Shown piece by piece: positions 1-64,000 of a DNA stretch of 64,000 bases. The DNA comes from Topomyia yanbarensis (lineage: Eukaryota > Arthropoda > Insecta > Diptera > Culicidae). The stretch is taken from positions 401,467,037 to 401,531,036 of the forward strand of contig NC_080672.1 in NCBI RefSeq assembly GCF_030247195.1, given 5' to 3'. Position 1 is the first letter of the stretch. Each line of letters opens with the position of its first letter. The position numbers were made by a program, and so were the translations under genes. The notes below the pieces were generated by a model. It made no database searches and was not told where the DNA came from. It worked only from the letters and a program-made list of their open reading frames with translations.

Positions 1-1
1 T

Positions 2-60
2 ACCGTTTCGAATCGTACACCCTATGAAGCCCTTATAGGAGAAGCAAAAATCAAAAAAAA
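2..60 (+). pseudogene. Possible Copia-type integrase scrap
   Basis: The first bases can be read in frame 2 as a short peptide containing NRTPYEALIGEAKIK. This resembles the NxTPYExxxGxKP stretch near the end of Copia (Ty1) integrase cores. It breaks into an A run at about position 54 and no further Copia-like coding follows. Only about 20 residues support this call, so chance similarity is possible. Confidence 0.25.
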
Positions 61-1183
61 AGCAGTCATACTAGCGTTCATGGTGAATTTCATGTATATA
101 CGTGTCAGGTTGGGCATGCGTTTATGAGTTAATTATTATTGATATCATCTATAATATTATATTGTTGTTAATTGTAAAATCGATTATAGTCTAATAGGTT
201 AAAATTGTCAGAGAACTAGAAATAATTAAAATTAGGGATAAAATAAACTAAAATTGAAAACTCCGTAGGAATATGTATAACGAGCAGTTCAAATAATTGT
301 ACTAAAACAGACATTATACACACCACAAATGCACTGCGCGAAAATTGCTGCACTATGCACCTGAAAACGTTCTATAGAACATCCGTGGGGAGAAGCTGGG
401 TAAATTATTGAAGCCAAGGTCTTATCATCTAGACAACCAACGTGAACGGTCGCTAAAAATCGAGATTAGCAAGTTTGATTTTAAAAGTGAAAATTACATA
501 ACCGGTAGTTCAAGCCGAAGTATATTGGACGTGCTTCAACCATAGCAGTCAGGTAAATGAAGCTAAAAATATAACTGCAACAAGCGAGAAATATTGTGAC
601 CTAACCCCAAGCTTCTCCAAAACCACGCTAGGACCCATTAAATTACCGACTGATTCCGGACTACGGAAAACAAAGCGTCGGGCTTTGACCGACTAATTAA
701 ACATAACCGCACCCGCGGACGCTCTCCAGCTTTCGAGGTCGCACGCATTCAAGTTCGAAGCTGCGACGGGCTGGAACCTTTTCCAAGCTACGCCTTTGGA
801 GTAGCTGCAACACAATATCTCCCAGAAGGACCAAGAGTCGATCCCGACTGGCTAAGTGGATCACCGTATAACCGGCCCTTTTTCCCGCTTTCGGAGTCGT
901 ATGCAGTCAAGAGCGGGAGACCCTCCGAAGTTATCGCCGCAAAAGCAGTCACCTACAGCAGCAACGAGCAGTACAGCGCACATTCAGCCAATACCCACCA
1001 GTAGCAGCAGCAGCAGGTCGGCCGACCACGTGCAGACGAGTGCATCCCGATACACACCCACACACACACACCAATTGTGAGTAATACATAAGATTAAAGT
1101 GAGGAATAGCCTTTCAATTACTACTATCCGAACTCTTGATCCCAAAGTAGACCCCGGAGCCGACCCGGAAAGTCTTCGTGCTT
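61..1183. other. No gene; unassigned, possibly LTR/5' leader DNA
   Basis: I see no supported gene. Bases 600-1090 are GC-richer and repeat a 'ctttcg.ggtcgtatgcagtcaag'-like phrase near 732 and 889. They also hold a short CAG-type run (about 1001-1016) and a (CA)n run (about 1057-1075). This could be the LTR or leader of an LTR retrotransposon, but I found no paired LTR. Confidence 0.3.
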
Positions 1184-1852
1184 TCACGATCGAGCTAGCC
1201 AGAGAAGAGACCGTGAGAGTCCACCCCAGACGGTCCCCGTGGCTTGACCAGGGACTAGGGGCTTTTCAAAGACTGGCCATATGCCAGCCAGTAACAAAAT
1301 CGATTTCAAGACAAGTTTAAAAATATCAACTCCCTCTTGCAGCTGTATGGGAAAGATTCCATCTTTTCCAAGCGATTTATATTGAACAAAGCTGTCAACT
1401 GCCCACTTGACCGAATCAGTGGTAACCAATGTGCATGCTAACGCACACGAGTCCGACTCGCAAGAAGGAGATCTGTGAACATTGTTCAGCTCTGGATCGA
1501 TAAATCCTGGAAAGTATGTGTCGCATTTTATTCGTCAGTCACATAAACACTATCTCTTCTCTTTAAGGAATTAATTTGAAAATCTTTCGATTTCGAGATA
1601 ATTTTATTTAACCTGCTAGCCTCGTTTCGACTAGAGATATTAGAGTATAGGTTTGGCAACAAGCCCGCTCTGCAGATTTAAGACATTTCTTATATGTACT
1701 ACGAGATGAATCTGAAGGCCCTGGAGTCATCAGGCTAACGCCGGTTCCAAGCTCTTCTCAAATCCTTCTGTATTCTTTCAAGCTCAGCGCTCCACCTAAT
1801 CGATTTAACAGTACGGAGCGGACAAACTTCTTAGTAGGATGCTACTATGAAT
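1184..1852 (-). pseudogene. LINE reverse transcriptase N-terminal remnant
   Basis: Minus-strand translation gives a linker resembling the LINE region between endonuclease and RT (WxxRELERIQKDLRRAWNRR, then NEASRLNKIISKSKDFQ). It is followed by VKWAVDSFVQYKSLGKDGI, which matches the RT motif 'AIxSFxPxKSPGxDGIxPxLLQ'. Stops interrupt it and frames switch several times. After about 1270 the similarity fades, so the YxDD-containing core is missing. Nonfunctional. Confidence 0.65.
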
Positions 1853-3000
1853 TAGTTTTTCGTATCCACGACATCATCCAAGTTGACTAATTTTTGGATA
1901 ATATCCATGAAACTTAGTCGCCAAGTTTTCCAAAAAGAGTAGTAATTTGTAGATTTAGGTAGATTAAAAGTGATATCAAGATGATCGAAAAATATATATT
2001 TATGATCGGATAGAGACGGTTCAGTTTCATTTGGAACTTGCCAATTTTCCAGCTCATGCGAAACAATTGCTGTAAATTTGCTTCGACTTTTGTGCATACC
2101 AAGGCTCCTAATTTCCTGTATACTATGGAGTTTTGCTGATTTTTCCGATCACCAAAAATTACGAATCGCTCCATTCGAAGCATTTCACCAACTCTAAAAT
2201 TGTCTGCTACTAAATCGCTGTTCGTTCTTTTATAGATAAAGATTTAAGCCGGATTCAACTACATACATGACTTAGGCCACAGCCTTATCACGCGCCACCT
2301 AGTGAATAATTAGAACCAATCAGATTCTCGTTAATAAATAAAATCAAAATAAATTTTTACTTTTGTGCTAGATGTTGATGCTTTTAAATTTAGTGGAAGA
2401 TAGTTTAAATTTTTTTTCGATCGAATAGTGCAGGAATTCAAACAAATCGTTTAGTACAACGGGAGTTAGTAATATTTAACTTCTAGAATTATTATGATGA
2501 TGGCCCCACCTCATTTCCCCACAAAGGCGTAAGCTGAACGATTTATCTAGGAGATAATTAAATATAATTAAAAGCCATCTTACAGACCGATATTTGGAAA
2601 CAGGTCCCGCTATGGAGCCTACATATTTTTCATAAAAAAATTTATGGTACCTGCTTTTGTTCAGTACCGGAGTGGATCGGTATTCCCAGGACTTTCGGTA
2701 CCGGTAGTACTGGTACCACAACCGTAGCCAACACCTCGCAAAAGTTGGTCGGATTTCTACACTCATATATAGATTTGTGCTACTGATGTACTCCATCAGT
2801 TCAGAGCCTCTCTGATTGATGTCTGAGCTGCCCCAAATGATGTAATGAGCATTTGCGTCACTGCCCATTATGAAGACCATTTCTGCTACACTATAATGCA
2901 ACGCTTTTGAAATCTTCAGAAGGTTATGACTCGTTATGTGGCAGATATACGGAATAATATAGCCCGATATACCTATGCTTGCAGAATGTAAGAAAACCAT
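1852..3000 (-). pseudogene. LINE apurinic endonuclease domain remnant
   Basis: The upper part (3000-2740) reads GSDANAHYIIWGSSDINQRG followed by a degraded 'NxGxxPTF' block. This is the GxxDANAHHxxWGSSDxNxRG signature of the exonuclease-endonuclease-phosphatase domain of I/LOA/R1-like LINEs. The lower part (2097-1852) holds NWQVPNETEPSLSDHKYIFF, the C-terminal SDH motif of the same domain. The stretch between them (2180-2700) is scrambled. The domain normally nicks target DNA for target-primed reverse transcription; this copy is dead. Confidence 0.7.
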
Positions 3001-3121
3001 TCCATTTACAATTCATTATAGATAAAAAACAAACAAATAAATTCAGTCGACTCTCCTGTGCGCATTGCTTTCCGCTTTCCGCTGTTTTTACTCTCTGACG
3101 CTTGCTGATCATTCCGTTTGC

Positions 3122-3152
<31 letters not shown>
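3122..3152. repeat. (TC)n microsatellite
   Basis: A run of about 15 TC dinucleotides lies inside the LINE relic between its gag and endonuclease pieces. Confidence 0.9.
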
Positions 3153-3282
3153 GCTTGTGTTTGTGTTCATGTCGTCGTCGCTACAGTTTTGATTTTCGCT
3201 GTTACATGTATGGTACCTTTTGTGTTTTTGAGTGACTCTGGTATAGCCGTCTACTGTTTTGTTTGTTTCTTCCTTTGGTATG

Positions 3283-4035
3283 TTAACTATTGGCTTGCAG
3301 ATACCGTGGAATATTGTTTGTCCAGCATATATTTTTAGCTGGCTGTCTGTTGTGTATCAGCAGATGTCGAAGCTTGTTTGATAATGTTGTTTGTAGTAGA
3401 TTAATTTTCTTTAGATGTTTTGGCGCATGGCTTACGGAGTGTGCCGTCTGGTTATAGGACTGGCACATTGGCGTCTGCCCAGGATATGTGAATAAGGTTC
3501 TTTGTATGTAGTTAAAACCTTGAGATGATCTGCCCTCGAAAATCAACTATGACGGTATATGTTACTATGTTTTAATTGCCGCAAGGTTCTACTGTATCGA
3601 TTTTGTCGGCTATTTTCGGCAAATTTGAGACTAAGAGAAACGAAAGCAATGAAATTGAGAGACGGATAGGTATTCTAGAGCGAATCAGTTATAAACTTAG
3701 AACGGAAAACTAGAACTAGGCAGGCTCACATGGGCATGATCGAAAGGAAATGTGAAGAATTTTTTTGCCTTCTGCTGTTTTGCAGTTGCCTAGTTCTAGT
3801 TTTCCGTTCTAAGTTTATAACTGATTCGCTCTAGAATACCTATCCGTCTTTCAATTTCATTGCTTTCGTTTCTCTTAGTCTCAAATTTGCTGAAAATAGC
3901 CAACAAAATCGATACAGTATGACGGTATATGTTGATTCAGCTGCTTTTGCATCACCGGAACACCGTTGAGAATGCCAGGGAAAAAGTTAGATTGAGGACC
4001 ATATACACGGGAATCTTGCTATTCATGCATTCTTG
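3283..4035 (-). pseudogene. LINE gag (ORF1) remnant split by a foldback insertion
   Basis: At 3546-3400 the minus strand reads YIQRTLFTYPGQTPMCQSYN, then QTAH. This aligns with the zinc-knuckle region of the intact gag at 29727-30737 (IIQRTLCTYQGQTNTCQFC, then EQTAH). Two knuckle cysteines are lost. Further upstream on that strand (about 4035-3934), DNA matches the blocks encoding KIKIPVYM and YFPGISNGV of the intact copy, with a deletion between them. A 354-bp insert (3564-3917) splits the two halves. Confidence 0.6.
3564..3917. mobile_element. Foldback/MITE with 133-bp inverted arms
   Basis: Bases 3590-3722 and 3787-3919 are near-perfect reverse complements separated by a 64-base spacer, with no coding potential. 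The outermost arm bases are TACTGTATCGATTTTG on both sides, so a TA-targeting Tc1/mariner-type MITE would fit. A 16-bp direct repeat TATGACGGTATATGTT also lies at 3548-3563 and 3918-3933, with 26 extra bases between the left copy and the arm. Those repeats may be a LINE-type target duplication or an older duplication of the site. Confidence 0.75.
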
Positions 4036-4060
4036 CTATTGCTATTCCAAGACACCATAA

Positions 4061-6620
4061 ACGTTATAGTTTGAATAATCCAGTAGATAGTAGATAGATG
4101 TTGCAGCAAAAAAGGAAGCAATTAGAAATATTTTTAACACTCTAACAATGAGTAATTATACATGCATTCTGGATGATATCTGCCCAAGATCTAATAAATA
4201 AATATAATTTCAAACTTTTAATTTGAAACAGCTGAGACTAGTGGCAAAGCCGGGAGTTTTACCAGATATGTTCAAGACCGTCTAAATTATTGTTTATACA
4301 TAAATTTTAGGTATCATGAACATGTTATGCTGAAAAACGTTTATACACAGTAAATATCACGTACTTGTCGTATCAACTACCATAACATTCCGACGAGCGA
4401 ACGTGAGATGTCGATGATAAAACGAATATTTTACTGACAGAAAACATTATTCAAACAGTCGTGAAGCAAGTGACAAATCGCCGCATAGAAATGCATTCCT
4501 GCCAAAAATATTTTGATTACACAGTAAACTGTTTACTGCCCTCGTGAGCACACTGTCCGACTACATTGTGAACCCTGTTCCTGACTGGCTGGCGTTTAGT
4601 AAAATTATTAGCACTCGCAATGCCAGACCAATTCTCCGAATGTTCATCAGTAGCAAAAATACGACGCACGGGGGTAGCGCGCATTGTCGAGTGTCATTCA
4701 AATGCATCGGCGCCGGTTCGCGCGTTGGAATGTAGAATGAGGAAGCACTGCCAGTAAACGGTATCGACACTAACACCAACACTGAGCTTGTGCTTAGACG
4801 ATACCACCACTTTGTTGCACAAATGTTGTCTGTAACCCTGAAACGGCAGGCCACTTACGACTGTGTACTCCGCCGATCCGACGCGCGCCGGTATCCTATG
4901 ACAGCTCGTTTCTATGAATCAAACTAAAGTGCCAAATTCTGATCCGGGTTTACCCATCCAAATAATTATCACAACATTTGCATTTTTAACAATTATATAT
5001 AATTATTGTCCAATCAATAGTTTTCAATCTAACCGATACATTCTTTTTCGTTTTTTTTTCAGGTAAATCATCTGCCAACAAATTCATCTTCTAGTAAGCT
5101 ATTTCTAAAACGGGAAGAGTTTGAACAACAAATCATTTGACCAATTCTAGCTATTCCCCCACCTACCCCCTAATGAAAAGATTGAGTGTATGTAATTGAA
5201 CCGATGACTTTGCAGCCACTCTGACACCGAACTCGGAAGTAGCTGATAACCACGCAACGATCAACTAATTGCCCCCGCACCCACAAATAGCTCCGACTAG
5301 GGAGGGGAAGGTACATAGAATACAAATCATCGACTGCAACAAGTCACGCTACCCTGATCCAACGCGTCCAAGTTCAAAACTGTTCGGTGCAAAAAAAATG
5401 CAACGCACAACTAACTTTTCTCGCATAGCGTGCGCGCAGTCATTCCTCGTTCAGTGCGATGCGGCTGCAGCGGTTCGGTATCACCTGAATTATGCACGAT
5501 TTCCCCCCAGCCCCTCCTACCCACCACCGTGCCGTGCAGTGTGCAAGGGCAAACTGCACTACGACTGGCGCCCCTGAATTTGTTACTACGACGATCGGTG
5601 TGGTCGGATCGGATGGTTTCGGTGCGGAGGTGGGTAGAATCACCATCAAGTTCATGTGCGCTTCATTGATCACTGCTGATTGTTCGCCGAATAGTAGTAG
5701 GCTTCGAATGATAGACTAACTCGATAGAGTCAATTGTATTTTTTGACCTTATCTGAGCTCCACCAGCCAGCGCCCTTTTCAAGTGTGGGCGTCTTTCTCT
5801 GTTCCATCAGTATCAGTACCATCGCGGACAGGACCAAAAGTTTTCTTCCGTCGTATGCTGCTGGCACAATGATAAGGTGTGCCATTCGAGTGTTTTGTTT
5901 GTTTCGTTTTACAATAGCATACCACTTGCCGCTACCCCCTCTCGACGCCACAGCCCAGCGCTTTGTTTAGTAATAGTAGAAGAGAAGCGATGCATGTGTT
6001 TCAGTTCGATTAACATGTACGATACTGGCCGGAACATTCATCGTGTGTGCTATCAGATCGCTACACGTACACGTTTGTTTTATGACGTTTGATTCGCATT
6101 AATATTGCTCGGTAACGTACTGACCTACTGATCGGTTGGCCCCAGCAGAGGTCATTAGGTGATAAATAATACAGTTAGATAGAGAAAGCTAATAAAAAAT
6201 GTTGCGGTGAATAGCTACACCCAAAACCAACGCGGTAAGAATCACTGGAAGTACTCTTGTAAAGTGCAAAGAATGCAAGAAACCCTCTTGCATACAATTT
6301 AAGATGTCTTCTTGTGATGATAGAAGACTCATTCCAAGGAAGTCAAAAACGATGTCAGTCTTATATCGGATCAACGTCGTACTATCCAAGTATCACTTGC
6401 AACAAGTAGCGACTGCGATTAGTTACATAAGCATTCACACGTGCGCTTACTAGCTGAAGTTGCACAGGGTATCAGTGGATAATTATGCTTGGGAGTAGTG
6501 AAACATCTTTCAATATGCAACTCCTGGTAATTCTAAAGTGTTTATTGATCAAAACTGGCGCCGGCCATGCCCAAACGTAGATCGCGGGAGGAAAGGGAAG
6601 GAATGTTAGTCCGATAATTG
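4061..6620. other. No gene; largely unique sequence
   Basis: Mostly non-repetitive, with GC-richer islands at about 4540-4920 and 5200-6120. A pyrimidine tract plus AG at about 5041-5062 resembles a splice acceptor, but no adjacent open frame looks like an exon. Overlapping short frames on both strands at 5269-5719 show no recognisable domain. It could be intron or upstream DNA of a host gene outside the window. Confidence 0.35.
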
Positions 6621-6945
6621 CTTTTGCTAGAGACCGTATGTACTATTGCGCACTCCACAAGTATCACTGGAGGAGGATATTTGTAAGTAAGTATAGAAGT
6701 TGGATTCTACTTCTTCATTACTGACGCCAGAGAGGTGACTCCACTATCTGGACTAGATATCGATCCATCATCTCATGGACCGGGAACCAACGGCTTTACT
6801 ACCTTGCCGAACGAAGACATGACCAAAGACTTTTTTACCTCAGAAAACTTAACGACATCGGCTTGGATTGAACCCAGACCAACTGTCAATGTCAGACCAA
6901 TGCTGGAAATGCGTCGGACGGAATGAAGGAATTGGAAGACCGTAG
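6620..6945 (-). repeat. Possible retroelement-derived repeat, B-box-like
   Basis: On the minus strand this stretch contains GGGTTCAATCC (about 6870), which fits the RNA polymerase III B-box. No A-box is visible upstream. It could be a decayed tRNA-derived SINE or an unrelated dispersed repeat. Only a library search would settle it. Confidence 0.25.
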
Positions 6946-7590
6946 GGATGTTGGTCCTTTTCTAATAATGCTCCGCTCCGATATAAAGGGTGAGTCGTAA
7001 ATTATTGCCACACTTTAGATTATTTGGTGAATCGGCTAACTAAATGAAACCAAAACTTTCCTTAATTTCAGCTTACATACGTCGTTTACCTTTTAGGATG
7101 AGTTTGAGTAACATGCTAGATATTGCGCCCTCCTTCAAAGCCTGTACAGCCGTTTCCGGTGCGGTTTTCTAAGTTTTTTCCACTTCCGTTTTTCGCCTCT
7201 CCTTTAGTCATCCGAAGTTCGCATTTCATCCTGATCCAATAGATTTCGATCGAACGGAGTACAGAGCAGTTTAGTGGGTTTATATTTTTTAGCATAAAAC
7301 CAACCGAATTGCCTGTGCACAATTTCTATGTGGCATGAAGCCAAAACAACGGTTTTTGGTTGTGCTGCCGTGAAGGCTCTCACTATTGTAAATCTTATCG
7401 TTTATAGTGCATTCGATCATGAATGATTCATTACGTTTACCACAAGTGCATATGGCCTGCTAAATCAGATATTTCGAAGCGAATTTCGAATTTCATTTGA
7501 AACGATCTCCCACAGCGAACTTGTCTTCATTCGTGAAGTATTCCTCTCCGGACAACTGCATAAAATCCGCTTTGGTGTAGACGCAGCACC
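6946..7590. other. No gene recognised
   Basis: I see no supported coding region or repeat. Short minus-strand frames at 7116-7322 and 7493-7830 have no recognisable domain. Confidence 0.3.
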
Positions 7591-7642
7591 TGCATGGGTG
7601 AATGACCTTAAAGGTTAAAGCCCCCAATAAACAAAAAAAACA
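7590..7642 (+). repeat. 3' tail of a retroelement
   Basis: The motif GGTGAATGACCTTAAAGGTT followed by AAAGCCCCCAATAAAC and an A-rich end resembles the 3' tail of the SINEs at 31662-31800 and 41207-41376 (there on the minus strand: gcgaatg, then a T/A-rich block, then ctctataat and A run). It probably marks the end of a plus-strand SINE or its LINE partner. The 5' extent is unknown. Confidence 0.4.
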
Positions 7643-8786
7643 AACAATACAGCACCGGTTAGCAGAGTCGTGTAGAGTTTCCCCGAGCGCACGATTTGGC
7701 AACATTCCGCTGACGCTTGCCACAATTTAGGAAGTGCTTGTACGTTTTCAATCCAGATCGTTTCTTGGCCCTCTGCACGACACTGCGAAATTTTTTGGCC
7801 AAGCCCCGTGTCGAAATATTCAGATTTCACTTCTAATTAGCAATCAGTGCTCTCTCGCTTTTTGCGCGTTGTTCCCGGTTTTAGTTTAGCTTCTGGCTTG
7901 ATATCCACTGTCATCAGGTGTTTCAGGAATCTTTGGGGGATTTTTGAGACGGTTGAAGGATGTAAATTCATCAGTTTATCAATGAACGATGCGACAACCC
8001 AGGAATTTGCATATGGGTGAAAAAAATCCTTTCGAATACGTTTTGCTGATTTCCTTCCATCTCACTGACAAATCAGAGAGAATAGAGAGAAAGACGAAGA
8101 GCGAAAATCAGTCAATTTAAATTCCTTTTTGGTGGATGTACAATACATATCTTCTCCAACTGAGGCATGAGTAATGTTTATTTACATTGCAGGATTGGTC
8201 TGCTCAATAAGGTATTTTGGCTTCACACTATTCGTCTCTCTTCCCATTCTCTCTGTGACAACCATACAATACTGAGCGGATGTAAACAATACACTCTAAA
8301 GAGAAAGTGTGTGAAATTTGGTTAATTTTATTTCAATTTCATGTAATTGTGTACTGCCCATGATCGTAAATCAGTCCTGTAAATATGCCAAGTTCCAGAA
8401 ACAAAAGCTTCCCAAAAATAACTGTTTTCTGGAATATGTTTGTGAAGAACCAAACTATTTTTGGCCAGTAAAAACCAGTTTTGATTGGAAAACACCGAAA
8501 AAACTTCAGCCCATCAAAATCGATAATAAAAATCAAAAATCGCATTTTGAGTTTTTTGACTTGGGCCATTCATGCACTGAACCCCTTAATTTAGAAGGTC
8601 TCGAATCTCGAAAAAAAAATCCACGTTTGTAAATTGTATATACTGGTCAAATCCCGGTTACAAGATAATAAATTACAATTAATTACTTCCTATAGTCTGC
8701 GATCTGTCTGATAATGAATTGGCAATTTTAACTTTACAAATTGAACCTGACACTGGGTGCAGACAGTTTATCTTCTTTTTGCCGAT
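7643..8786. other. No gene; weak inverted repeat
   Basis: A loose inverted repeat (agagagaat...agacgaa at about 8075-8105 versus 8240-8265) may be a worn MITE. A 104-residue plus-strand frame at 8318-8632 has no recognisable domain and a mirror frame on the other strand. Nothing else supported. Confidence 0.3.
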
Positions 8787-8945
8787 AAAACCTTACACAA
8801 GAGTTTGTCTTCATATCTCGTCCTGAGCAGAAGCAAAAAATCGTCCTGCGCAAGTGAAACAGTCAATTCTACCTAAAAATCAATCGGTGCCTATCACACA
8901 AGCAGTCCATATAATAATAGCCTATACCTACTGTGCGATTTAGTG

Positions 8946-9962
8946 ATGAGTGACGGTGCCCAGCAAAAAGCAACACAGATGCGGCCGAACTGTGTTGCTG
9001 TTGATTTTTCAAAATGCCCCGTAAGACCAGCCATTCGGGAAGTGGAACAATTATTAAAAGTGCAGATGGAACTCAATCTGGCTGAAGTGAAAACCCTACA
9101 AATGCATCATATCAAACATTGCGTGCTGATTTCGTTCAACAACATTAACCAAGCTGAGTCATTCGCCTCGCGAAACAACATGCAGCACACCGCCGAATGC
9201 GGCAATGTTAAATATAGCATTCCCGTATACATCGAGAACGGCGCCGTAGAAGTTCGGGTCCATGATTTGGCTACGCGTATCCCTGACGGCGCGATTAAAA
9301 AATGCTTGCAAAAATACGGAGAAGTAGATTCCGTTACACATGATACATGGAGGAATTTTTTCCCGGGCATCCCTAACGGTGTTCGTGTGGTAAGAATGCG
9401 TGTGACCAAGCCAATTCCCTCTTACTTAAGCTTCACAGTGTTAGGAAGGGACGATGCTCTCATTCATCAGACATCACTAGTCACGTACCCAGGGCAAATT
9501 CCTACGTGCCAGTTCTGCACGAAGAAGCTACACCTCGGAAAACCTTGCGTAGAAACTGTTAAGGAAAACTCAAATCCAACTGAAATCAGCACACAACCAT
9601 CTTACGCTAAACCACTAACAGCTGCCAAACCAGCTTCTCCGGATCAAGAAGCAACAAACATGAATTCTACAACGATCGCGTTTAATGTCTCTAAGCCAAC
9701 AACCAGCAACAACAACAATGAAGCGAAATCAGAAGAGAACGGACACACAATAGCGATCCATACGATTAAAGCACAAACCAGAACAACCGATCGTGAACAG
9801 CATGCGAGTAGCACAGATGAGGATATGGACGAGTACGACAACGAGAAAGAAGGCAGACCAAATGACCCTCAAGATTCGGCGAACAACTTTTCACCGCCAA
9901 GGAAACGAATCTCAACACGCAGCAGCAAGCTGCGTCAACAAGATGGTACGAGTAAAAAATAA
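8946..9962 (+). CDS. LINE ORF1 (gag-like) RNA-binding protein of gag-only element A
   Basis: This is an intact 338-residue ORF1/gag-like protein, the only protein encoded by element A. I chose the ATG at 8946 because it starts MSDGAQQK, like MTESRQQN in copy B. An RRM-like block lies around residues 15-75 (HCVLISFNN is an RNP1-like strand). A second conserved block at about 90-160 contains VHDLATR, DTWRNFFPGI and PIPSYL. A single zinc knuckle CX2CX4HX4C has C188, C191, H196 and C201. The C-terminal third is low-complexity (T/N/S-rich), then acidic (STDEDMDEYDNEKE), and ends with SPPRKRIS, which could be a nuclear signal. Such proteins bind element RNA into RNPs. Identity to copy B is roughly half by eye, yet both frames are open. 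Confidence 0.85.
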   Translation: MSDGAQQKATQMRPNCVAVDFSKCPVRPAIREVEQLLKVQMELNLAEVKTLQMHHIKHCVLISFNNINQAESFASRNNMQHTAECGNVKYSIPVYIENGAVEVRVHDLATRIPDGAIKKCLQKYGEVDSVTHDTWRNFFPGIPNGVRVVRMRVTKPIPSYLSFTVLGRDDALIHQTSLVTYPGQIPTCQFCTKKLHLGKPCVETVKENSNPTEISTQPSYAKPLTAAKPASPDQEATNMNSTTIAFNVSKPTTSNNNNEAKSEENGHTIAIHTIKAQTRTTDREQHASSTDEDMDEYDNEKEGRPNDPQDSANNFSPPRKRISTRSSKLRQQDGTSKK

Positions 9963-10012
9963 ATGCAGTTAAACTCTTTATTTTTACATATTGTAAAAAA
10001 TTAAAAGATGTC

Positions 10013-10053
10013 CGGCTCAGTTATGCTAACGCGTTGAGCCGTGTCAAATAAAC
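10013..10053 (+). other. 3'-terminal hairpin and tail of gag-only element A
   Basis: CGGCTCA (10013-10019) pairs with TGAGCCG (10035-10041) around a loop holding GCTAACGC. TCAAATAAAC and the A run follow. The same design, with other stem sequences, ends copies B, D and E and the I-clade LINE at 54789-57410. It is probably the RT recognition site. Confidence 0.65.
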
Positions 10054-10076
10054 AGAGAAAAAAAAACCTTTCACAA

Positions 10077-11319
10077 CCCCCCTTAAGTTCCGACACGATT
10101 TAGACGATTTTTCCGTATTCAACTTTTTGCGTCATTTTGCCAAGTCATCTGTCCAGTCTCAACTTTTACAACTCATACGCTTTGCATATATGTTCTATCA
10201 CTAAGAATTAAGCGACAATTTGTTCTACAGTGGAAATGCTAATCGTCCAAGATCCGATGGAAAATTATAAATAGTAAAACAATATAAGCAAGCTTCTATA
10301 TCATTTAAATAACGATCATAATGAGAACATTTGTAGCAGATTGTTTGCCGTCATAGTGGTACTTAGATTGTAAGGCATGGCTTTATTTACAATCTTTTAT
10401 TTAATCTTAGTTTGAATTCTTTCGAAAGCAGTAAAAACATAACAAAACTTCCATTTTCTTGTGTTCTTTGTGAGAAGATATAACTAGAAAAGGGTACAAA
10501 TTGTGGTTTTATATTCTTTTCTTTTCTTCTTGTTAGACTAACTAAAAATTGTGGGTAAATTATACAGCTTTACTTATTTTGATAGCCATAAGTAAACTAA
10601 CAAACGAAAACAATTTTTATTTAATGCAGCTTTGTATCCAATTAAAAAATTTCGTTCTACAGTCTGTTTCAAAATTATTCGACTTTTGCTAACCTGCAAT
10701 ATAACTCTTTGACATGGTATTTTCAAAGGAGCGTGCAACACCTTATAGATAGAACGATAAAGAATATCAAAAAGATCACATTTAAAACTCGATTATACCT
10801 GTTTTTCGTACGGGATAAAACTTGATTACTTGCCCTCATATGGTTTGTGTGCAACATGGTCCATAATATTCCACATAAAGGTCGAAAAGTTGATTCAAAT
10901 TATTGAGATGTATGCAAGAGGAACATGGCGCCTCTTTACACTGTTTTCGTTTGGCTTCAGGATGCAGCCATTTCAGCGATAACAGATACTAACGTCTTAG
11001 ACCGAACTAAACTCGGGCCCAAAATCAAAGATAGTACCGTGCATCGGTACCAATTAGCTTCAAGCTTACCGCTATAAGAGGCACAAATTTCATTCTAGTT
11101 TAAATTAGCAATTAAGGCGTTATTAAGCATAAAGACAGTAGGCATAATGAACGTTGGGTATAAAGACATTGGGCATAATAGACGATTGCACAGTGGTCTA
11201 AAACGTCGTAAAAATGAATTTAATTCACTAGAGGCCAATCCATCAAATATATTCTCAACAGGGCACAGTGGTTTTCGTGCGATCTATTAATTACGCCTAA
11301 ATCGGTAAATTTGGATCAA
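10077..11319. other. No gene; AT-rich unassigned DNA
   Basis: No coding region or paired repeat is supported. CACAGTGG occurs at about 11201 and 11273 as well as at the start of the next element. These may be solitary ends of the same MITE family. Confidence 0.3.
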
Positions 11320-11324
11320 TGACG

Positions 11325-12178
11325 CACAGTGGCGGGTCTTTAAACAAAAGTCGGACAAAACCTCAAATGTTACCTAATTTGGCTGAAAATCACAATTTAA
11401 GCTAATTTTGAGGTGCTGAGCTCATTTTTGATGTCAAAAGTCGTAAAATATTAAATGCATTTTTCCATACAGTGTCATTGAACCTTTCTTATAACTATGA
11501 TCCCGTTTTCATGATAGATTTTCGGTTACTGTTCACCAATGTCAGCAATATCATAAAAAATGAAGAACACTACTTTAAATCCATTGTATAACGTGTTGGT
11601 TTACTGTAGATTGTCTAACTATTTTACACAAAACAACATGCGCTCCATATCAGAAACATAGCTTCAAAATCTCCTTAAAAAATTTGCGCACCTAGGCGCA
11701 GAACGAGACCATGATATTCGAAAAGTAGAGGTTAATTCCCATAGAATGTATACTATGTGACCGTTCCGAAATATTTCCGAAATTTGTACAGAATACATTA
11801 GTGAAAAAAGTATTTTTGATCTGACCCCCTCAAACATATTTAAACTAAAAAGTCAAAGTTCCAAGTAAATTTGCCGAATGTATTTTATTCGCTAACCAAG
11901 TTCTTTCGTTCGTCTACACAATAAAACTAGTTGTGCTAAAATCGGACCAAAATCAAAAGAGCAACATGTATTTGAAGTGAACAGAGCAATGGTGGTTTCG
12001 GAAATGAAAATCATTAAAAAGTCCGGACTTTGCTACGTTTAAACTCATGTTAAAAATCGTGTTCTTATCCAATGATCATAAAATTTTGAATATACATCAT
12101 TCAAATTTAGGAAAAATATAAATTATCAATATTTCAAAAATAAATTTTTGAGGTTTTGGCCAGCTTCCAGCCACTGTG
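11325..12178. mobile_element. Transib-like non-autonomous DNA transposon
   Basis: The ends are CACAGTGGCGGG... (11325) and the reverse complement CACAGTGGCTGG... (12178), both followed inside by AAAACCTCAAA. A 5-bp duplication TGACG flanks the element (11320-11324 and 12179-12183). A CACWGTG-type terminus with a 5-bp TSD is characteristic of Transib, the superfamily related to RAG1. The 854-bp interior has no transposase frame, so it would need a helper. Another 5-bp-TSD superfamily is possible. Confidence 0.55.
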
Positions 12179-12393
12179 TGACGTCTTGGTAGGAATTTGC
12201 ATACACTATAACCCCTTTCATATGGTTTTATTATTTTATTGATTAATCTTCCTAAAAGTGAGATATATTTACCAACTTTCTTGCATGCGCATATTAAAAT
12301 CATGTCTTCGGAAAAGTTTGAGGTTTTGCGGTAGTTTTATAGCCACTCGTAAAACGAAGATTGTACTTGTAGCGTGCTATAAAACTTCAATTA

Positions 12394-12621
12394 TTACTTG
12401 GGTAAGTCTTTTTTTATAGCGGCGTAACTCGCTTTAGCATTTATGGACGTCGTTTGTGAGAGCACTGTATGTATGTAAGCGGGACATGTCGAGAGATCAT
12501 GTAAGCTCTCCTCACAGTAGTGACAACTTTCAGCATTCTCACTGCAAAAACCATGCCCAAGACTCCCTTCGCATTCGGCACACCTGGTTTTATTGCAACA
12601 ATAGGTCGTTGTGTGTCTCAA
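12394..12621 (-). pseudogene. Gag zinc-knuckle fragment of another LINE
   Basis: A 75-codon minus-strand frame contains CAECEGSLGHGFC and then CHYCEESLHDLSTCPAY. The second is a clean CX2CX4HX4C knuckle; the first is irregular. The end (NAKASYAAIKK) resembles the C-terminus of LINE ORF1 proteins. It lacks everything upstream and downstream, so it is a fragment. It differs from the gag of copies A and B. An LTR-element gag is a less likely alternative. Confidence 0.5.
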
Positions 12622-12782
12622 TTACTTTCTTGTAGTGCAATTTATGACCTACGATACAAAAAGGCGAACATGTAGAGGAAACTTGTGGAAGACGACGTAA
12701 TTTGGCAATCCCTAACCAGTGAACGCCACTCGATGGAAGTCTGAATGAACATATGGTTTAGTCCCGTCTTATATGACTGATC

Positions 12783-12985
12783 CTGAATGCAATCGCTTGC
12801 AATCCAAAATTTTCATTGGCGGGAGCAGGGGGTTTTTGAATCAGCGAATCGCGTATTCCAGAAAAAACACGCATATCGAACTTCAATCAGAGACTACGCC
12901 ATTTATCTATACTCTTTGGTCGGGTACGTAAACACGGTACTGCTTTGCAACGATATTGTCTCCAGCAATGTCATTTGTTAGCTTT
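12783..12985 (+). repeat. Dispersed repeat, copy 1 of 3
   Basis: The phrase running from TGAATGCAATCGC through CAGAGACTACGCCATTTAT to GGGTACGTAAACACGG recurs in diverged form at about 26985-27200 and 40700-40850, all on the plus strand. The translations of the first two resemble each other weakly (FHW..GVFESANRV versus YHW..RVFKSANHV), so it may be an old coding fragment. Family unknown. Confidence 0.4.
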
Positions 12986-13655
12986 AACCTGAAAACCTTT
13001 AGGTTTTAGCCTAAAGCAAGCAAACAATACTGCTGGAGATTAGATTGTCTGGGCCCTTTAGGTCTTTTAATATCATAAGGATTATAAGTTTCAACTTAGG
13101 GCTGGATTACAAACGCTCCGACCGACTCCAAATGGCTAATCGCAGTCTTGGATGACGAATCTTGTGCGACATCTATCTCGCAATCAAAACTTCGTTTTCA
13201 AAAAAAACCGTTTTAAGCACGGATCTAGAGGTCGGAACAAATTAGACACTTAAAGGATACAGATTGCGTAACAGGAATTATGGATAATGTAAAAATTAAG
13301 AACGAATCAGGGGACAGAAAATCAGAAATGGGGCTCCATTGAAAAAAAAATCATAAAGCAAATAAAAATGTTGCGTTCAACAACCGCTTTTAAGAGGGGA
13401 TGTCGATATGTACTATAACTTCCTATAACTTTTTTCTGTCAAGAAAAAATTAAGACTTAATTGATATGATCTAATAATTTAGAAAAATAAATATAGACAA
13501 ATTAAACAGTTTTATGAGTATCAGCTCGTTTAGCTCTTTTCTCGTATCTATAGCATAAAACAATAACCCAAGACAATCCAAGCTAGTAATAAGAAACACT
13601 CCGTTCCTCGTTTAACTCTGATAAGTCTTCAATATCAAACCCATAACCAATCCAT
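12986..13655. other. No gene recognised
   Basis: AT-rich sequence with a small perfect stem (cctttaggtttt.agcctaaag, about 12995-13017). Nothing else supported. Confidence 0.3.
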
Positions 13656-13659
13656 TCAT

Positions 13660-14095
13660 GATAGTACAATAGTAAAAGCAAGAGCAGGAGTAGATGTAAG
13701 AATAAAAGCGAGTGCAAGGGAGAATGAAAAAGCAATCGTAAGAGTAAGCGAAAGAACAAATATAATGATAATAACAAGGGCAAGAACAATAGCAAGAGTA
13801 AGATTAAAAGAAGGAGCAAGACCAAATACGAAAGTTAAAATGAAAGTAATGCAGAAATATAAAGAAAGAGTAATTACAAGAACAATACTAAAAATGCGAA
13901 CTAGAGCAAGATCAAGAGAAACAGCAAAGGCAAGAGTAAAAATAACAGAAAGAGAAAACAAGCACAATAGTAAGAATAAGAACAAACCCGAATACTTGAG
14001 TTAAAATTGGAACAAAATTAACAGTGAGGAAAAATACAAAATGAATAAAAAAATAAGAGAAAGAATAAGAGTAAAAGCAAGATCAAAAACACAAC
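13660..14095. repeat. Degenerate purine-rich minisatellite
   Basis: About 435 bases of irregular AAGAR/GCAAGAGTAA-type units with one strand almost purely purine plus occasional T/C. Open frames through it on both strands are artefacts of the low complexity. Confidence 0.75.
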
Positions 14096-14196
14096 ACAAT
14101 TACGATTCTGCAAAGCATGCGTAACTTAGCAGAATCATGATTAGAGCTTCCATTTCCCGGAGGTTTCCGGCTTCCCACAATTCGGGAAATTAATTA

Positions 14197-14449
14197 GGAG
14201 CCATTTATAAATTTCGTAACGCAAAAATTGTTCAAAGTTGACTCCCCCTCCTCCCATGTAACAAATTGTCACAAATTTTGTTATCCCCCCACCCCTATGA
14301 CGTAATTAATTCCTTAAAAAATGTTTTCTTCAATAAAAACATGTTACGTAACGTTCTAGCCTGCTCCCCCTCCCCCTTGTATCACGACATGTGACAATTT
14401 GTCGTAGCCCCTCCCTCGTAAAAGCGTTACGTAGTTTAGGAATGGCCCT
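14197..14449. mobile_element. TA-flanked MITE inside the outer hAT element
   Basis: The left end GGAGCCATTTATAAATTTCG and the reverse complement of the right end AGGGCCATTCCTAAACTACG form imperfect inverted repeats of about 26 bp ending in CGTAACGC. Both sides carry TA (14195-14196, 14450-14451). C-rich blocks lie inside. This resembles the GGGCCATTCA...CGTAACGC MITEs common in insect genomes. The insertion splits the left arm of the outer hAT. Confidence 0.7.
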
Positions 14450-15134
14450 TAGTGATGTCCCGGGAAATCACGGGTTCCCGGGAATACGAAAAATAAAATA
14501 AAATCTTGAAAACCAAAGCGATCGATTGCGTACATAACTGTGCTAGAAAGGGCTCTCAGATATCTATCTCATGGACTATAAATTATTGAATCATTCAATA
14601 ACTTGTCACTAAATTTATTCAATGTCAATTTCTTTTGAGCGATTTTTCTAGGATATATAACCTAAATTGGAGAAACACGATTGCGATTAAGGCGATATAC
14701 AGAACGTAGCTGATTGAGCTGAAATTGAGTATAGTATCGTTTAGTCAAAATAGGATCTGCACCTCTCCGTATAAGGATTAAATCAAAATTAATCAGATGG
14801 TGCAACAACTGTGGAACGAGAAAGGAAGTCTGTTGATTTCCCGTTTATATTTGGGCGAGTATCCGGGACTGCGCGAACCTAACGTAAAAGAGTTTAAAAG
14901 TTCAGGATCAGTGGCGTAGCCAGAAATTTGGTTTGGGTTTGATGAAAATCGTAAATTTTTCGAAAATGCTTCAATATTATGTAAATTTGATAAAATATTG
15001 AATGTTCAGAAAGAAAAACAGTTCATCTGTTACCATTCCATTCTACAAACACCACGTTACGAAGAATTAAGAAGAAAAGTCGGATCAGAACAATCGGTCA
15101 AAGCTTACGTAACGAAAAAAGGACTATGATTGAA

Positions 15135-16314
15135 AACTTGGCACATCGAACTGCAAGTCACTTTGCTTCCCTGGGTTCGAACGAATCCTACACGATGAGC
15201 CGAAAACTCGCAACTTGAAAACCGTAGGATTGTAGGAACTTTGCTTGGCGGGTCAGAATTTGTGGAAAAGCGGGCATCGAGCGGTTACATTGTATTAGAG
15301 CGACGGCACAACAAACGAGTTGGGAATCCGGATGTGTCTGGATCAGTGGCCATTTCTACAACTACAGCATCGTCAACGTGCACTGCTCTCACGATGCGTG
15401 ATCCGAAAACGATAAAGAAGGATTTTACGTGCATTTGGAGCCTGCGGCAGAACGTAAAGCGTCTCATCAGCGACATGAATGCCACCATTGACATCACCTG
15501 CTTAACAAACTGAGAGCTAAATCGACCACGTTCTAATGAACGGATGATTCTTCTCCGACATCACAAATGTTCGCACTTTCCGCAGTGCGAATATCGATTC
15601 AGAATCCCTTCAGGAAGATCGGTATACTGAAGCGATGGAGCATCTGTAAAGTTACGAAAATTCTACGAAAAGGTAAAAGGTCGCTCGAGCAAAGGCTATG
15701 TGCCACAGGCCGACATATGAATAGATACTAATGGAAACCTTCTCACGACCGAGTGTGAGCTGATTGATAAGTGTATTATGACGAACATCGAAATAGCAGT
15801 GGACGACGAGAGTATCGCAAGAATCAGCCTGGGGACATGCGTAGCCGACGATAGATTTCCAGCGCCGGATCTACCTAAGATTTATGAGGAGATCGGACGG
15901 TTGAGGACTGCAAAAGCCACTGGCAATGATCAACTGCCATGTGAGCTGCTGAAACATGGAAAAGAGGCGTTGGTTAGAGCATTCCACTGGGTGGTTTTGA
16001 AGGTCTGGAAGAAACAGATTTTACCAAAGGATTGGATGGAGGAAGTAGTATGCCTAAGCTGACCAACTCTGACGAAAAAATCCGTACACTATGAAAACCG
16101 TTTGCCTGAGCGTGATGAACGATTTCGCTTCGTTGCGGTATGGTGTACGGATTTTTTCGTCAGAGTTGGTCAGCTTAAGTATGCCCCATCTATAAAAAGG
16201 GTATTAAGCGGGATTGCGGGGTCTTCGTGCCCTGCGAAGAGAGAAGCAGCCATGGACCGAGTGAAATGGAGACAACTTCTTGATACAGCAAAGGACAACG
16301 CTGCCTTAGACTGA
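15135..16314 (+). pseudogene. RTE-type LINE relic, endonuclease plus RT ends
   Basis: Frames broken by stops give, in order: SNESYTMSRKLAT (endonuclease start); HFYNYSIVNVHCSHDA; VKRLISDMNATI (normally GDMNAxxG); FSDITNVRTFRSANIDS (before the SDH motif); FYEKVKGRSSKGYVPQA; then LPKIYEEIGRLRTAKATGND and QLPCELLKHGKEALVRAFHW of the RT start. After a MITE at 16055-16177 the RT resumes as PIYKKGIKRDCG. It then jumps to AAMDRVKWRQLLDTAKD, which fits the RTE C-terminus. The catalytic RT core is deleted. Orientation and motif order fit RTE (JAM1-like) elements. Dead copy. Confidence 0.75.
16055..16177. mobile_element. 123-bp hAT-type MITE with perfect 35-bp arms
   Basis: Bases 16055-16089 and 16143-16177 are perfect reverse complements, beginning TAAGCTGACCAACTCTGACG. 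The 8-bp duplication AGTATGCC flanks it (16047-16054, 16178-16185). Conceptual removal of the insert and one duplicate restores the RT motif PIYKKG of the surrounding RTE relic, which proves both boundaries. Superfamily is hAT or P-like from TSD size. Confidence 0.92.
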
Positions 16315-18949
16315 TTGGTAACTAAATTATTTAAATGAAGGTTTAGCAAAAACTTTTCCAATATAAAACAACACATCTTTAGATATATTCATTTTAGTCA
16401 TAAATCCTTCTAGATTTCTAATCATGGAAAATCAACTCTTCAAAAACATAGTAAGAGACTTGATATCCTCAGCAAAGTTTTTGCGAATGTCATTTAAAAT
16501 ATCTTTATTGAAGATATGAACGCTCTATGTATGTAGCATATCGAGATATAAATCGGTATTTACGAAATTATTCTTAAATCCAGTTTTCTTCAATGTTACT
16601 GTAAGCTTCAGAGACACATGGCTTGGAAAAAATGTTTATTTTATTGTTTATTAATAGCAGAAGCGATTGACCGTATACAGAAATATCAGAATAATTGATT
16701 TTGAAGGTTCACTTTCGCAAATAGCAAATATATCACGATACCCTGAATATGTAGAACATTCATGTCTTCAGCCACGTTATTTGTAATAAAATTCTCGAAA
16801 ACTTTACTGACGGCACCAAGTTTTTCAAGACTAAATTAGTTTGAAGAATTAATGCATCCATCTGGGAGGATTATTCACCAAAATTATTTTACCAGAAGAT
16901 GCTTTACGATGCAAAATTCTTCGAAAACACTAAACTTCAAAAGCTGACTGTTTCGAAACTGTATGATATAAATATATGTAAAAACTGTTTTCGAGCATTT
17001 ATTTTACTTTTCTTTGCTATTAAAGTTCGAGTCCTTGTATACGAAATTGTATTACGCCATTCAATTCAGTACTCAAATGTACATTATTAATAGTCACTAA
17101 CTTGATTTTTCAATTTTTCGTTATTTCTAATCCTACTAAGTGGCTATTCAAACAATTGATAGTACAAAAGAAAATCAAATACTCGTAAAAACTGATCCTG
17201 GCCTACTAGAGCCCAACGTAAAATCCCTCAGTTTCTATGTGGATATTTCCATGCAAATATTTTTTTTATATTGACATGATTTGTCAATTATAAGCTCCTC
17301 ACTAAGGGTTAAAAAATCTTTTTCCCACAATTTACCAAAAGTCCCAACGGTGTTTAAAACATTAAGTTCTATATGTCATGATCAGATAATAAGCTACCAA
17401 AATTATTAAATATTTTTTAAATTAAACTGGTCATCACTAATATTTTTTTTTTTCAATTCAATTCCCTCCCCCTGGCTACGCCACTGTTCAGGATATTTGA
17501 TAAACTCAGTGATCTGTACATCTTTTAAATCGTTTCTCCAAAAACTTGTGCACTGCATGCTTAATTGTATGCATAATTCATGATAAAAGTGATATTAAAT
17601 TCCCGGCCTTCCACACATTGGTTGATAAACCGACCAAATATTTTTGAACACATTCTATTTATAGTTGTTGTATGCGACTAACCCACTACAGCTATATTCG
17701 CTGTATGCGACTAATAATTATTATTTATGAAGACAACCTCAAATGTGCGTGATATTGCTATAATAGGTCTTTGGATGTACGGTAGCGCTATCACCTTCCA
17801 TTTTTAGAGCTAAACAGCTTTACATCGATAGATGTGATAAATATATGTATAAGAGAATACACACAAATTGTTTTACTAAAAATTTTGCTGATCGGTGGGA
17901 GGTAAATTGTATACATGCACGCACACAGAAGATATTGACCTCAAACTTTCTAGTCAACAAATTTAGCGCGACGGCTGCTATTTCACAAATTTTTCAATTT
18001 TTATTTAGTTCAAGTGTATTCAAGTTCTTATCCCCGACGTATTGTTTCTCGTATGAGTGACTATAATTGCACTTTGTTAATAAATATAAAAACAATATTG
18101 GGGGTTAGGTAAGATCACTTTGGAAGTATTGAAATGAATTTATTAACAATTTATTTTATCGTAAAATAGAATAATGTAAAAACAACGGCTTTTGTCGTTG
18201 AACCGAAACTGTCCTTATTATTATAGCGTTTGCGGTGAGCACAATCTTTCTGCTTCAATGCATTGATCTATGTTTGTTTCAGGATTTTTTTGAATGGAAA
18301 TTATCTTTTTCATGTCCTCAATTTTTGAAACAAAAATTAGTCGACATTTTCGAGAAATGCCTTTTCTATAACATATTTCTGTTTGCAAAACCCTTCGATG
18401 ACGGTCTAGCTATTACAATAAGAACGATCAATCTGTTTATGAGTTGCGGAAATCGCTATAATACGGAAAGGTTTCTGGGCAACGATATTTTCTATCCTAG
18501 CCGATACTTTCTATGGAATTTCTTTTGAAGCACATAAGTCTTTTGAAACAAACATTGATAATCTTTTTCCCGAAATTCTCGAGTCCCGAAATCCCGGGAT
18601 TCCCGGGAAATAAATTGCCGGGATGAAAGCTCTAATCGTGATTGTGTATTTCTACACATTGTCAATGAAATTTTATCGTCATCTTGCGTTATTACTCACT
18701 CGCTCAGTTCCTTCCATCACGAACCTGGCTGAATCATATAATAAACAAAAGCGTAATTGAATAGTTTTTTAAGTGTCGCAATGACATCCCATCGTTCAAA
18801 ACAAGAACCCAGGCACGTAGCCAGAGGGGGGGCTAGGGGGCTAAAGCCCCCCCCCCGAAATTTTTCAAAAATAAATTTAAAAAACCGGTGACTTTTAACA
18901 AAACTTGTTGCTTATTTGGTTTGAACAAATTATTGAGAAAAAGTTAAAG

Positions 18950-19729
18950 AAGGCTATTTCTAACCACCGAAGGCAATGGTCACGAAATTCAGTGTGCTTT
19001 ATGCTTTTGCTCGAGCCAGTGCGAAGCGAACAACAAAAAAGTAACTTTTATATTGTGTGCCTTGTCTGAAGAATACAAGAGACTGTTACTTTAATTGTAG
19101 CTGTAATAATCTGTCGAGATTAGTGATTAGCAGAAGCAAGAATTGGTGCTCCAGCCAAATGCGGTGATTATAAAATTATTGATCATTCGCATCCTGAAGG
19201 TGTAAATAGAGATTAGACTTTCGGAAACCGGCTCTATCCAGTTCTACCATGGAAGGCATTTAGCGCTCAACAAATTAGTGCAGACGAAACCATTCATTTC
19301 GCACAACTTAAAGCACAAGGTTGTGTGTGACAATGCTATAATTAAGATCCTTCTGTATATGGACTATGAGAAAATGAATGTTCCGCTACAAGATCGGATA
19401 CCGCTTACTCGCAGATTAATGTCACATTTGGGAGAAATGGAATCTATTTGATAGGGCAATTATTGAGGGCGAAAAGCAAGGAAGATATTTGCGAACATAA
19501 AGGCAGCAACTACGATGATGACACGGAAATGTACAATAGCGAGATAGAAATGAACTACTCCCCCCCAAGACATAGTTGGTAAGGAAAAAAAATATTTCCT
19601 CGCCTCGTAAACAGGTTTCCACGTGCAATGGCTAAGCGCTTGCGCGAGATCTGTAGGACAACCACATAAACTCGTTATATTATTTTTATTGTTTACATAA
19701 GGAAATATATAAAAGACCCACGACCCAGT
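18950..19729 (+). pseudogene. Gag-only retroposon, decayed copy C
   Basis: DNA aligns collinearly with copy B. The leader begins at the same point (TATTTCTAACCACCGAAGG versus TATTCTCAACCACCAAAGG). The block around 'catttcgca.aacttaaa' matches residues near SQNNLKH, 'agaaatggaatctatt' matches GELESI, and the C-terminal and 3' UTR blocks (ttattgtttacat, aaaagacccacg) follow. About 400 bases of gag are deleted and the 3' hairpin is lost. No ORF2 sequence is present between gag and 3' UTR. The shared 5' start with copy B supports it as the real element start. Confidence 0.8.
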
Positions 19730-20540
19730 TTGTTATTTTTAAATGATAAGTTTTTGAATTGCACACAATTTTGAATTTCTGTATTAGGTCAGTGCACACT
19801 GTACACTCTGTTCTCTGTACACTACTCTGCGCTACACAAAAAGTATTTCAATTTATCTGAGAACGATTGAGCCGAGAATAGAATTTTCATTTCGCGTCAT
19901 TTTAACGCAATACCATTTTTATTAACGCTTCATTTCATTGTTACGAGTAATTCGTTCCGTACTAATACACTGTTAATCCGTAAATCCGTGATATCTTCGA
20001 CAAACGTGCAAAAAAAATTCTTTTAAAAGTGGACCGGGCAAAAAGTGGTAAAATAATAGGCAATCACGAAGAGGGACTAAAATGTTGGGACTGATTGAAT
20101 CTATAAGTCAATAAGTTGGGATAACAGTTTCGATTTCATGTCTTAAGTATGTGACAGTCTTTCGTTCCGTTTTTGCTCGTCATGGAATAAAACGAGAGAG
20201 ATAATCTTAAATAAGAGAGCAAAGAGAGGAAAAAATCAACCAATCTAAATCGACTCAAGATCACTCTTCTATCTTTATTATACACTCAACAAGAGTTCTT
20301 TCCGAATTGCGCTCTGATCTTCTCATTTCGTCTTCGTTGCGTTAGGTGCAACAACTTTAATTGAAACTTTTTCCCAAATAGTGATAAAACAAACATGTAA
20401 TCAGACAAACATTACAACTTTCTTCAAGAAATCATACATCTCTTCCAATCTTGATGATGATTGAAAAAATCAAGAGCTAATTATTTTTATTCACAAACAA
20501 ACCTATTACTAAACAGATTAGTTTTCATATTTGTTTAATG
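19730..20540. other. No gene; interior of the hAT element
   Basis: AT-rich sequence without recognisable coding or paired repeats. Confidence 0.3.
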
Positions 20541-20619
20541 AATTGGCAAAGAGTTTTGCAAAAGTTTTACAGGAAACGGATAATTTACGTAATTTATGAA
20601 TGGTCCCCAGCCTGTTTTC

Positions 20620-20875
20620 CACATCGACGGTGGAGTGGAGTGGAAATTCACTTGACTTCACTTGCTCGGAAAGATGTGCAACTCGACAAGGTTAAAATGC
20701 AGCTTCAGTGCACCTTTTAGCTCGTTCACAGTCCTGATATCATTCTGGTCTATACACATAATCACTGTCTACGGGCTCAAGGCTTTAACTTCTGCCCTTT
20801 CACCCAGTGATGTGATAATAATCTCTTGTATAGTTGAGCTGTTAATCGTGGGGTCCTCCTTCAACTCGAGTATAT
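20620..20875 (-). pseudogene. Possible R1/LOA-type gag fragment
   Basis: The minus strand reads ELKEDPTINSSTIQEIIITS, GERAEVKALSP, then after a frameshift DIRTVNELKGALKLHFNL, then VELHIFPSK. The pattern resembles the 'GxxAxVxALS...DxDxxTTxxELxxAL' region of ORF1 proteins from R1/LOA-like LINEs. It is short and frameshifted. Family assignment is tentative. Confidence 0.4.
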
Positions 20876-21060
20876 GTATGTAATTGTGTATATGTGGGTA
20901 TGTATGTATACATGTATGGACAATGCGTATATGTATGTAGGTATTTGTATATGTATGTGTGTATGAATGCATGTGTATATTTTTTATGTGTGCATGTGTG
21001 TGTTTATGTATGCATATATGTGTATGTGTATATGTGTGTATATGTACATATAAATGTTTA
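20865..21060. repeat. GTATGTATG-type microsatellite
   Basis: Irregular GTAT/GTGTATAT units over about 195 bases. Frames through it are low-complexity artefacts. Confidence 0.85.
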
Positions 21061-21705
21061 AAAAATGGTTGCATTATACACGGGATTGTTTTGTAGTGCA
21101 CACATATAATCTATTAATGTGAAAAACTGGGTAGAAGTCAGATCTTCCTCCAATTACAGCTCCTTGGAGATCTCCAATGAAACAACTTACACAAGTCCAA
21201 CAGGCAGTGACACCAGACTAAAAGAAACGGAAGCGCTGAGGAAAACACGGAGTCTATCGGTTCTTTTTTATTATTTCCCCTTTTCTTTCTTAAATAAGCA
21301 GGAATTCAAGAAATATGGATGAGAGTCAAAGGAGACATAAAGGGGAGGTAGGAATGAAGGTAGAAAACTGCAAAAATGGTAAGTTTTCTAGTACACATGT
21401 GTTATGTTATATATATACAAATTGAACCAATATACTAAATACGCGTCGATTTCCTGCTTAAATGGAATCGAAAGTTTTACTGTAATGTTATAATCCAATT
21501 GATACAAACATTACAGTAAGGCGGGGCTAGTTGATGGAACGATGACCTCGGAACATGTCTGGCACTGTACGCGAAATGGGTCATCGGAAAGTCAATTGAG
21601 CTAACACCTTCCTAAATCCGTGAACCAAGTTATTTGCATGAATGTTTAAATACATGCAAACATCTTTTTTCTGTAAATCACTACCAGCTAGTGGGAGATA
21701 GGAAA

Positions 21706-21732
21706 GTTAACACACACACACACACACACAGT
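21706..21732. repeat. (CA)n microsatellite
   Basis: About 13 CA units immediately before the right copy of the 35-bp direct repeat. Confidence 0.9.
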
Positions 21733-21762
21733 TTTACAGGAAACGGATAATTTGCTGTAATT

Positions 21763-23160
21763 TAAAACAGACAACTCTAAAAGAAAGCCTCGGCAAATTA
21801 GGTGCAAGTGCGATGTGTTCTCTTCCATGTGTCGGAAGCAAGTGATGCTGAAATTATTATCTATGTTTATAGTCTCTAGTTATATTGGTGTCATCAATGT
21901 TATATTTACCAAATTTTATGTAAATTAGAAGCATTGAGTAATCAGTGCTAAGTAATTTTCTTTCGATTTGTGAATAGATTCTGAGCAGTTTCGCTCAGTA
22001 GATTAAATTCTGGGTAGTTTCCATTAGTAGATTAAATCATTGAAATATATATTTGACATTGTCCAAAACCCCACGAATTCCGAAATAAAACCTTCAAATA
22101 AATAAATAAAACCAAAATGTTCAAATATAATATTTACTTAATCTAGGTAATCTTCTCAAGTTATAACGGTTTTGCAAGATTGTCAAAAGTCAATAGAGCT
22201 AAGGCATTCTTGCTTTGTAGTGAAATCAGTAGTTTTTGCACTCACTTTACATTTTGACTTTTACTATAGTTTTAGGGATCTAGGAAAATCAGTCTACGAT
22301 ATTTTTAATTCATAAGTACAATGATATAAAAAGTACCTAAAAAGAATCAACTTAAATAGATAAAAAGATAGTTATTCTGAGTTGCCTGATAATGTTGTCG
22401 AAGATAGTCTTTAACCCATTACCTATGAGAGTCAAATGAAAAAAAACATGTGTTTTTTTCAGGATTGTTTTGATTACGACATGATCAGTATCATTTAAAT
22501 TGAAAATTTCATAAAGTCGAGTTAACGCAAACTTCGGATGAAGTCAAAGAGCTAGTAATAGAAGAAAGAAACCTGATCATGAAAATAGGAGTTGAACCTA
22601 TTTTCTGCATCTACAAATCGCCTGCCTTATCAGAATATTTGAAGCAAATTTCGACATTCACTTTGTTCGGACATTCTTTGCAACGGTAAACTTTGATTTC
22701 ACACTGATATATTCCTATTCATGGGGACAACCTTGACGTTGGTTTCGTTCTTCTGATTAGCAAATGCGTGTAAAGTTTCATGAGACGGGTTTTTGGATAT
22801 TTTTCTACTCATTCCAATTTAGCGTCTTCTACAAATTGTAAAGGTGTATCGAATGTGTAGCATTTTCAAGCAGCGTAGCATGCAGCGTAGCATTTTCAAG
22901 CAGCCCTTAATACTTTGAGCTCTTGACTATTCATTTTTGTAACTAGAGAAATTTCTAACTTGTAAATCAAAAATAATCAAATTTAATTCGTCGATGCACT
23001 ATAGCCTTTCTTGTAACAGGCAACATATTATTAGAGTTTTTAGTGTCTATTGTCTTATTTTTGGAATTGTTTTCACTAAGAACTTTTCATAATTACGTTC
23101 AGTTTCCAGTGATTGTTTCAAGTCATCAGAATTAATACATTTATGCAATAATTTTTAAGC
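21763..23160. other. No gene; right part of the hAT element
   Basis: AT-rich sequence with a small doubled phrase (gcagcgtagcattttcaagcag, about 22869-22905). No transposase motif recognised. Confidence 0.35.
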
Positions 23161-23201
23161 CCCTCCCGAAACAAAATCCTGGCTACGGGCCTGCAAGAAC
23201 C

Positions 23202-24960
23202 TACCAGTTTTTCGCCGGGCTTTAACATTAGATCGTATGTGACGGAACTATCTGCTTGCTCCTTTACAGTTTCTTATAGCTTTTAGTGAGAGGGTTTTCC
23301 GTTCACACCCATATAAGTGTAGCTAGATTCATTGCTAACAACTCACAGCCAAACACTTGTCGCCGTACGCGGAATCAATGTCGCTGGCTAGGTTTAGACG
23401 CACCGTTTTTGACGTCATACTTGAGCGTTGTAGGCTGTGCCAACGATCGAACTGTGGTTCACTTGATTATTTTTGGACCATATGAGAATGAATGATAAAA
23501 CGATTTACCTATGAAAAACCAACTGTCTCATGATAGCTGCTTGATGAAGATCAAGTTCCGCAACGGTATATATTTAGAATCAAGGCTTCGTTTATGTGAT
23601 TCTCAGCACACTTTTTTGCCACATACAAATCCCGTTCAATTTGCACCCATAGTGCATCCATAATGTCACTGCCAACAGTATATCACCATAAACTTGAACC
23701 CCTTCACCCATCGACACCCATTACTAAACCCACCCGCGGTGGTAGACTAAAGACACTCCATTGCGTGTTGCTGTGCCGTATGTCATACCTACCTACATAC
23801 ATTGTAGTCGTCTGCTAAACCACAAACGACCCTTATGCGGCGTCTAGCACTCCTTCCCTCGCACGCGGTATGACCAAAGCACGGAACACGATAACTTACA
23901 GTTGATCCAGCGTCGTCGGCCGCTCTCTGCTGCGAAATTTGAGAAATAAAAAAAACTTTCGGTCCGACTCTCAGCCAGCCGTCATCAGACAGAGCTTTGC
24001 GCTGCGCTGCGGGTCGATCGGCTAAACTCACAGCGATTTGCTCAGCAAGCAACACGCGGTTGTATGCCATCAGCCACAGCACACAGTACCTACCCGATGG
24101 GGGATGGAGGTGAATTTTATTTTTCAATGTAAGGTAACCCTGGCCTGCTATTGAAATTTAAAAGTGTGTTAAGTTTAAATTTTTGCCGCTCCGCCGATCC
24201 CGCTGTCAGCACACTCAGCCGCAACAGCGCTTGCCGCTAGACTTCAGCCCAACCAGACGCGAGCGGCTGTTCGTTCGGTGATCGCCAATTGCAACCGTGA
24301 AACTGAGCTCTATCTCGTGTGGCTGTGGCTGTTTTTATGGTGTGTTGGTAGGCGTCCTGTGTATGCATGAGCTTGGTCCGATGAATGGGAGATGCCTTGA
24401 GCACGCGTCGATTTGTTCGCTGGCGTGGTGACGCGACGACGCCGCTCGCACTTCGGTTGCGTTTCGCTGTTGATTGGTGGAAATTATGCGCGGAGTCCGC
24501 GCTCTGCCTTGTGTTTGCATTGTGGCTTTTCGTGATGAGCCTCGTTCTTTTCCGGGGACCTAAGAGTGGGTGGGTATGGGATGGCGAGGAAGGGGCTGAA
24601 AATTAGTGCTTTTTGAAAGTGAGTGTTTTTTGTTTGCTGGGTGATGAAACAGTTTTTTTGTGGTTTGGGTTTTGGTTTTTCGTGTTCCAATTCAACGCTT
24701 ATTATGTATAATTGGTTGTACATGAAACACAGCTGAGATATGAAGGTTTTGAAAATTCAATGCATAATGGATACGCTGAAGAATAGGACCGAGCAGCGCG
24801 AGCCTGGTAGAGATGGATTCTGTTAGTTTCTGGTGAATAATGGGTATTGTTCTGATCTATTATTCGCTGAGAGCTACATAGTTCTACTATCTGGCACATT
24901 TTCAGAAAACGACACGTACACAAAGGTGCTAAAGGGGATGCAGAATATTTCCGGGTCATA
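23202..24960. other. No gene; unique GC-richer island
   Basis: Non-repetitive, GC-richer sequence, especially 23700-24540. The open frame at 24385-24606 and the minus frames at 23789-24127 and 24335-24520 have no recognisable domain. It may be host intron, untranslated or regulatory DNA. Confidence 0.35.
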
Positions 24961-25693
24961 CACGTAGAAAAAATAGTGTAATTGCAAACAAATTTCTCTT
25001 TTTAGGCATTTGTTTACATTTATACCCACAATTTACGACAAACGACTGGGGAAATTTACCATAAGAACAAATTGCTTGCTAAACCATCACTTTGCTGCAA
25101 TTTTTCGGTAAAAAATGATAGGTACTCTTTACGAGAATCCTCCATTTCTTGGTTTGTATATCATTGTGATCATGGTTATGTTCTGTAGTGAAAGATACAC
25201 ATAAGTCACTTTTTACGCCAATCATTTTAACAATGCTTCTTGCATTCTCGATGCAGAAATTCCTGAATATCTTTTCATATTTCGGAAGTGACTGAATTTC
25301 TACAATCGTGGCTTCCTCAACTCTTTCATTTCAGAATCGTTTGCTTTCGAAGCTTTAGATTCTTAAATTTTACAGCTTATTGATCACAAAATTCGTGGTT
25401 TGATAATCTAACCGATTCTTAACTACTGATCTTTTAACATTTAAAAATACATAATTTCCGATGCAAATCTTTGGAATGATCATACAAACGAAAATTCCAT
25501 AATGTCATAATGCTTATGGTTCAAATTCACCCCCACTGCTTGGTATTTTAATAATGGTTTGAATGGGTTCAACTCATGAAAACACCGTCACCATGGTCCG
25601 CATGATCTTATTTAAAAACCATATTCATATGTATTTATGGATTTTTGAGACCATTTCATAGTGTGTTGATGGTTGTGAAATTTGGCGCGGACA
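24961..25693. other. No gene recognised
   Basis: AT-rich DNA without supported coding or structured repeats. Confidence 0.3.
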
Positions 25694-25942
25694 ATATGGT
25701 CGATGTTAAGTCAGACCGGACTAAGCGACAAAATATTGATTTCGAGAAAAACGAGTTAAGAGTTTGAATCGTAGCATCCTTTACATTATGATTAATTTTT
25801 GCCATAATTCTTGTTTATTGTATCGTATTTCAAATCTGTGAAAAGTCGAATGTAGCTGACGATATTTTTTATCCAGTGCTATTATTATCTCATTTTTTGA
25901 TGCTTTGCGACCTAGTCCGGTTTGACTTAACACCGACCATAT
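25694..25942. mobile_element. MITE with ATATGGTCG...ACCGGACTA arms
   Basis: Left ATATGGTCGATGTTAAGTCA and, inverted, ATATGGTCGGTGTTAAGTCA at the right, both continuing into ACCGGACTA, form imperfect inverted repeats of about 30 bp. The interior is non-coding. A clear target duplication was not resolved. Confidence 0.65.
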
Positions 25943-25956
25943 CCATGGTATTTTAT

Positions 25957-26478
25957 GGGGTTGTGTGGTGTTTTAGAGCTATGGTGTCTTCGGCATAATT
26001 ATTGCATGGCATCTAGCGCATGATTTGATCATTTCCTATAAGTTCGAAATTTAGTCGCTATGGCGGCGCTGTTATCAACTTTTTAATGGATCGCGATAGG
26101 TCTCTACGATAAAGTTGTATGTTAGGTAATTATAAGTATATCTTGTAAAGATACTAACTTTGTAAGACCTGCAAATTTTGAAATATGGTGCATTTTTAAG
26201 AACATAATCTGTAAATTAAATTTTTAACCAAAACATGCTCTATCTCGAAACATACAGAACCTACAAAGTTTGCATTTTCAGAAGATATATTTAAAATGAT
26301 AGGACCCACAACTTTCTCGAAGACGCCATATTTGTATCTAGCTTTATTAAAAAGTTGATAACCATAGCGACTGAATTCCGAACTAGTATGATTCAACCAA
26401 ATAAAGGGCCAGGTTCCATACAGCAACTTTTCCGAAGATACCATAACTCTTTAACGTAAGATACAACGTACAACGCAA
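25957..26478. mobile_element. MITE with long (>100 bp) imperfect arms
   Basis: The left arm (…TTTTAGAGCTATGGTGTCTT… through TTTAGTCGCTATGG… at about 26066) and the inverted right arm (…GTTAAAGAGTTATGGTATCT… through ATTCAGTCGCTATGG) match over more than 100 bases. The whole element is about 520 bp and non-coding. It lies 14 bp from the preceding MITE. Confidence 0.65.
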
Positions 26479-26984
26479 TCCAACTAAAAACAGTGTTATT
26501 TCGAGTTCACCTATACGTGAGCTATAACATAACATTTACTGATAACGAATCTCGGAAAATCAACGATAAAACTCAAATTTCCATAAGACACAACGTGGGT
26601 TTACCCCCTTTCGGACGCCAGCTAGTACTGGGGTTACCTCCATGGTCAACTTTGACTGCTAATAGCAAAAAATCTAAATATTGTTTTCAAATTTCTCAAA
26701 TGGCAGTACACGTGGATTAATTAGAACTATGAAAAAATGCAAAAATGTAGATTTCGGAAAAAATGTGGGTTAGTCCCTTTTGGACACCATCCATTCAATT
26801 AGTATAGTTAATGATAACAAGACGAACTGATAGACGGCCCTTATCAATAAGCAGGTAGTTAGGTAGAGATAGAAAGATGGACGCCCCCTTTGTTTTCAGT
26901 TCTTTCATTACTGTTAGGTAGAGAAAAAACTGGCGAAAGCCCCTCCAAATAAAAGTTTTAGGTAACATATGTCCTCATCTCGTC
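26479..26984. other. No gene; short duplicated phrase
   Basis: AACGTGGGTTTACCCCCTTT (about 26590) and ATGTGGGTTAGTCCCTTTTG (about 26762) are diverged direct repeats about 170 bases apart, suggesting an old tandem duplication. No coding signal. Confidence 0.35.
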
Positions 26985-27200
26985 AGCTGCAACGGATGCT
27001 GATTACAAACCTTTGCAATTATCACTGGCTGAAACGGAGAGTTTTTAAATCAGCCAACCACGTGTGTCAGCAAATCCACGCAATTCAAACTCGAATCGGG
27101 GACAACCCCTTCAATTTCAACCCGGTTAGCATGTGCATATACTCTGTATTCCTTCGTAAAAGGCCCGTAGCCAACAATTTAATTTGCATACTTCAAACTA
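26985..27200 (+). repeat. Dispersed repeat, copy 2 of 3
   Basis: Resembles 12783-12985 and 40700-40850, with the shared order 'atgc..att', 'tcagc.aa', 'cacgca', 'aatc.g.gac' and 'atact.tgt'. Diverged and non-coding now. Confidence 0.35.
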
Positions 27201-28099
27201 TTTACCACCACCCAAAAAAAAGTGGTAAAAGATCGACATCCACCTCATTTTGAGGTGAACCATTGTCAAAGGAAGTCATTTTTGTAAGGGCCTATTGCCA
27301 AGGGCGCGTTAATAAGAGAGTCTAGAAAGGGGAAGGTAATTTGATAGCGGTACTTATCTTTTTATAACGGCATCCAGACAGCTTACACGATTAGACACAA
27401 GATGACTACCACTGCTCCGCGGGTCGAATAACGGTTAACGCGCACACACAAAGAAGAAAAAATTCCTATGCCTCGAAGAGGCGTAGAACTTTCAATATAA
27501 CCTTGAAAGCGGATTAGCTACCTTTGCTATATAGCGTTACACAGCACGGACTGGAAAAAACGTCTACATGCTCCGAGAGTCACTGCGCCAATTTTTGAAT
27601 TTTTTTTTTTTTTTGAGTTAAGTTGGTGGAATCAGTTTTTCTTTATTCGTATGTCTATATGACGCTGCCTCGTGTTGTGTACTTCAAATAATGTGAAATA
27701 CATTCTCCAATGGTTTGGCCTTTCTCAATAAAAAGGTATTGCAATTGCTCTGAACGCTGACTTTTTAATGGAGTCCCGGAGGGCCGAGTGACATATACCA
27801 TTCGATCAATGAATTTACCGACGCACGTGAGTCACCCATTCCCAGCCAGCATAGCATGATGAAAGTCTAACAGCATGCAATTGTCGTTAAAGGTAAATAT
27901 ACAACATTTGCTGCATTTAGACGAGTTTGATTGCATGTTACATGTGTTTTTCTAGTCTACTTCGCTAGTCTGTTTCTTTTGTACTTCTATTGGTTTGCTT
28001 TTCTATTATTGATGTATACCAAAATAGTATCGGTCAATTTATACACTTCTAGTCAAGCTCTTTACATCTTTTTTTCTGCATTCGGCATGTTATGATTCC
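27201..28099. other. No gene; T tract and repeat-like DNA
   Basis: Contains a T run (about 27597-27615) and the phrase 'gagggccgagtgacatataccattcgat' near 27780, which looks like part of a common mosquito interspersed repeat. Boundaries cannot be set from this copy. Confidence 0.35.
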
Positions 28100-29726
28100 T
28101 TTTATTAGTATATCTCTACTATACGCTATCTATACTCATATAGGTACAAACGCTTGGGGCCTTCGTGATAACACAAACGCGACCATGCAATTGCAATAAT
28201 CCACACATATTTACGCCCGCGATTTCGCCTACATGAAAAATCCCGGTAGTTAAGTAAATGTAGCATCTTTAAACTTCCAAACGCGGTCTCAAACATTAAC
28301 CCACCACTCGCACGATCATGAAACGGTCACCTCCGGAAGTCTTACCTCGGTCCTTGCAGTCTGCTCTAATGTCTTCAGTTGAACCAATCAAAAAAGTGAC
28401 GCTCATATTCACTAAACAACACGTTCCATGGTGACATGACCTGGAACTCTAGTGATATGGGGAAACGGACTCTATTGTACCATCTGTACCATAGACTAAA
28501 AATTAAGCATCAGACTCACGGTTCACGCGCGATTGAACAAGTATACACACTACATCATTATAAAATCGAAATTATACTCGCGAAGTCACATCCACGTGAC
28601 AAACACGTTAATATACAAATGCTTGAGCCCTTCTCAACCATCCACGGCACCTACACCCGCGATCTCGTAAACATGATAACATCCCGGTGATAAAGTGAAT
28701 GTCTCAGCTCCTATAAATTTTCAAACGCGGTCTCAAGCGTGAACCTAAAAACTCCCGCGGTCGCACGATGATGAATCGGTCACCTCCGAAAGTTTCTATC
28801 CTTGATATCAGCAGACTAGGTCCATCAATTGGATCAATAAAAAAACTATCCACTGGACACCACGTTACATGGCGACATTACCGAGGACTCTAGTGATATG
28901 GGGTAACTTACTCCCTGTCAGAATGTGAATTGTACACCGAAAACTAACTATCAGAATAAAGGTCCGCGTGACCATCAAAGAACGCACGCGTAAGTAAGGA
29001 TGGCCACACGGTTACAAACTACAGCCTTGTACACGCGAAGTCACATGAACGCGAGCACACGTGACAAAGACGTTAACATACGAACGCTTAAACCCTTCGC
29101 GATGAATAACGCACACCTATGTTCGCGATCGCGCAAACTTAATAACACCCCGGTAATAAGGAGAACGTTTTAGCGCTTACAAAGTTTCAAACGCTGGCTC
29201 AAACTCGAACCTACAAACGTCCGTTTTCGCATGCTCATGAATCGGTTACGTCCGGAAACCATTACTCTCTGTCCTAATAACTTAGGTTCATACATTCAAT
29301 AGGACCAATCAAAAAATAAAGTTCATATCCACTAGACAACATGTTCCATGGCGACATCACCGGGAACTCTAGTGATATGGAAGATCTCACTCATCTTAGC
29401 ATATTAGCCGCACACAAAATACAGTATTAGATTCACGGTCCGCGCGTGATTATCCAAGAACACTCGCGTGTATACGAAAGGCACACGGTTATAAAATATA
29501 ATTTATACACGCGAAGTTACATACACGTTAGCACACGCGACATACAAACGCACACGCGATCGAACACGTTAACGTACAAATGCTGCAGTCTATTCTCAAC
29601 CACCAAAGGCATCAGTCACAATACCAGTGTGCTCTCTGCTGCTACTCAAGCCAGCGAGAGCAGTTGCTTTTTTCTTGTGTGCTTTGTCTGAAGAACAACG
29701 GGAACCATTACTATTATTCTATCAAG

Positions 29727-30737
29727 ATGACTGAGTCTCGACAACAAAATGTGATTCTTCGGGCCAACACGGTGGCCATTGACTTCCGGTCTTTCCGCAT
29801 AAGACCGAGTATTGGTGATATAGATCATTTTCTGAAGGAGAAAATGCAGCTTCGGTTTTCAGACGTCAGTTTCATTCAGTTGGAGCACGTCAGACACGCG
29901 GTGCTGATAACGTTCAACAAATTCGCCCAGGCAAAAAGATTCATTTCGCAAAACAACTTGAAACACGTGCTGGATTGTGTCACCGCTAAAATCAAGATCC
30001 CTGTGTATATGGATAACGGAAACGTGGAAGTCAAATTACATGATTTGGCTACACGTACTTTCAAAGTGGCCATTAAAAGATTCATGTCGTATTTCGGAGA
30101 ACTGGAATCCATTACGGAGGATACGTGGAGGAACTACTTTCCAGGTATTTCAAATGGTGTTTTTGTGGTGAGAATGCGGGTAGACCAACCCATTCCCTCC
30201 TACCTTACCCTGCAGTACACAACAGAAGGGGGTGTTACCATTATACAGCGAACTCTATGTACATATCAAGGACAAACTAACACGTGCCAGTTCTGTGAAC
30301 AAACGGCACATTACGGACAACCCTGCCCAGAAACCGCTAAGAAAAGCTCATCTACAGAAAGAAATACCAACACTCAGTCTCCAATATCATTCCCTGAGCC
30401 ACAAACGTTTGTCAAATTTGTGGCTGCTGTTCAAGCAATAATGACAACTGCGAAAGCCGCGTCAAGTACCACAAACTCAACAGCTAATTCTAGCAATGAG
30501 GGAGCTACTAGCAATGACGGAGAGTTCACGCTCGTGACCCGAAAGGGAAAGAAGTTAGGAATAACACCTGATCGCGAACATCAAGGCAGTAACCCCGATG
30601 ATGACCCGGACATGTGCGAAGACGACAGAAATACAAATAACCCCCATGAAATATTTGACGTGGATGCAAATATTTCCCCGATACGGAAACGGATCTCCGC
30701 GCGCAATGGCAAGTCGCACATACGGGATCGATCTTAG
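29727..30737 (+). CDS. LINE ORF1 (gag-like) RNA-binding protein of gag-only element B
   Basis: An intact 336-residue ORF1 protein. The frame is open from 29580 but the ATG at 29727 (MTESRQQN) is preferred. It aligns with the start of copy A, and 29580-29584 lies in the target duplication outside the element. An RRM-like region has HAVLITFNKF as the RNP1-like strand. A second conserved block carries VKLHDLATR, DTWRNYFPGI and PIPSYL. The knuckle CX2CX4HX4C uses C187, C190, H195 and C200. A linker rich in T/S/N follows, then an acidic stretch (NPDDDPDMCEDD) and SPIRKRIS near the end. About half the residues match copy A. Expected role: binding its RNA for retrotransposition in trans. Expression is unknown. 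Confidence 0.87.
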   Translation: MTESRQQNVILRANTVAIDFRSFRIRPSIGDIDHFLKEKMQLRFSDVSFIQLEHVRHAVLITFNKFAQAKRFISQNNLKHVLDCVTAKIKIPVYMDNGNVEVKLHDLATRTFKVAIKRFMSYFGELESITEDTWRNYFPGISNGVFVVRMRVDQPIPSYLTLQYTTEGGVTIIQRTLCTYQGQTNTCQFCEQTAHYGQPCPETAKKSSSTERNTNTQSPISFPEPQTFVKFVAAVQAIMTTAKAASSTTNSTANSSNEGATSNDGEFTLVTRKGKKLGITPDREHQGSNPDDDPDMCEDDRNTNNPHEIFDVDANISPIRKRISARNGKSHIRDRS

Positions 30738-30786
30738 CATTAATTATTATTTTTATTGTTTACATCATGTAAATATATAAAAGACC

Positions 30787-30829
30787 CACGGCTCCGTGAA
30801 GCTAACGCCTTGAGCCGTGCCAAATAAAC
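30787..30829 (+). other. 3'-terminal hairpin and tail of gag-only element B
   Basis: CACGGCTC (30787-30794) pairs with GAGCCGTG (30812-30819), an 8-bp stem with a loop containing GCTAACGC. CAAATAAACG follows. Same layout as copy A and the I-clade LINE. Confidence 0.65.
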
Positions 30830-30910
30830 GAATTAAAAAAACGTACAAATGCTCGAGCTCTTCGCGATGATACACGCGATCGCGAGTTCCTACGCTCGCA
30901 CTTATCTAAA

Positions 30911-31661
30911 CCGTACAATGAATATCACATTCAGAATCATGGCCCGCTACAATTGGTCTAAAGCAGTGTTTTAGTGGGCGCCACTGCCTGTCTCGTCTGC
31001 AAATGGTAGTATGTGATTCTGACAGGAAGCCCTTCCGAGAGCCTAGCTCTACAGCTCCAGTAGGACAACTCTCGAAAAAAAAGGGGGGAACCCGAAGAAA
31101 TTTCTGAAATCGAAATCGTATTTTTGATGCCAAACATCTTTAAAATGCATGAAACGTCGAGATTTTATGGTATCTCGAAAAAATTTTTTGTTTGAAGATC
31201 GAATTTTCGGGAGTTTGCCGATTTTGCAGTTTTTTTTAATTACCGTGGCTGTTTTTTCTTTTACAAAATTTTAGAACTCGAATAATGATTTCTTTTCTTG
31301 TATATAGTTGTCATGTCATGTATAATAAAATGTAATATATACATTTGAAAGCTTTTAATGAATATAAACAACGCAAAAATTCTCGTGTTCATGATTGAGA
31401 AAGGCACAATTGCACCGCTAGGTTGATTTAAACAGGTTTATTTTTTGTAGAAATTGTGGGCAATAATGGGTTTCTAGTGCAAGAAATTTTCTGAACTGTG
31501 AGTTTTGAACTATTGTCGGTACTTTCAGTATCCGTACAGAAATAACACGAACAAAAGTTCTTTTTTAAAAAAAACAAACTGGCACTGGTTATCACTGTGC
31601 GAAACCTCCCGATGTCAGCATGTTTGTATACCTGGTAGAGCTCATGGTTTATGCGTATGTG
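30911..31661. other. No gene; repeat-like AT-rich DNA
   Basis: The phrases 'aatgcatgaaacg.cg' (about 31144) and 'gattgagaaaggcacaattgc' (about 31394) look like pieces of common dispersed repeats; the first recurs at about 42349. No coding signal. Confidence 0.35.
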
Positions 31662-31800
31662 TCATTTTTTATTTTCTATTTTTATTAAGGTTATAGAGGC
31701 TTTAAGTTTAGGATCTCTTTTCGGTTAGAAAAAGCTCTAACTGTATGTGCAGGACTGAAAATTGAGCTCAGATGAGCTGCCAACTATGCTATGGCTTCCC
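31662..31800 (-). repeat. tRNA-derived SINE, decayed copy
   Basis: On the minus strand it begins with TAGCATAGTTGG (A-box). It then passes a worn B-box region and ends in 'cctctataacc' plus an A-rich tail. It aligns along its length with the better copy at 41207-41376. Confidence 0.6.
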
Positions 31801-32059
31801 CTGCTTTATTTTCTGATTGGCCGCGGAGTATTAAACGCAGAATTCTTCTAGGGATGTCGTCCTCGAAACCATGAAGCATATGAGATCTCGTCATAACGTT
31901 CCTTTGCGTATCAGATCTACATAGCGCACTTTTCACTGGTGTGTTTATACTATTACTAAATTAGATAGCGTATCATCCTGGTACAATCCACTACTTAATT
32001 TTTACCAATCCCGCACCACAAGAATCAACTCAATCTGTTTAAAGTTACACTCATATTCT
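31801..32059. other. Probable lower part of the RTE relic
   Basis: Adjoins the RT motif at 32060-32240 on the minus strand, but no further motif is certain. Confidence 0.3.
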
Positions 32060-32240
32060 AGCAATATTTTCAACAGCACGAAACAGTGAAACGAATTTCA
32101 CTGAATCGTACGCATTCTTGAAATCCACAAACAGATAATGAATCTGCCAGCTCTATTCTAGAAATTCATCCAGGATTTGGTACAGGGTAAACACCTCCGT
32201 TTGTCGAACTCCTCGAAACCTGCTACGCTATTTGGCGACA
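32060..32240 (-). pseudogene. RTE-type reverse transcriptase core remnant
   Basis: The minus strand reads EVFTLYQILDEFLE, a stop, then IHYLFVDFKNAYDSVKF. This matches the RTE/Craton RT block 'TTDQIFTLRQILEK...HHLFIDFKAAYDSV', which includes the first catalytic aspartate (FVDFKNAYDS). Stops interrupt it and no other RT motif was found nearby. It is not the missing core of the relic at 15135-16314, which is at a different locus. Confidence 0.65.
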
Positions 32241-32405
32241 GAAACTTTAGCCAACGAGTGAAGTTTCATAAAAGAAACATTCCTTGTGGACTAGATTGCC
32301 CAAAAAAAGCGAATTCTTGAAAACTCAATAAGACCACCCCTGAGTCGATCCTAAGTCCCACTAGGAGTGTCTGCTCCGAATTTGAGCCAAATCTGACAAG
32401 TTTAA

Positions 32406-33372
32406 CCCTAGAACGTTGCACTGGGGTACAAATCTACCCCACGCCTTCTATGGAGCTGTGTGAAGACGAAAATTCGGCATTTACTGACCTGGGACCCTAA
32501 TCATAATTCAATTTAGAGTTCCTAGTAAGAGTAGGAAAAGGTGGTAGCCAGTTTGCTTATAGCCTTTGTGGAAGCAGGTGTCAAAGTTGGCGTGGGGTAC
32601 ATTTGTACCCCAGTGTACGGTTGCCGTTAGTGTTTCGTCAGGTTTCGTGCTGTCAGTGGAAAAGTGATTCTTAAAAATACCAGTTTGAATACTGGTTGAT
32701 TTACTACGTAAGTAACAATTAGTATTATGTAATCGTTTTTAATAATTTATTCAATTAATTTAACTTAATTTTGAAGTAGAAAAAAAATCATTCTCATTTT
32801 TGCTGATTTTGATTGATTTTATTTATTGTTTATTTTTAATAGTTTTTCAAAACAATAACTCGCTAATATAATTTGCGCACAGTAACTGCTATAACAGAAA
32901 CGTTGCGTGTTATCAATATATTACTGGTCAGAATTTTTTTTTTTCATTTCAATTTCCACCCCATTTCGTGGTATTTTCCAATTTTCACTCTTCCAAATAA
33001 TTGCGCTTTTTCAAAAATATCGTAATTCCATTTTATACCGTTTCTAGAGCATTATTTCAACTTTAAGAATCATTTGATTTTTTCAAATCGGTTGAAAATT
33101 CGCAAAGTTATAGTGATTTTTGTGAAAAAAGTCAAAACCGCGATTTTTTATTTTTTTTTATTTAAACCAATTTATGTATCATTAACTCAATAAATTCCAT
33201 ACTTTCACTTTGACAGCTCTTTTCGCAATTAGAAAAAAAAAAAGAAAATTGCGTATCATACATTTCTTTTGTTTGCATTTTTACCTGCAAAAATTGCGAT
33301 CAAACGCGTGGGGTACGGTTGTACCCCAGTACAACGTTCTAGGGTGGAAAGCGCAAGTGTAACGTTCTAGGG
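32406..33372. mobile_element. piggyBac-type MITE with TTAA duplication
   Basis: TTAA (32402-32405 and 33373-33376) flanks terminal inverted repeats CCCTAGAACGTTGCAC and, inverted, CCCTAGAACGTTACAC. TTAA plus CCCTAG ends are diagnostic of piggyBac. A second internal copy of the end (33308-33346, inverted) and three copies of a TGGGGTAC...GTACCCCA palindrome (about 32422, 32594 and 33311) lie inside. The 967-bp interior has no transposase frame. Confidence 0.85.
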
Positions 33373-33379
33373 TTAAGTA

Positions 33380-33668
33380 CAGTTTTGCAAGGGGCCTAAC
33401 AGAACGTGGTGGTATATCAGTAGTTGATTCCCACGAGCTTTTTTTTGCAAAATAATGGTTGGGTTAAACTGAATAGTATCTTTAAAAAGTTAGTATTGGC
33501 GCCCACTATGTGGTGAAATGTAGACCTAAAATTTTCTTGTTACTAATGTACTAAAATTCTTTCAGACTGTTCAGCTAAACTCAACCATTATTTTGCAAAA
33601 CAAAAATAAATTCGTGGGAATCGACTATCGATTCACCATCATGTGCTGCTAGGCTCCGTGCAAAACTG
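33380..33668. mobile_element. MITE with ~90-bp imperfect inverted repeats
   Basis: Left CAGTTTTGCAAGGGGCCTAA… and inverted right CAGTTTTGCACGGAGCCTAG… stay alignable for about 90 bases, through GATTCCCACGA and TGCAAAATAATGGTTG. The target duplication is unclear. The left end lies 3 bp from the right TTAA of the piggyBac element. Confidence 0.7.
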
Positions 33669-34381
33669 ACTCAGGCATCACTTCATTAATAGTTTAATAA
33701 CTTCTTCCATGGAAGTTGGATTGATTCGCTGTCATTACCAAAGTTGTAGACAACAATTTTTTTTTTCTTATTTTCAGTTTTAGTGGCACCTAGCAGCGAA
33801 AATGCAAATTAATGGACTTTCTTCTTATTTTTTACATTTTAACGACATTCAATTAGCTAGGGATTACTGGGTAGGGAAAGTTATGAAAATTAGAGCCATA
33901 GTACTCAAGTGAGAGCAAGGATGTGGAGTAAACAGATCAGAAAACTAGAAGTGGCAGGGTCATTAGAACAGGCTTAATATCGTACGGGCATCACTTTTGT
34001 CTTCTGCTGATGAGGGTCGAGCTTAGACAGCATAACTACAAATCACCCGAGTTCACCAGGATGTATCTTGGCATAGACACACTTATCCATCTTTACCGTG
34101 ACAACCGACAATTTCTTCTTACAAATTGTCGAAAAATCCCATACAAACATGTTCGATTTGGCTCAAATTTGGTGCAGATACTTCTAGCAGGACTAGACAT
34201 CAACGATTTTGATTAATTTTCTACGAAAATATAATCACGTCTTTTTTTGATATCAGTCATGTTCGAACAACTATTTCAAGACCGTTACTGTTGCTGCGTT
34301 GGAATAGCTAGAATAAAATTCATTGTGAATATTTTTGTGCGTGTCCTGTCGCCTCGTGTGCGTACAGCTTAAAACAATTTC
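33669..34381. other. No gene; repeat piece
   Basis: The phrase 'gatttggctcaaatttgg.gcaga.actcctag' (about 34157-34190, plus strand) occurs inverted at about 32355-32395. It is a dispersed repeat of unknown type. No coding signal. Confidence 0.35.
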
Positions 34382-34389
34382 ATAACAAT

Positions 34390-34876
34390 CAGGCATTGTA
34401 ATTCTCTCTCACTCACGCGAGAAGAAGCTTATCCAATGTCCAACTTTTCCGAGATAAGATGAGTCGCAAAATTCTCCGTCTCCACAAATAGCGTGAGAAT
34501 GATTTTCCGGATAAAATTTATTTGACTTTTTCCTTCTCACTGGAGAAGGTGATAAAATTTTTATTTCGTGGAAATCAATAAAATCTTCAAAAAATACACT
34601 TAATTACAAAGAAAAGCGGCAAAGAAATATGATAGACTAGTTTTTTCGTGTTTTGGAATAACGACAGGAAAGCAGCGAGCGAAAAAAAGATACCGTGATA
34701 AACTCATTCACTCATTCTCCGGCTGTTTTATTTATTCGGAGAAATAACACGTTGTATTTATCCGGAGAAGGTATGTGAATGCCAATAACTTTTCGTGTGA
34801 AAATGTGAGTTTTTATTGTCGTAGTAGCAAACTATCCGGGCGCATTTACTCATATGAGCGATAAATGCAATGCCTG
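34390..34876. mobile_element. hAT-type MITE, CAGGCATTG ends
   Basis: CAGGCATTG at both ends (inverted) is flanked by a perfect 8-bp duplication ATAACAAT (34382-34389, 34877-34884). The inner termini stay loosely similar (TAATTCTCTC versus CATTTATCGCTC). 487 bp, non-coding. Internal 'ttctccgg/ccggagaa' motifs recur. Confidence 0.85.
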
Positions 34877-34884
34877 ATAACAAT

Positions 34885-36660
34885 ATTTCTTTTTTCTATT
34901 GCACTAACGACGCTAAATTTCTAAAAGACTCCACATCTCATTTTTTGTTTAACTTGAATGCGTCTTCAGCTTAGTAAATGTAGCAGATGTAGATTACCGG
35001 AACGGATCAATGTCCAATCGACCTGTCAAATACATTCAAATCGAGGAAAATCTCTTCGAACCATTTTGGAACGAGGGATGTCAAATTTTTAAACAAGAGA
35101 TTCAGCGTCTTGGCAGAAGGCTATCAATTAATCGATCAACTGGATTATCCAAAAAGTTTACAATCGATTAAAAAATGTTCGATTATTCCAATGAACAATC
35201 GATTAGTTTCGTTAATTGATCAAAAAAATACATCACTCTTGGCGACTGAAGACACACAAAAACGAAATCTGTGCCCATTTAATGAAAATCTCAGAACTCC
35301 AGCCCAAAAAATCTGCAAGCGATCTGAAGCGACCTTGAGCGTCTATTTCGGTCCCACCGCACGATTTCCCATTCTAATAATCTCCATCGTCACGCTTCGG
35401 GTCCGTTTCGTACAAAAACACTCCCATGTCTCATTATTTGACAGTTGTCTTAAAATGCGTGCGCTCCGCTATTCCAGACCTCTACCTACTATGTACACAA
35501 AAAAGAACAGAATCACAACCATCTCGCGCTACTCTGCTGCTGGTAGGTAGGTACCGGTCCAAAGAGCACAAGAAAAGACGCTCGACTGGTTTCTTTGGGG
35601 CCCGGTTGTTACTGGAAGCTGACCATATTCGTCGCACTAAACAAGTTTAATTGTGCGAATTTCGGTGTGCGGTGACGGTTCTCGATCTTTTTTTTCTTTC
35701 TTATTTCTGGCGCGCGAGCTTCGCGACCCTGACACAAATATTGCGCTCCATAGTGAAAGAGGGCCATCGGGGTGCAGTCCATTGGTGATTTTTTGTTTTG
35801 CGCGTTTCTCTCGCAGTCTCGACTATAATCAGTGACGATGATGATGTCGACTGGTTTGCTTGGTGGAATCACATGAATAAAATTATGTCGAATTTCGTTG
35901 AAAAATCGGCCCGTTCGGGCATCAGCTGACTGTAACCAATTGTGTCTGTTTCATTCAAATCCAAATGCTTCCCCAAACCCCGCCAACCCAAACGTTAGGC
36001 CGATGGAGACTCTCAACACAAAACGGAGGGTGCGTGAGGCGTGACTCAACCGTCATTGCCGTAGAAGGTGGTGGCGGTGGTGGTATTTGTATAAGTTTGG
36101 TAATCCGTCTGGGGGTCTGGGCCAAATTTGCGGCCGTGTCTCGCGTTGCCGCAGACTTTTTTGTTTACGTAACACTCCGACAACGACGACGCGGCAACGT
36201 GGAGAAAAAAAATCGGCGTGTCTCCAAGCTAAGCCAAGTGGCAGCTAATATGTAATGTGAAATTTACACTTCAATTTCACTTTCGATTTCAAGGTCAAAC
36301 AGTTCGTTTTGACAATGAGTTGTCGTCGGGTCCGATGCCGTGATGTGGAGTGTTTTGTCTGCTTTGGGCGGTTGGTTTCCCCTAGTGGCATGTTTTGGCT
36401 GGGTTTCAGTTAGTTATGGCTAATTTTGAGCGATTGATTTGTGACTTTGAAACCCGTCGATCAGCAGACAGAAAATTTGCGGCAGCTATTGCCTGACAAG
36501 CGCAAAATATTGGAGAATTTATTTTTAGAAAGTATGGGTGTTGATGTGATAAATTAAACGATTTGGGATGATCAATAAAATTATAGCATGTGAACGAAAT
36601 TTTTGAGACAATAAATTTTTTTCTTTCTATCAAAATAAATTGCGGATTACGTGGGTAGTA
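34885..36660. other. No gene; unique sequence with GC-richer part
   Basis: Non-repetitive, GC-richer at about 35330-36400. The longest frame (35110-35550) starts with TTG and shows no domain. GGTGGTGG-rich phrases at 36066-36090. It could be host non-coding or regulatory DNA. Confidence 0.35.
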
Positions 36661-37309
36661 CCACCCATTTGAAAATAATAGAGGGGGTAATTACGCACTC
36701 GAAATTTTGGAACAAACTAAAACGTGAGATTAGCCACGTATGTGTCTCGCGCACACAATACGTCTGAAATTCGCGATGCGCAACAATTTCATTTTTTGTC
36801 GTGACTAACAACTTACCTTTCGATATAGAGGCCCATTTTTCAAAATTTCGTAAGAAAAGCCGTGTAAGCTTTGGAACGTTTATATCTTTTGTTGTACTTA
36901 ATCGAATCGATCTACTTTTTCGCCATTTTATCGAAAATGTTGTATTATATGTACGACAACAAAAATACTGTGTTTTGAAAAATCTTTCAAAAACTACTTG
37001 GAAAAGGTGACAATTTCCAGGTCGCCTCGGTCAGAGCAGTCAACATCGTACATCAAACGAACACTAAAATGATGAAAAATTTTAACTATTGGTCTGCTAC
37101 AGATTTAATTCTATTATCGTTCGTATTTAGCTGTTTCGAGTGAACGAAGCATCACTTCAAAGGGCTATACAATACAGAGAAAGAAATATTTGTAAGCTAC
37201 AAAGCTTACATTGCTGGTGGACGAATCAGTTTGTGTCGTTAAGTGCTACTAACAGATGTCATTATTCTCTTTTTCGATGGTTGAAAAGTAGCATACAGAA
37301 CAGAAAATC
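36661..37309. other. No gene recognised
   Basis: AT-rich unassigned DNA. Confidence 0.3.
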
Positions 37310-38010
37310 TGATTTTAAAATACCCAACCGTAGCTCGTTCATGGTTCCCGCTAATATCATTCACCGAGCCTCAAATCTTGAACAGAAATCATTGTGATTT
37401 CAGTCGGTTTGTGTTAATCAACCTTGTCGGATGTCCAGAGACTGTGTTTTCACACCTGGAGAGCAGGCGATTATCATGATTTTGCCGCCTCCGTGGACTG
37501 ATTTCACTAATCAGTTTGTGCAGCTTCGTGCTAGTTATCGGCGCTAATTGGATCCGGAGAACAAACAAATTCCCGTTTTCAGCGCTATCAAACCAGTCCA
37601 AACTTGAAAATCATTTTCTTCACAAACTATTATTTTCATTATTGAAAAACGATTTTGAAACAATCGACCGAAGCTCGTTCGTTATTGGTTCCCGCTAATA
37701 TCATACATCGAGCCGAAAACATAGAAAAAATGTAATTTTAGTCGAACGCTGCTCGTCAACCTTGTCGGTTGGATGGTCTCTATTCTGGAGACTGCATATC
37801 AACACACGGTAAAGAGACGAATAACGGGGTGCGGCCACATCCGTGAACTGTCTGCACTATTTAGTTTGTACAGCGCCGTGATATTAGCCGGGAACAATTT
37901 ATAACAAATATCTCCCATCCGGAGAATATTTTCTTTGGCAAACAAAATACCCCTATTCAGCGCTATTAAACCATTCAGAGGAATTCAAATTTGAAAATTT
38001 ACACCATTCA
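37310..38010. repeat. Two diverged tandem units of ~341 bp
   Basis: The phrase 'ccg.agctcgttc', then GGTTCCCGCTAATATCAT and CGAGCC starts at about 37327 and 37668. The order is then shared: CAACCTTGTCGG, 'gagactg', 'ccgtg.actg', 'gttgtgcag..cgtg', 'tccggagaa', TTCAGCGCTAT and 'aaacca..c'. Spacing is about 341 bases. A short satellite or duplicated repeat; non-coding. Confidence 0.7.
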
Positions 38011-40699
38011 TGTCAGAATTGAATTCATGAACAACAAATAAGCCTGAACAGTCAGCAGTATCCAATGATCTCCGAGTCCGAGTCACCCATCAACACCAAT
38101 GCCAATATAATATCTTTTCAGAACCACCAGAATTATATTGGAAAAAATTGAAAAGTTCTTATTCGAACGTGATTCCGTTGAATAGATTTGAATTAACAGG
38201 TCGAAGTGTAGTAACGACACTCCGGTTAGGTCACAGATATTAACCACCCATCCTTTTTTATTCATTCTAAAAATATTTATGCAATTTTATTCAGACTGAA
38301 AGATCCAGTTAGAAATATTTTTAAAGACTGGATAAACGATTTGTAATTTTTTAGCAATAACTATTATTTGATTAATAAATAAAACAAGGAAAAATACTAG
38401 TGTTACTCTCCACGACCAAAACACGACGGAGACCCGTGTCTAACTTATATTGATTGTCGCAGTCGTGACCCTCATTTATCCCCTTGAACCAAGGTTCGTT
38501 GATACCTTTGGGATTCCTAAACTTCCATTATTCCAGCGAACCATAGCTGTCATCATCTGACGTACGCTCCAGTTAGAGAGTATAGGAAGAGAGACGAGTA
38601 AACGTCTATAGTACGAAACGTCTACAGTTTGAATGAAATGCTACTGTCGCCGAAAAAGGATTCTTGATTTCGATTAATGGTTGAATCGAATACACAACGA
38701 TGGGCGTAGTCACGAAACGAAACATTATTTTACTCGTCAATCCGTCAACGAACCGGCGCCAATATCTGCAATTTTTCAGTTTTCATCAAGTTTTTCATTT
38801 GCGTTTCTAACGTTACGTATATTCGGAAATATTCGGCCGATCCAATGTTAATAAATCCCTTTAGGACTTTTCGCGTAAAATCTTGAGCACTTTCTGTCTC
38901 ACCACGGGATATAAAGAACGTGTAGCTTTTTCTAAATCAATGGGTACACTTTAATTGCAGCAAGTTCGAGTATAACGATACATCAAACGAGCTTGACCGC
39001 ACTGGTGGTGTTAGAATTCTTTCTTCTTTATTAAGGACATTTTTACTACTTGGTCATTCGGGTTGTTAGAATTCGTGTCATTTCTCCCGTATCATTTTGA
39101 AATTATTGCAAATATCATGCAGTAAGGTTATCACCGTTAAGACAGCCCCATGACATACCACGGTAGTTGAAGTCTTCTAGAGCAATCTTCAGTGCTGGCT
39201 GAAAGACTTCGGTGAGATGTATATAGAAGCAATTGCCTTTGGTTCAATCTTGAAAGTGACAACTTCAATATCTGGTACCGAGGAAAGGTTAATTCGATTG
39301 AAAGCCATGAACATCGACAAGTTTGCACCCGTGTACAAAATTTCGTGCACGCGTTCAACCTCAAACATTCTTTGCCTTTGTGTACAGGTGTGCATCGAAC
39401 ACCGAACCCAAGCGAACGATGTGCAAACTTAGGTTTAAACACCGTGTACGTACACCGTGTGCGTACACAAGAAAGGCATGCACAAAACAGAATGCGTCAA
39501 CGCTAGTGATGATGAGTGAGTGAAAGAGAAAACTAGTGTCAAGATCCTGTGTGTACGAACACCGCGTACGTACATGGGGTTCAGATGTGCAAACAAACAC
39601 GTGCACGTGTTTTGGTACGCATTAGCGCGTTCGAATTTGCACACGAAATGTGGGTATAAGATGAACACAGAACCAGAGCGAACATGGTGTTCGATGTTCA
39701 TTCGGGAGGACTGAATTGAAAGAATAGCGCATTTGAATTCCCGAAAATACTTCTCCGTAGTGGTTTCTCGGTCCTGTCGAATAATGTTACTATTGCGCGA
39801 GTTAATATTTACGTCGGAAGTTAACCAAGTTTTACACTATTAAAATGTATCACACTGCGAATTGTTTATTAAATGTTCCAAAGAATCGATTATACTTCAA
39901 ATGATCTGTGACTTCGCTCGATAAATTAGTCATCGAAGGATACGATCGCTCAAGCAGGGCCATTTAGTAGAAAACTGTTTCAAAAGTGTCTTCACTGTTA
40001 AAAGTTTTTAATATTCAGTCCACGATATCAGAGAATTTTTTTCGTCCTGCGCCAGGTTGAAGCTCTGACTGAAATATAGGGATAGTTGGTGTTTTTGATG
40101 CCCCATGTGGAAATTCCTTTTACTTGCTTCGATTTTGTAACAGCACTTCCTCAATTTGAAAACCCATTAAGGGACACCCTCGTACCTTTGCAAGTAAGCT
40201 TTGGAGAGGAAATTATTTTCTTCTTTCGAAAAAGTATAGGCCTTTAACATTTGAAGATGTTCCCTCAATGGGATCGTCAGACTTAGTGAACAAGGGAGCG
40301 TAGAAATTAGCAGTATCCAGTAGATTAACCCTCTTTAGCATTTCTTTTCGGAGCGTTCTTCAAAAGAATGCTTTAGTTTCCTCCGCGTAATTTATACGAA
40401 GGATATGCCGAGTGATCATGCGGAGTTTTCCCACAGTAGGAAGACTTATCGGCATCCCTATTTCAAGAATCATTTTAATGATGCTCCCCACATATTCCAA
40501 ACCGTGCCTTATTTCTACAATTTGTAGCTGTATGTTCCAGTTGTTTGCAGCGGTGGTAGTTCATGCCCCGCGGCACAAAAAGATGAATAGCTGGACGAAG
40601 TCAATTCGAAAGAACAAAGTTTGGAAGAGAAGATTCGGTGAAAGGCCCGAAAAGGCCTCATGGAAAATAAGTAGTTTTTTTTATACTCCTCGATTTTTG
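38011..40699. other. No gene; partly GT/ACAC-rich unassigned DNA
   Basis: At 39300-39700, CpG-containing phrases such as CACCGTGTACGTACACCGTG recur with inverted versions, suggesting a worn inverted-repeat element without clear ends. Overlapping short frames there lie on both strands and show no domain. Confidence 0.3.
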
Positions 40700-40850
40700 C
40701 TGAATGCAATTGCGAGAAGTTCTTGAAAGCAGCCAACCCCATACTTCAGCGAATCTTCGCAATAAAGGCACATGTCAGAGACTACACCATCAATTTCTAC
40801 TCCCCGAGCGGGTACGTAGACAATATACTTCTACGTAAAATGGAATATGT
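40700..40850 (+). repeat. Dispersed repeat, copy 3 of 3
   Basis: Contains TGAATGCAATTGC, CAGAGACTACACCATCAATT and GGGTACGTAGACAATA in the same order as 12783-12985. Confidence 0.4.
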
Positions 40851-41206
40851 CTTATCTTCAGTCCGGAAGTAGGTCATCCAGGGACCGATTGAATTAGATG
40901 GAAGTAGTTTGTATCGAAAAGGAGATTTAGCGGCATTGTTTTTACCATCTGGGAGAAATATTCAAATCGACCTCCATCCAGCCAGAGGAGATGAGTCATC
41001 AGAGATGCCTTCGCATTAGCCAACACTATCATGCTGGCTTCACTACCCGCGAAAAGATGGTTTTATCGAAGGAAATGGGGATCTAATGGGAAAAATAATT
41101 AACAGAGGGGAGAAATTGGTACTTAGCTGCGGAACATTTGTAGTATCAGTAATCAACAAGCACATCTTCGCTAAGCTGTCGGTCATGCATCCCGTTTACA
41201 AAAGGT

Positions 41207-41376
41207 TTTTTTTATTTTGATTATAGAGCTTTTAAATGTAGGGACATTCGCCTCTTTTCGGGTTATAAAAATCTCTTTTTGGAAAAATCTCTAACCCTAT
41301 GTGTGAAGTTGGGAATCGAACGCAGGTGAGCTGCGTACAAGGCAATCGATTTACCAACTACGCTATGTCCCTTTTC
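41207..41376 (-). repeat. tRNA-derived SINE with target duplication
   Basis: On the minus strand: A-box TAGCGTAGTTGG (41354-41365), B-box GTTCGATTCCC (41311-41321), then a body, 'gaggcgaatgtccc', 'gctctataatc' and an A-rich tail. ACAAAAGGT flanks it (41198-41206, 41377-41385). Box spacing fits a tRNA-derived pol III promoter. Probably silent now, but promoter boxes look usable. It matches the decayed copy at 31662-31800. Confidence 0.75.
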
Positions 41377-41385
41377 ACAAAAGGT

Positions 41386-43445
41386 GCTTCCACATAGCAC
41401 CCAGCTATTATCCGCGAATTTTTATTTCCAATTAAACAAGCGATGTCTTGCCTTTCGTCACTTCTGGTAGAAATCACACATTGCTAGTAATTTGAAGTGT
41501 TTGAAATGCGAATATGTGATAAATTTCTAGTAAAACATATACCTTCACCCTACGCTTATCTTACTACCAGGGCTGTACTGTGGTCTTCTGGTGCCCTTGG
41601 CGGAGTCTCAATTTTTCGCCCCTTTGGTGTTTACTTTGGCTTTCTGTTTCAGTTCGACCTTCAAACAAAAATTTGTGTACATGGAAATAACACACTTGCC
41701 CCCTATTTATGTTTGACTATCGTTCATTTCATGTAAGTTCCGGTCACAAATCGTGAACTATATATTCATGAAATCAGTTGACGCTAAAGGTTTGATGGCG
41801 ACGGAGGGAGCGCCCATTCAGAAGAGTGTATGCGAATGACATGTATGGGCAAAAGGTGACCATCGAATTTAACAACCTCAAAAGCATTAGCACTATTAGT
41901 TTCTATGCACAAATTTGAGCACAATTGGACATGTTTAAGGGGTTGCGCAAAACAGCCAAAGTGCACAAATTTTCACCCGTGAAAAAACACAAAAAGAACC
42001 TTAGAATATTTAAAAGTTGAATTCGTATTGTTGATTGTAAATAATTTAGAATCTCAAGAAAAGTCAAGGTCTACTGTCATCCTGATTTTTTTTTTTTTTG
42101 AGAATTGCCTTCCGGGAACTTTCAATATTAACTCTTCAAAAGGACTAAAGAGATTTTTGTAAACGAATTTGTTTTGCTCCTTGTTCCGCTTCAGAGTGGA
42201 ATTTTATGAAAAATACACATTAATCCACATATGTACCCTTCGCAGAAGCATTTCGAAATGTTTTCTGCGTTGAAATTATAGCGAAACTCTATTACCCCTT
42301 TTGACAAGTTAATATGAAATTTATTTTTAATGTCAAAAGTCTTAGAAATGCATGAAACGACGGATCTTGTATCTTTTCGTAAAAAATATTTTGACAAAAG
42401 TTGCCAATGTACTAAATATTTTATTTTTAAACTGCGATTTTCAAAAGAAAATTTAAAAAAATTGATTTGACACTAGATTACGACATACCATAGATTTCTA
42501 AGATAGTTGGCATACAAAAAAGTTTAAAGCTGCATTTCCAAACTCAAAACCATTTTGCATAGCAACTTTTTTCGAGGTGCCAATACTTTTGAGGTAAGCC
42601 TGGTTTAAAAATTCAGGACAATAATAAATATTGGCACTCTACAGTATATTAAGTATACTGATGTGACAATTCTAGGAGCTTTGATCTGGTTGGTGCATTA
42701 TTTATTACACACACCCATCTTTTTGCACATGCGAGTGAAACAAAGATGATTTTGTGGTATATTGCCGATTAAGTTTTTCACGTATTCTTCGTTCCAATTT
42801 CTAAGAGAATAGGTTGTATCCTGTCATAAATCGAGTGAAAATAAATGACCACATTATTCCTTTATTATCCAATTTAGGCTTGTCTTTCAAATTATAAATA
42901 ATTTCTGTCTCTTCCTTCCTATTCTTCAGTTTTCACGTTGCGTCTGGCTCTAGTCCTGTGCTTAAATTAATCCTCCTGAAATTACCCAAATGATCCTAAA
43001 ATGGATGTCGAACAAGATTCGTCATCAAACACTCCGACTTTCCATGTAAACTCACTCGGTTTGACCATATCCGATCTTCTTTCGGATCAAAGATAGTCCA
43101 CTAAGTATTCTAATATTCCGCAAGGACTGACACAGAAATATTCAGCTGTGGCAGATCTCGAAAGTTCGCCCAGATACGCTCAGAATTGTGATATTTTGTC
43201 TAAAGCAAACCGATGACGTTACTGGCGACAAGCCTTTTGTATAGAACTACCGCGTTTACATGCCCGCTCACAAAGTTGAGATCGATGGTGTAGTTATCGA
43301 TTCGAACTTGGCATGCGAACTTGGCTGAGAGACGGGAATGGTAATCCCTTCAAGCTCGTGTCGGGTGACCCTCGACGAGACTGCTTTACGTCTTCTTCGA
43401 CAAGGATCGTCTGCCTGATCGACTGTAGTAGCAATAAATTTCTCC
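41386..43445. other. No gene; repeat-like AT-rich DNA
   Basis: Includes 'aaatgcatgaaacgacgg' (about 42349), shared with about 31144, and a T run at 42089. 42900-43440 is GC-richer and has minus-strand frames without a recognised domain; an LTR-element fragment is possible but unproven. Confidence 0.3.
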
Positions 43446-43453
43446 CTTGAGAG

Positions 43454-44461
43454 TAGGGTTGGGAATACCGAGGCATTTAAAAAAAACCGGTATTTTCGGT
43501 ATTGGAAATGAAAAAACCGATAAAACCGGTAACTAGAAAGAACAATGCAGTTGTTATCACCTTGGTTTGATGCTCAATCACATCAACGAAATAATCGTTC
43601 ATCACACGTTACTTCAATATTTCTCATGTATTTCGGTAGCTTGTTTTTGCATCGTAACCTGAAAAGTGGGAATGGTGGCATGTTGTCTAACTCACTTATT
43701 GGACTACAAAGCATGCAGGTTAGCTTGATTTCGGTTTACAACTTCAAATGCTTCGACAGGTTTCAACAGAAATTTGGATTGATTCCAGCGCATCAAAGTT
43801 TTAGATTTGTTATAGGTCAGGTTTATCTAAGTCAAATTTGTCACAGACTCAAAGGTCATTTGAGCAGTCATACTTAGTATATGAAACCACTTGAGCATCA
43901 ATTCCACCTCGTCGTAAAAAACAGCGTATATTTGCTACTCCTTCCAATTTATTTTTAACGTGACCTGTTGTAATATCCACGGATGCCTTTTGAAAAAATA
44001 TTCACTTGTCTTTATTAAAACTGTAGAATTTAATAACAGAGTTCTATTAAAGTATCGAGTTCTATAAATTTTCACAGTAAAGAACAAAAATATGAATACA
44101 AATTGAAATATGTGGGAATGTGGAAATGATAGATTTTGTTTTGCAGATTTACTTATTCCAGCATAATATGATATATACTGCTTCATATAAGTGTTTTGGG
44201 TTGTTATATCGAGCTATATTCCACCGCTTAAAACGTGTCACAAAACAGGTTTACTTACTCTAAAATGAACCTTATTATTGAACATTACAAAGTGAAAAGG
44301 TTTTAAAGTCTTTCAATAGCTTTGAAGTTTTAAATAGTTCATCCTAACAAAAATACAAAAAATACCGGTTTTTCGCATTTAAAAAACCGGTATTTCGGTA
44401 TTGGATGTTTGGACGGTTTTACCGGTTTACGGTAGCAGTAAAACCGGTACTCCCAACCCTA
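43454..44461. mobile_element. hAT-type element with TAGGGTTGGGARTACCG ends
   Basis: TAGGGTTGGGAATACCG (43454) and, inverted, TAGGGTTGGGAGTACCG (44461) are flanked by CTTGAGAG (43446-43453) and CTTAAGAG (44462-44469), an 8-bp duplication with one mismatch. AACCGGTATT-type repeats crowd both subterminal regions. 1008 bp, no transposase. The open frame at 43545-43877 shows no domain. Confidence 0.8.
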
Positions 44462-44469
44462 CTTAAGAG

Positions 44470-44968
44470 GTCACTTAGACATTTGAGAAGAAACAAGGAG
44501 TTTCCAATGCTTTTAGAAACACCAAAAATCTCATGTGACATATCAACCAGAGACTTATTACAGAACTGATAAGGAATCGACAACTTTATGATATTGCGGA
44601 AATCCTCCCGGCATTCAATTTTCATGATAATTGATCTAGCTTACTCTATGATGTTTGCTACAACTTTAAAGAGATAAATTGATTTACTGCGCTTGACCAC
44701 ATATCTGTTCCCCTCGTGTTTCTATGAAACTGGGGAAACGAGCCATGTTCGCTAGTTTTTTTAAATTTGAGGTCATTGTCGGCAGGTATTTATTTTTCAA
44801 TATGACTTTCTTAAGTGGAAGCTATTCTTCTTTTGTACGAAAATAAGGCAAAGTTTGTTATTTTTTGTAGAATAATTAATAGGCGTAAGAACTTCCGGTT
44901 TTGATGGTTAAATAGGTTTATTATCCAAGATTGCGTAAAAATATCTGGTTGCAATTTAAAAGGGCCGC
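44470..44968. other. No gene recognised
   Basis: AT-rich unassigned DNA. Confidence 0.3.
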
Positions 44969-45331
44969 TTCAAAATGGTGATTTTCGTCTGCCTCTGCGT
45001 GCGATACATTATCCGTAAACTATGAGCCTGCAGGCTCTTGTAGTAAACTGAAATCGAAAATCATTATAACTTCTTAAAGGTAATAAAATTCACCTAAAAC
45101 TAGTATTAACAATTATTTATTTATAATTTTTGAATGCGGTTCAAGCGAAAAAAATGTGACAAAAAAATACTGTGCAAACAGTTCATTACCACTATGTATA
45201 AGTCGTACAGAATTTCATCACCTTTAACAAATTATATTGATTTTTGACTCAGTTTACTACAAGAGCCTGCAAGCTCGTAGTTTTTGGACCATGTTTCACG
45301 CGCATAAGAAGACTGAAATCGCCATTTTGAT
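44969..45331. mobile_element. MITE with GAGCCTGCAGGCTC arms, copy 1
   Basis: About 83-bp imperfect inverted arms (44969-45051, 45249-45331) share TCAAAATGGYGATTTY at the tips and GAGCYTGCAGGCTCTTGTAG inside. The perfect 14-bp palindrome GAGCCTGCAGGCTC sits at 45024-45037. Non-coding. A TSD was not resolved. Confidence 0.7.
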
Positions 45332-47830
45332 GCCAGATACTGGTCTCTATGAAGTCTTGAATAATAAATTAATAAAACTAAAATTTCTGACGCCTTTTAA
45401 TTTTTTCACAAAAAATAACTAACTTTTCCTTATCTTCGTCCAAAAGAAAAAGAACCTCCCCTTAAGATTTTTCATATTTAAAATTTGTAAAGTTGATAAA
45501 ATTTAACATTTTTCAATCAAGTTGTATTTTTGTATGAGCTACCCGGAATTTTTGTTTAAATTTAATTTTTTGTTGTTGTCTAACTTATGCATTCTGCAAT
45601 TGATATAAGCTATTTTATTTTTATAAACTTGGGCCATTTTTTGTATATATTTAGAAGCCCGTTGGCAACTTTCCCAATTGGCCTGACGCTTCGCTGGTGA
45701 CGGAGCAGTCTGTGTGGACCTTTAGTTATTCGAAAAAACGCTCCACAGAAATCACCCGTCATCGATGACTATCTATAGGTGCTTAGTAGCAGCTTACAGC
45801 AAGTCGCCATCACTACCGCCCGTCACCGCCCTTGCATGATCACACCCAACCGCTGTACTTTATGACGACACGCAGTCCACCAAGCGGTTACGGTTAGGTA
45901 AGCCGTCGCGTCGGTCGCATTGAATTTTGATGGCGGTGTGCGGGCCGAGCAGCAGCAGTGGCTTGCTCGCGCACATGGTCCGAATGATTTTGACATTGAA
46001 GCTTGATTTTCAACACCGGGCTCCACCATCAGCACCCGCCATGGTGTGCGAGGTATATGTCGGATCGTTTTGTGGAAATCAACCCCCCGCTGCCAAATTT
46101 CAACTATTTTCACTATTTTCATTCTGAACACTTATCAGTACTCCGAAATGGTTGACATTGTCGCATTTCTCAATCACAAGCAAGCGGCTCACTAAGCGGA
46201 TATACATTTTACGCTGCACGCGATCTCAAATGTTGTGTGTTACCGCATCGATAGTTGATGACCAATTCGATGCGGTAATTTATACTGTTTCACCAGCCCT
46301 TTTGTTACTAATTCGATGGTAACCTTTGTTGTTTTAATGTGATAATTATGTTTCGGCACAACACTAGTCACCATGAAGCAGCATTTTGCAATGAGCACTG
46401 TTTTCAAATGTCGGTTAAATTCTTTTGTTTAAAATTCATTAATTAAGTTATATGCCTGGTTCCAGCTAGAGAAAACATCAAAATATAGTGCCTAAAAATT
46501 CTACGTTGACGGGTCTTAACATCAATAATAAAATTCATACATTTTACACAATTCTATTAAATTCATTGTTAACATTATTTTGTGACAGGTTAAGTCATCA
46601 TAAGTACCCAATAAACCAACATCATCAATCCGGTAACTACTAACATCAAGTGGGTTGGCTGCCGGAGACGCGCGAATAAGGCTACAACCTAATTTCATTA
46701 GGTAACCTATTAAAGTTCACACAACAAAAAAAAAAAATGAACCGCTAAATTGCTCATTTTTGAAACGTGCTTTACAATCGAACCGAAGCACTGCCGACGC
46801 CACCGCCGGTGCTAAATCGGCACACATATTTTGGTGCGTCTGCGTGCTCATACGCAGCACCTACGTTGATGCGTGTGCTTCAATCAACACGCCCGAAATC
46901 TACACACATGTTTCTGTAGCCTGCTACTGAAAAGCACTCATACTTTATTTAAATCCGATAATTTTTAGTAATTGAAAGTCGACATCTTATGCAAAGTTAA
47001 AAATCTGCATACATATTTTTCAAATTTATAACCCATATTCATCAAAATGTCCCCATACCGCACGTGTAGTGGATCTGTTTTGAATAAACGTAATTGTGAC
47101 ACCGAAAGCCGAACTCTTGTTTCACGAACCGGCGCTAAATACCAACACACGCTTCCTCACACCGACCGGTTGCGGTCGTTCGTTATCACTCATATTTGTA
47201 ATAATCTGTTGAATCCAGTAAAGTGTATTGAAATTTCGCTCGTAAACGATATTAGCCGTGACCTAAATCTTGTTTTTTTTTAAGACTTTTCCGTTTCGCT
47301 TGTGTTCGACACCTTTCGCGGTCGTGGTTCGTCCTCCTTTCTCGTGCTGTCACGCCGCCGCGCCGGGATGGTGGATAAGTTGCCGAGAATGAGTTTTGGA
47401 AGATTGATGCCTACGGCGGCGGCGTCATTCGATGCGCGAGAGAATGGTTTTTATTATCAGTGGCAAAAGTTTGCGGGGGGTGCATCCGTGAAGTGTGTGA
47501 AATACGGGTTGTTGATAGCACATACGACAGATATTTTATACACTGAATTGTGAAGATTTGTTTTACAGAGCGAAAACGAACTGTCAAAATGTACCGGTAA
47601 ACGATCGAGTTGGTTTTGTGGGAAATAAATGTTCGCACCATCGCTCTCCCTTGCTAAGAATATTTGGTTGCGTTCAAATTGGGTCAATAATCCATATGTC
47701 GCGTTTAGTCCTTTCGATTCTGCGACAAATCACTTTTCTGTAATGATACCACTATCTCTGCTAACGGGTAAAAGCCTTCGAGTCATTTGCAGTCGACTGC
47801 ATTGAAAATATTCAAATTCAATGATTACCT
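45332..47830. other. No gene; unique GC-richer islands
   Basis: Islands at 45680-46120, 46740-46930 and 47280-47460 are non-repetitive and GC-richer. 47280-47400 holds CGCCGCCGCGCC-type sequence and a short frame without a domain. An A run ends a possible retroelement at about 46722-46738. Candidate host non-coding DNA. Confidence 0.35.
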
Positions 47831-47837
47831 GATCACA

Positions 47838-48172
47838 AGGAAAAATTTCAACAAATGCAGCTAAAACACAATTAATAGTTTTACCCCATATACCAAGAGC
47901 TACATTTCCTAAACCAGACAATAATCATATTATTAAATTGATTGGTTTGAATTTAGCGTGGTCAGATCAAGCTAAATACTTGGGTTTCATTTATGATTAG
48001 AAACTTCATTCAAGAATCACATTGAAGGAATCCAAGTACAATGCAACAAATATATAAAATGTTTACTATATCTTAGGAATTATAGGCTCCGCTAAAAAAA
48101 GGAACTATTAATTTATAAACAAATAGTTAGATCGGCAATGCTATACGCAGAATCAAACATCAAAAATCAATC
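47838..48172 (+). pseudogene. Jockey-clade (Juan-like) RT thumb remnant
   Basis: Reading frames with one shift and two stops give STNAAKTQLIVLPHIPRATF, then LNLAWSDQAKYLGFIYD, KLHSRITLK, GIQVQCNKYIKCLLYLRNYR, and ELLIYKQIVRSAMLYAES. This matches the region after the RT YADD motif in Jockey/Juan LINEs (WKIxxNxxKTQxIxF, WSxxVKYLG, LLxYKQIxRPxxLY). Neither the YADD core nor the C-terminus is present. Confidence 0.75.
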
Positions 48173-49379
48173 ACAAAGTTATTTAATTCAAATATCAAAA
48201 TCAAAACAAAATCAAATACAAAGTTATTTAATTTAAGATTTAAAAAAGTTGTTTTTTCGATTACAGCTGATGTTAAAAATAGGTTGTCGAACTTTTCTTT
48301 TTACTGTTTCATGTAAAATGATATATAATTTTTTTTTATTAAATTCCTTAAATCATTGTCAAGTAAAACCGATACGCAGTGTTCTTTTTTTGCTAAAATG
48401 GTGCGATCTATTAATAGGGGGAGCCAGGGATATTATTACTGTGGATGTAACTCTAACTGTCGTACATATTAGTGGAAGCGCCATTCAGAAACATAAATTT
48501 TGACAGATGAATCTCATTCTGCAGTTTTTTCACTAAGGATGATGATGATGCCATGATCAAAACAAAAATCATTATAATGGTGACACCGTGATTAAAGTCA
48601 CAATTAAAAGTGAAAAAATAACAGGTAGGTGTTTTCGAAAGCTCCTATTTTATGGTATAATTTTTGATTGGGTGAAAATACAGATATTTTCAAGACGCTC
48701 ACCACTTTTATGCGGAATGAGCGTACGGGGCTATTCGGAACCCCTACTTCATCAACCAACGTTCAGCGGCTTGCAGTTGCGCACACGGTTGCACACGCCA
48801 AAGCAAAGAAAATACATGATGCGCCAGTCGACAGATGTGACTAACCAGAATAATTTTTTTAACGCAATTTTTTCCCTCTTTAGGAGTTTCTCCATTAAAT
48901 ATTGCATATGTAAACACAATTCAATTGTAAAAAAAGCTCAATAAAATTGACGGTCTGAATTATCCCGTAGAGAGGTCCTAATTACATTTCTATCATGTTT
49001 TTTAACCAAAATCGTTCATAACTTTTCAAATAGACAAGATAACAACTTTGTTACTTAAAATATATTTACGATAAATCAATGTATGTCAAATGAAAAATAG
49101 TGCTTTTGAGGGGTCACATCAATCTCTTATGGTAGATTCAGCTAAAAAATAAAATGATAGCAAACGACAAACGTAGGATTGTTTCAATATACTGGTTTTT
49201 GTCGAAATGGCACACTTTTCAATAGAAAAACGTGTTAAAAAACAACACAAAATTACTTATTAATAAAAATTGACTCCATGAAAAACTAAAATCCTTCGTA
49301 TGTCGCTGTAGAAAGTACTTATACCTAATTGGAATTAGTTTTGATGATTTATCAATTATATAATAAACATTTGAATTAT
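48173..49379. other. No gene; AT-rich unassigned DNA
   Basis: Starts with a short tandem 'caaagttatttaa' phrase (about 48175-48240). The 118-residue frame at 48588-48944 shows no domain. Confidence 0.3.
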
Positions 49380-49565
49380 AAAAAAAGTTTCTTTTTTCAT
49401 CTTTTCGCTTGAACCAAATTCAAAAATTATAAATAATCAATCGTCAATGCTAACTTTAGGTGAATTGGGTTACTTTTAAGAAATCATTATGATTTTTTAT
49501 TTCGGTTTCCTACAAGAGACTGCAGGCTCATAGTTTCGGACCATGTTTCGCGCACAGAGACTTTA
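49380..49565. mobile_element. MITE with GAGCCTGCAGGCTC arms, partial copy 2
   Basis: Inverted relative to copy 1. TTTTCGCTTGAACC, 'ttcaaaaattataaata', GGTGAATT, 'cctacaagagactgcaggctc' and TTTCGGACCATGTTTCG all match 45250-45100 region sequence reversed. The other arm is worn away. Confidence 0.6.
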
Positions 49566-50149
49566 AAGGCTTAAACTTCCTCCAAACCCGAATTAACTGG
49601 AGTGAAGAAACAAACTTATATATACTGACCAATTTAATAAAATTTTACGATAATAATTATCTGATCAATTCTCAATGTATTGAATGTTTAGCATCACGGA
49701 GACTTTTGGAAAATTGTGGGAATGGGAACCTGTAACTGAACTCCCATAGTCGTCAAATCATATCAGTATCATTAAAAATACCTGCGTGAGAAGACTGCAA
49801 TAGAAACTGATTCCGGCGTCCTGAAAAAAGCAAAACAGTAAGATTTCCATTCATAATGAGCTCTTTTTTGAAGGGATGTTTCGAAATATGGACAAGTGAT
49901 ATTTTTTCGCGTGGAAAGGATAGATAAAATAGGTTGAATGCTTATGAAATCGCATAAATTTGAATAATTTCTGAAATGTTTTTAAGAATGCTAGTTGATA
50001 CCAAAATTTATATTATTATTAACGAAAATAACACCTTCGAAAATAATAGAAAAACCAATTTAATCCACCTAGCAGTGAGATGAGACATTTCTTACACATG
50101 TCACTGTCGGATCATTCATTAGTTTGTAGAACTCGTTCATTAGTTTGCA
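49566..50149. other. No gene recognised
   Basis: AT-rich unassigned DNA. Confidence 0.3.
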
Positions 50150-51500
50150 GTTTCATGCCCTGCACGAATAAAACCTCGAATAAACTGAATAAAATATAGA
50201 AAATCAATAAAACGAACAAAATAAAAAATAAAGCAAAAAAAAAAACAAAATGTTTTCAAATTCATTAAATGAGTACAATGAATAATATAAATCATATTAA
50301 TAAAATACATAAATCATATTAGATTAGCTCATTAAATGAAAAATTAGGCAATATTTAAAAATAGTTATAAAATTAAATTGACTCAAACTAACAAATTGAA
50401 TGAAATTAATAAGTGGAATGACTGATTATGAAATGAATAAAATTAAAGAAATAAACAAAATAAATCAAATGAATCAAATGAATCAAATGAATCAAATGAA
50501 TCAAATGAATCAAATGAATCAAATGAATCAAATGAATCAAATGAATCAAATGAATCAAATGAATCAAATGAATCAAACGAATCAAACGAATCAAATGAAT
50601 CAAATGAATCAAATGAATCAAATGAATCAAATGAATCAAATGAATCAAATGAATCAAATGAATCAAATGAATCAAATGAATCAAATGAATCAAATGAATC
50701 AAATGAATCAAATGAATCAAATGAATCAAATGAATCAAATGAATCAAATGAATCAATTGAATCAAATAAATTAAATGAATCAAACGAACCAATTGAAACA
50801 AATGAATCAAATGGATAGAATGAATTTAATGAATTCAGTGAATACAATGAATGAAATGAATAAAATGGATAAAATGAATAAAACGATTGGAATGAATGAA
50901 AAGGATAATAAAACTAATAAAAAAATGAATTGAATAAAATGAATAAATAGAACAAACGAATTAAATAAACAAAACGAATAGAATTGATAAAATGAATAAA
51001 AAGAAAAAGAAAATTAATCGATTGAAATGAAAAAGCTAAGCAGTGATGTTAAAAAGGTATAAAATAATAGAAACAAATAAATTGTGTCAAATAAATAATT
51101 TGGACGAAATGAATAAATCTGAAAAAATGATCAAATTATTAAAATGAAGAAGCTGAAAACATCTATAAACTGGAAAAACCGAATAGAATGCATAGAAGGA
51201 AAACAATGAATAAAATAAGCTAAATAATTGATATGAATAAAATGCACGAAAAAAATAAAGTGATCAGAGTGAATCCAAAGAATGAAACGAATAAAATAGA
51301 TTAAATGAATCCAAATGAACAAAATGAATAAAAGGAATGCCGAATGAAATAAATAATTAAAATGCAAAGATCACATACTTAAAATTAGTCAAATGCTCAA
51401 AATAAATAAAATAAACAAGACGAATAAAATCCATGAAATGAAGAAACTGAAAAAAGACTATTTTGAATGAAATTAAAAATCGCTTTCGAATAAAGTAAAT
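50150..51500. repeat. AATCAAATG minisatellite with degenerate flanks
   Basis: A near-perfect 9-bp unit AATCAAATG repeats about 33 times at 50463-50757. Around it, 50150-51500 is built of decayed AATRAAAYG-like words (gaataaaatgaataaa). Because the unit is 9 bp, it is open in several frames on both strands (e.g. repeated MNQ at 50400-50774, DSF and HLI on the minus strand). These are artefacts, not genes. Confidence 0.92.
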
Positions 51501-52858
51501 GAATAAACCGCATTGTGAGAACTATTGTATCAGAAAGTTATGAATTGTTATTGAAAATCTCATCATCTGAAAAATGGCTAATTAGTATGCAATGAACTTT
51601 CTAAAGTTTTCATTCTTTTTTGTTTTCACCTTTTCGTTTTCGTTGTTTATTTCTTGGCGGCGGCGTCTAAGATTATCTGGTGTTTCTACTTTATTGATAT
51701 TGGGTAGTAAAGTAAGACCAGGTCACGTGTGCTTTCAAACCCTCTAAACGGAAAGCGACAGACGGAGAATGCGATTTGTGAATGGAAAAGGTAAACATTT
51801 CAAAGTTTTCATTTGCATTGATGTAAATAGTGTGAAGCTATGCTATGTCGATAACACAAAAGCCATTCAGTTGATTATAATGCAGTCTCTTTCAAGTCAT
51901 CCTTATATCTTGTATATTATTTCGCTCGGAATTTTCGTTCAGGGAATATGGATAAATGAGTGGTATACAAACTAATACTTCGGAAAAGAATGTGTTCTAA
52001 TTTTCAGGATAAGTATTTAAATTGTTGGAAACGCAAGCGGCCACTGAAAGTGTCACTTGACGTAATACTGCTCTTGATGGATAGACATACTTGACATTAC
52101 AAAGAAGTTAGAAGAAACATTGTACTTGGATCCTCCATCGAGATTGGAGCCTTTGGGAGACTTATTTTCCCGGAGATAATTCGTGGATATTTTTAGACTT
52201 TGATCCGTTATTCTTCATAATAGTTCATACCAATACAGTGAATATATATTGTCAATAATACATCACAAAAAAGATGTGCTTACTTTTCACATGGCATATT
52301 TAAGCATATGATTCATTTAAAATTCAATTCAGATACGAAAAGTTTAAATAACGGAATTTTCATCTTCAAACATCCGTATTACCCAGTTAAGTTAAATATT
52401 TTTCTAGATAGCCATGAATTGCCTTAATTATAGTGTATGTAGAAGCGCTAAATAGAACTGAATTAAATTTGAGTTGATGTAGTTTTCGATTTTTGGCCGC
52501 CTGCCTACCCATAGTTCAACGTTTCGGAAAGATACACCTTTCATCTTGATGGTGTGAACATTTGGAAACAGTTATAGTTTTCTCACAATACAAACATTTT
52601 GCAAATTTTCTCAGGACTACAAATATTTTATTTACCAAATAGAATGTAATATTAAACCTGTTTTCTTCTACACTAAAATGCAAAAAAAAACTATTTACAG
52701 AGTAACGGCAGACAAAAAACAGTATTGTCTTCTCAAACCTCAAGAATTACATCGTACACGTGATTGGACATTAACAAATATTTCAGATTATCAGAAGATC
52801 TTATCACACAACTTAGAAATGGATAAAGAAACAGCAAGAAAGATGTGAGTCGTGACAG
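51501..52858. other. No gene recognised
   Basis: AT-rich unassigned DNA. Confidence 0.3.
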
Positions 52859-53062
52859 TTACCACGAACACGAAGAAAGGGAGGCAGAGGACAGAGAGAG
52901 ATAGAAGAGAGAGAGATAGAAGAGAGAGATAGAAAAGAGGGAGATTGAAGGGAGGTAGAAAGAGAGAGATAGAAGAGAGGGTGAAAGAGAGAGATAGAAA
53001 AAAGGAAGAAAAAGAGAGAAGATAGAGAGAGTAAGTGAGAGTGAGAAACGGGTGGCGTGTGA
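52859..53062. repeat. GA-rich purine tract
   Basis: Irregular AGAGAGAGATAGAA units over about 200 bases; one strand is nearly pure purine. Minus-strand 'Leu/Ser-rich' frames through it are artefacts. Confidence 0.85.
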
Positions 53063-53110
53063 GAAATGGCAAATGATGTTTAGTTCCGTGACCTTATACT
53101 TATAGGTATA

Positions 53111-53517
53111 CAGTAAGATTCCGTTTTTGGCACGTTCCGTTTTTGGCATGCTCCATTTTTGGCAACAAATGGGTTCCATTTTTGGCAACATTGTTTTTGT
53201 TCATAGTAAATCTTTAAAAAAAATGCTCAATGAACATTTTGTTGTAATAATGGATATCACTTTTGACTTTATTTCCGAACATAGGAGTCATATTTACTAT
53301 ATTTTATGGAGGCGGGCATAGCGAATAAAATTAAATTTGCTTTTTTTTTGTATTATTTCATTCCATTTCACATATTTTTATATAATTAATGTTCTTGTAA
53401 CATTTATGAAGTCACAAATTGAAAATAAAAGCTTTTAAGGTATGGTTCCATTTTTGGCACGGTTCCAGTTTTGGCAACTGAAAAAAATATGTTGTTGCCA
53501 AAAACGGAATACCTCTG
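53111..53517. mobile_element. Pogo/Tc1-mariner-type MITE with reiterated ends
   Basis: CAGTAAGATTCCGTTTTTGG (53111) and, inverted, CAGAGGTATTCCGTTTTTGG (53517) are flanked by TA (53109-53110, 53518-53519). The motif TTCCRTTTTTGGCA repeats several times inside both ends. 407 bp, non-coding. Confidence 0.8.
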
Positions 53518-53519
53518 TA

Positions 53520-54689
53520 TTATGCGATATATTTATTTCTTTACACCCTTTTTGTGAATAGCGTAACATGTAATTTTTGCGCCATGACCTGTATAACTTA
53601 ATCTTGCGAAAGAAGCCAAATTTTCACTAGAATTTTGGGATTCAAAAATAGAGTTGCTCTCGGTGATGCTACGACTATAATTATACGAGAAATCTTTTAT
53701 CTCACTCCTAGGTTGATTACTTGGTGATCTATGAATTATTATATCCTCCAACATCTACCTATATATTATTGAGGTAATTCACAAAACGTTTTAAGAGACG
53801 AATTCCTTGAATCGCGTAGATGCGTTTCCATACCCCGAAATTCAAAATCGGTTTAGTTTAGCCCCTAAAACACCAGTAAATCAATACTCTGCAACGCTCT
53901 CATTTTTAAATAGTGAAAATTGAATTTTAACAGTCTATAGCTTGTTAGAAAGGTTTTTTCAAAGGCTTTCGACATCTATCTAGTTTTCGCGACGTGGTGG
54001 CTTGTTTGAAAGTTTTGACAAAATCACCCATATCTCGAAAAGCAAACAATGTATCGAAAAACAAAAATAATAGTGTCAAATGGTCACATTGGGCCTTTCA
54101 TTTGAAACTAGTTTCATTAAGATCGGTTCAGCCATTGCTGAGATAATTACATGACATTTTGTAACCCCCTCCAAACTGAATTTCTGGCGACACTACTATA
54201 TTCAACATTTTAGCCCAAGCTGAAGTTTCGTTTTGCAGAATAACCTAAACCAGGAGAAAGACGCCTGTATAAGTGGAAGATGACAAAACAGTGGTAAGAC
54301 TACAGGATATCTCAACCTGTACCTGCCACGAGATCATTCAAAACTAAATGCAGCAAAAAACACAGCCAGGCGTTTGATTAAAAATCGGAAAAAACGATTT
54401 CACTTTCGCCTTATCACCATCACATGCTTTCTTTCCGAGACGACACTCGGGACAAGTAAACTGTGTATGCGTTCACATAAGGCGAGTGACTTTTTAGATT
54501 AAGTGTCCAACAGGTACAAAGATCGGGTCAGTTACTGATGAGAAAAATTAGAAATATGAAATTCAACATTATTTACAAAAAATATAGCATCGAATAAATT
54601 TCAAATCATAAATTCATAGTTTTAAGGTTCTTAAAATTGCAAACAAAATATCGTATCTTAGCCGTGCTAAAAAGGCTGAATAAAACACA
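53520..54689. other. No gene; repeat-like AT-rich DNA
   Basis: 53930-54200 reads like a piece of a common dispersed repeat (phrases 'atctcgaaaa', 'gatcggttcagccattgctgag'). No ends found. No coding signal. Confidence 0.3.
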
Positions 54690-54788
54690 AATTTATTTAT
54701 ATGCCGTTAATATATTATGTTGTAAAACTAAAAAAGTCCCACGGCTCAGTTACACCAGCGCATCGAGCCATGTCAAATAAACGAATTA
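54690..54788 (+). mobile_element. Gag-only retroposon 3' end, copy E (5'-truncated)
   Basis: Only the 3' UTR remains. 'ttgtaaaact', 'gtcccacggctcagttacacc' and CATCGAGCCATGTCAAATAA match the ends of copies A and B. The hairpin arms CACGGCTC (54740-54747) and GAGCCATG (54765-54772) hold one mismatch. The tail is interrupted by the I-clade LINE, whose target duplication is this tail. Confidence 0.7.
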
Positions 54789-54789
54789 C

Positions 54790-56562
54790 AATTTCTACGT
54801 GAATGACATTGACGATTGTCTTGCCAATTCATGCACGCTAAGGCAACTTGCAGACGACGGGGTGGTCTCTGTTACAGGGCCCAAAGCTGCCGACTTGCAA
54901 GGACCATTACAAAATACCTTGGACAATTTGTCTGCTTGGGCTCTTCAGCTGGGTATTGAGTTCTCCACGGAGAAAACTGAGTTGGTTGTTTTTTCTAGGA
55001 AGCGTGAGCCGGCGCAACTCCAGCTTTTATTAATGGGTGCAACGATCAACCAGGTTTTCACATTTATATATCTCGGGGTCTGGTTCGACTCTAAAGGTAC
55101 CTGGGGATGTCACATTAGGTATCTGAAACAGAAATGCCAACAAAGGATCAATTTTCTCCGAACAATAACTGGAACATGGTGGGGTGCTCACCCAGGAGAC
55201 CTGATCAGGTTGTACCAAACAACGATATTGTCGGTGATGGAGTACGGGTGTTTCTGTTTCCGCTCCGCTGCGAACATACACTTCATCAAACTGGAGAGAA
55301 TCCAGTACCGTTGCTTGCGCATTGCCTTGGGTTGCTTGCACTCGACCCATACGATGAGTCTCGAAGTGCTGGCGGGCGTTCTTCCGCTAAAAAATCGATT
55401 TTGGGAACTCTCATATCGATTGCTCATCCGATGCGACATTATGAACCCGTTGGTGATTGAAAACTTCGAGAGGCTCGTCGAGCTTAATTCTCAAACCCGA
55501 TTTATGGCCTTGTACTTCGACTACTTGACACAGAGCATTAATCCTTCTTCATATACTCCCAACCGTGTCCGTTTCTTAGATACTTCAGATTCTACTGTAT
55601 TCTTCGACACATCCATGAAGGAAGAGATTCGTGGAATCCCGGACCATATACGCCCGCAAGTGATCCCCAATATATTTTATAATAAATTCCGAGAAGTCGA
55701 CTGCGACAAAATGTTTTACACTGACGGATCAAATCTCGATGGGTCCACTGGCTTCGGTATCTTTAACAATACTATCACCGCTTCATTCAAGCTCAATGAT
55801 CCCGCTTCAGTTTACGTCGCAGAGTTAGCTGTAATTCAGTACACCCTTGGGATCATCGACACTCTGCCCACAGATCACTACTTCATCCTTTCGGACAGCC
55901 TCAGCTCCATCGAGGCTCTTCGTGCGGTGAAGCCAAAAAAGCAACTCCCGTATTTTCTGGGGATGATACAGGAGTCCTTGTGTACGTTATCTGAAAAATC
56001 TTATCAGATTACCTTTGTTTGGGTCCCCTCTCATTGTTCTATCCCGGGCAATGAAAAGGCCGACTCATTAGCAAAGGCGGGCGCATTAAATGGTGACATA
56101 TACGAAAGACCAATCTGCTTCAACGAATTTTTTAGTATTTGTCGTCAGAGGACGCTCAACAGTTGGCAAACCTCGTGGAGCAATGGGGAACTTGGACGAT
56201 GTCTACATTCGATTATCCCAAAGGTATCAACGATGCCTTGGTTCGGGGGGATGGATGTGGGTCGGGATTTTATTCGCGTAATGTCCCGACTTATGTCCAA
56301 TCACTACACCATGGATGCGCATTTGCGGCGTATTGGGCTTGCGGAGAGTAGTCTGTGCGCTTGTGACGAGGGCTATCACGACATCGAACATGTTGTCTGG
56401 GTATGCGCCGGGTATTGTGACGCCAGATCTCAGTTAAAGGAATCCCTTCGGGCCCGAGGTAGACCACCCAATGTACCAGTCCGAGATATGCTGGCAACTC
56501 GTGATTTCCCCTATATGTCCCTTATTTATACCTTCATAAAAACGATAAATATCCCAATTTAG
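54790..56562 (+). CDS. I-clade LINE ORF2, C-terminal part (RT end plus RNase H), 5'-truncated
   Basis: Partial ORF2, open from the truncation point; there is no genuine start codon. Counting from the GTG at 54799, the RT motif is LADDG (D19, D20; normally YADD), preceded by FYVNDIDD. The thumb carries KTELVVFSR, YLGVWFD and LIRLYQTTILSVMEYG. RNase H spans about 300-430 with its catalytic set intact: D309 (FYTDGS), E342 (VAELAVIQ), D366 (LSDS), H412 (VPSHCSIPGN) and D422 (EKADSLAK). Near the C-terminus, CACDEGYHDIEHVVWVC is the cysteine/histidine motif of I/Jockey ORF2. No stop or frameshift in 587 codons implies recent insertion. It cannot transpose alone: most RT, the endonuclease and ORF1 are missing. 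Confidence 0.88.
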   Translation, partial: NFYVNDIDDCLANSCTLRQLADDGVVSVTGPKAADLQGPLQNTLDNLSAWALQLGIEFSTEKTELVVFSRKREPAQLQLLLMGATINQVFTFIYLGVWFDSKGTWGCHIRYLKQKCQQRINFLRTITGTWWGAHPGDLIRLYQTTILSVMEYGCFCFRSAANIHFIKLERIQYRCLRIALGCLHSTHTMSLEVLAGVLPLKNRFWELSYRLLIRCDIMNPLVIENFERLVELNSQTRFMALYFDYLTQSINPSSYTPNRVRFLDTSDSTVFFDTSMKEEIRGIPDHIRPQVIPNIFYNKFREVDCDKMFYTDGSNLDGSTGFGIFNNTITASFKLNDPASVYVAELAVIQYTLGIIDTLPTDHYFILSDSLSSIEALRAVKPKKQLPYFLGMIQESLCTLSEKSYQITFVWVPSHCSIPGNEKADSLAKAGALNGDIYERPICFNEFFSICRQRTLNSWQTSWSNGELGRCLHSIIPKVSTMPWFGGMDVGRDFIRVMSRLMSNHYTMDAHLRRIGLAESSLCACDEGYHDIEHVVWVCAGYCDARSQLKESLRARGRPPNVPVRDMLATRDFPYMSLIYTFIKTINIPI

Positions 56563-56970
56563 CCCCTCTCTTTTATTTCTCGTTTTTAGAGTTTCCTCCT
56601 GCCTTGTGGAACCGATCAGCTCCAGAGTGCCCCTATGTAACCACTGTCGCCCTTACCACTACGCCTGCATAGAAGGAAACTGAAGCGAGAGCGACTCGAG
56701 GTCCGATGACTTTTGAAGGATTCCCCGCGGGTCCGAAGAATACCATCCGCCAATCCGGTACTCGACGACTTACTAGACTGATGCGCAAAATTGTTTCGCT
56801 GATCCCCCCCCCCCGGTTCGAGCGAAAGTTGCAAGTTTTGCTCTTCTTTCCCTGTCTCTCCCCTGTCCTTGATACAACTGCTGCTACATTGATGCGGAAA
56901 TAAGCCACCCTCTGAATATCTTGACCAAGCATAAGTTTTAGTTAAAAAATTCAAATTAGTATTCTGTATT

Positions 56971-57345
56971 CCTAGTTTTAAGATAGCTATAATTTTTACT
57001 CTTTATTGAAACTCTTGTCCTCCATCTTGTAAATAGAATTGAATCCCTAGTTTTAAGATTTCTGTGAAATTTCTCATAAATATTTGTTCCCCCTTTTGTG
57101 TACTAAACTATATTGTTAGTTTTAAGATAACCGTAAAATATTTCGTAAAATACTATTACTCCCCCTCTTGTATATCAAAGTGAATCCCTTGTTTTAAATT
57201 TTTTCATAAAAAAATCTTTTGGCCCTCTCTTGTATATTGAATCTTATTTCTAGTCTTAGGATAGCTGTAAATTTTCTTTTCCTTTGTAAAAAAAAATATT
57301 TCAACATTGTAACCTCCTAGTTTTAAGATATCCAAAATGTAAAAA
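56971..57345 (+). repeat. Six tandem units in the LINE 3' UTR
   Basis: Units starting near 56971, 57045, 57114, 57186, 57247 and 57313 each begin with a version of CTAGTTTTAAGATARCTGTA. An A/T block follows and, in the first four, 'ctccccctcttgtatat'. Unit length 60-76 bases. The repeats precede the terminal hairpin. Confidence 0.75.
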
Positions 57346-57356
57346 CAAAAGTATTT

Positions 57357-57410
57357 GGCACCGCCAAGCTAACGCATTTGTGCCTATCAAATAAACGAAA
57401 TGAATAAAAA
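57357..57410 (+). other. 3'-terminal hairpin and tail of the I-clade LINE
   Basis: GGCAC (57357-57361) pairs with GTGCC (57380-57384). The loop holds GCTAACGC, and TATCAAATAAACGAA and an A-rich end follow. The loop and tail are the same as in gag-only copies, but the stem sequence differs. Confidence 0.6.
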
Positions 57411-57707
57411 AAATAAACGAATTAGAAGATACTTTACCATTCTTTAGATATCATTAAAACTTAGTAGTTTGGATGTACTGCAGCGTTTTACCTAATAATT
57501 TCTGGATTGATAGAGATGCGCGTATCACTCCCTGGAGCCTACCATCCATATGGTTGTATTTTGATAACGAAACACTACGCATATGATTCCCTGCACGAAA
57601 CATCACATGATTATTATTATTGCTTTTCAACGCACAGTAATTGATATTCCAATTAAAATTGCTTCTTGGCAACCACCGAAAGTGATTCAACTTCTGCTTT
57701 CTTCTTC

Positions 57708-59081
57708 TACACCGAGCAAAAAGCATCTGAGAATTTCATAAGTCTCGACATATGAACCAGCCTTCTGACGATGCCATTGAACGCTTTAGAATGTCATAGG
57801 CAGGCTTATGAATTCATTTATCTTTATTCATGCACTCCATAGACGTACAAATAATGTATTTCATAAAACAGTCTTATGACTTCGCTCCAATATATGCGTT
57901 TAAGAATTTCATAAGTTTTTCTTATGAAACCCATATGAAATCTGTTATTGATTCTATAAAATTGTATTTTGTTTTTCGTAAACGTCACTTTTGTGAAAAG
58001 TTCATAATTGTTTCTTATGAATTCAGTACTGGCCTGCACGGCCAACCAGGAGCTAATAGTTTCAGACCAGCACTTTTTGATTACCGCTGTTTGAAACAAA
58101 AGAAGTGAGATTTTTGTCAAATTGCTACAAAATTTTAAATAATTGTTTTTTATGTTATTGAATAAATTACTATGAGCATTAAATCAGTTTACATGGTTAT
58201 GATTTTTACAGAAGATATCCGATTATTTGAAATGAAATAAGTTGCGCATATAATTAGTGTCTGACGCGTATTTTATGATTATCAAAATCAATTGAGAAGT
58301 AACAATCATTATCATTCAGTTGTCAAGTCCAGTTTCCCACGAAATATTGATGAAGCGTTGCTCATTATGTACAAATTTTACCATTTAATGAGTTTTCTCT
58401 TCAATCTTCTGAAGGGATCTACACTTGGCGGTTCATTTGTCCCGAATTTAGTTCAACAAGATGACCACACTAATGAACTCATTATGAATGACGTTCATGT
58501 TTTACAATTCTCGGTGGTTTGTTTACTTTTTCAGTTGCGTGAGTTCGAGTGCAACGGGTTCCCATCTGTTAATTTCAAACTCACGTACTCCCATGTAAAC
58601 AAACCACCGAAAATTGTCAAGCGAAGTTCATCCGGCTCATTTTGGGGTTATGTCGGTTGGTGTAAAACCTAATATCCTCTAAAGGTTGATTTTTACTGTT
58701 GATTTTTTGTCTACTAAAGATGCTCGAGAAATGTCGCCATGTTCTATTTTTTATATAAAGGTACAATAATATCCATAAAAAAAACTTATGACATTCATTC
58801 GAACATTGTAATGAATTTCATAAGACTGTTCTATGGAAATCATTGTTTCCACTATATTTTTTGCTTATAAATATCAGCAATTTTCATAAATGGGCACCTA
58901 TGGCGTTCATTCGGACATTTTCATAAATTTCTTAAGACTGTCTTATGAAAATAATAAGAGATGGATTTGGAAAATTTCCCCTCCAAATCATAAGACAAAC
59001 TTATAAAATCCATTTAAAATCCTTATGTCTGAAAGTCATAAGACGTTTTTATGGAAATTCCAAGTAAATTTTGCTCAGTGT
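57708..59081. mobile_element. Probable DNA transposon with CACYGAGCAAAA ends and CATAAG repeats
   Basis: TACACCGAGCAAAA (about 57709) and, inverted, TACACTGAGCAAAA (about 59083) face each other. Dozens of TTCATAAG/CTTATGAA words fill 57735-58020 and 58785-59050, a subterminal-repeat pattern. No transposase frame is seen and no target duplication was resolved. Superfamily unknown. Confidence 0.55.
58498..58625. repeat. Stem-loop with long imperfect arms
   Basis: TTTACAATTCTCGGTGGTTT plus GTTTAC, then GCGTGAGTT, face AACTCACGT and GTAAACAAACCACCGAAAAT plus TGTCAA. The arms are about 50 bases with small bulges. It lies inside the CATAAG-repeat element and inside a 126-codon frame (58292-58672), which it largely explains. 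Confidence 0.6.
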
Positions 59082-59083
59082 AC

Positions 59084-60639
59084 CAGAAGCAGCACCCAGC
59101 GTAAGTGTGGGTTAAACGATCGTACAATGAATTGTGAAACTTCATTGAAGGAAGATATGTGCCATTGTGCTTGTATACTGTGTACAAGAGTGGCCGATTG
59201 CCGCACCGTCTACCAACAAACAGCGCGAAATGCTGGTGACTTGACTGAGGAGGAAATGCAAATAATTGATCTGCACTCTCGCATCCGGGGTGGCGGCCGC
59301 CTGAGAGAGCGATAATAATTTTTTTCTTTCTCTTCTTCCCATTGCAACGGATGCTTTCGATTTTTTTTTTGATTTTATGTGCACTGAAATTGAAACTCTA
59401 TTTAAAGTGGGCTAGAGAAGAAAAAGCCGTGCGGCTAATCTAAACAGCCAAATTCGCGGTCAAGTTGATGTTAGAGCTGCGTTAAGTGCGCACGAATTCG
59501 CACACTTTATCACCACTTTCTCGGGCTTGCGTTGCTGGTATTCGATTACTGTGGGGGCTGTGCGAAAGCGAAACTGCTCCCTCGAAGCGATAGGAGGTGT
59601 CGAATTCTTTTCTTTTAATTTTAGTTGTGGTGGGTCGGTTTTGTTCCAGTTTTATTTTGGTAGCTATTTTTAAACTTTCCTACGGCAAATTCGGTAGTAA
59701 GAGATAAAAAAATATTTCGCCGCCAAGCTCGTTATCATTGCTTGTACTATTGGGTGTTTTCTTTTAAGTGGAATTTTGTTTCCCCGTAAAAAGCGTAGTT
59801 TAGCGACCGACAAAGATGTTATCGGAGGTACGGGTTTTGTTTTCAATGTATAAGTAGCGCGTAACATAAATTTGATTAGATTTGTTTGGAGTTTGTCCGT
59901 TTTATTAGCACAGGTTATTTCTATTCAATCAAAATTTTGTGACTTATGGGAGAACAATATGATTATATCGTCAGAAGATAAGAACATCATTTAAAAATAA
60001 AACAAGTAAAACTGTACATGCCATTGACAATGGTTTTAACCAGATGTGTTCAGGACAAATGTGGGACGCACTCAAAAAACCTATTAAAATGTATGTTTCC
60101 CAAATAATTGCACAGCTTGTGTAAGCCTTCGAAACTTTTCGTAATGATTCGTGATATGCATGGCCATGGTTCATTTTAAGAGTTGAAAAGGGCTCCCCGA
60201 CAAACGGGATAAATTTGCTCAATTTTCACGTTCCCCACGTAGTTCGGAGATTGGGTAGCACGACTCAGAACTTTTATGTGTGTTTTGTGCAATATGAATA
60301 TGCAATATGGGTATTGTGAAAAAAAAAGTTTAATAGATGCGGAACGATTTACCATGCCGGACAAGACCTCGAAATCCGTGACTGTCCCGCCTAATCTGGG
60401 ACGTATGGTCACAAAATTGAATTGATGGTTTGGCCCAATTGAATCAGTTTCATAAAATAAGTGCAATACGTTTTTTCGTTACGTACTGAACAAAAATCAT
60501 GTGTTTGATAATTGAATTCTATTTTTCTTATATGGCTTGCACAATGTTTTTACTTATAAAGCTGTTTATTTTTTTGTGAAACTGCGTCACGGTTTCCGCT
60601 GTTAATACTAGATCATTTATCTATCCGTAAAAAAGTTCA
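59084..60639. other. No gene; mostly unique sequence
   Basis: 59090-59640 is GC-richer and non-repetitive. The frame at 59025-59315 is half transposon end and shows no domain. The rest is AT-rich. Confidence 0.35.
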
Positions 60640-61250
60640 CAACTATATGAATATTATTCAAATACTAAGCGATGTTCATTGTTTTATCCACACATTTAGA
60701 AACATTGTTTACGGCCTGGTTATATGACGTGATTCATGATTTATTACACCTTGCATATGATCTGCTCTTCCTAGTTAGGAATTAGTCCACAAAATTGAAA
60801 GCATTGATATTCTCTCGTGAACTATTTCAGGAAATTTGGAATACTATTCATGGCACCATTCCTGATTCGTGAACTGATCCATAAATCTGAATATAACAGT
60901 CAAGGTCTGCCATTAAGGCTCGTGTAATACTTCACAGAATGGTAAAAGACGTTCCCACTTTCGTGACACAGTTTATTAAACGTGAGATTTTATTCATTAT
61001 CCTAATATTTATACGTGAACAATTTCACGAAAAGAGTATTATTCATGGATTGGTGAACTGGTTCATGCGTGCTTGTGAATCGGTTCACAAATCTAGAAGA
61101 TATTTTTAATCATTTTCTCTTCCATGCCGCTCTGAACATGGTATTGAAATTTTCACGTTAATTATTCCACAATATTTAAAACATTATTCATGAACTCTTT
61201 TTTGTTCCGTGAACTGTTCTATGTAATTACAATATTGTGTCCAACTGCTG
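60640..61250. repeat. Diverged array of GTGAACT...TTCACGAA motifs
   Basis: 'cgtgaactatttca..aaa' then 'tattattcatgg' recurs at about 60815, 61013 and, worn, 61157. Between them lie GTGAACTGGTTCATG-type palindromic words. The spacing (about 150-196 bases) suggests an old tandem repeat. Non-coding. Confidence 0.5.
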
Positions 61251-61492
61251 AGTGATTTGTCATGGATATGAGCAGTAGATATAAGAAACTATTGGAACCC
61301 CGCACATCGATAATCATTTGATAAGGTTTAGTGTGATGTTCGGAAAGAAGACAAAAACTGCGCTGAGCACCAAAAGTACTTTACAAGGCCACAATTCGTG
61401 TTCGTAAAATAATTCACAAAACCATGAGATACCGCTGGTCGGTTACGTTTTCATGGCTTAGCTCATATTGTCACGGTACTCGTGTTTGTGCT

Positions 61493-61720
61493 CCTGAAAT
61501 TAAGAACATGAATCGCATAGCTTTGTTAGCAAAATCCGATAGTAAATTCACGAATAAAATATCACGACAATGTAGTTAGAAATTACTAAAATCGTGGCTA
61601 AGCTCCTGAAATCATGAACATGAATCACATAACTCCAGAAAAAAAGATTGAATTCATAAATAAAATATAACGATATCATGAAAGGACTCGCAACTCGTTA
61701 CAAACCTTCTTAAAACATCC
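61493..61720. repeat. Two ~109-bp tandem units
   Basis: CTCCTGAAATTAAGAACATG (about 61492) and CTCCTGAAATCATGAACATG (about 61601) start units that share 'aatc.cata', 'attca..aataaaata' and 'acgacaatg/acgatatca'. Confidence 0.6.
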
Positions 61721-62985
61721 CTCAATTCGCGGTTTTTTTAGTCGATACAGTTAATACAAATCAGTATTTCCCAAAATTATAAACTAGCATCATAAAAAAC
61801 TAAACATATTCAGGACACAACCACAGTTACCCTACCAAACATTTAAATGTGACGTCATGCATTTTTTTGGCGTGATCCAATTTTGGAAGAACACAAATAT
61901 TTTCATGAACACGACGTTTCATGTATCACGATGTCGGTAGCTTGGTCACGATTTTCGTAAACGGTTCATTTAACGAAAACTAATATTTTTTCATGATTTT
62001 ATGAACTGGTTTGGAAAGTGTTTCTTTATCGCGTGGGTCAAAGAGATATCCATTGCTACACCGTAAACTTCTTTATCCTTTATATATTAACAAAAGATAT
62101 AAAAATTAAAGTAAAACTATTATTTTCGGCCATCAGATCTCATGCACGCAACTTGCCATTGCGTGTGAAGACCATCTTTCACGGTGGAGTAACAATTGTT
62201 TGCTCGCCTATTACATCTTGGAGATTATTTAACTTCTCTTTCGTTGTCGTTGACCTCTCTATTATTGGTTAATTGTGACACGAGAGTGCTGATGGGGATG
62301 ACTGATGATTTGCTGGATGCTGCTTTTATAGTTGTCAATATGGCCTATATCTATCAAACTTATCTGTTCAACGGTTTCCAGGTAAATTATCGACCTTTCC
62401 CTTGATTTTTTGGTTGACACAAGCAGGAGAAGATGCGGCTCTTTGGTAAGTTCATTGCTTCCATATGTAGTATAGAACGCGACGCGAGCTACGCGATCAG
62501 ATTGATCGCCACCCCACCCACTCCTTCGCGTACTACCACCTTCTTTCAGCCGGTGCCATCCGGTGGTTCAAAAATACTTATGCGACTATTTAAAAACACG
62601 CGGTAATTTAAACAATCTTCAAGGATACGACTTCCGACGCTACAGCATCTTCCACTCAATGGTCTCCGCGATACGCTGTCAGATGACTTAGGAATCTGGT
62701 CTTGATAAGTGCGTAGGTTGGTTTGCGTAATGTTAGTTCCGCGTGTTTTGAATGGTATATACGTATAGTGAAGTAGGCTAACGACTTTCTACCCACATAC
62801 TCACTACAAAAATGCCACTGAGAATATCTGAGAAACAGTTCCTCGACGTATGAAGTTTAACAGAATTCTTTTGTCCTCACTGTGACCTATATTATTAACG
62901 AACTTGGGGCAAGTATGCAAGGCCAGATCGTTTAGTCGTCCCTCTATTTTGTCACCATCTATACACACATTTTTTTAAAAAAAAA
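61721..62985. other. No gene; includes a GC-richer unique stretch
   Basis: 62440-62700 is GC-richer and non-repetitive. No domain is recognisable in any frame. Confidence 0.3.
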
Positions 62986-62989
62986 ACTT

Positions 62990-63625
62990 TTAAAACTAAA
63001 TATTTTAATAATAACTTCTACGTATGGTTGGAAATGTTAAATCGAACAAAGAAGAAGTTTCGTTAAATCTACGACAACAACTTTCTAGTTGATTATTTCG
63101 TCCATATGCAGTACGGTTTGCCTTTTGCAGAGGGAGGTACGAAGAGCACGATAAGGCGCATACAAATTAACGCCCGAGAGACGATCTGGACTGTCGATCT
63201 TATCTGACAGCAAATCGAAAACAAATATTATTTTTGCAGGAAGATACGGCTAGTCGCCAGAGTCTGCAGACCGAGTAGCATACATCTATCGACACAAGGC
63301 GGCATTATAAATGGATCGTTTTCTGCTGAGAGCGAATCGCACGAAATATCTTTGCATACGTTGTAACCGGTCACTATGAACGGTACGGTATGGTGCCCAC
63401 ATCGTACTCCAGAACGCTTCTGATCTGGGCACAGATCAGTGATTTTAGTGCGTAGAAATCATCGAAGGCCGTGGCATTCCGCTTTATGAAGTCCAGCATT
63501 CCGAAAGCCTTAGCAGGTGTCGCATCGTGGTGATACGGTCAAAGAAGTTAAACTTCCTATCGAAGAGCACCCTCAAGTCACGGATCGAATCAATGCTGTC
63601 AATAATTCTTCCTTGTAGGCTGTAT
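62990..63625 (-). pseudogene. LINE reverse transcriptase thumb remnant
   Basis: The minus strand gives SIRDLRVLFDRKFNFFDRI, then LRLSECW, SEAFWSTMWAPYR, then DRLQRMQRYFVRFALSRKRS, a degraded 'YxxRCxLLxLxxL' block, and RFNETSSLFD near the end. This is the C-terminal RT region (IxDLGVxFDxKLxF, ERVQRRFxRFAL, FNxxxxxFDF) of CR1/Jockey-like LINEs. Several stops and shifts. Gag-only copy D sits directly at its upstream edge, apparently inserted in it. Confidence 0.7.
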
Positions 63626-63631
63626 TTATTT

Positions 63632-64000
63632 TTTTTCTTCTAGTTTATCTGACACGGCTGACAATGCGTTAGCACAACTGAGCCGTGGACCTTTCGTGTT
63701 TTTACAAGATGTGAAAATAAAAATAACAAACTTACTGAATGTCTGTCGGGTATTGAGACCCTTTGTCTTGGCGGTGATGCATTAGCTGCGTCATCCTCTG
63801 CAGCTTGCGGGGTCAGCCCGTCTGCCTTCTCTCGCGTTTTCGTTCACGCCCATGTCGTCATCAGTACTGCTTGCATGCTGTTCATTGTCGGAAGTTCTAG
63901 TTTGTATCTTATTATTTCGTGTCGCTGTTGTAACTTCGTCTTCATCGGCATTTGTTTCTTTATTGGTGGTTTTGGTTGTTGTTTTAGAGGCATTTGATGT
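63632..64000 (-). mobile_element. Gag-only retroposon, copy D, running off the window
   Basis: On the minus strand: gag C-terminus, 3' UTR, terminal hairpin (CACGGCT and AGCCGTG arms at 63681-63687 and 63653-63659, with GCTAACGC in the loop at 63666-63673), then an A-rich end at 63632-63643. Gag joins straight to the 3' UTR, so ORF2 is absent here too. The 5' part lies outside the window. Confidence 0.8.
63720..64000 (-). pseudogene. Gag C-terminus of copy D, frameshifted
   Basis: Reads NKIQTRTSDNEQHASSTDDD, then NENAREGRRADP. This is close to copy A (IKAQTRTTDREQHASSTDED... KEGRPNDP). A one-base shift after RRADP leads to a premature stop. The other frame continues as EDDAANASPPRQRVS, matching the SPPRKRIS end of copy A. 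So this is a broken member of the A-type subfamily. Partial at the window edge. Confidence 0.75.

Follow-up and report, generated by a model that had tools for sequence, protein, structure and literature searches.

The stretch of DNA analysed here (the window, 64,000 nt) comes from the mosquito Topomyia yanbarensis. It carries two full-length Gag-only retroposons (copies A and B), decayed relatives of them, and part of a candidate helper LINE:

3404..4015, minus strand: decayed L048-type gag fragments; an ORF2 remnant, truncated at its 5' end, follows on the same strand, starting near 2961 and running to lower positions
8801..10062, plus strand: Gag-only retroposon copy A, full length, with target duplication; 39 other scored genome copies are 95-99% identical
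8946..9962, plus strand: ORF1 (Gag) of A, 338 aa
9507..9548, plus strand: CX2CX4HX4C zinc knuckle of A Gag, from the translation; its columns are nearly invariant in the alignment
10014..10040, plus strand: 3' terminal hairpin of A, with a GGCTC/GAGCC stem and a loop with GCTAACGC, then AAATAAA and an A run
about 18951..19722, plus strand (start judged by eye): copy C, decayed and related to B, with an internal deletion; a remnant of gag leads into the 3' UTR
29585..30840, plus strand: Gag-only retroposon copy B, full length, with exact duplication; 39 other scored genome copies are 91-96% identical
29727..30737, plus strand: ORF1 (Gag) of B, 336 aa counted from the homologous Met, 40% identical to A
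30790..30816, plus strand: 3' terminal hairpin of B
54721..54788, plus strand: Gag-only-type 3' tail fragment (hairpin 54743-54769), the target into which the candidate helper LINE inserted
54789..57410, plus strand: 5'-truncated candidate helper LINE, with an RT/RNase H ORF to 56562, 3' UTR, and hairpin GGCAC..GTGCC at 57357-57384
63633..64000, minus strand: copy D, what the window edge leaves of a decayed relative, its 3' part with the gag C-terminus, the UTR, the hairpin and the A run

A and B proved to have the single plan originally predicted for them: a leader (145 nt in A, 142 nt in B), one ORF1 with a single CCHC knuckle, a 3' UTR, a terminal hairpin, an A run and a target duplication, without ORF2. 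Their description as about half identical was roughly right, the proteins being 40% identical. In B the ORF1 frame is open already from 29532. The duplication flanking A is 14 bp with one mismatch, AAAACCTTACACAA (8787-8800) and AAAACCTTTCACAA (10063-10076), and that flanking B is an exact 14 bp, AACGTACAAATGCT, at 29571-29584 and 30840-30853. Copies C and D, both decayed relatives, likewise run from gag straight into the 3' UTR, as had been proposed; the hairpin of C is broken. No gag was seen with the tail fragment at 54721..54788. The LINE that follows it is 98.5% identical to a full-length copy, L067, and is flanked, as judged by eye, by AAATAAACGAATTA at 54775-54788 and 57411-57424. Because this 14-bp duplication flanks the LINE, we regard it as a plain nested insertion and reject template jumping between the LINE and the preceding gag tail. 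ARAGORN (bacterial code setting) and Rfam searches found no tRNA or Rfam family in the window.

The phenomenon is larger than first described. Further Gag-only types (A2, L034, L039 and L048) are present elsewhere in the genome, and A and B are multicopy families with constant ends rather than the single-copy chance deletions that had been considered. The scored copies, which exclude the queries (39 for A, 39 for B) and were picked by score, favouring full-length and intact copies, are scattered across all three large contigs. Target duplications of 9-18 bp were found at 33/40 A copies and at 18 of the 20 B copies fetched (out of 40), against 30 of 2943 mismatched flank pairs used as a control; together with the A tail, they mark the families as retroposed, as expected of half-LINEs. 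Genome-wide, a 21-mer from the A leader had 627 matches with at most two mismatches, against 1 for the chance control, and the hairpin pattern had 2280 matches with at most one mismatch (1111 + 1169), against 0 for the reversed pattern. In the first 101 Mb of contig C1, all four exact A-type tails had a leader 1157-1442 nt upstream.

The covarying 3' hairpin is common to these elements and an abundant young LINE. In the inner stem, the pairs TA, AT, CG and GT occur at one position and CG, TA and TG at another, and 67/70 cells pair. From this similar hairpin, the likely enzyme donor is this I-type LINE (EN-RT-RNase H), which is autonomous and about 6.2 kb long, with a three-knuckle ORF1 and a 1241-aa ORF2. 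All 74 scored copies are 98-100% identical, and 56 of them keep an open frame of 1239-1242 aa; L067 is a full-length copy with ORF1, ORF2 and a 13-bp duplication. A Culex tarsalis homologue of the helper ORF1 carries the label 'Putative i-3b cq'. The match of the A, B and D tails to the tail of this LINE was reached by none of 3000 shuffles, whereas that of L018, another hairpin-tail LINE type, was poorer, being equalled by 28-38/3000 shuffles for A, B and D; the match between the L018 and L039 tails was equalled by 1016/3000. The tail of an unrelated LINE (L065) does not match those of A, B or D. Random genomic windows, as an alternative control, gave 39 and 52 of 20,000, and since the loci used contain element tails, these windows are contaminated and the shuffles are the valid control. 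The likeness that identifies the candidate helper is confined to about 45 nt of the 3' end. L067 has no significant match to the A or B gag and no leader or gag DNA in common with them, and a profile comparison of Gag with the helper ORF1 family gave a non-significant probability of 2%. Because the hairpins of L048 and A2 differ from the GGCTC type, different families may use different helpers. Overall, we put a probability of roughly 0.68 on the reading that A and B are members of a varied clade of non-autonomous non-LTR retroposons, 1.2-1.3 kb in length, with a borrowed tail.

The strongest competitor of the borrowed tail is that the elements are true half-LINEs, that is, ORF2-deletion derivatives of a LINE that had the same Gag and 3' end and is now rare, unsampled or extinct in Topomyia; in that case the resemblance of their tails to that of the I-type LINE would reflect common descent of the parent's 3' end. 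The original prediction had gone further, holding that the elements could only be a deletion derivative favoured by selection, comparable with HAL1. In that form the claim is not supported, since in the LINE with the matching tail, L067, ORF1 is unrelated and has three knuckles, and neither leader nor gag DNA is common to the two; this contradicts an origin from an L067-type LINE by loss of ORF2; ORF1 and both ends could not together be traced to this single full-length autonomous candidate read. Origin from a different LINE, outside the sample, is possible. HAL1 is described as having arisen several times from L1 (available text of PMC5753468), the Gag follows the type-I order of RRM before CCHC, which is common among LINE ORF1s (as outlined in PMC4120745), and the gag profile reaches multi-knuckle Gags from coral and tick.

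On the other side, ORF2 is present in none of the copies that retain the 3' end. Thirteen more gag copies were found in 180 kb of flanks, and in six of them (L004, L034, L039, L048, L050 and L060) the gag C-terminus leads into the 3' tail within about 100 nt; the other seven are without a 3' end, interrupted, or end unclearly. The A2 copy, L068, likewise consists of gag, UTR, hairpin and A run (A2, L034 and L048 are represented by a single copy each). None of the copies sampled was an intact element with both gag and ORF2, and the refuting case, in which most gag hits would continue into an ORF2, was not seen in this sample, where the 3'-complete copies pass to the tail. Contigs of 1.0-1.3 kb made up 25/46 for gag and 0/23 for LINE ORF1 from the same source, counting only rows of source 'lgn' and omitting P0075 (a coral-type Gag on a contig of 5263 nt). 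CAC-type leaders on C1 were suspected of flagging a parent LINE because 39/45 had no exact GGCTC tail in same-strand sequence up to 12 kb away; this marker was rejected, as the single copy fetched was another Gag-only family, A2.

One adjacency of gag and ORF2, decayed and seen in two related loci, is the exception to the pattern of an encoded ORF1 without ORF2. Behind the gag remnant at 3404-4015 (minus strand), and likewise behind the closely related L062, comes an ORF2 remnant that has lost its 5' part and lies on the same strand (in the window, the pair spans 2476-4015). This adjoining decayed gag makes a parent LINE beyond those sampled possible. At both loci, however, about 100 nt of UTR-like sequence separates the L048-type gag from the L064-type ORF2 remnant, which is without its start, including the first part of the endonuclease, and comes from a LINE whose tail is of another kind and does not match. 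We read the composite as a truncated LINE that inserted in a Gag-only UTR and was later duplicated, because breakpoints and an inserted repeat are common to both loci and because the L064 and L065 copies are without such a gag; alternatively, it could be what is left of a LINE that had both gag and ORF2. At L002, a further truncated ORF2 of the L064 type is found 2.2 kb beyond a gag remnant, in the same orientation, and an A copy sits between them. We rejected as a helper the LINE from which the EN fragment at 2476-3000 (minus strand) comes, since L064-L066 contain no gag match and the L065 tail does not match. Taken together, we consider a half-LINE origin unlikely, at about one chance in four, and prefer the borrowed tail.

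Modelling of the Gag with AlphaFold2 and Foldseek gave two RRMs and one CCHC knuckle, so that the RRM-like region originally proposed appears as two RRM folds, upstream of the knuckle in both model and motif; no Pfam model reached its cut-off on this region. In A the tandem RRM occupies residues ~10-180 and the knuckle 188-201, and the remaining C-terminal tail, modelled with low confidence (residues 210-338), is probably disordered. The single CX2CX4HX4C knuckle of B is of the same type. Predicted proteins of Malaya, Aedes, Armigeres and Culex are homologous to the Gag; the Gag tree comprised 57 rows, with rows below 225 aa and named partial ones left out.

The N:S ratio was 404:149 for private variants and 49:50 for shared variants (p 8e-6), and the replacement deficit among shared variants holds separately for transitions, transversions and non-CpG sites. 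L013 was counted as the same insertion as L012 because their flanks are identical, and was left out of these counts but included in the N/S-of-expectation figures. B variants common to at least three copies showed no replacement deficit (18:9). Between A and B, dN/dS is ~0.23 in the RRM+CCHC region and 0.35 overall, with dS ~1.4. The private-versus-shared contrast and the A-B dN/dS support purifying selection on the Gag ORF in the source lineages. The suggestion that an open ORF1 means that the protein matters for the element's own mobility thus stands as regards selection and is only partly supported as regards own mobility. The same test, which is blind to cis versus trans, would also be passed by a Gag maintained for work in trans or for the host, for example as a domesticated protein or as one that aids or hinders the helper LINE, and not for the copying of its own RNA; the annotation of some copies is a mosquito protein without known function. 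Yet selection across dispersed copies of two families is what one expects of a gene that belongs to an element, not of a lone gene of the host, and we think such a role very improbable. That the ORF is open merely through the youth of the copies, with a Gag that has no role and an RNA mobilised like any mRNA or SINE, would fit private variants that are near neutral (N/S 1.02 of expectation in A, 0.87 in B) and the many broken copies (an ORF of at least 334 aa is kept in 17/40 A and 9/20 B copies), but is already disfavoured, and scarcely credible, given the clear deficit among shared variants, a Gag still alignable between A and B at that dS, and the homologues in four other genera.

How the elements might move can be sketched from their structure. 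Each is an mRNA-like unit, with a short leader from (TC)AGT, one Gag ORF, a short 3' UTR, the hairpin, AAATAAA and an A tail. RNA polymerase II would transcribe it, the Gag would be translated and bind its own RNA, and the hairpin and A tail would recruit the ORF2 protein of the LINE, which would nick the target and copy the RNA by target-primed reverse transcription. We infer this borrowing of the enzyme from sequence. Because the Gag shows no homology to the helper ORF1, the element would join a borrowed, SINE-like tail to a packaging protein of its own, and the elements look like SINE-style tail parasites carrying their own Gag. One source of new families may be mosaics, in which the 5' part of one family is joined to the 3' part of another, and A looks like such a case. 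More tentatively, at slightly under even odds, these families may represent a long-lived culicine Gag-only lineage independent of any one LINE, with a selected Gag and many families, which exchanges 3' tails by mosaic joining and follows the hairpin that the currently active I-type LINE recognises.

If true, such a lineage would amount to a protein-coding counterpart of a SINE, or to a satellite system with two parts. SINEs are non-coding and have RNA polymerase III heads, and, to our knowledge, it is unclear what ORF1 gives LINEs that SINEs manage without. A Gag that is naturally split from ORF2, under selection and joined to a helper tail makes the role of Gag for hairpin-bearing RNA testable, and the short covarying hairpin is a candidate recognition signal for I-type LINEs. 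Annotation of mosquito genomes is also affected, such ORFs being currently entered as uncharacterized mosquito proteins. In the open literature searched, which most subscription papers lie outside, we found no description of Gag-only LINE families in mosquitoes.

Among known systems, HAL1 (half-L1) of mammals is described as a dispersed, non-autonomous non-LTR element with ORF1 only (PMC5753468, available text). The Topomyia elements are alike in all these respects, but HAL1 derives from L1, whereas the LINE that shares the Topomyia tail has an unrelated ORF1 and the Gag-only lineage is split into several families. HeT-A of Drosophila telomeres, as characterized in PMC5537684, also has a Gag and no RT, which is thought to be supplied by another element; HeT-A makes up telomeres, whereas the scored copies of the Topomyia elements are dispersed, with target duplications, and not in arrays at chromosome ends. 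In type-I LINE ORF1s the RRM lies upstream of the CCHC, as in the Topomyia Gag with its two RRMs, but the subgroups for which PMC4120745 states a knuckle count have three and the Topomyia Gag has one. Mosquito I-clade LINEs share the 3' hairpin with the GCTAACGC loop, AAATAAAC, the A-rich end and duplications of 13-14 bp, and differ in being autonomous, at about 6.2 kb, with a three-knuckle ORF1 and a 1241-aa ORF2. Finally, some SINEs are reported to resemble their presumed helper LINE solely at the 3' end (PMC3747384), and a 3' end in common with a LINE is likewise the only resemblance detected between the Topomyia elements and their presumed helper; unlike SINEs, which do not code for protein and have heads derived from tRNA, 7SL or 5S RNA, these elements encode a protein under selection.

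The plan and the ends that the original prediction had assigned to the two Gag-only non-LTR retroposons, A (8801-10062, + strand) and B (29585-30840, + strand), were borne out by the sequence, the ORF reading, and the target duplications, and the partial copies C and D are decayed relatives of these elements. Gag is 338 amino acids long in A and 336 in B (counted from the homologous start), is 40% identical between the two, carries a zinc knuckle of the pattern CX2CX4HX4C, and is given no name by Pfam. An AlphaFold2 model of Gag (alignment of 11 sequences; mean pLDDT of 65.5) has values above 80 in most blocks of residues 11 to 200, showing two predicted beta-alpha-beta-beta-alpha-beta-like units there, and values below 50 at residues 210-338. 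Foldseek ranks tandem-RRM proteins, among them NONO, SFPQ, and Sex-lethal, as its best PDB matches, with E values of about 1e-6 to 1e-5 and low global TM-scores.

DNA searches of the 1.17-Gb host assembly, in which the window occupies 401467037-401531036 of the large contig C3, gave 40 scored A-like copies from 5781 first-look candidates and 40 scored B-like copies from 6268, each query counted; identity of the 39 non-query copies to their query is 95-99% for A and 91-96% for B. The 40 A copies and 20 of the 40 B copies were read with 1.5-kb flanks. The start falls at position 1-2 of A in 35 of the former and at position 1-4 of B in 17 of the latter, and target duplications flank 33/40 and 18/20, respectively, compared with 30 of 2943 pairings of flanks from different copies. 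An ORF of at least 334 amino acids is kept in 17/40 A copies (one with a shifted start; 16/39 without the duplicate, L012 and L013 being one identical insertion present on two small contigs) and in 9/20 B copies. Because these are the best-scoring copies, the figures for length and intactness are too high. Copies differ pairwise by a mean of 2.4% in A and 4.0% in B. Genome-wide, 2280 sites match the GGCTC hairpin pattern and 627 a 21-mer of the A leader, compared with 0 for the reversed hairpin pattern and 1 for the control of the 21-mer. A further 13 gag copies lie in 180 kb of flanks, or one per 13.8 kb; simple extrapolation from this density, which may be inflated if retroposon flanks are themselves retroposon-enriched, would give about 84,000 gag fragments, mostly old. 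A long tandem array at 50400-50825 translates as MNQ repeats, and similar AATGAATCA repeats adjoin some Gag-only insertions (L018 and L048).

The gag ORF is under selection. Coding variants were called relative to copy A or copy B, stops being counted as replacements (N), and L013 was dropped from the private-versus-shared counts. Private variants are near neutral, N/S being 1.02 times the mutation-spectrum expectation for A and 0.87 times for B. Among variants shared by at least two copies, N:S is 20:24 in A, compared with 228:75 among private ones (p 0.00012), 29:26 compared with 176:74 in B (p 0.017), and 49:50 compared with 404:149 in the pooled set (p 8e-6). The replacement deficit persists in transitions (p 0.016), transversions (p 0.0003), and non-CpG sites (p 0.0002). 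Counting against selection, the deficit is absent among B variants common to at least three copies (N:S 18:9). Between A and B, dN is 0.50 and dS 1.43 over the whole ORF, and 0.41 and 1.82 in the RRM and CCHC region, dS being near saturation.

Six of the 13 flank gag copies keep their 3' end (L004, L034, L039, L048, L050, and L060), and in all six the UTR, hairpin, and A-rich end follow within about 100 nt of gag; the other seven, four of them inspected by eye, have no 3' end within the flank DNA read, are broken up, or stop at an unclear point. Two LINE ORF2 queries against the loci with a flank gag copy gave a single same-strand case, L002, where a truncated ORF2 of the L064 LINE type lies 2.2 kb beyond a gag remnant with the A copy separating them. 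Most CAC-type leaders have no GGCTC tail (39 of 45 on the large contig C1 are without an exact tail within 12 kb); in the one such copy read, L068, the gag is 98.6% identical to P0001, an annotated protein, and is followed by its own hairpin and A run. A fourth Gag-only type is present at L048 (2747-3880, - strand); its gag is open and its 3' hairpin (AGGC..GCCT) is clearly distinct, and families may thus vary in the helper they use. A relative of this type lies in the window:

3404-4015, - strand: decayed L048-type gag, followed by about 100 nt of UTR-like sequence and an ORF2 remnant that extends from about 2961 toward lower coordinates.

This composite (2476-4015, - strand) recurs in L062, a locus chosen for its endonuclease match, 365 kb away on the same contig, with the same gag-ORF2 arrangement, 84-96% identity in pieces, common breakpoints, and a common inserted repeat. 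The pair could be the relic of a gag-ORF2 LINE. In both, the ORF2 remnant is of the L064 type with the first part of the endonuclease missing, and L064 and L065, which keep that part, have no gag match upstream. From these sequences, we take the composite to have arisen when a truncated LINE landed in the UTR of a Gag-only element, with duplication afterwards. L064 and L065 begin at an identical point about 125 nt ahead of ORF2, with no ORF1 seen, and the type is possibly an ORF2-only LINE. The Aedes albopictus gene model P0017 (LOC134286466) fuses a gag of the A/B type with a stretch that, by eye, resembles a LINE RT region; the annotation may be nested or chimeric, or it may point toward a gag-ORF2 element.

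A candidate helper is present in the window:

54789-57410, + strand: 5'-truncated LINE copy, nested inside the tail of a Gag-only type.

From 51,756 first-look candidates, 74 copies of this LINE were scored. Identity is 98-100% in every one, and 56 keep an open frame spanning 1239-1242 amino acids; as judged from these copies, the family is young and very abundant, and is probably in a current or very recent burst in Topomyia. The full-length copy L067 has an ORF1 of 383 amino acids with three CCHC knuckles (by eye) and no Pfam match, an ORF2 with endonuclease, reverse transcriptase, and RNase H, a ~860-nt 3' UTR, and a 13-bp duplication. We call it I-clade because a homologue of its ORF1 is labelled "Putative i-3b cq." Over the last ~45 nt of its tail, the match to the tails of A, B, and D was equalled by 0 of 3000 shuffles and that to L039 by 6 of 3000; an L018-type LINE tail matches the Gag-only tails weakly, and the tail of an unrelated LINE does not match them. 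The common tail covaries. Across 14 tails (nine with gag seen, the tail alone at 54743, the LINE ends of the window copy and L018, and the tails alone of L046 and L025), only L050 and L060 depart from the outer GGC/GCC stem, and the two inner pairs vary together (TA, AT, CG, and GT; CG, TA, and TG); 67 of 70 stem cells pair, with arms chosen by best pairing, a bias toward pairing. L067 has no match to the leader or gag of A or B, and the profiles of A/B Gag and the helper ORF1 family do not align (2% probability).

A and A2, the Gag-only type of L068 and P0001, have in common the leader type and the first ~210-240 residues; the rest and the 3' hairpins are sharply different. In 30-residue blocks, A Gag is 80-100% identical to P0001 up to residue 210, 73% at 211-240, and 40-70% beyond; in DNA, dS rises from 0.10 over the 45 codons that begin at residue 187 to 1.0 further on, and A and L004 are 73% identical over the 3' part of A. 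This pattern fits a mosaic origin of family A, in which RNAs of two families would have been joined in reverse transcription; conversion or uneven sampling could also produce it. A gag profile search found 76 proteins, those with named sources mostly from culicine mosquitoes (Topomyia, Malaya, Aedes albopictus, Armigeres, and Culex), with distant matches to coral, tick, and beetle Gags. A 57-row tree places the Topomyia Gags (A, P0001, B, L034, and L048) in one clade (support 97/89), adjoined by those of Malaya (93/75). In the source "lgn," the longest Gag contigs per row have a median of 1217 nt (46 rows; 25 at 1.0-1.3 kb and 6 at 2 kb or more), compared with 2798 nt for helper-LINE ORF1 contigs (23 rows; 0 and 19, respectively; Mann-Whitney p 3.6e-8, the two proteins differing in length), which suggests that the Gag-only size may be general. 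In the Topomyia protein P0013 ("jerky protein homolog-like," on a 428,584,394-base contig), the terminal stretch matches A Gag at 97% identity and comes either from an exonised copy or from an error of annotation.

The elements would be polymerase II units starting at TCAGT; at +28 to +32, B has AGTCA and A has AGAAG, which by eye resemble the DPE consensus. Gag would coat its own RNA, and the hairpin and A tail would attract the ORF2 of the I-type LINE. The data show the element anatomy, the marks of insertion, selection on gag, and the covarying tail in common with the LINE; we infer the helper's identity, the binding by Gag, and the cis preference.

HAL1 is a known ORF1-only element (PMC5753468), HeT-A is a known Gag-only element (PMC5537684), and ORF1 exchange between mosquito LINEs has been proposed (PMC4120745). 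The elements described here stand apart in that their Gag is selected, has no relation to the ORF1 of the tail-sharing LINE, and belongs to a diversified clade; searches of an open-access set of papers gave no report of such a system.
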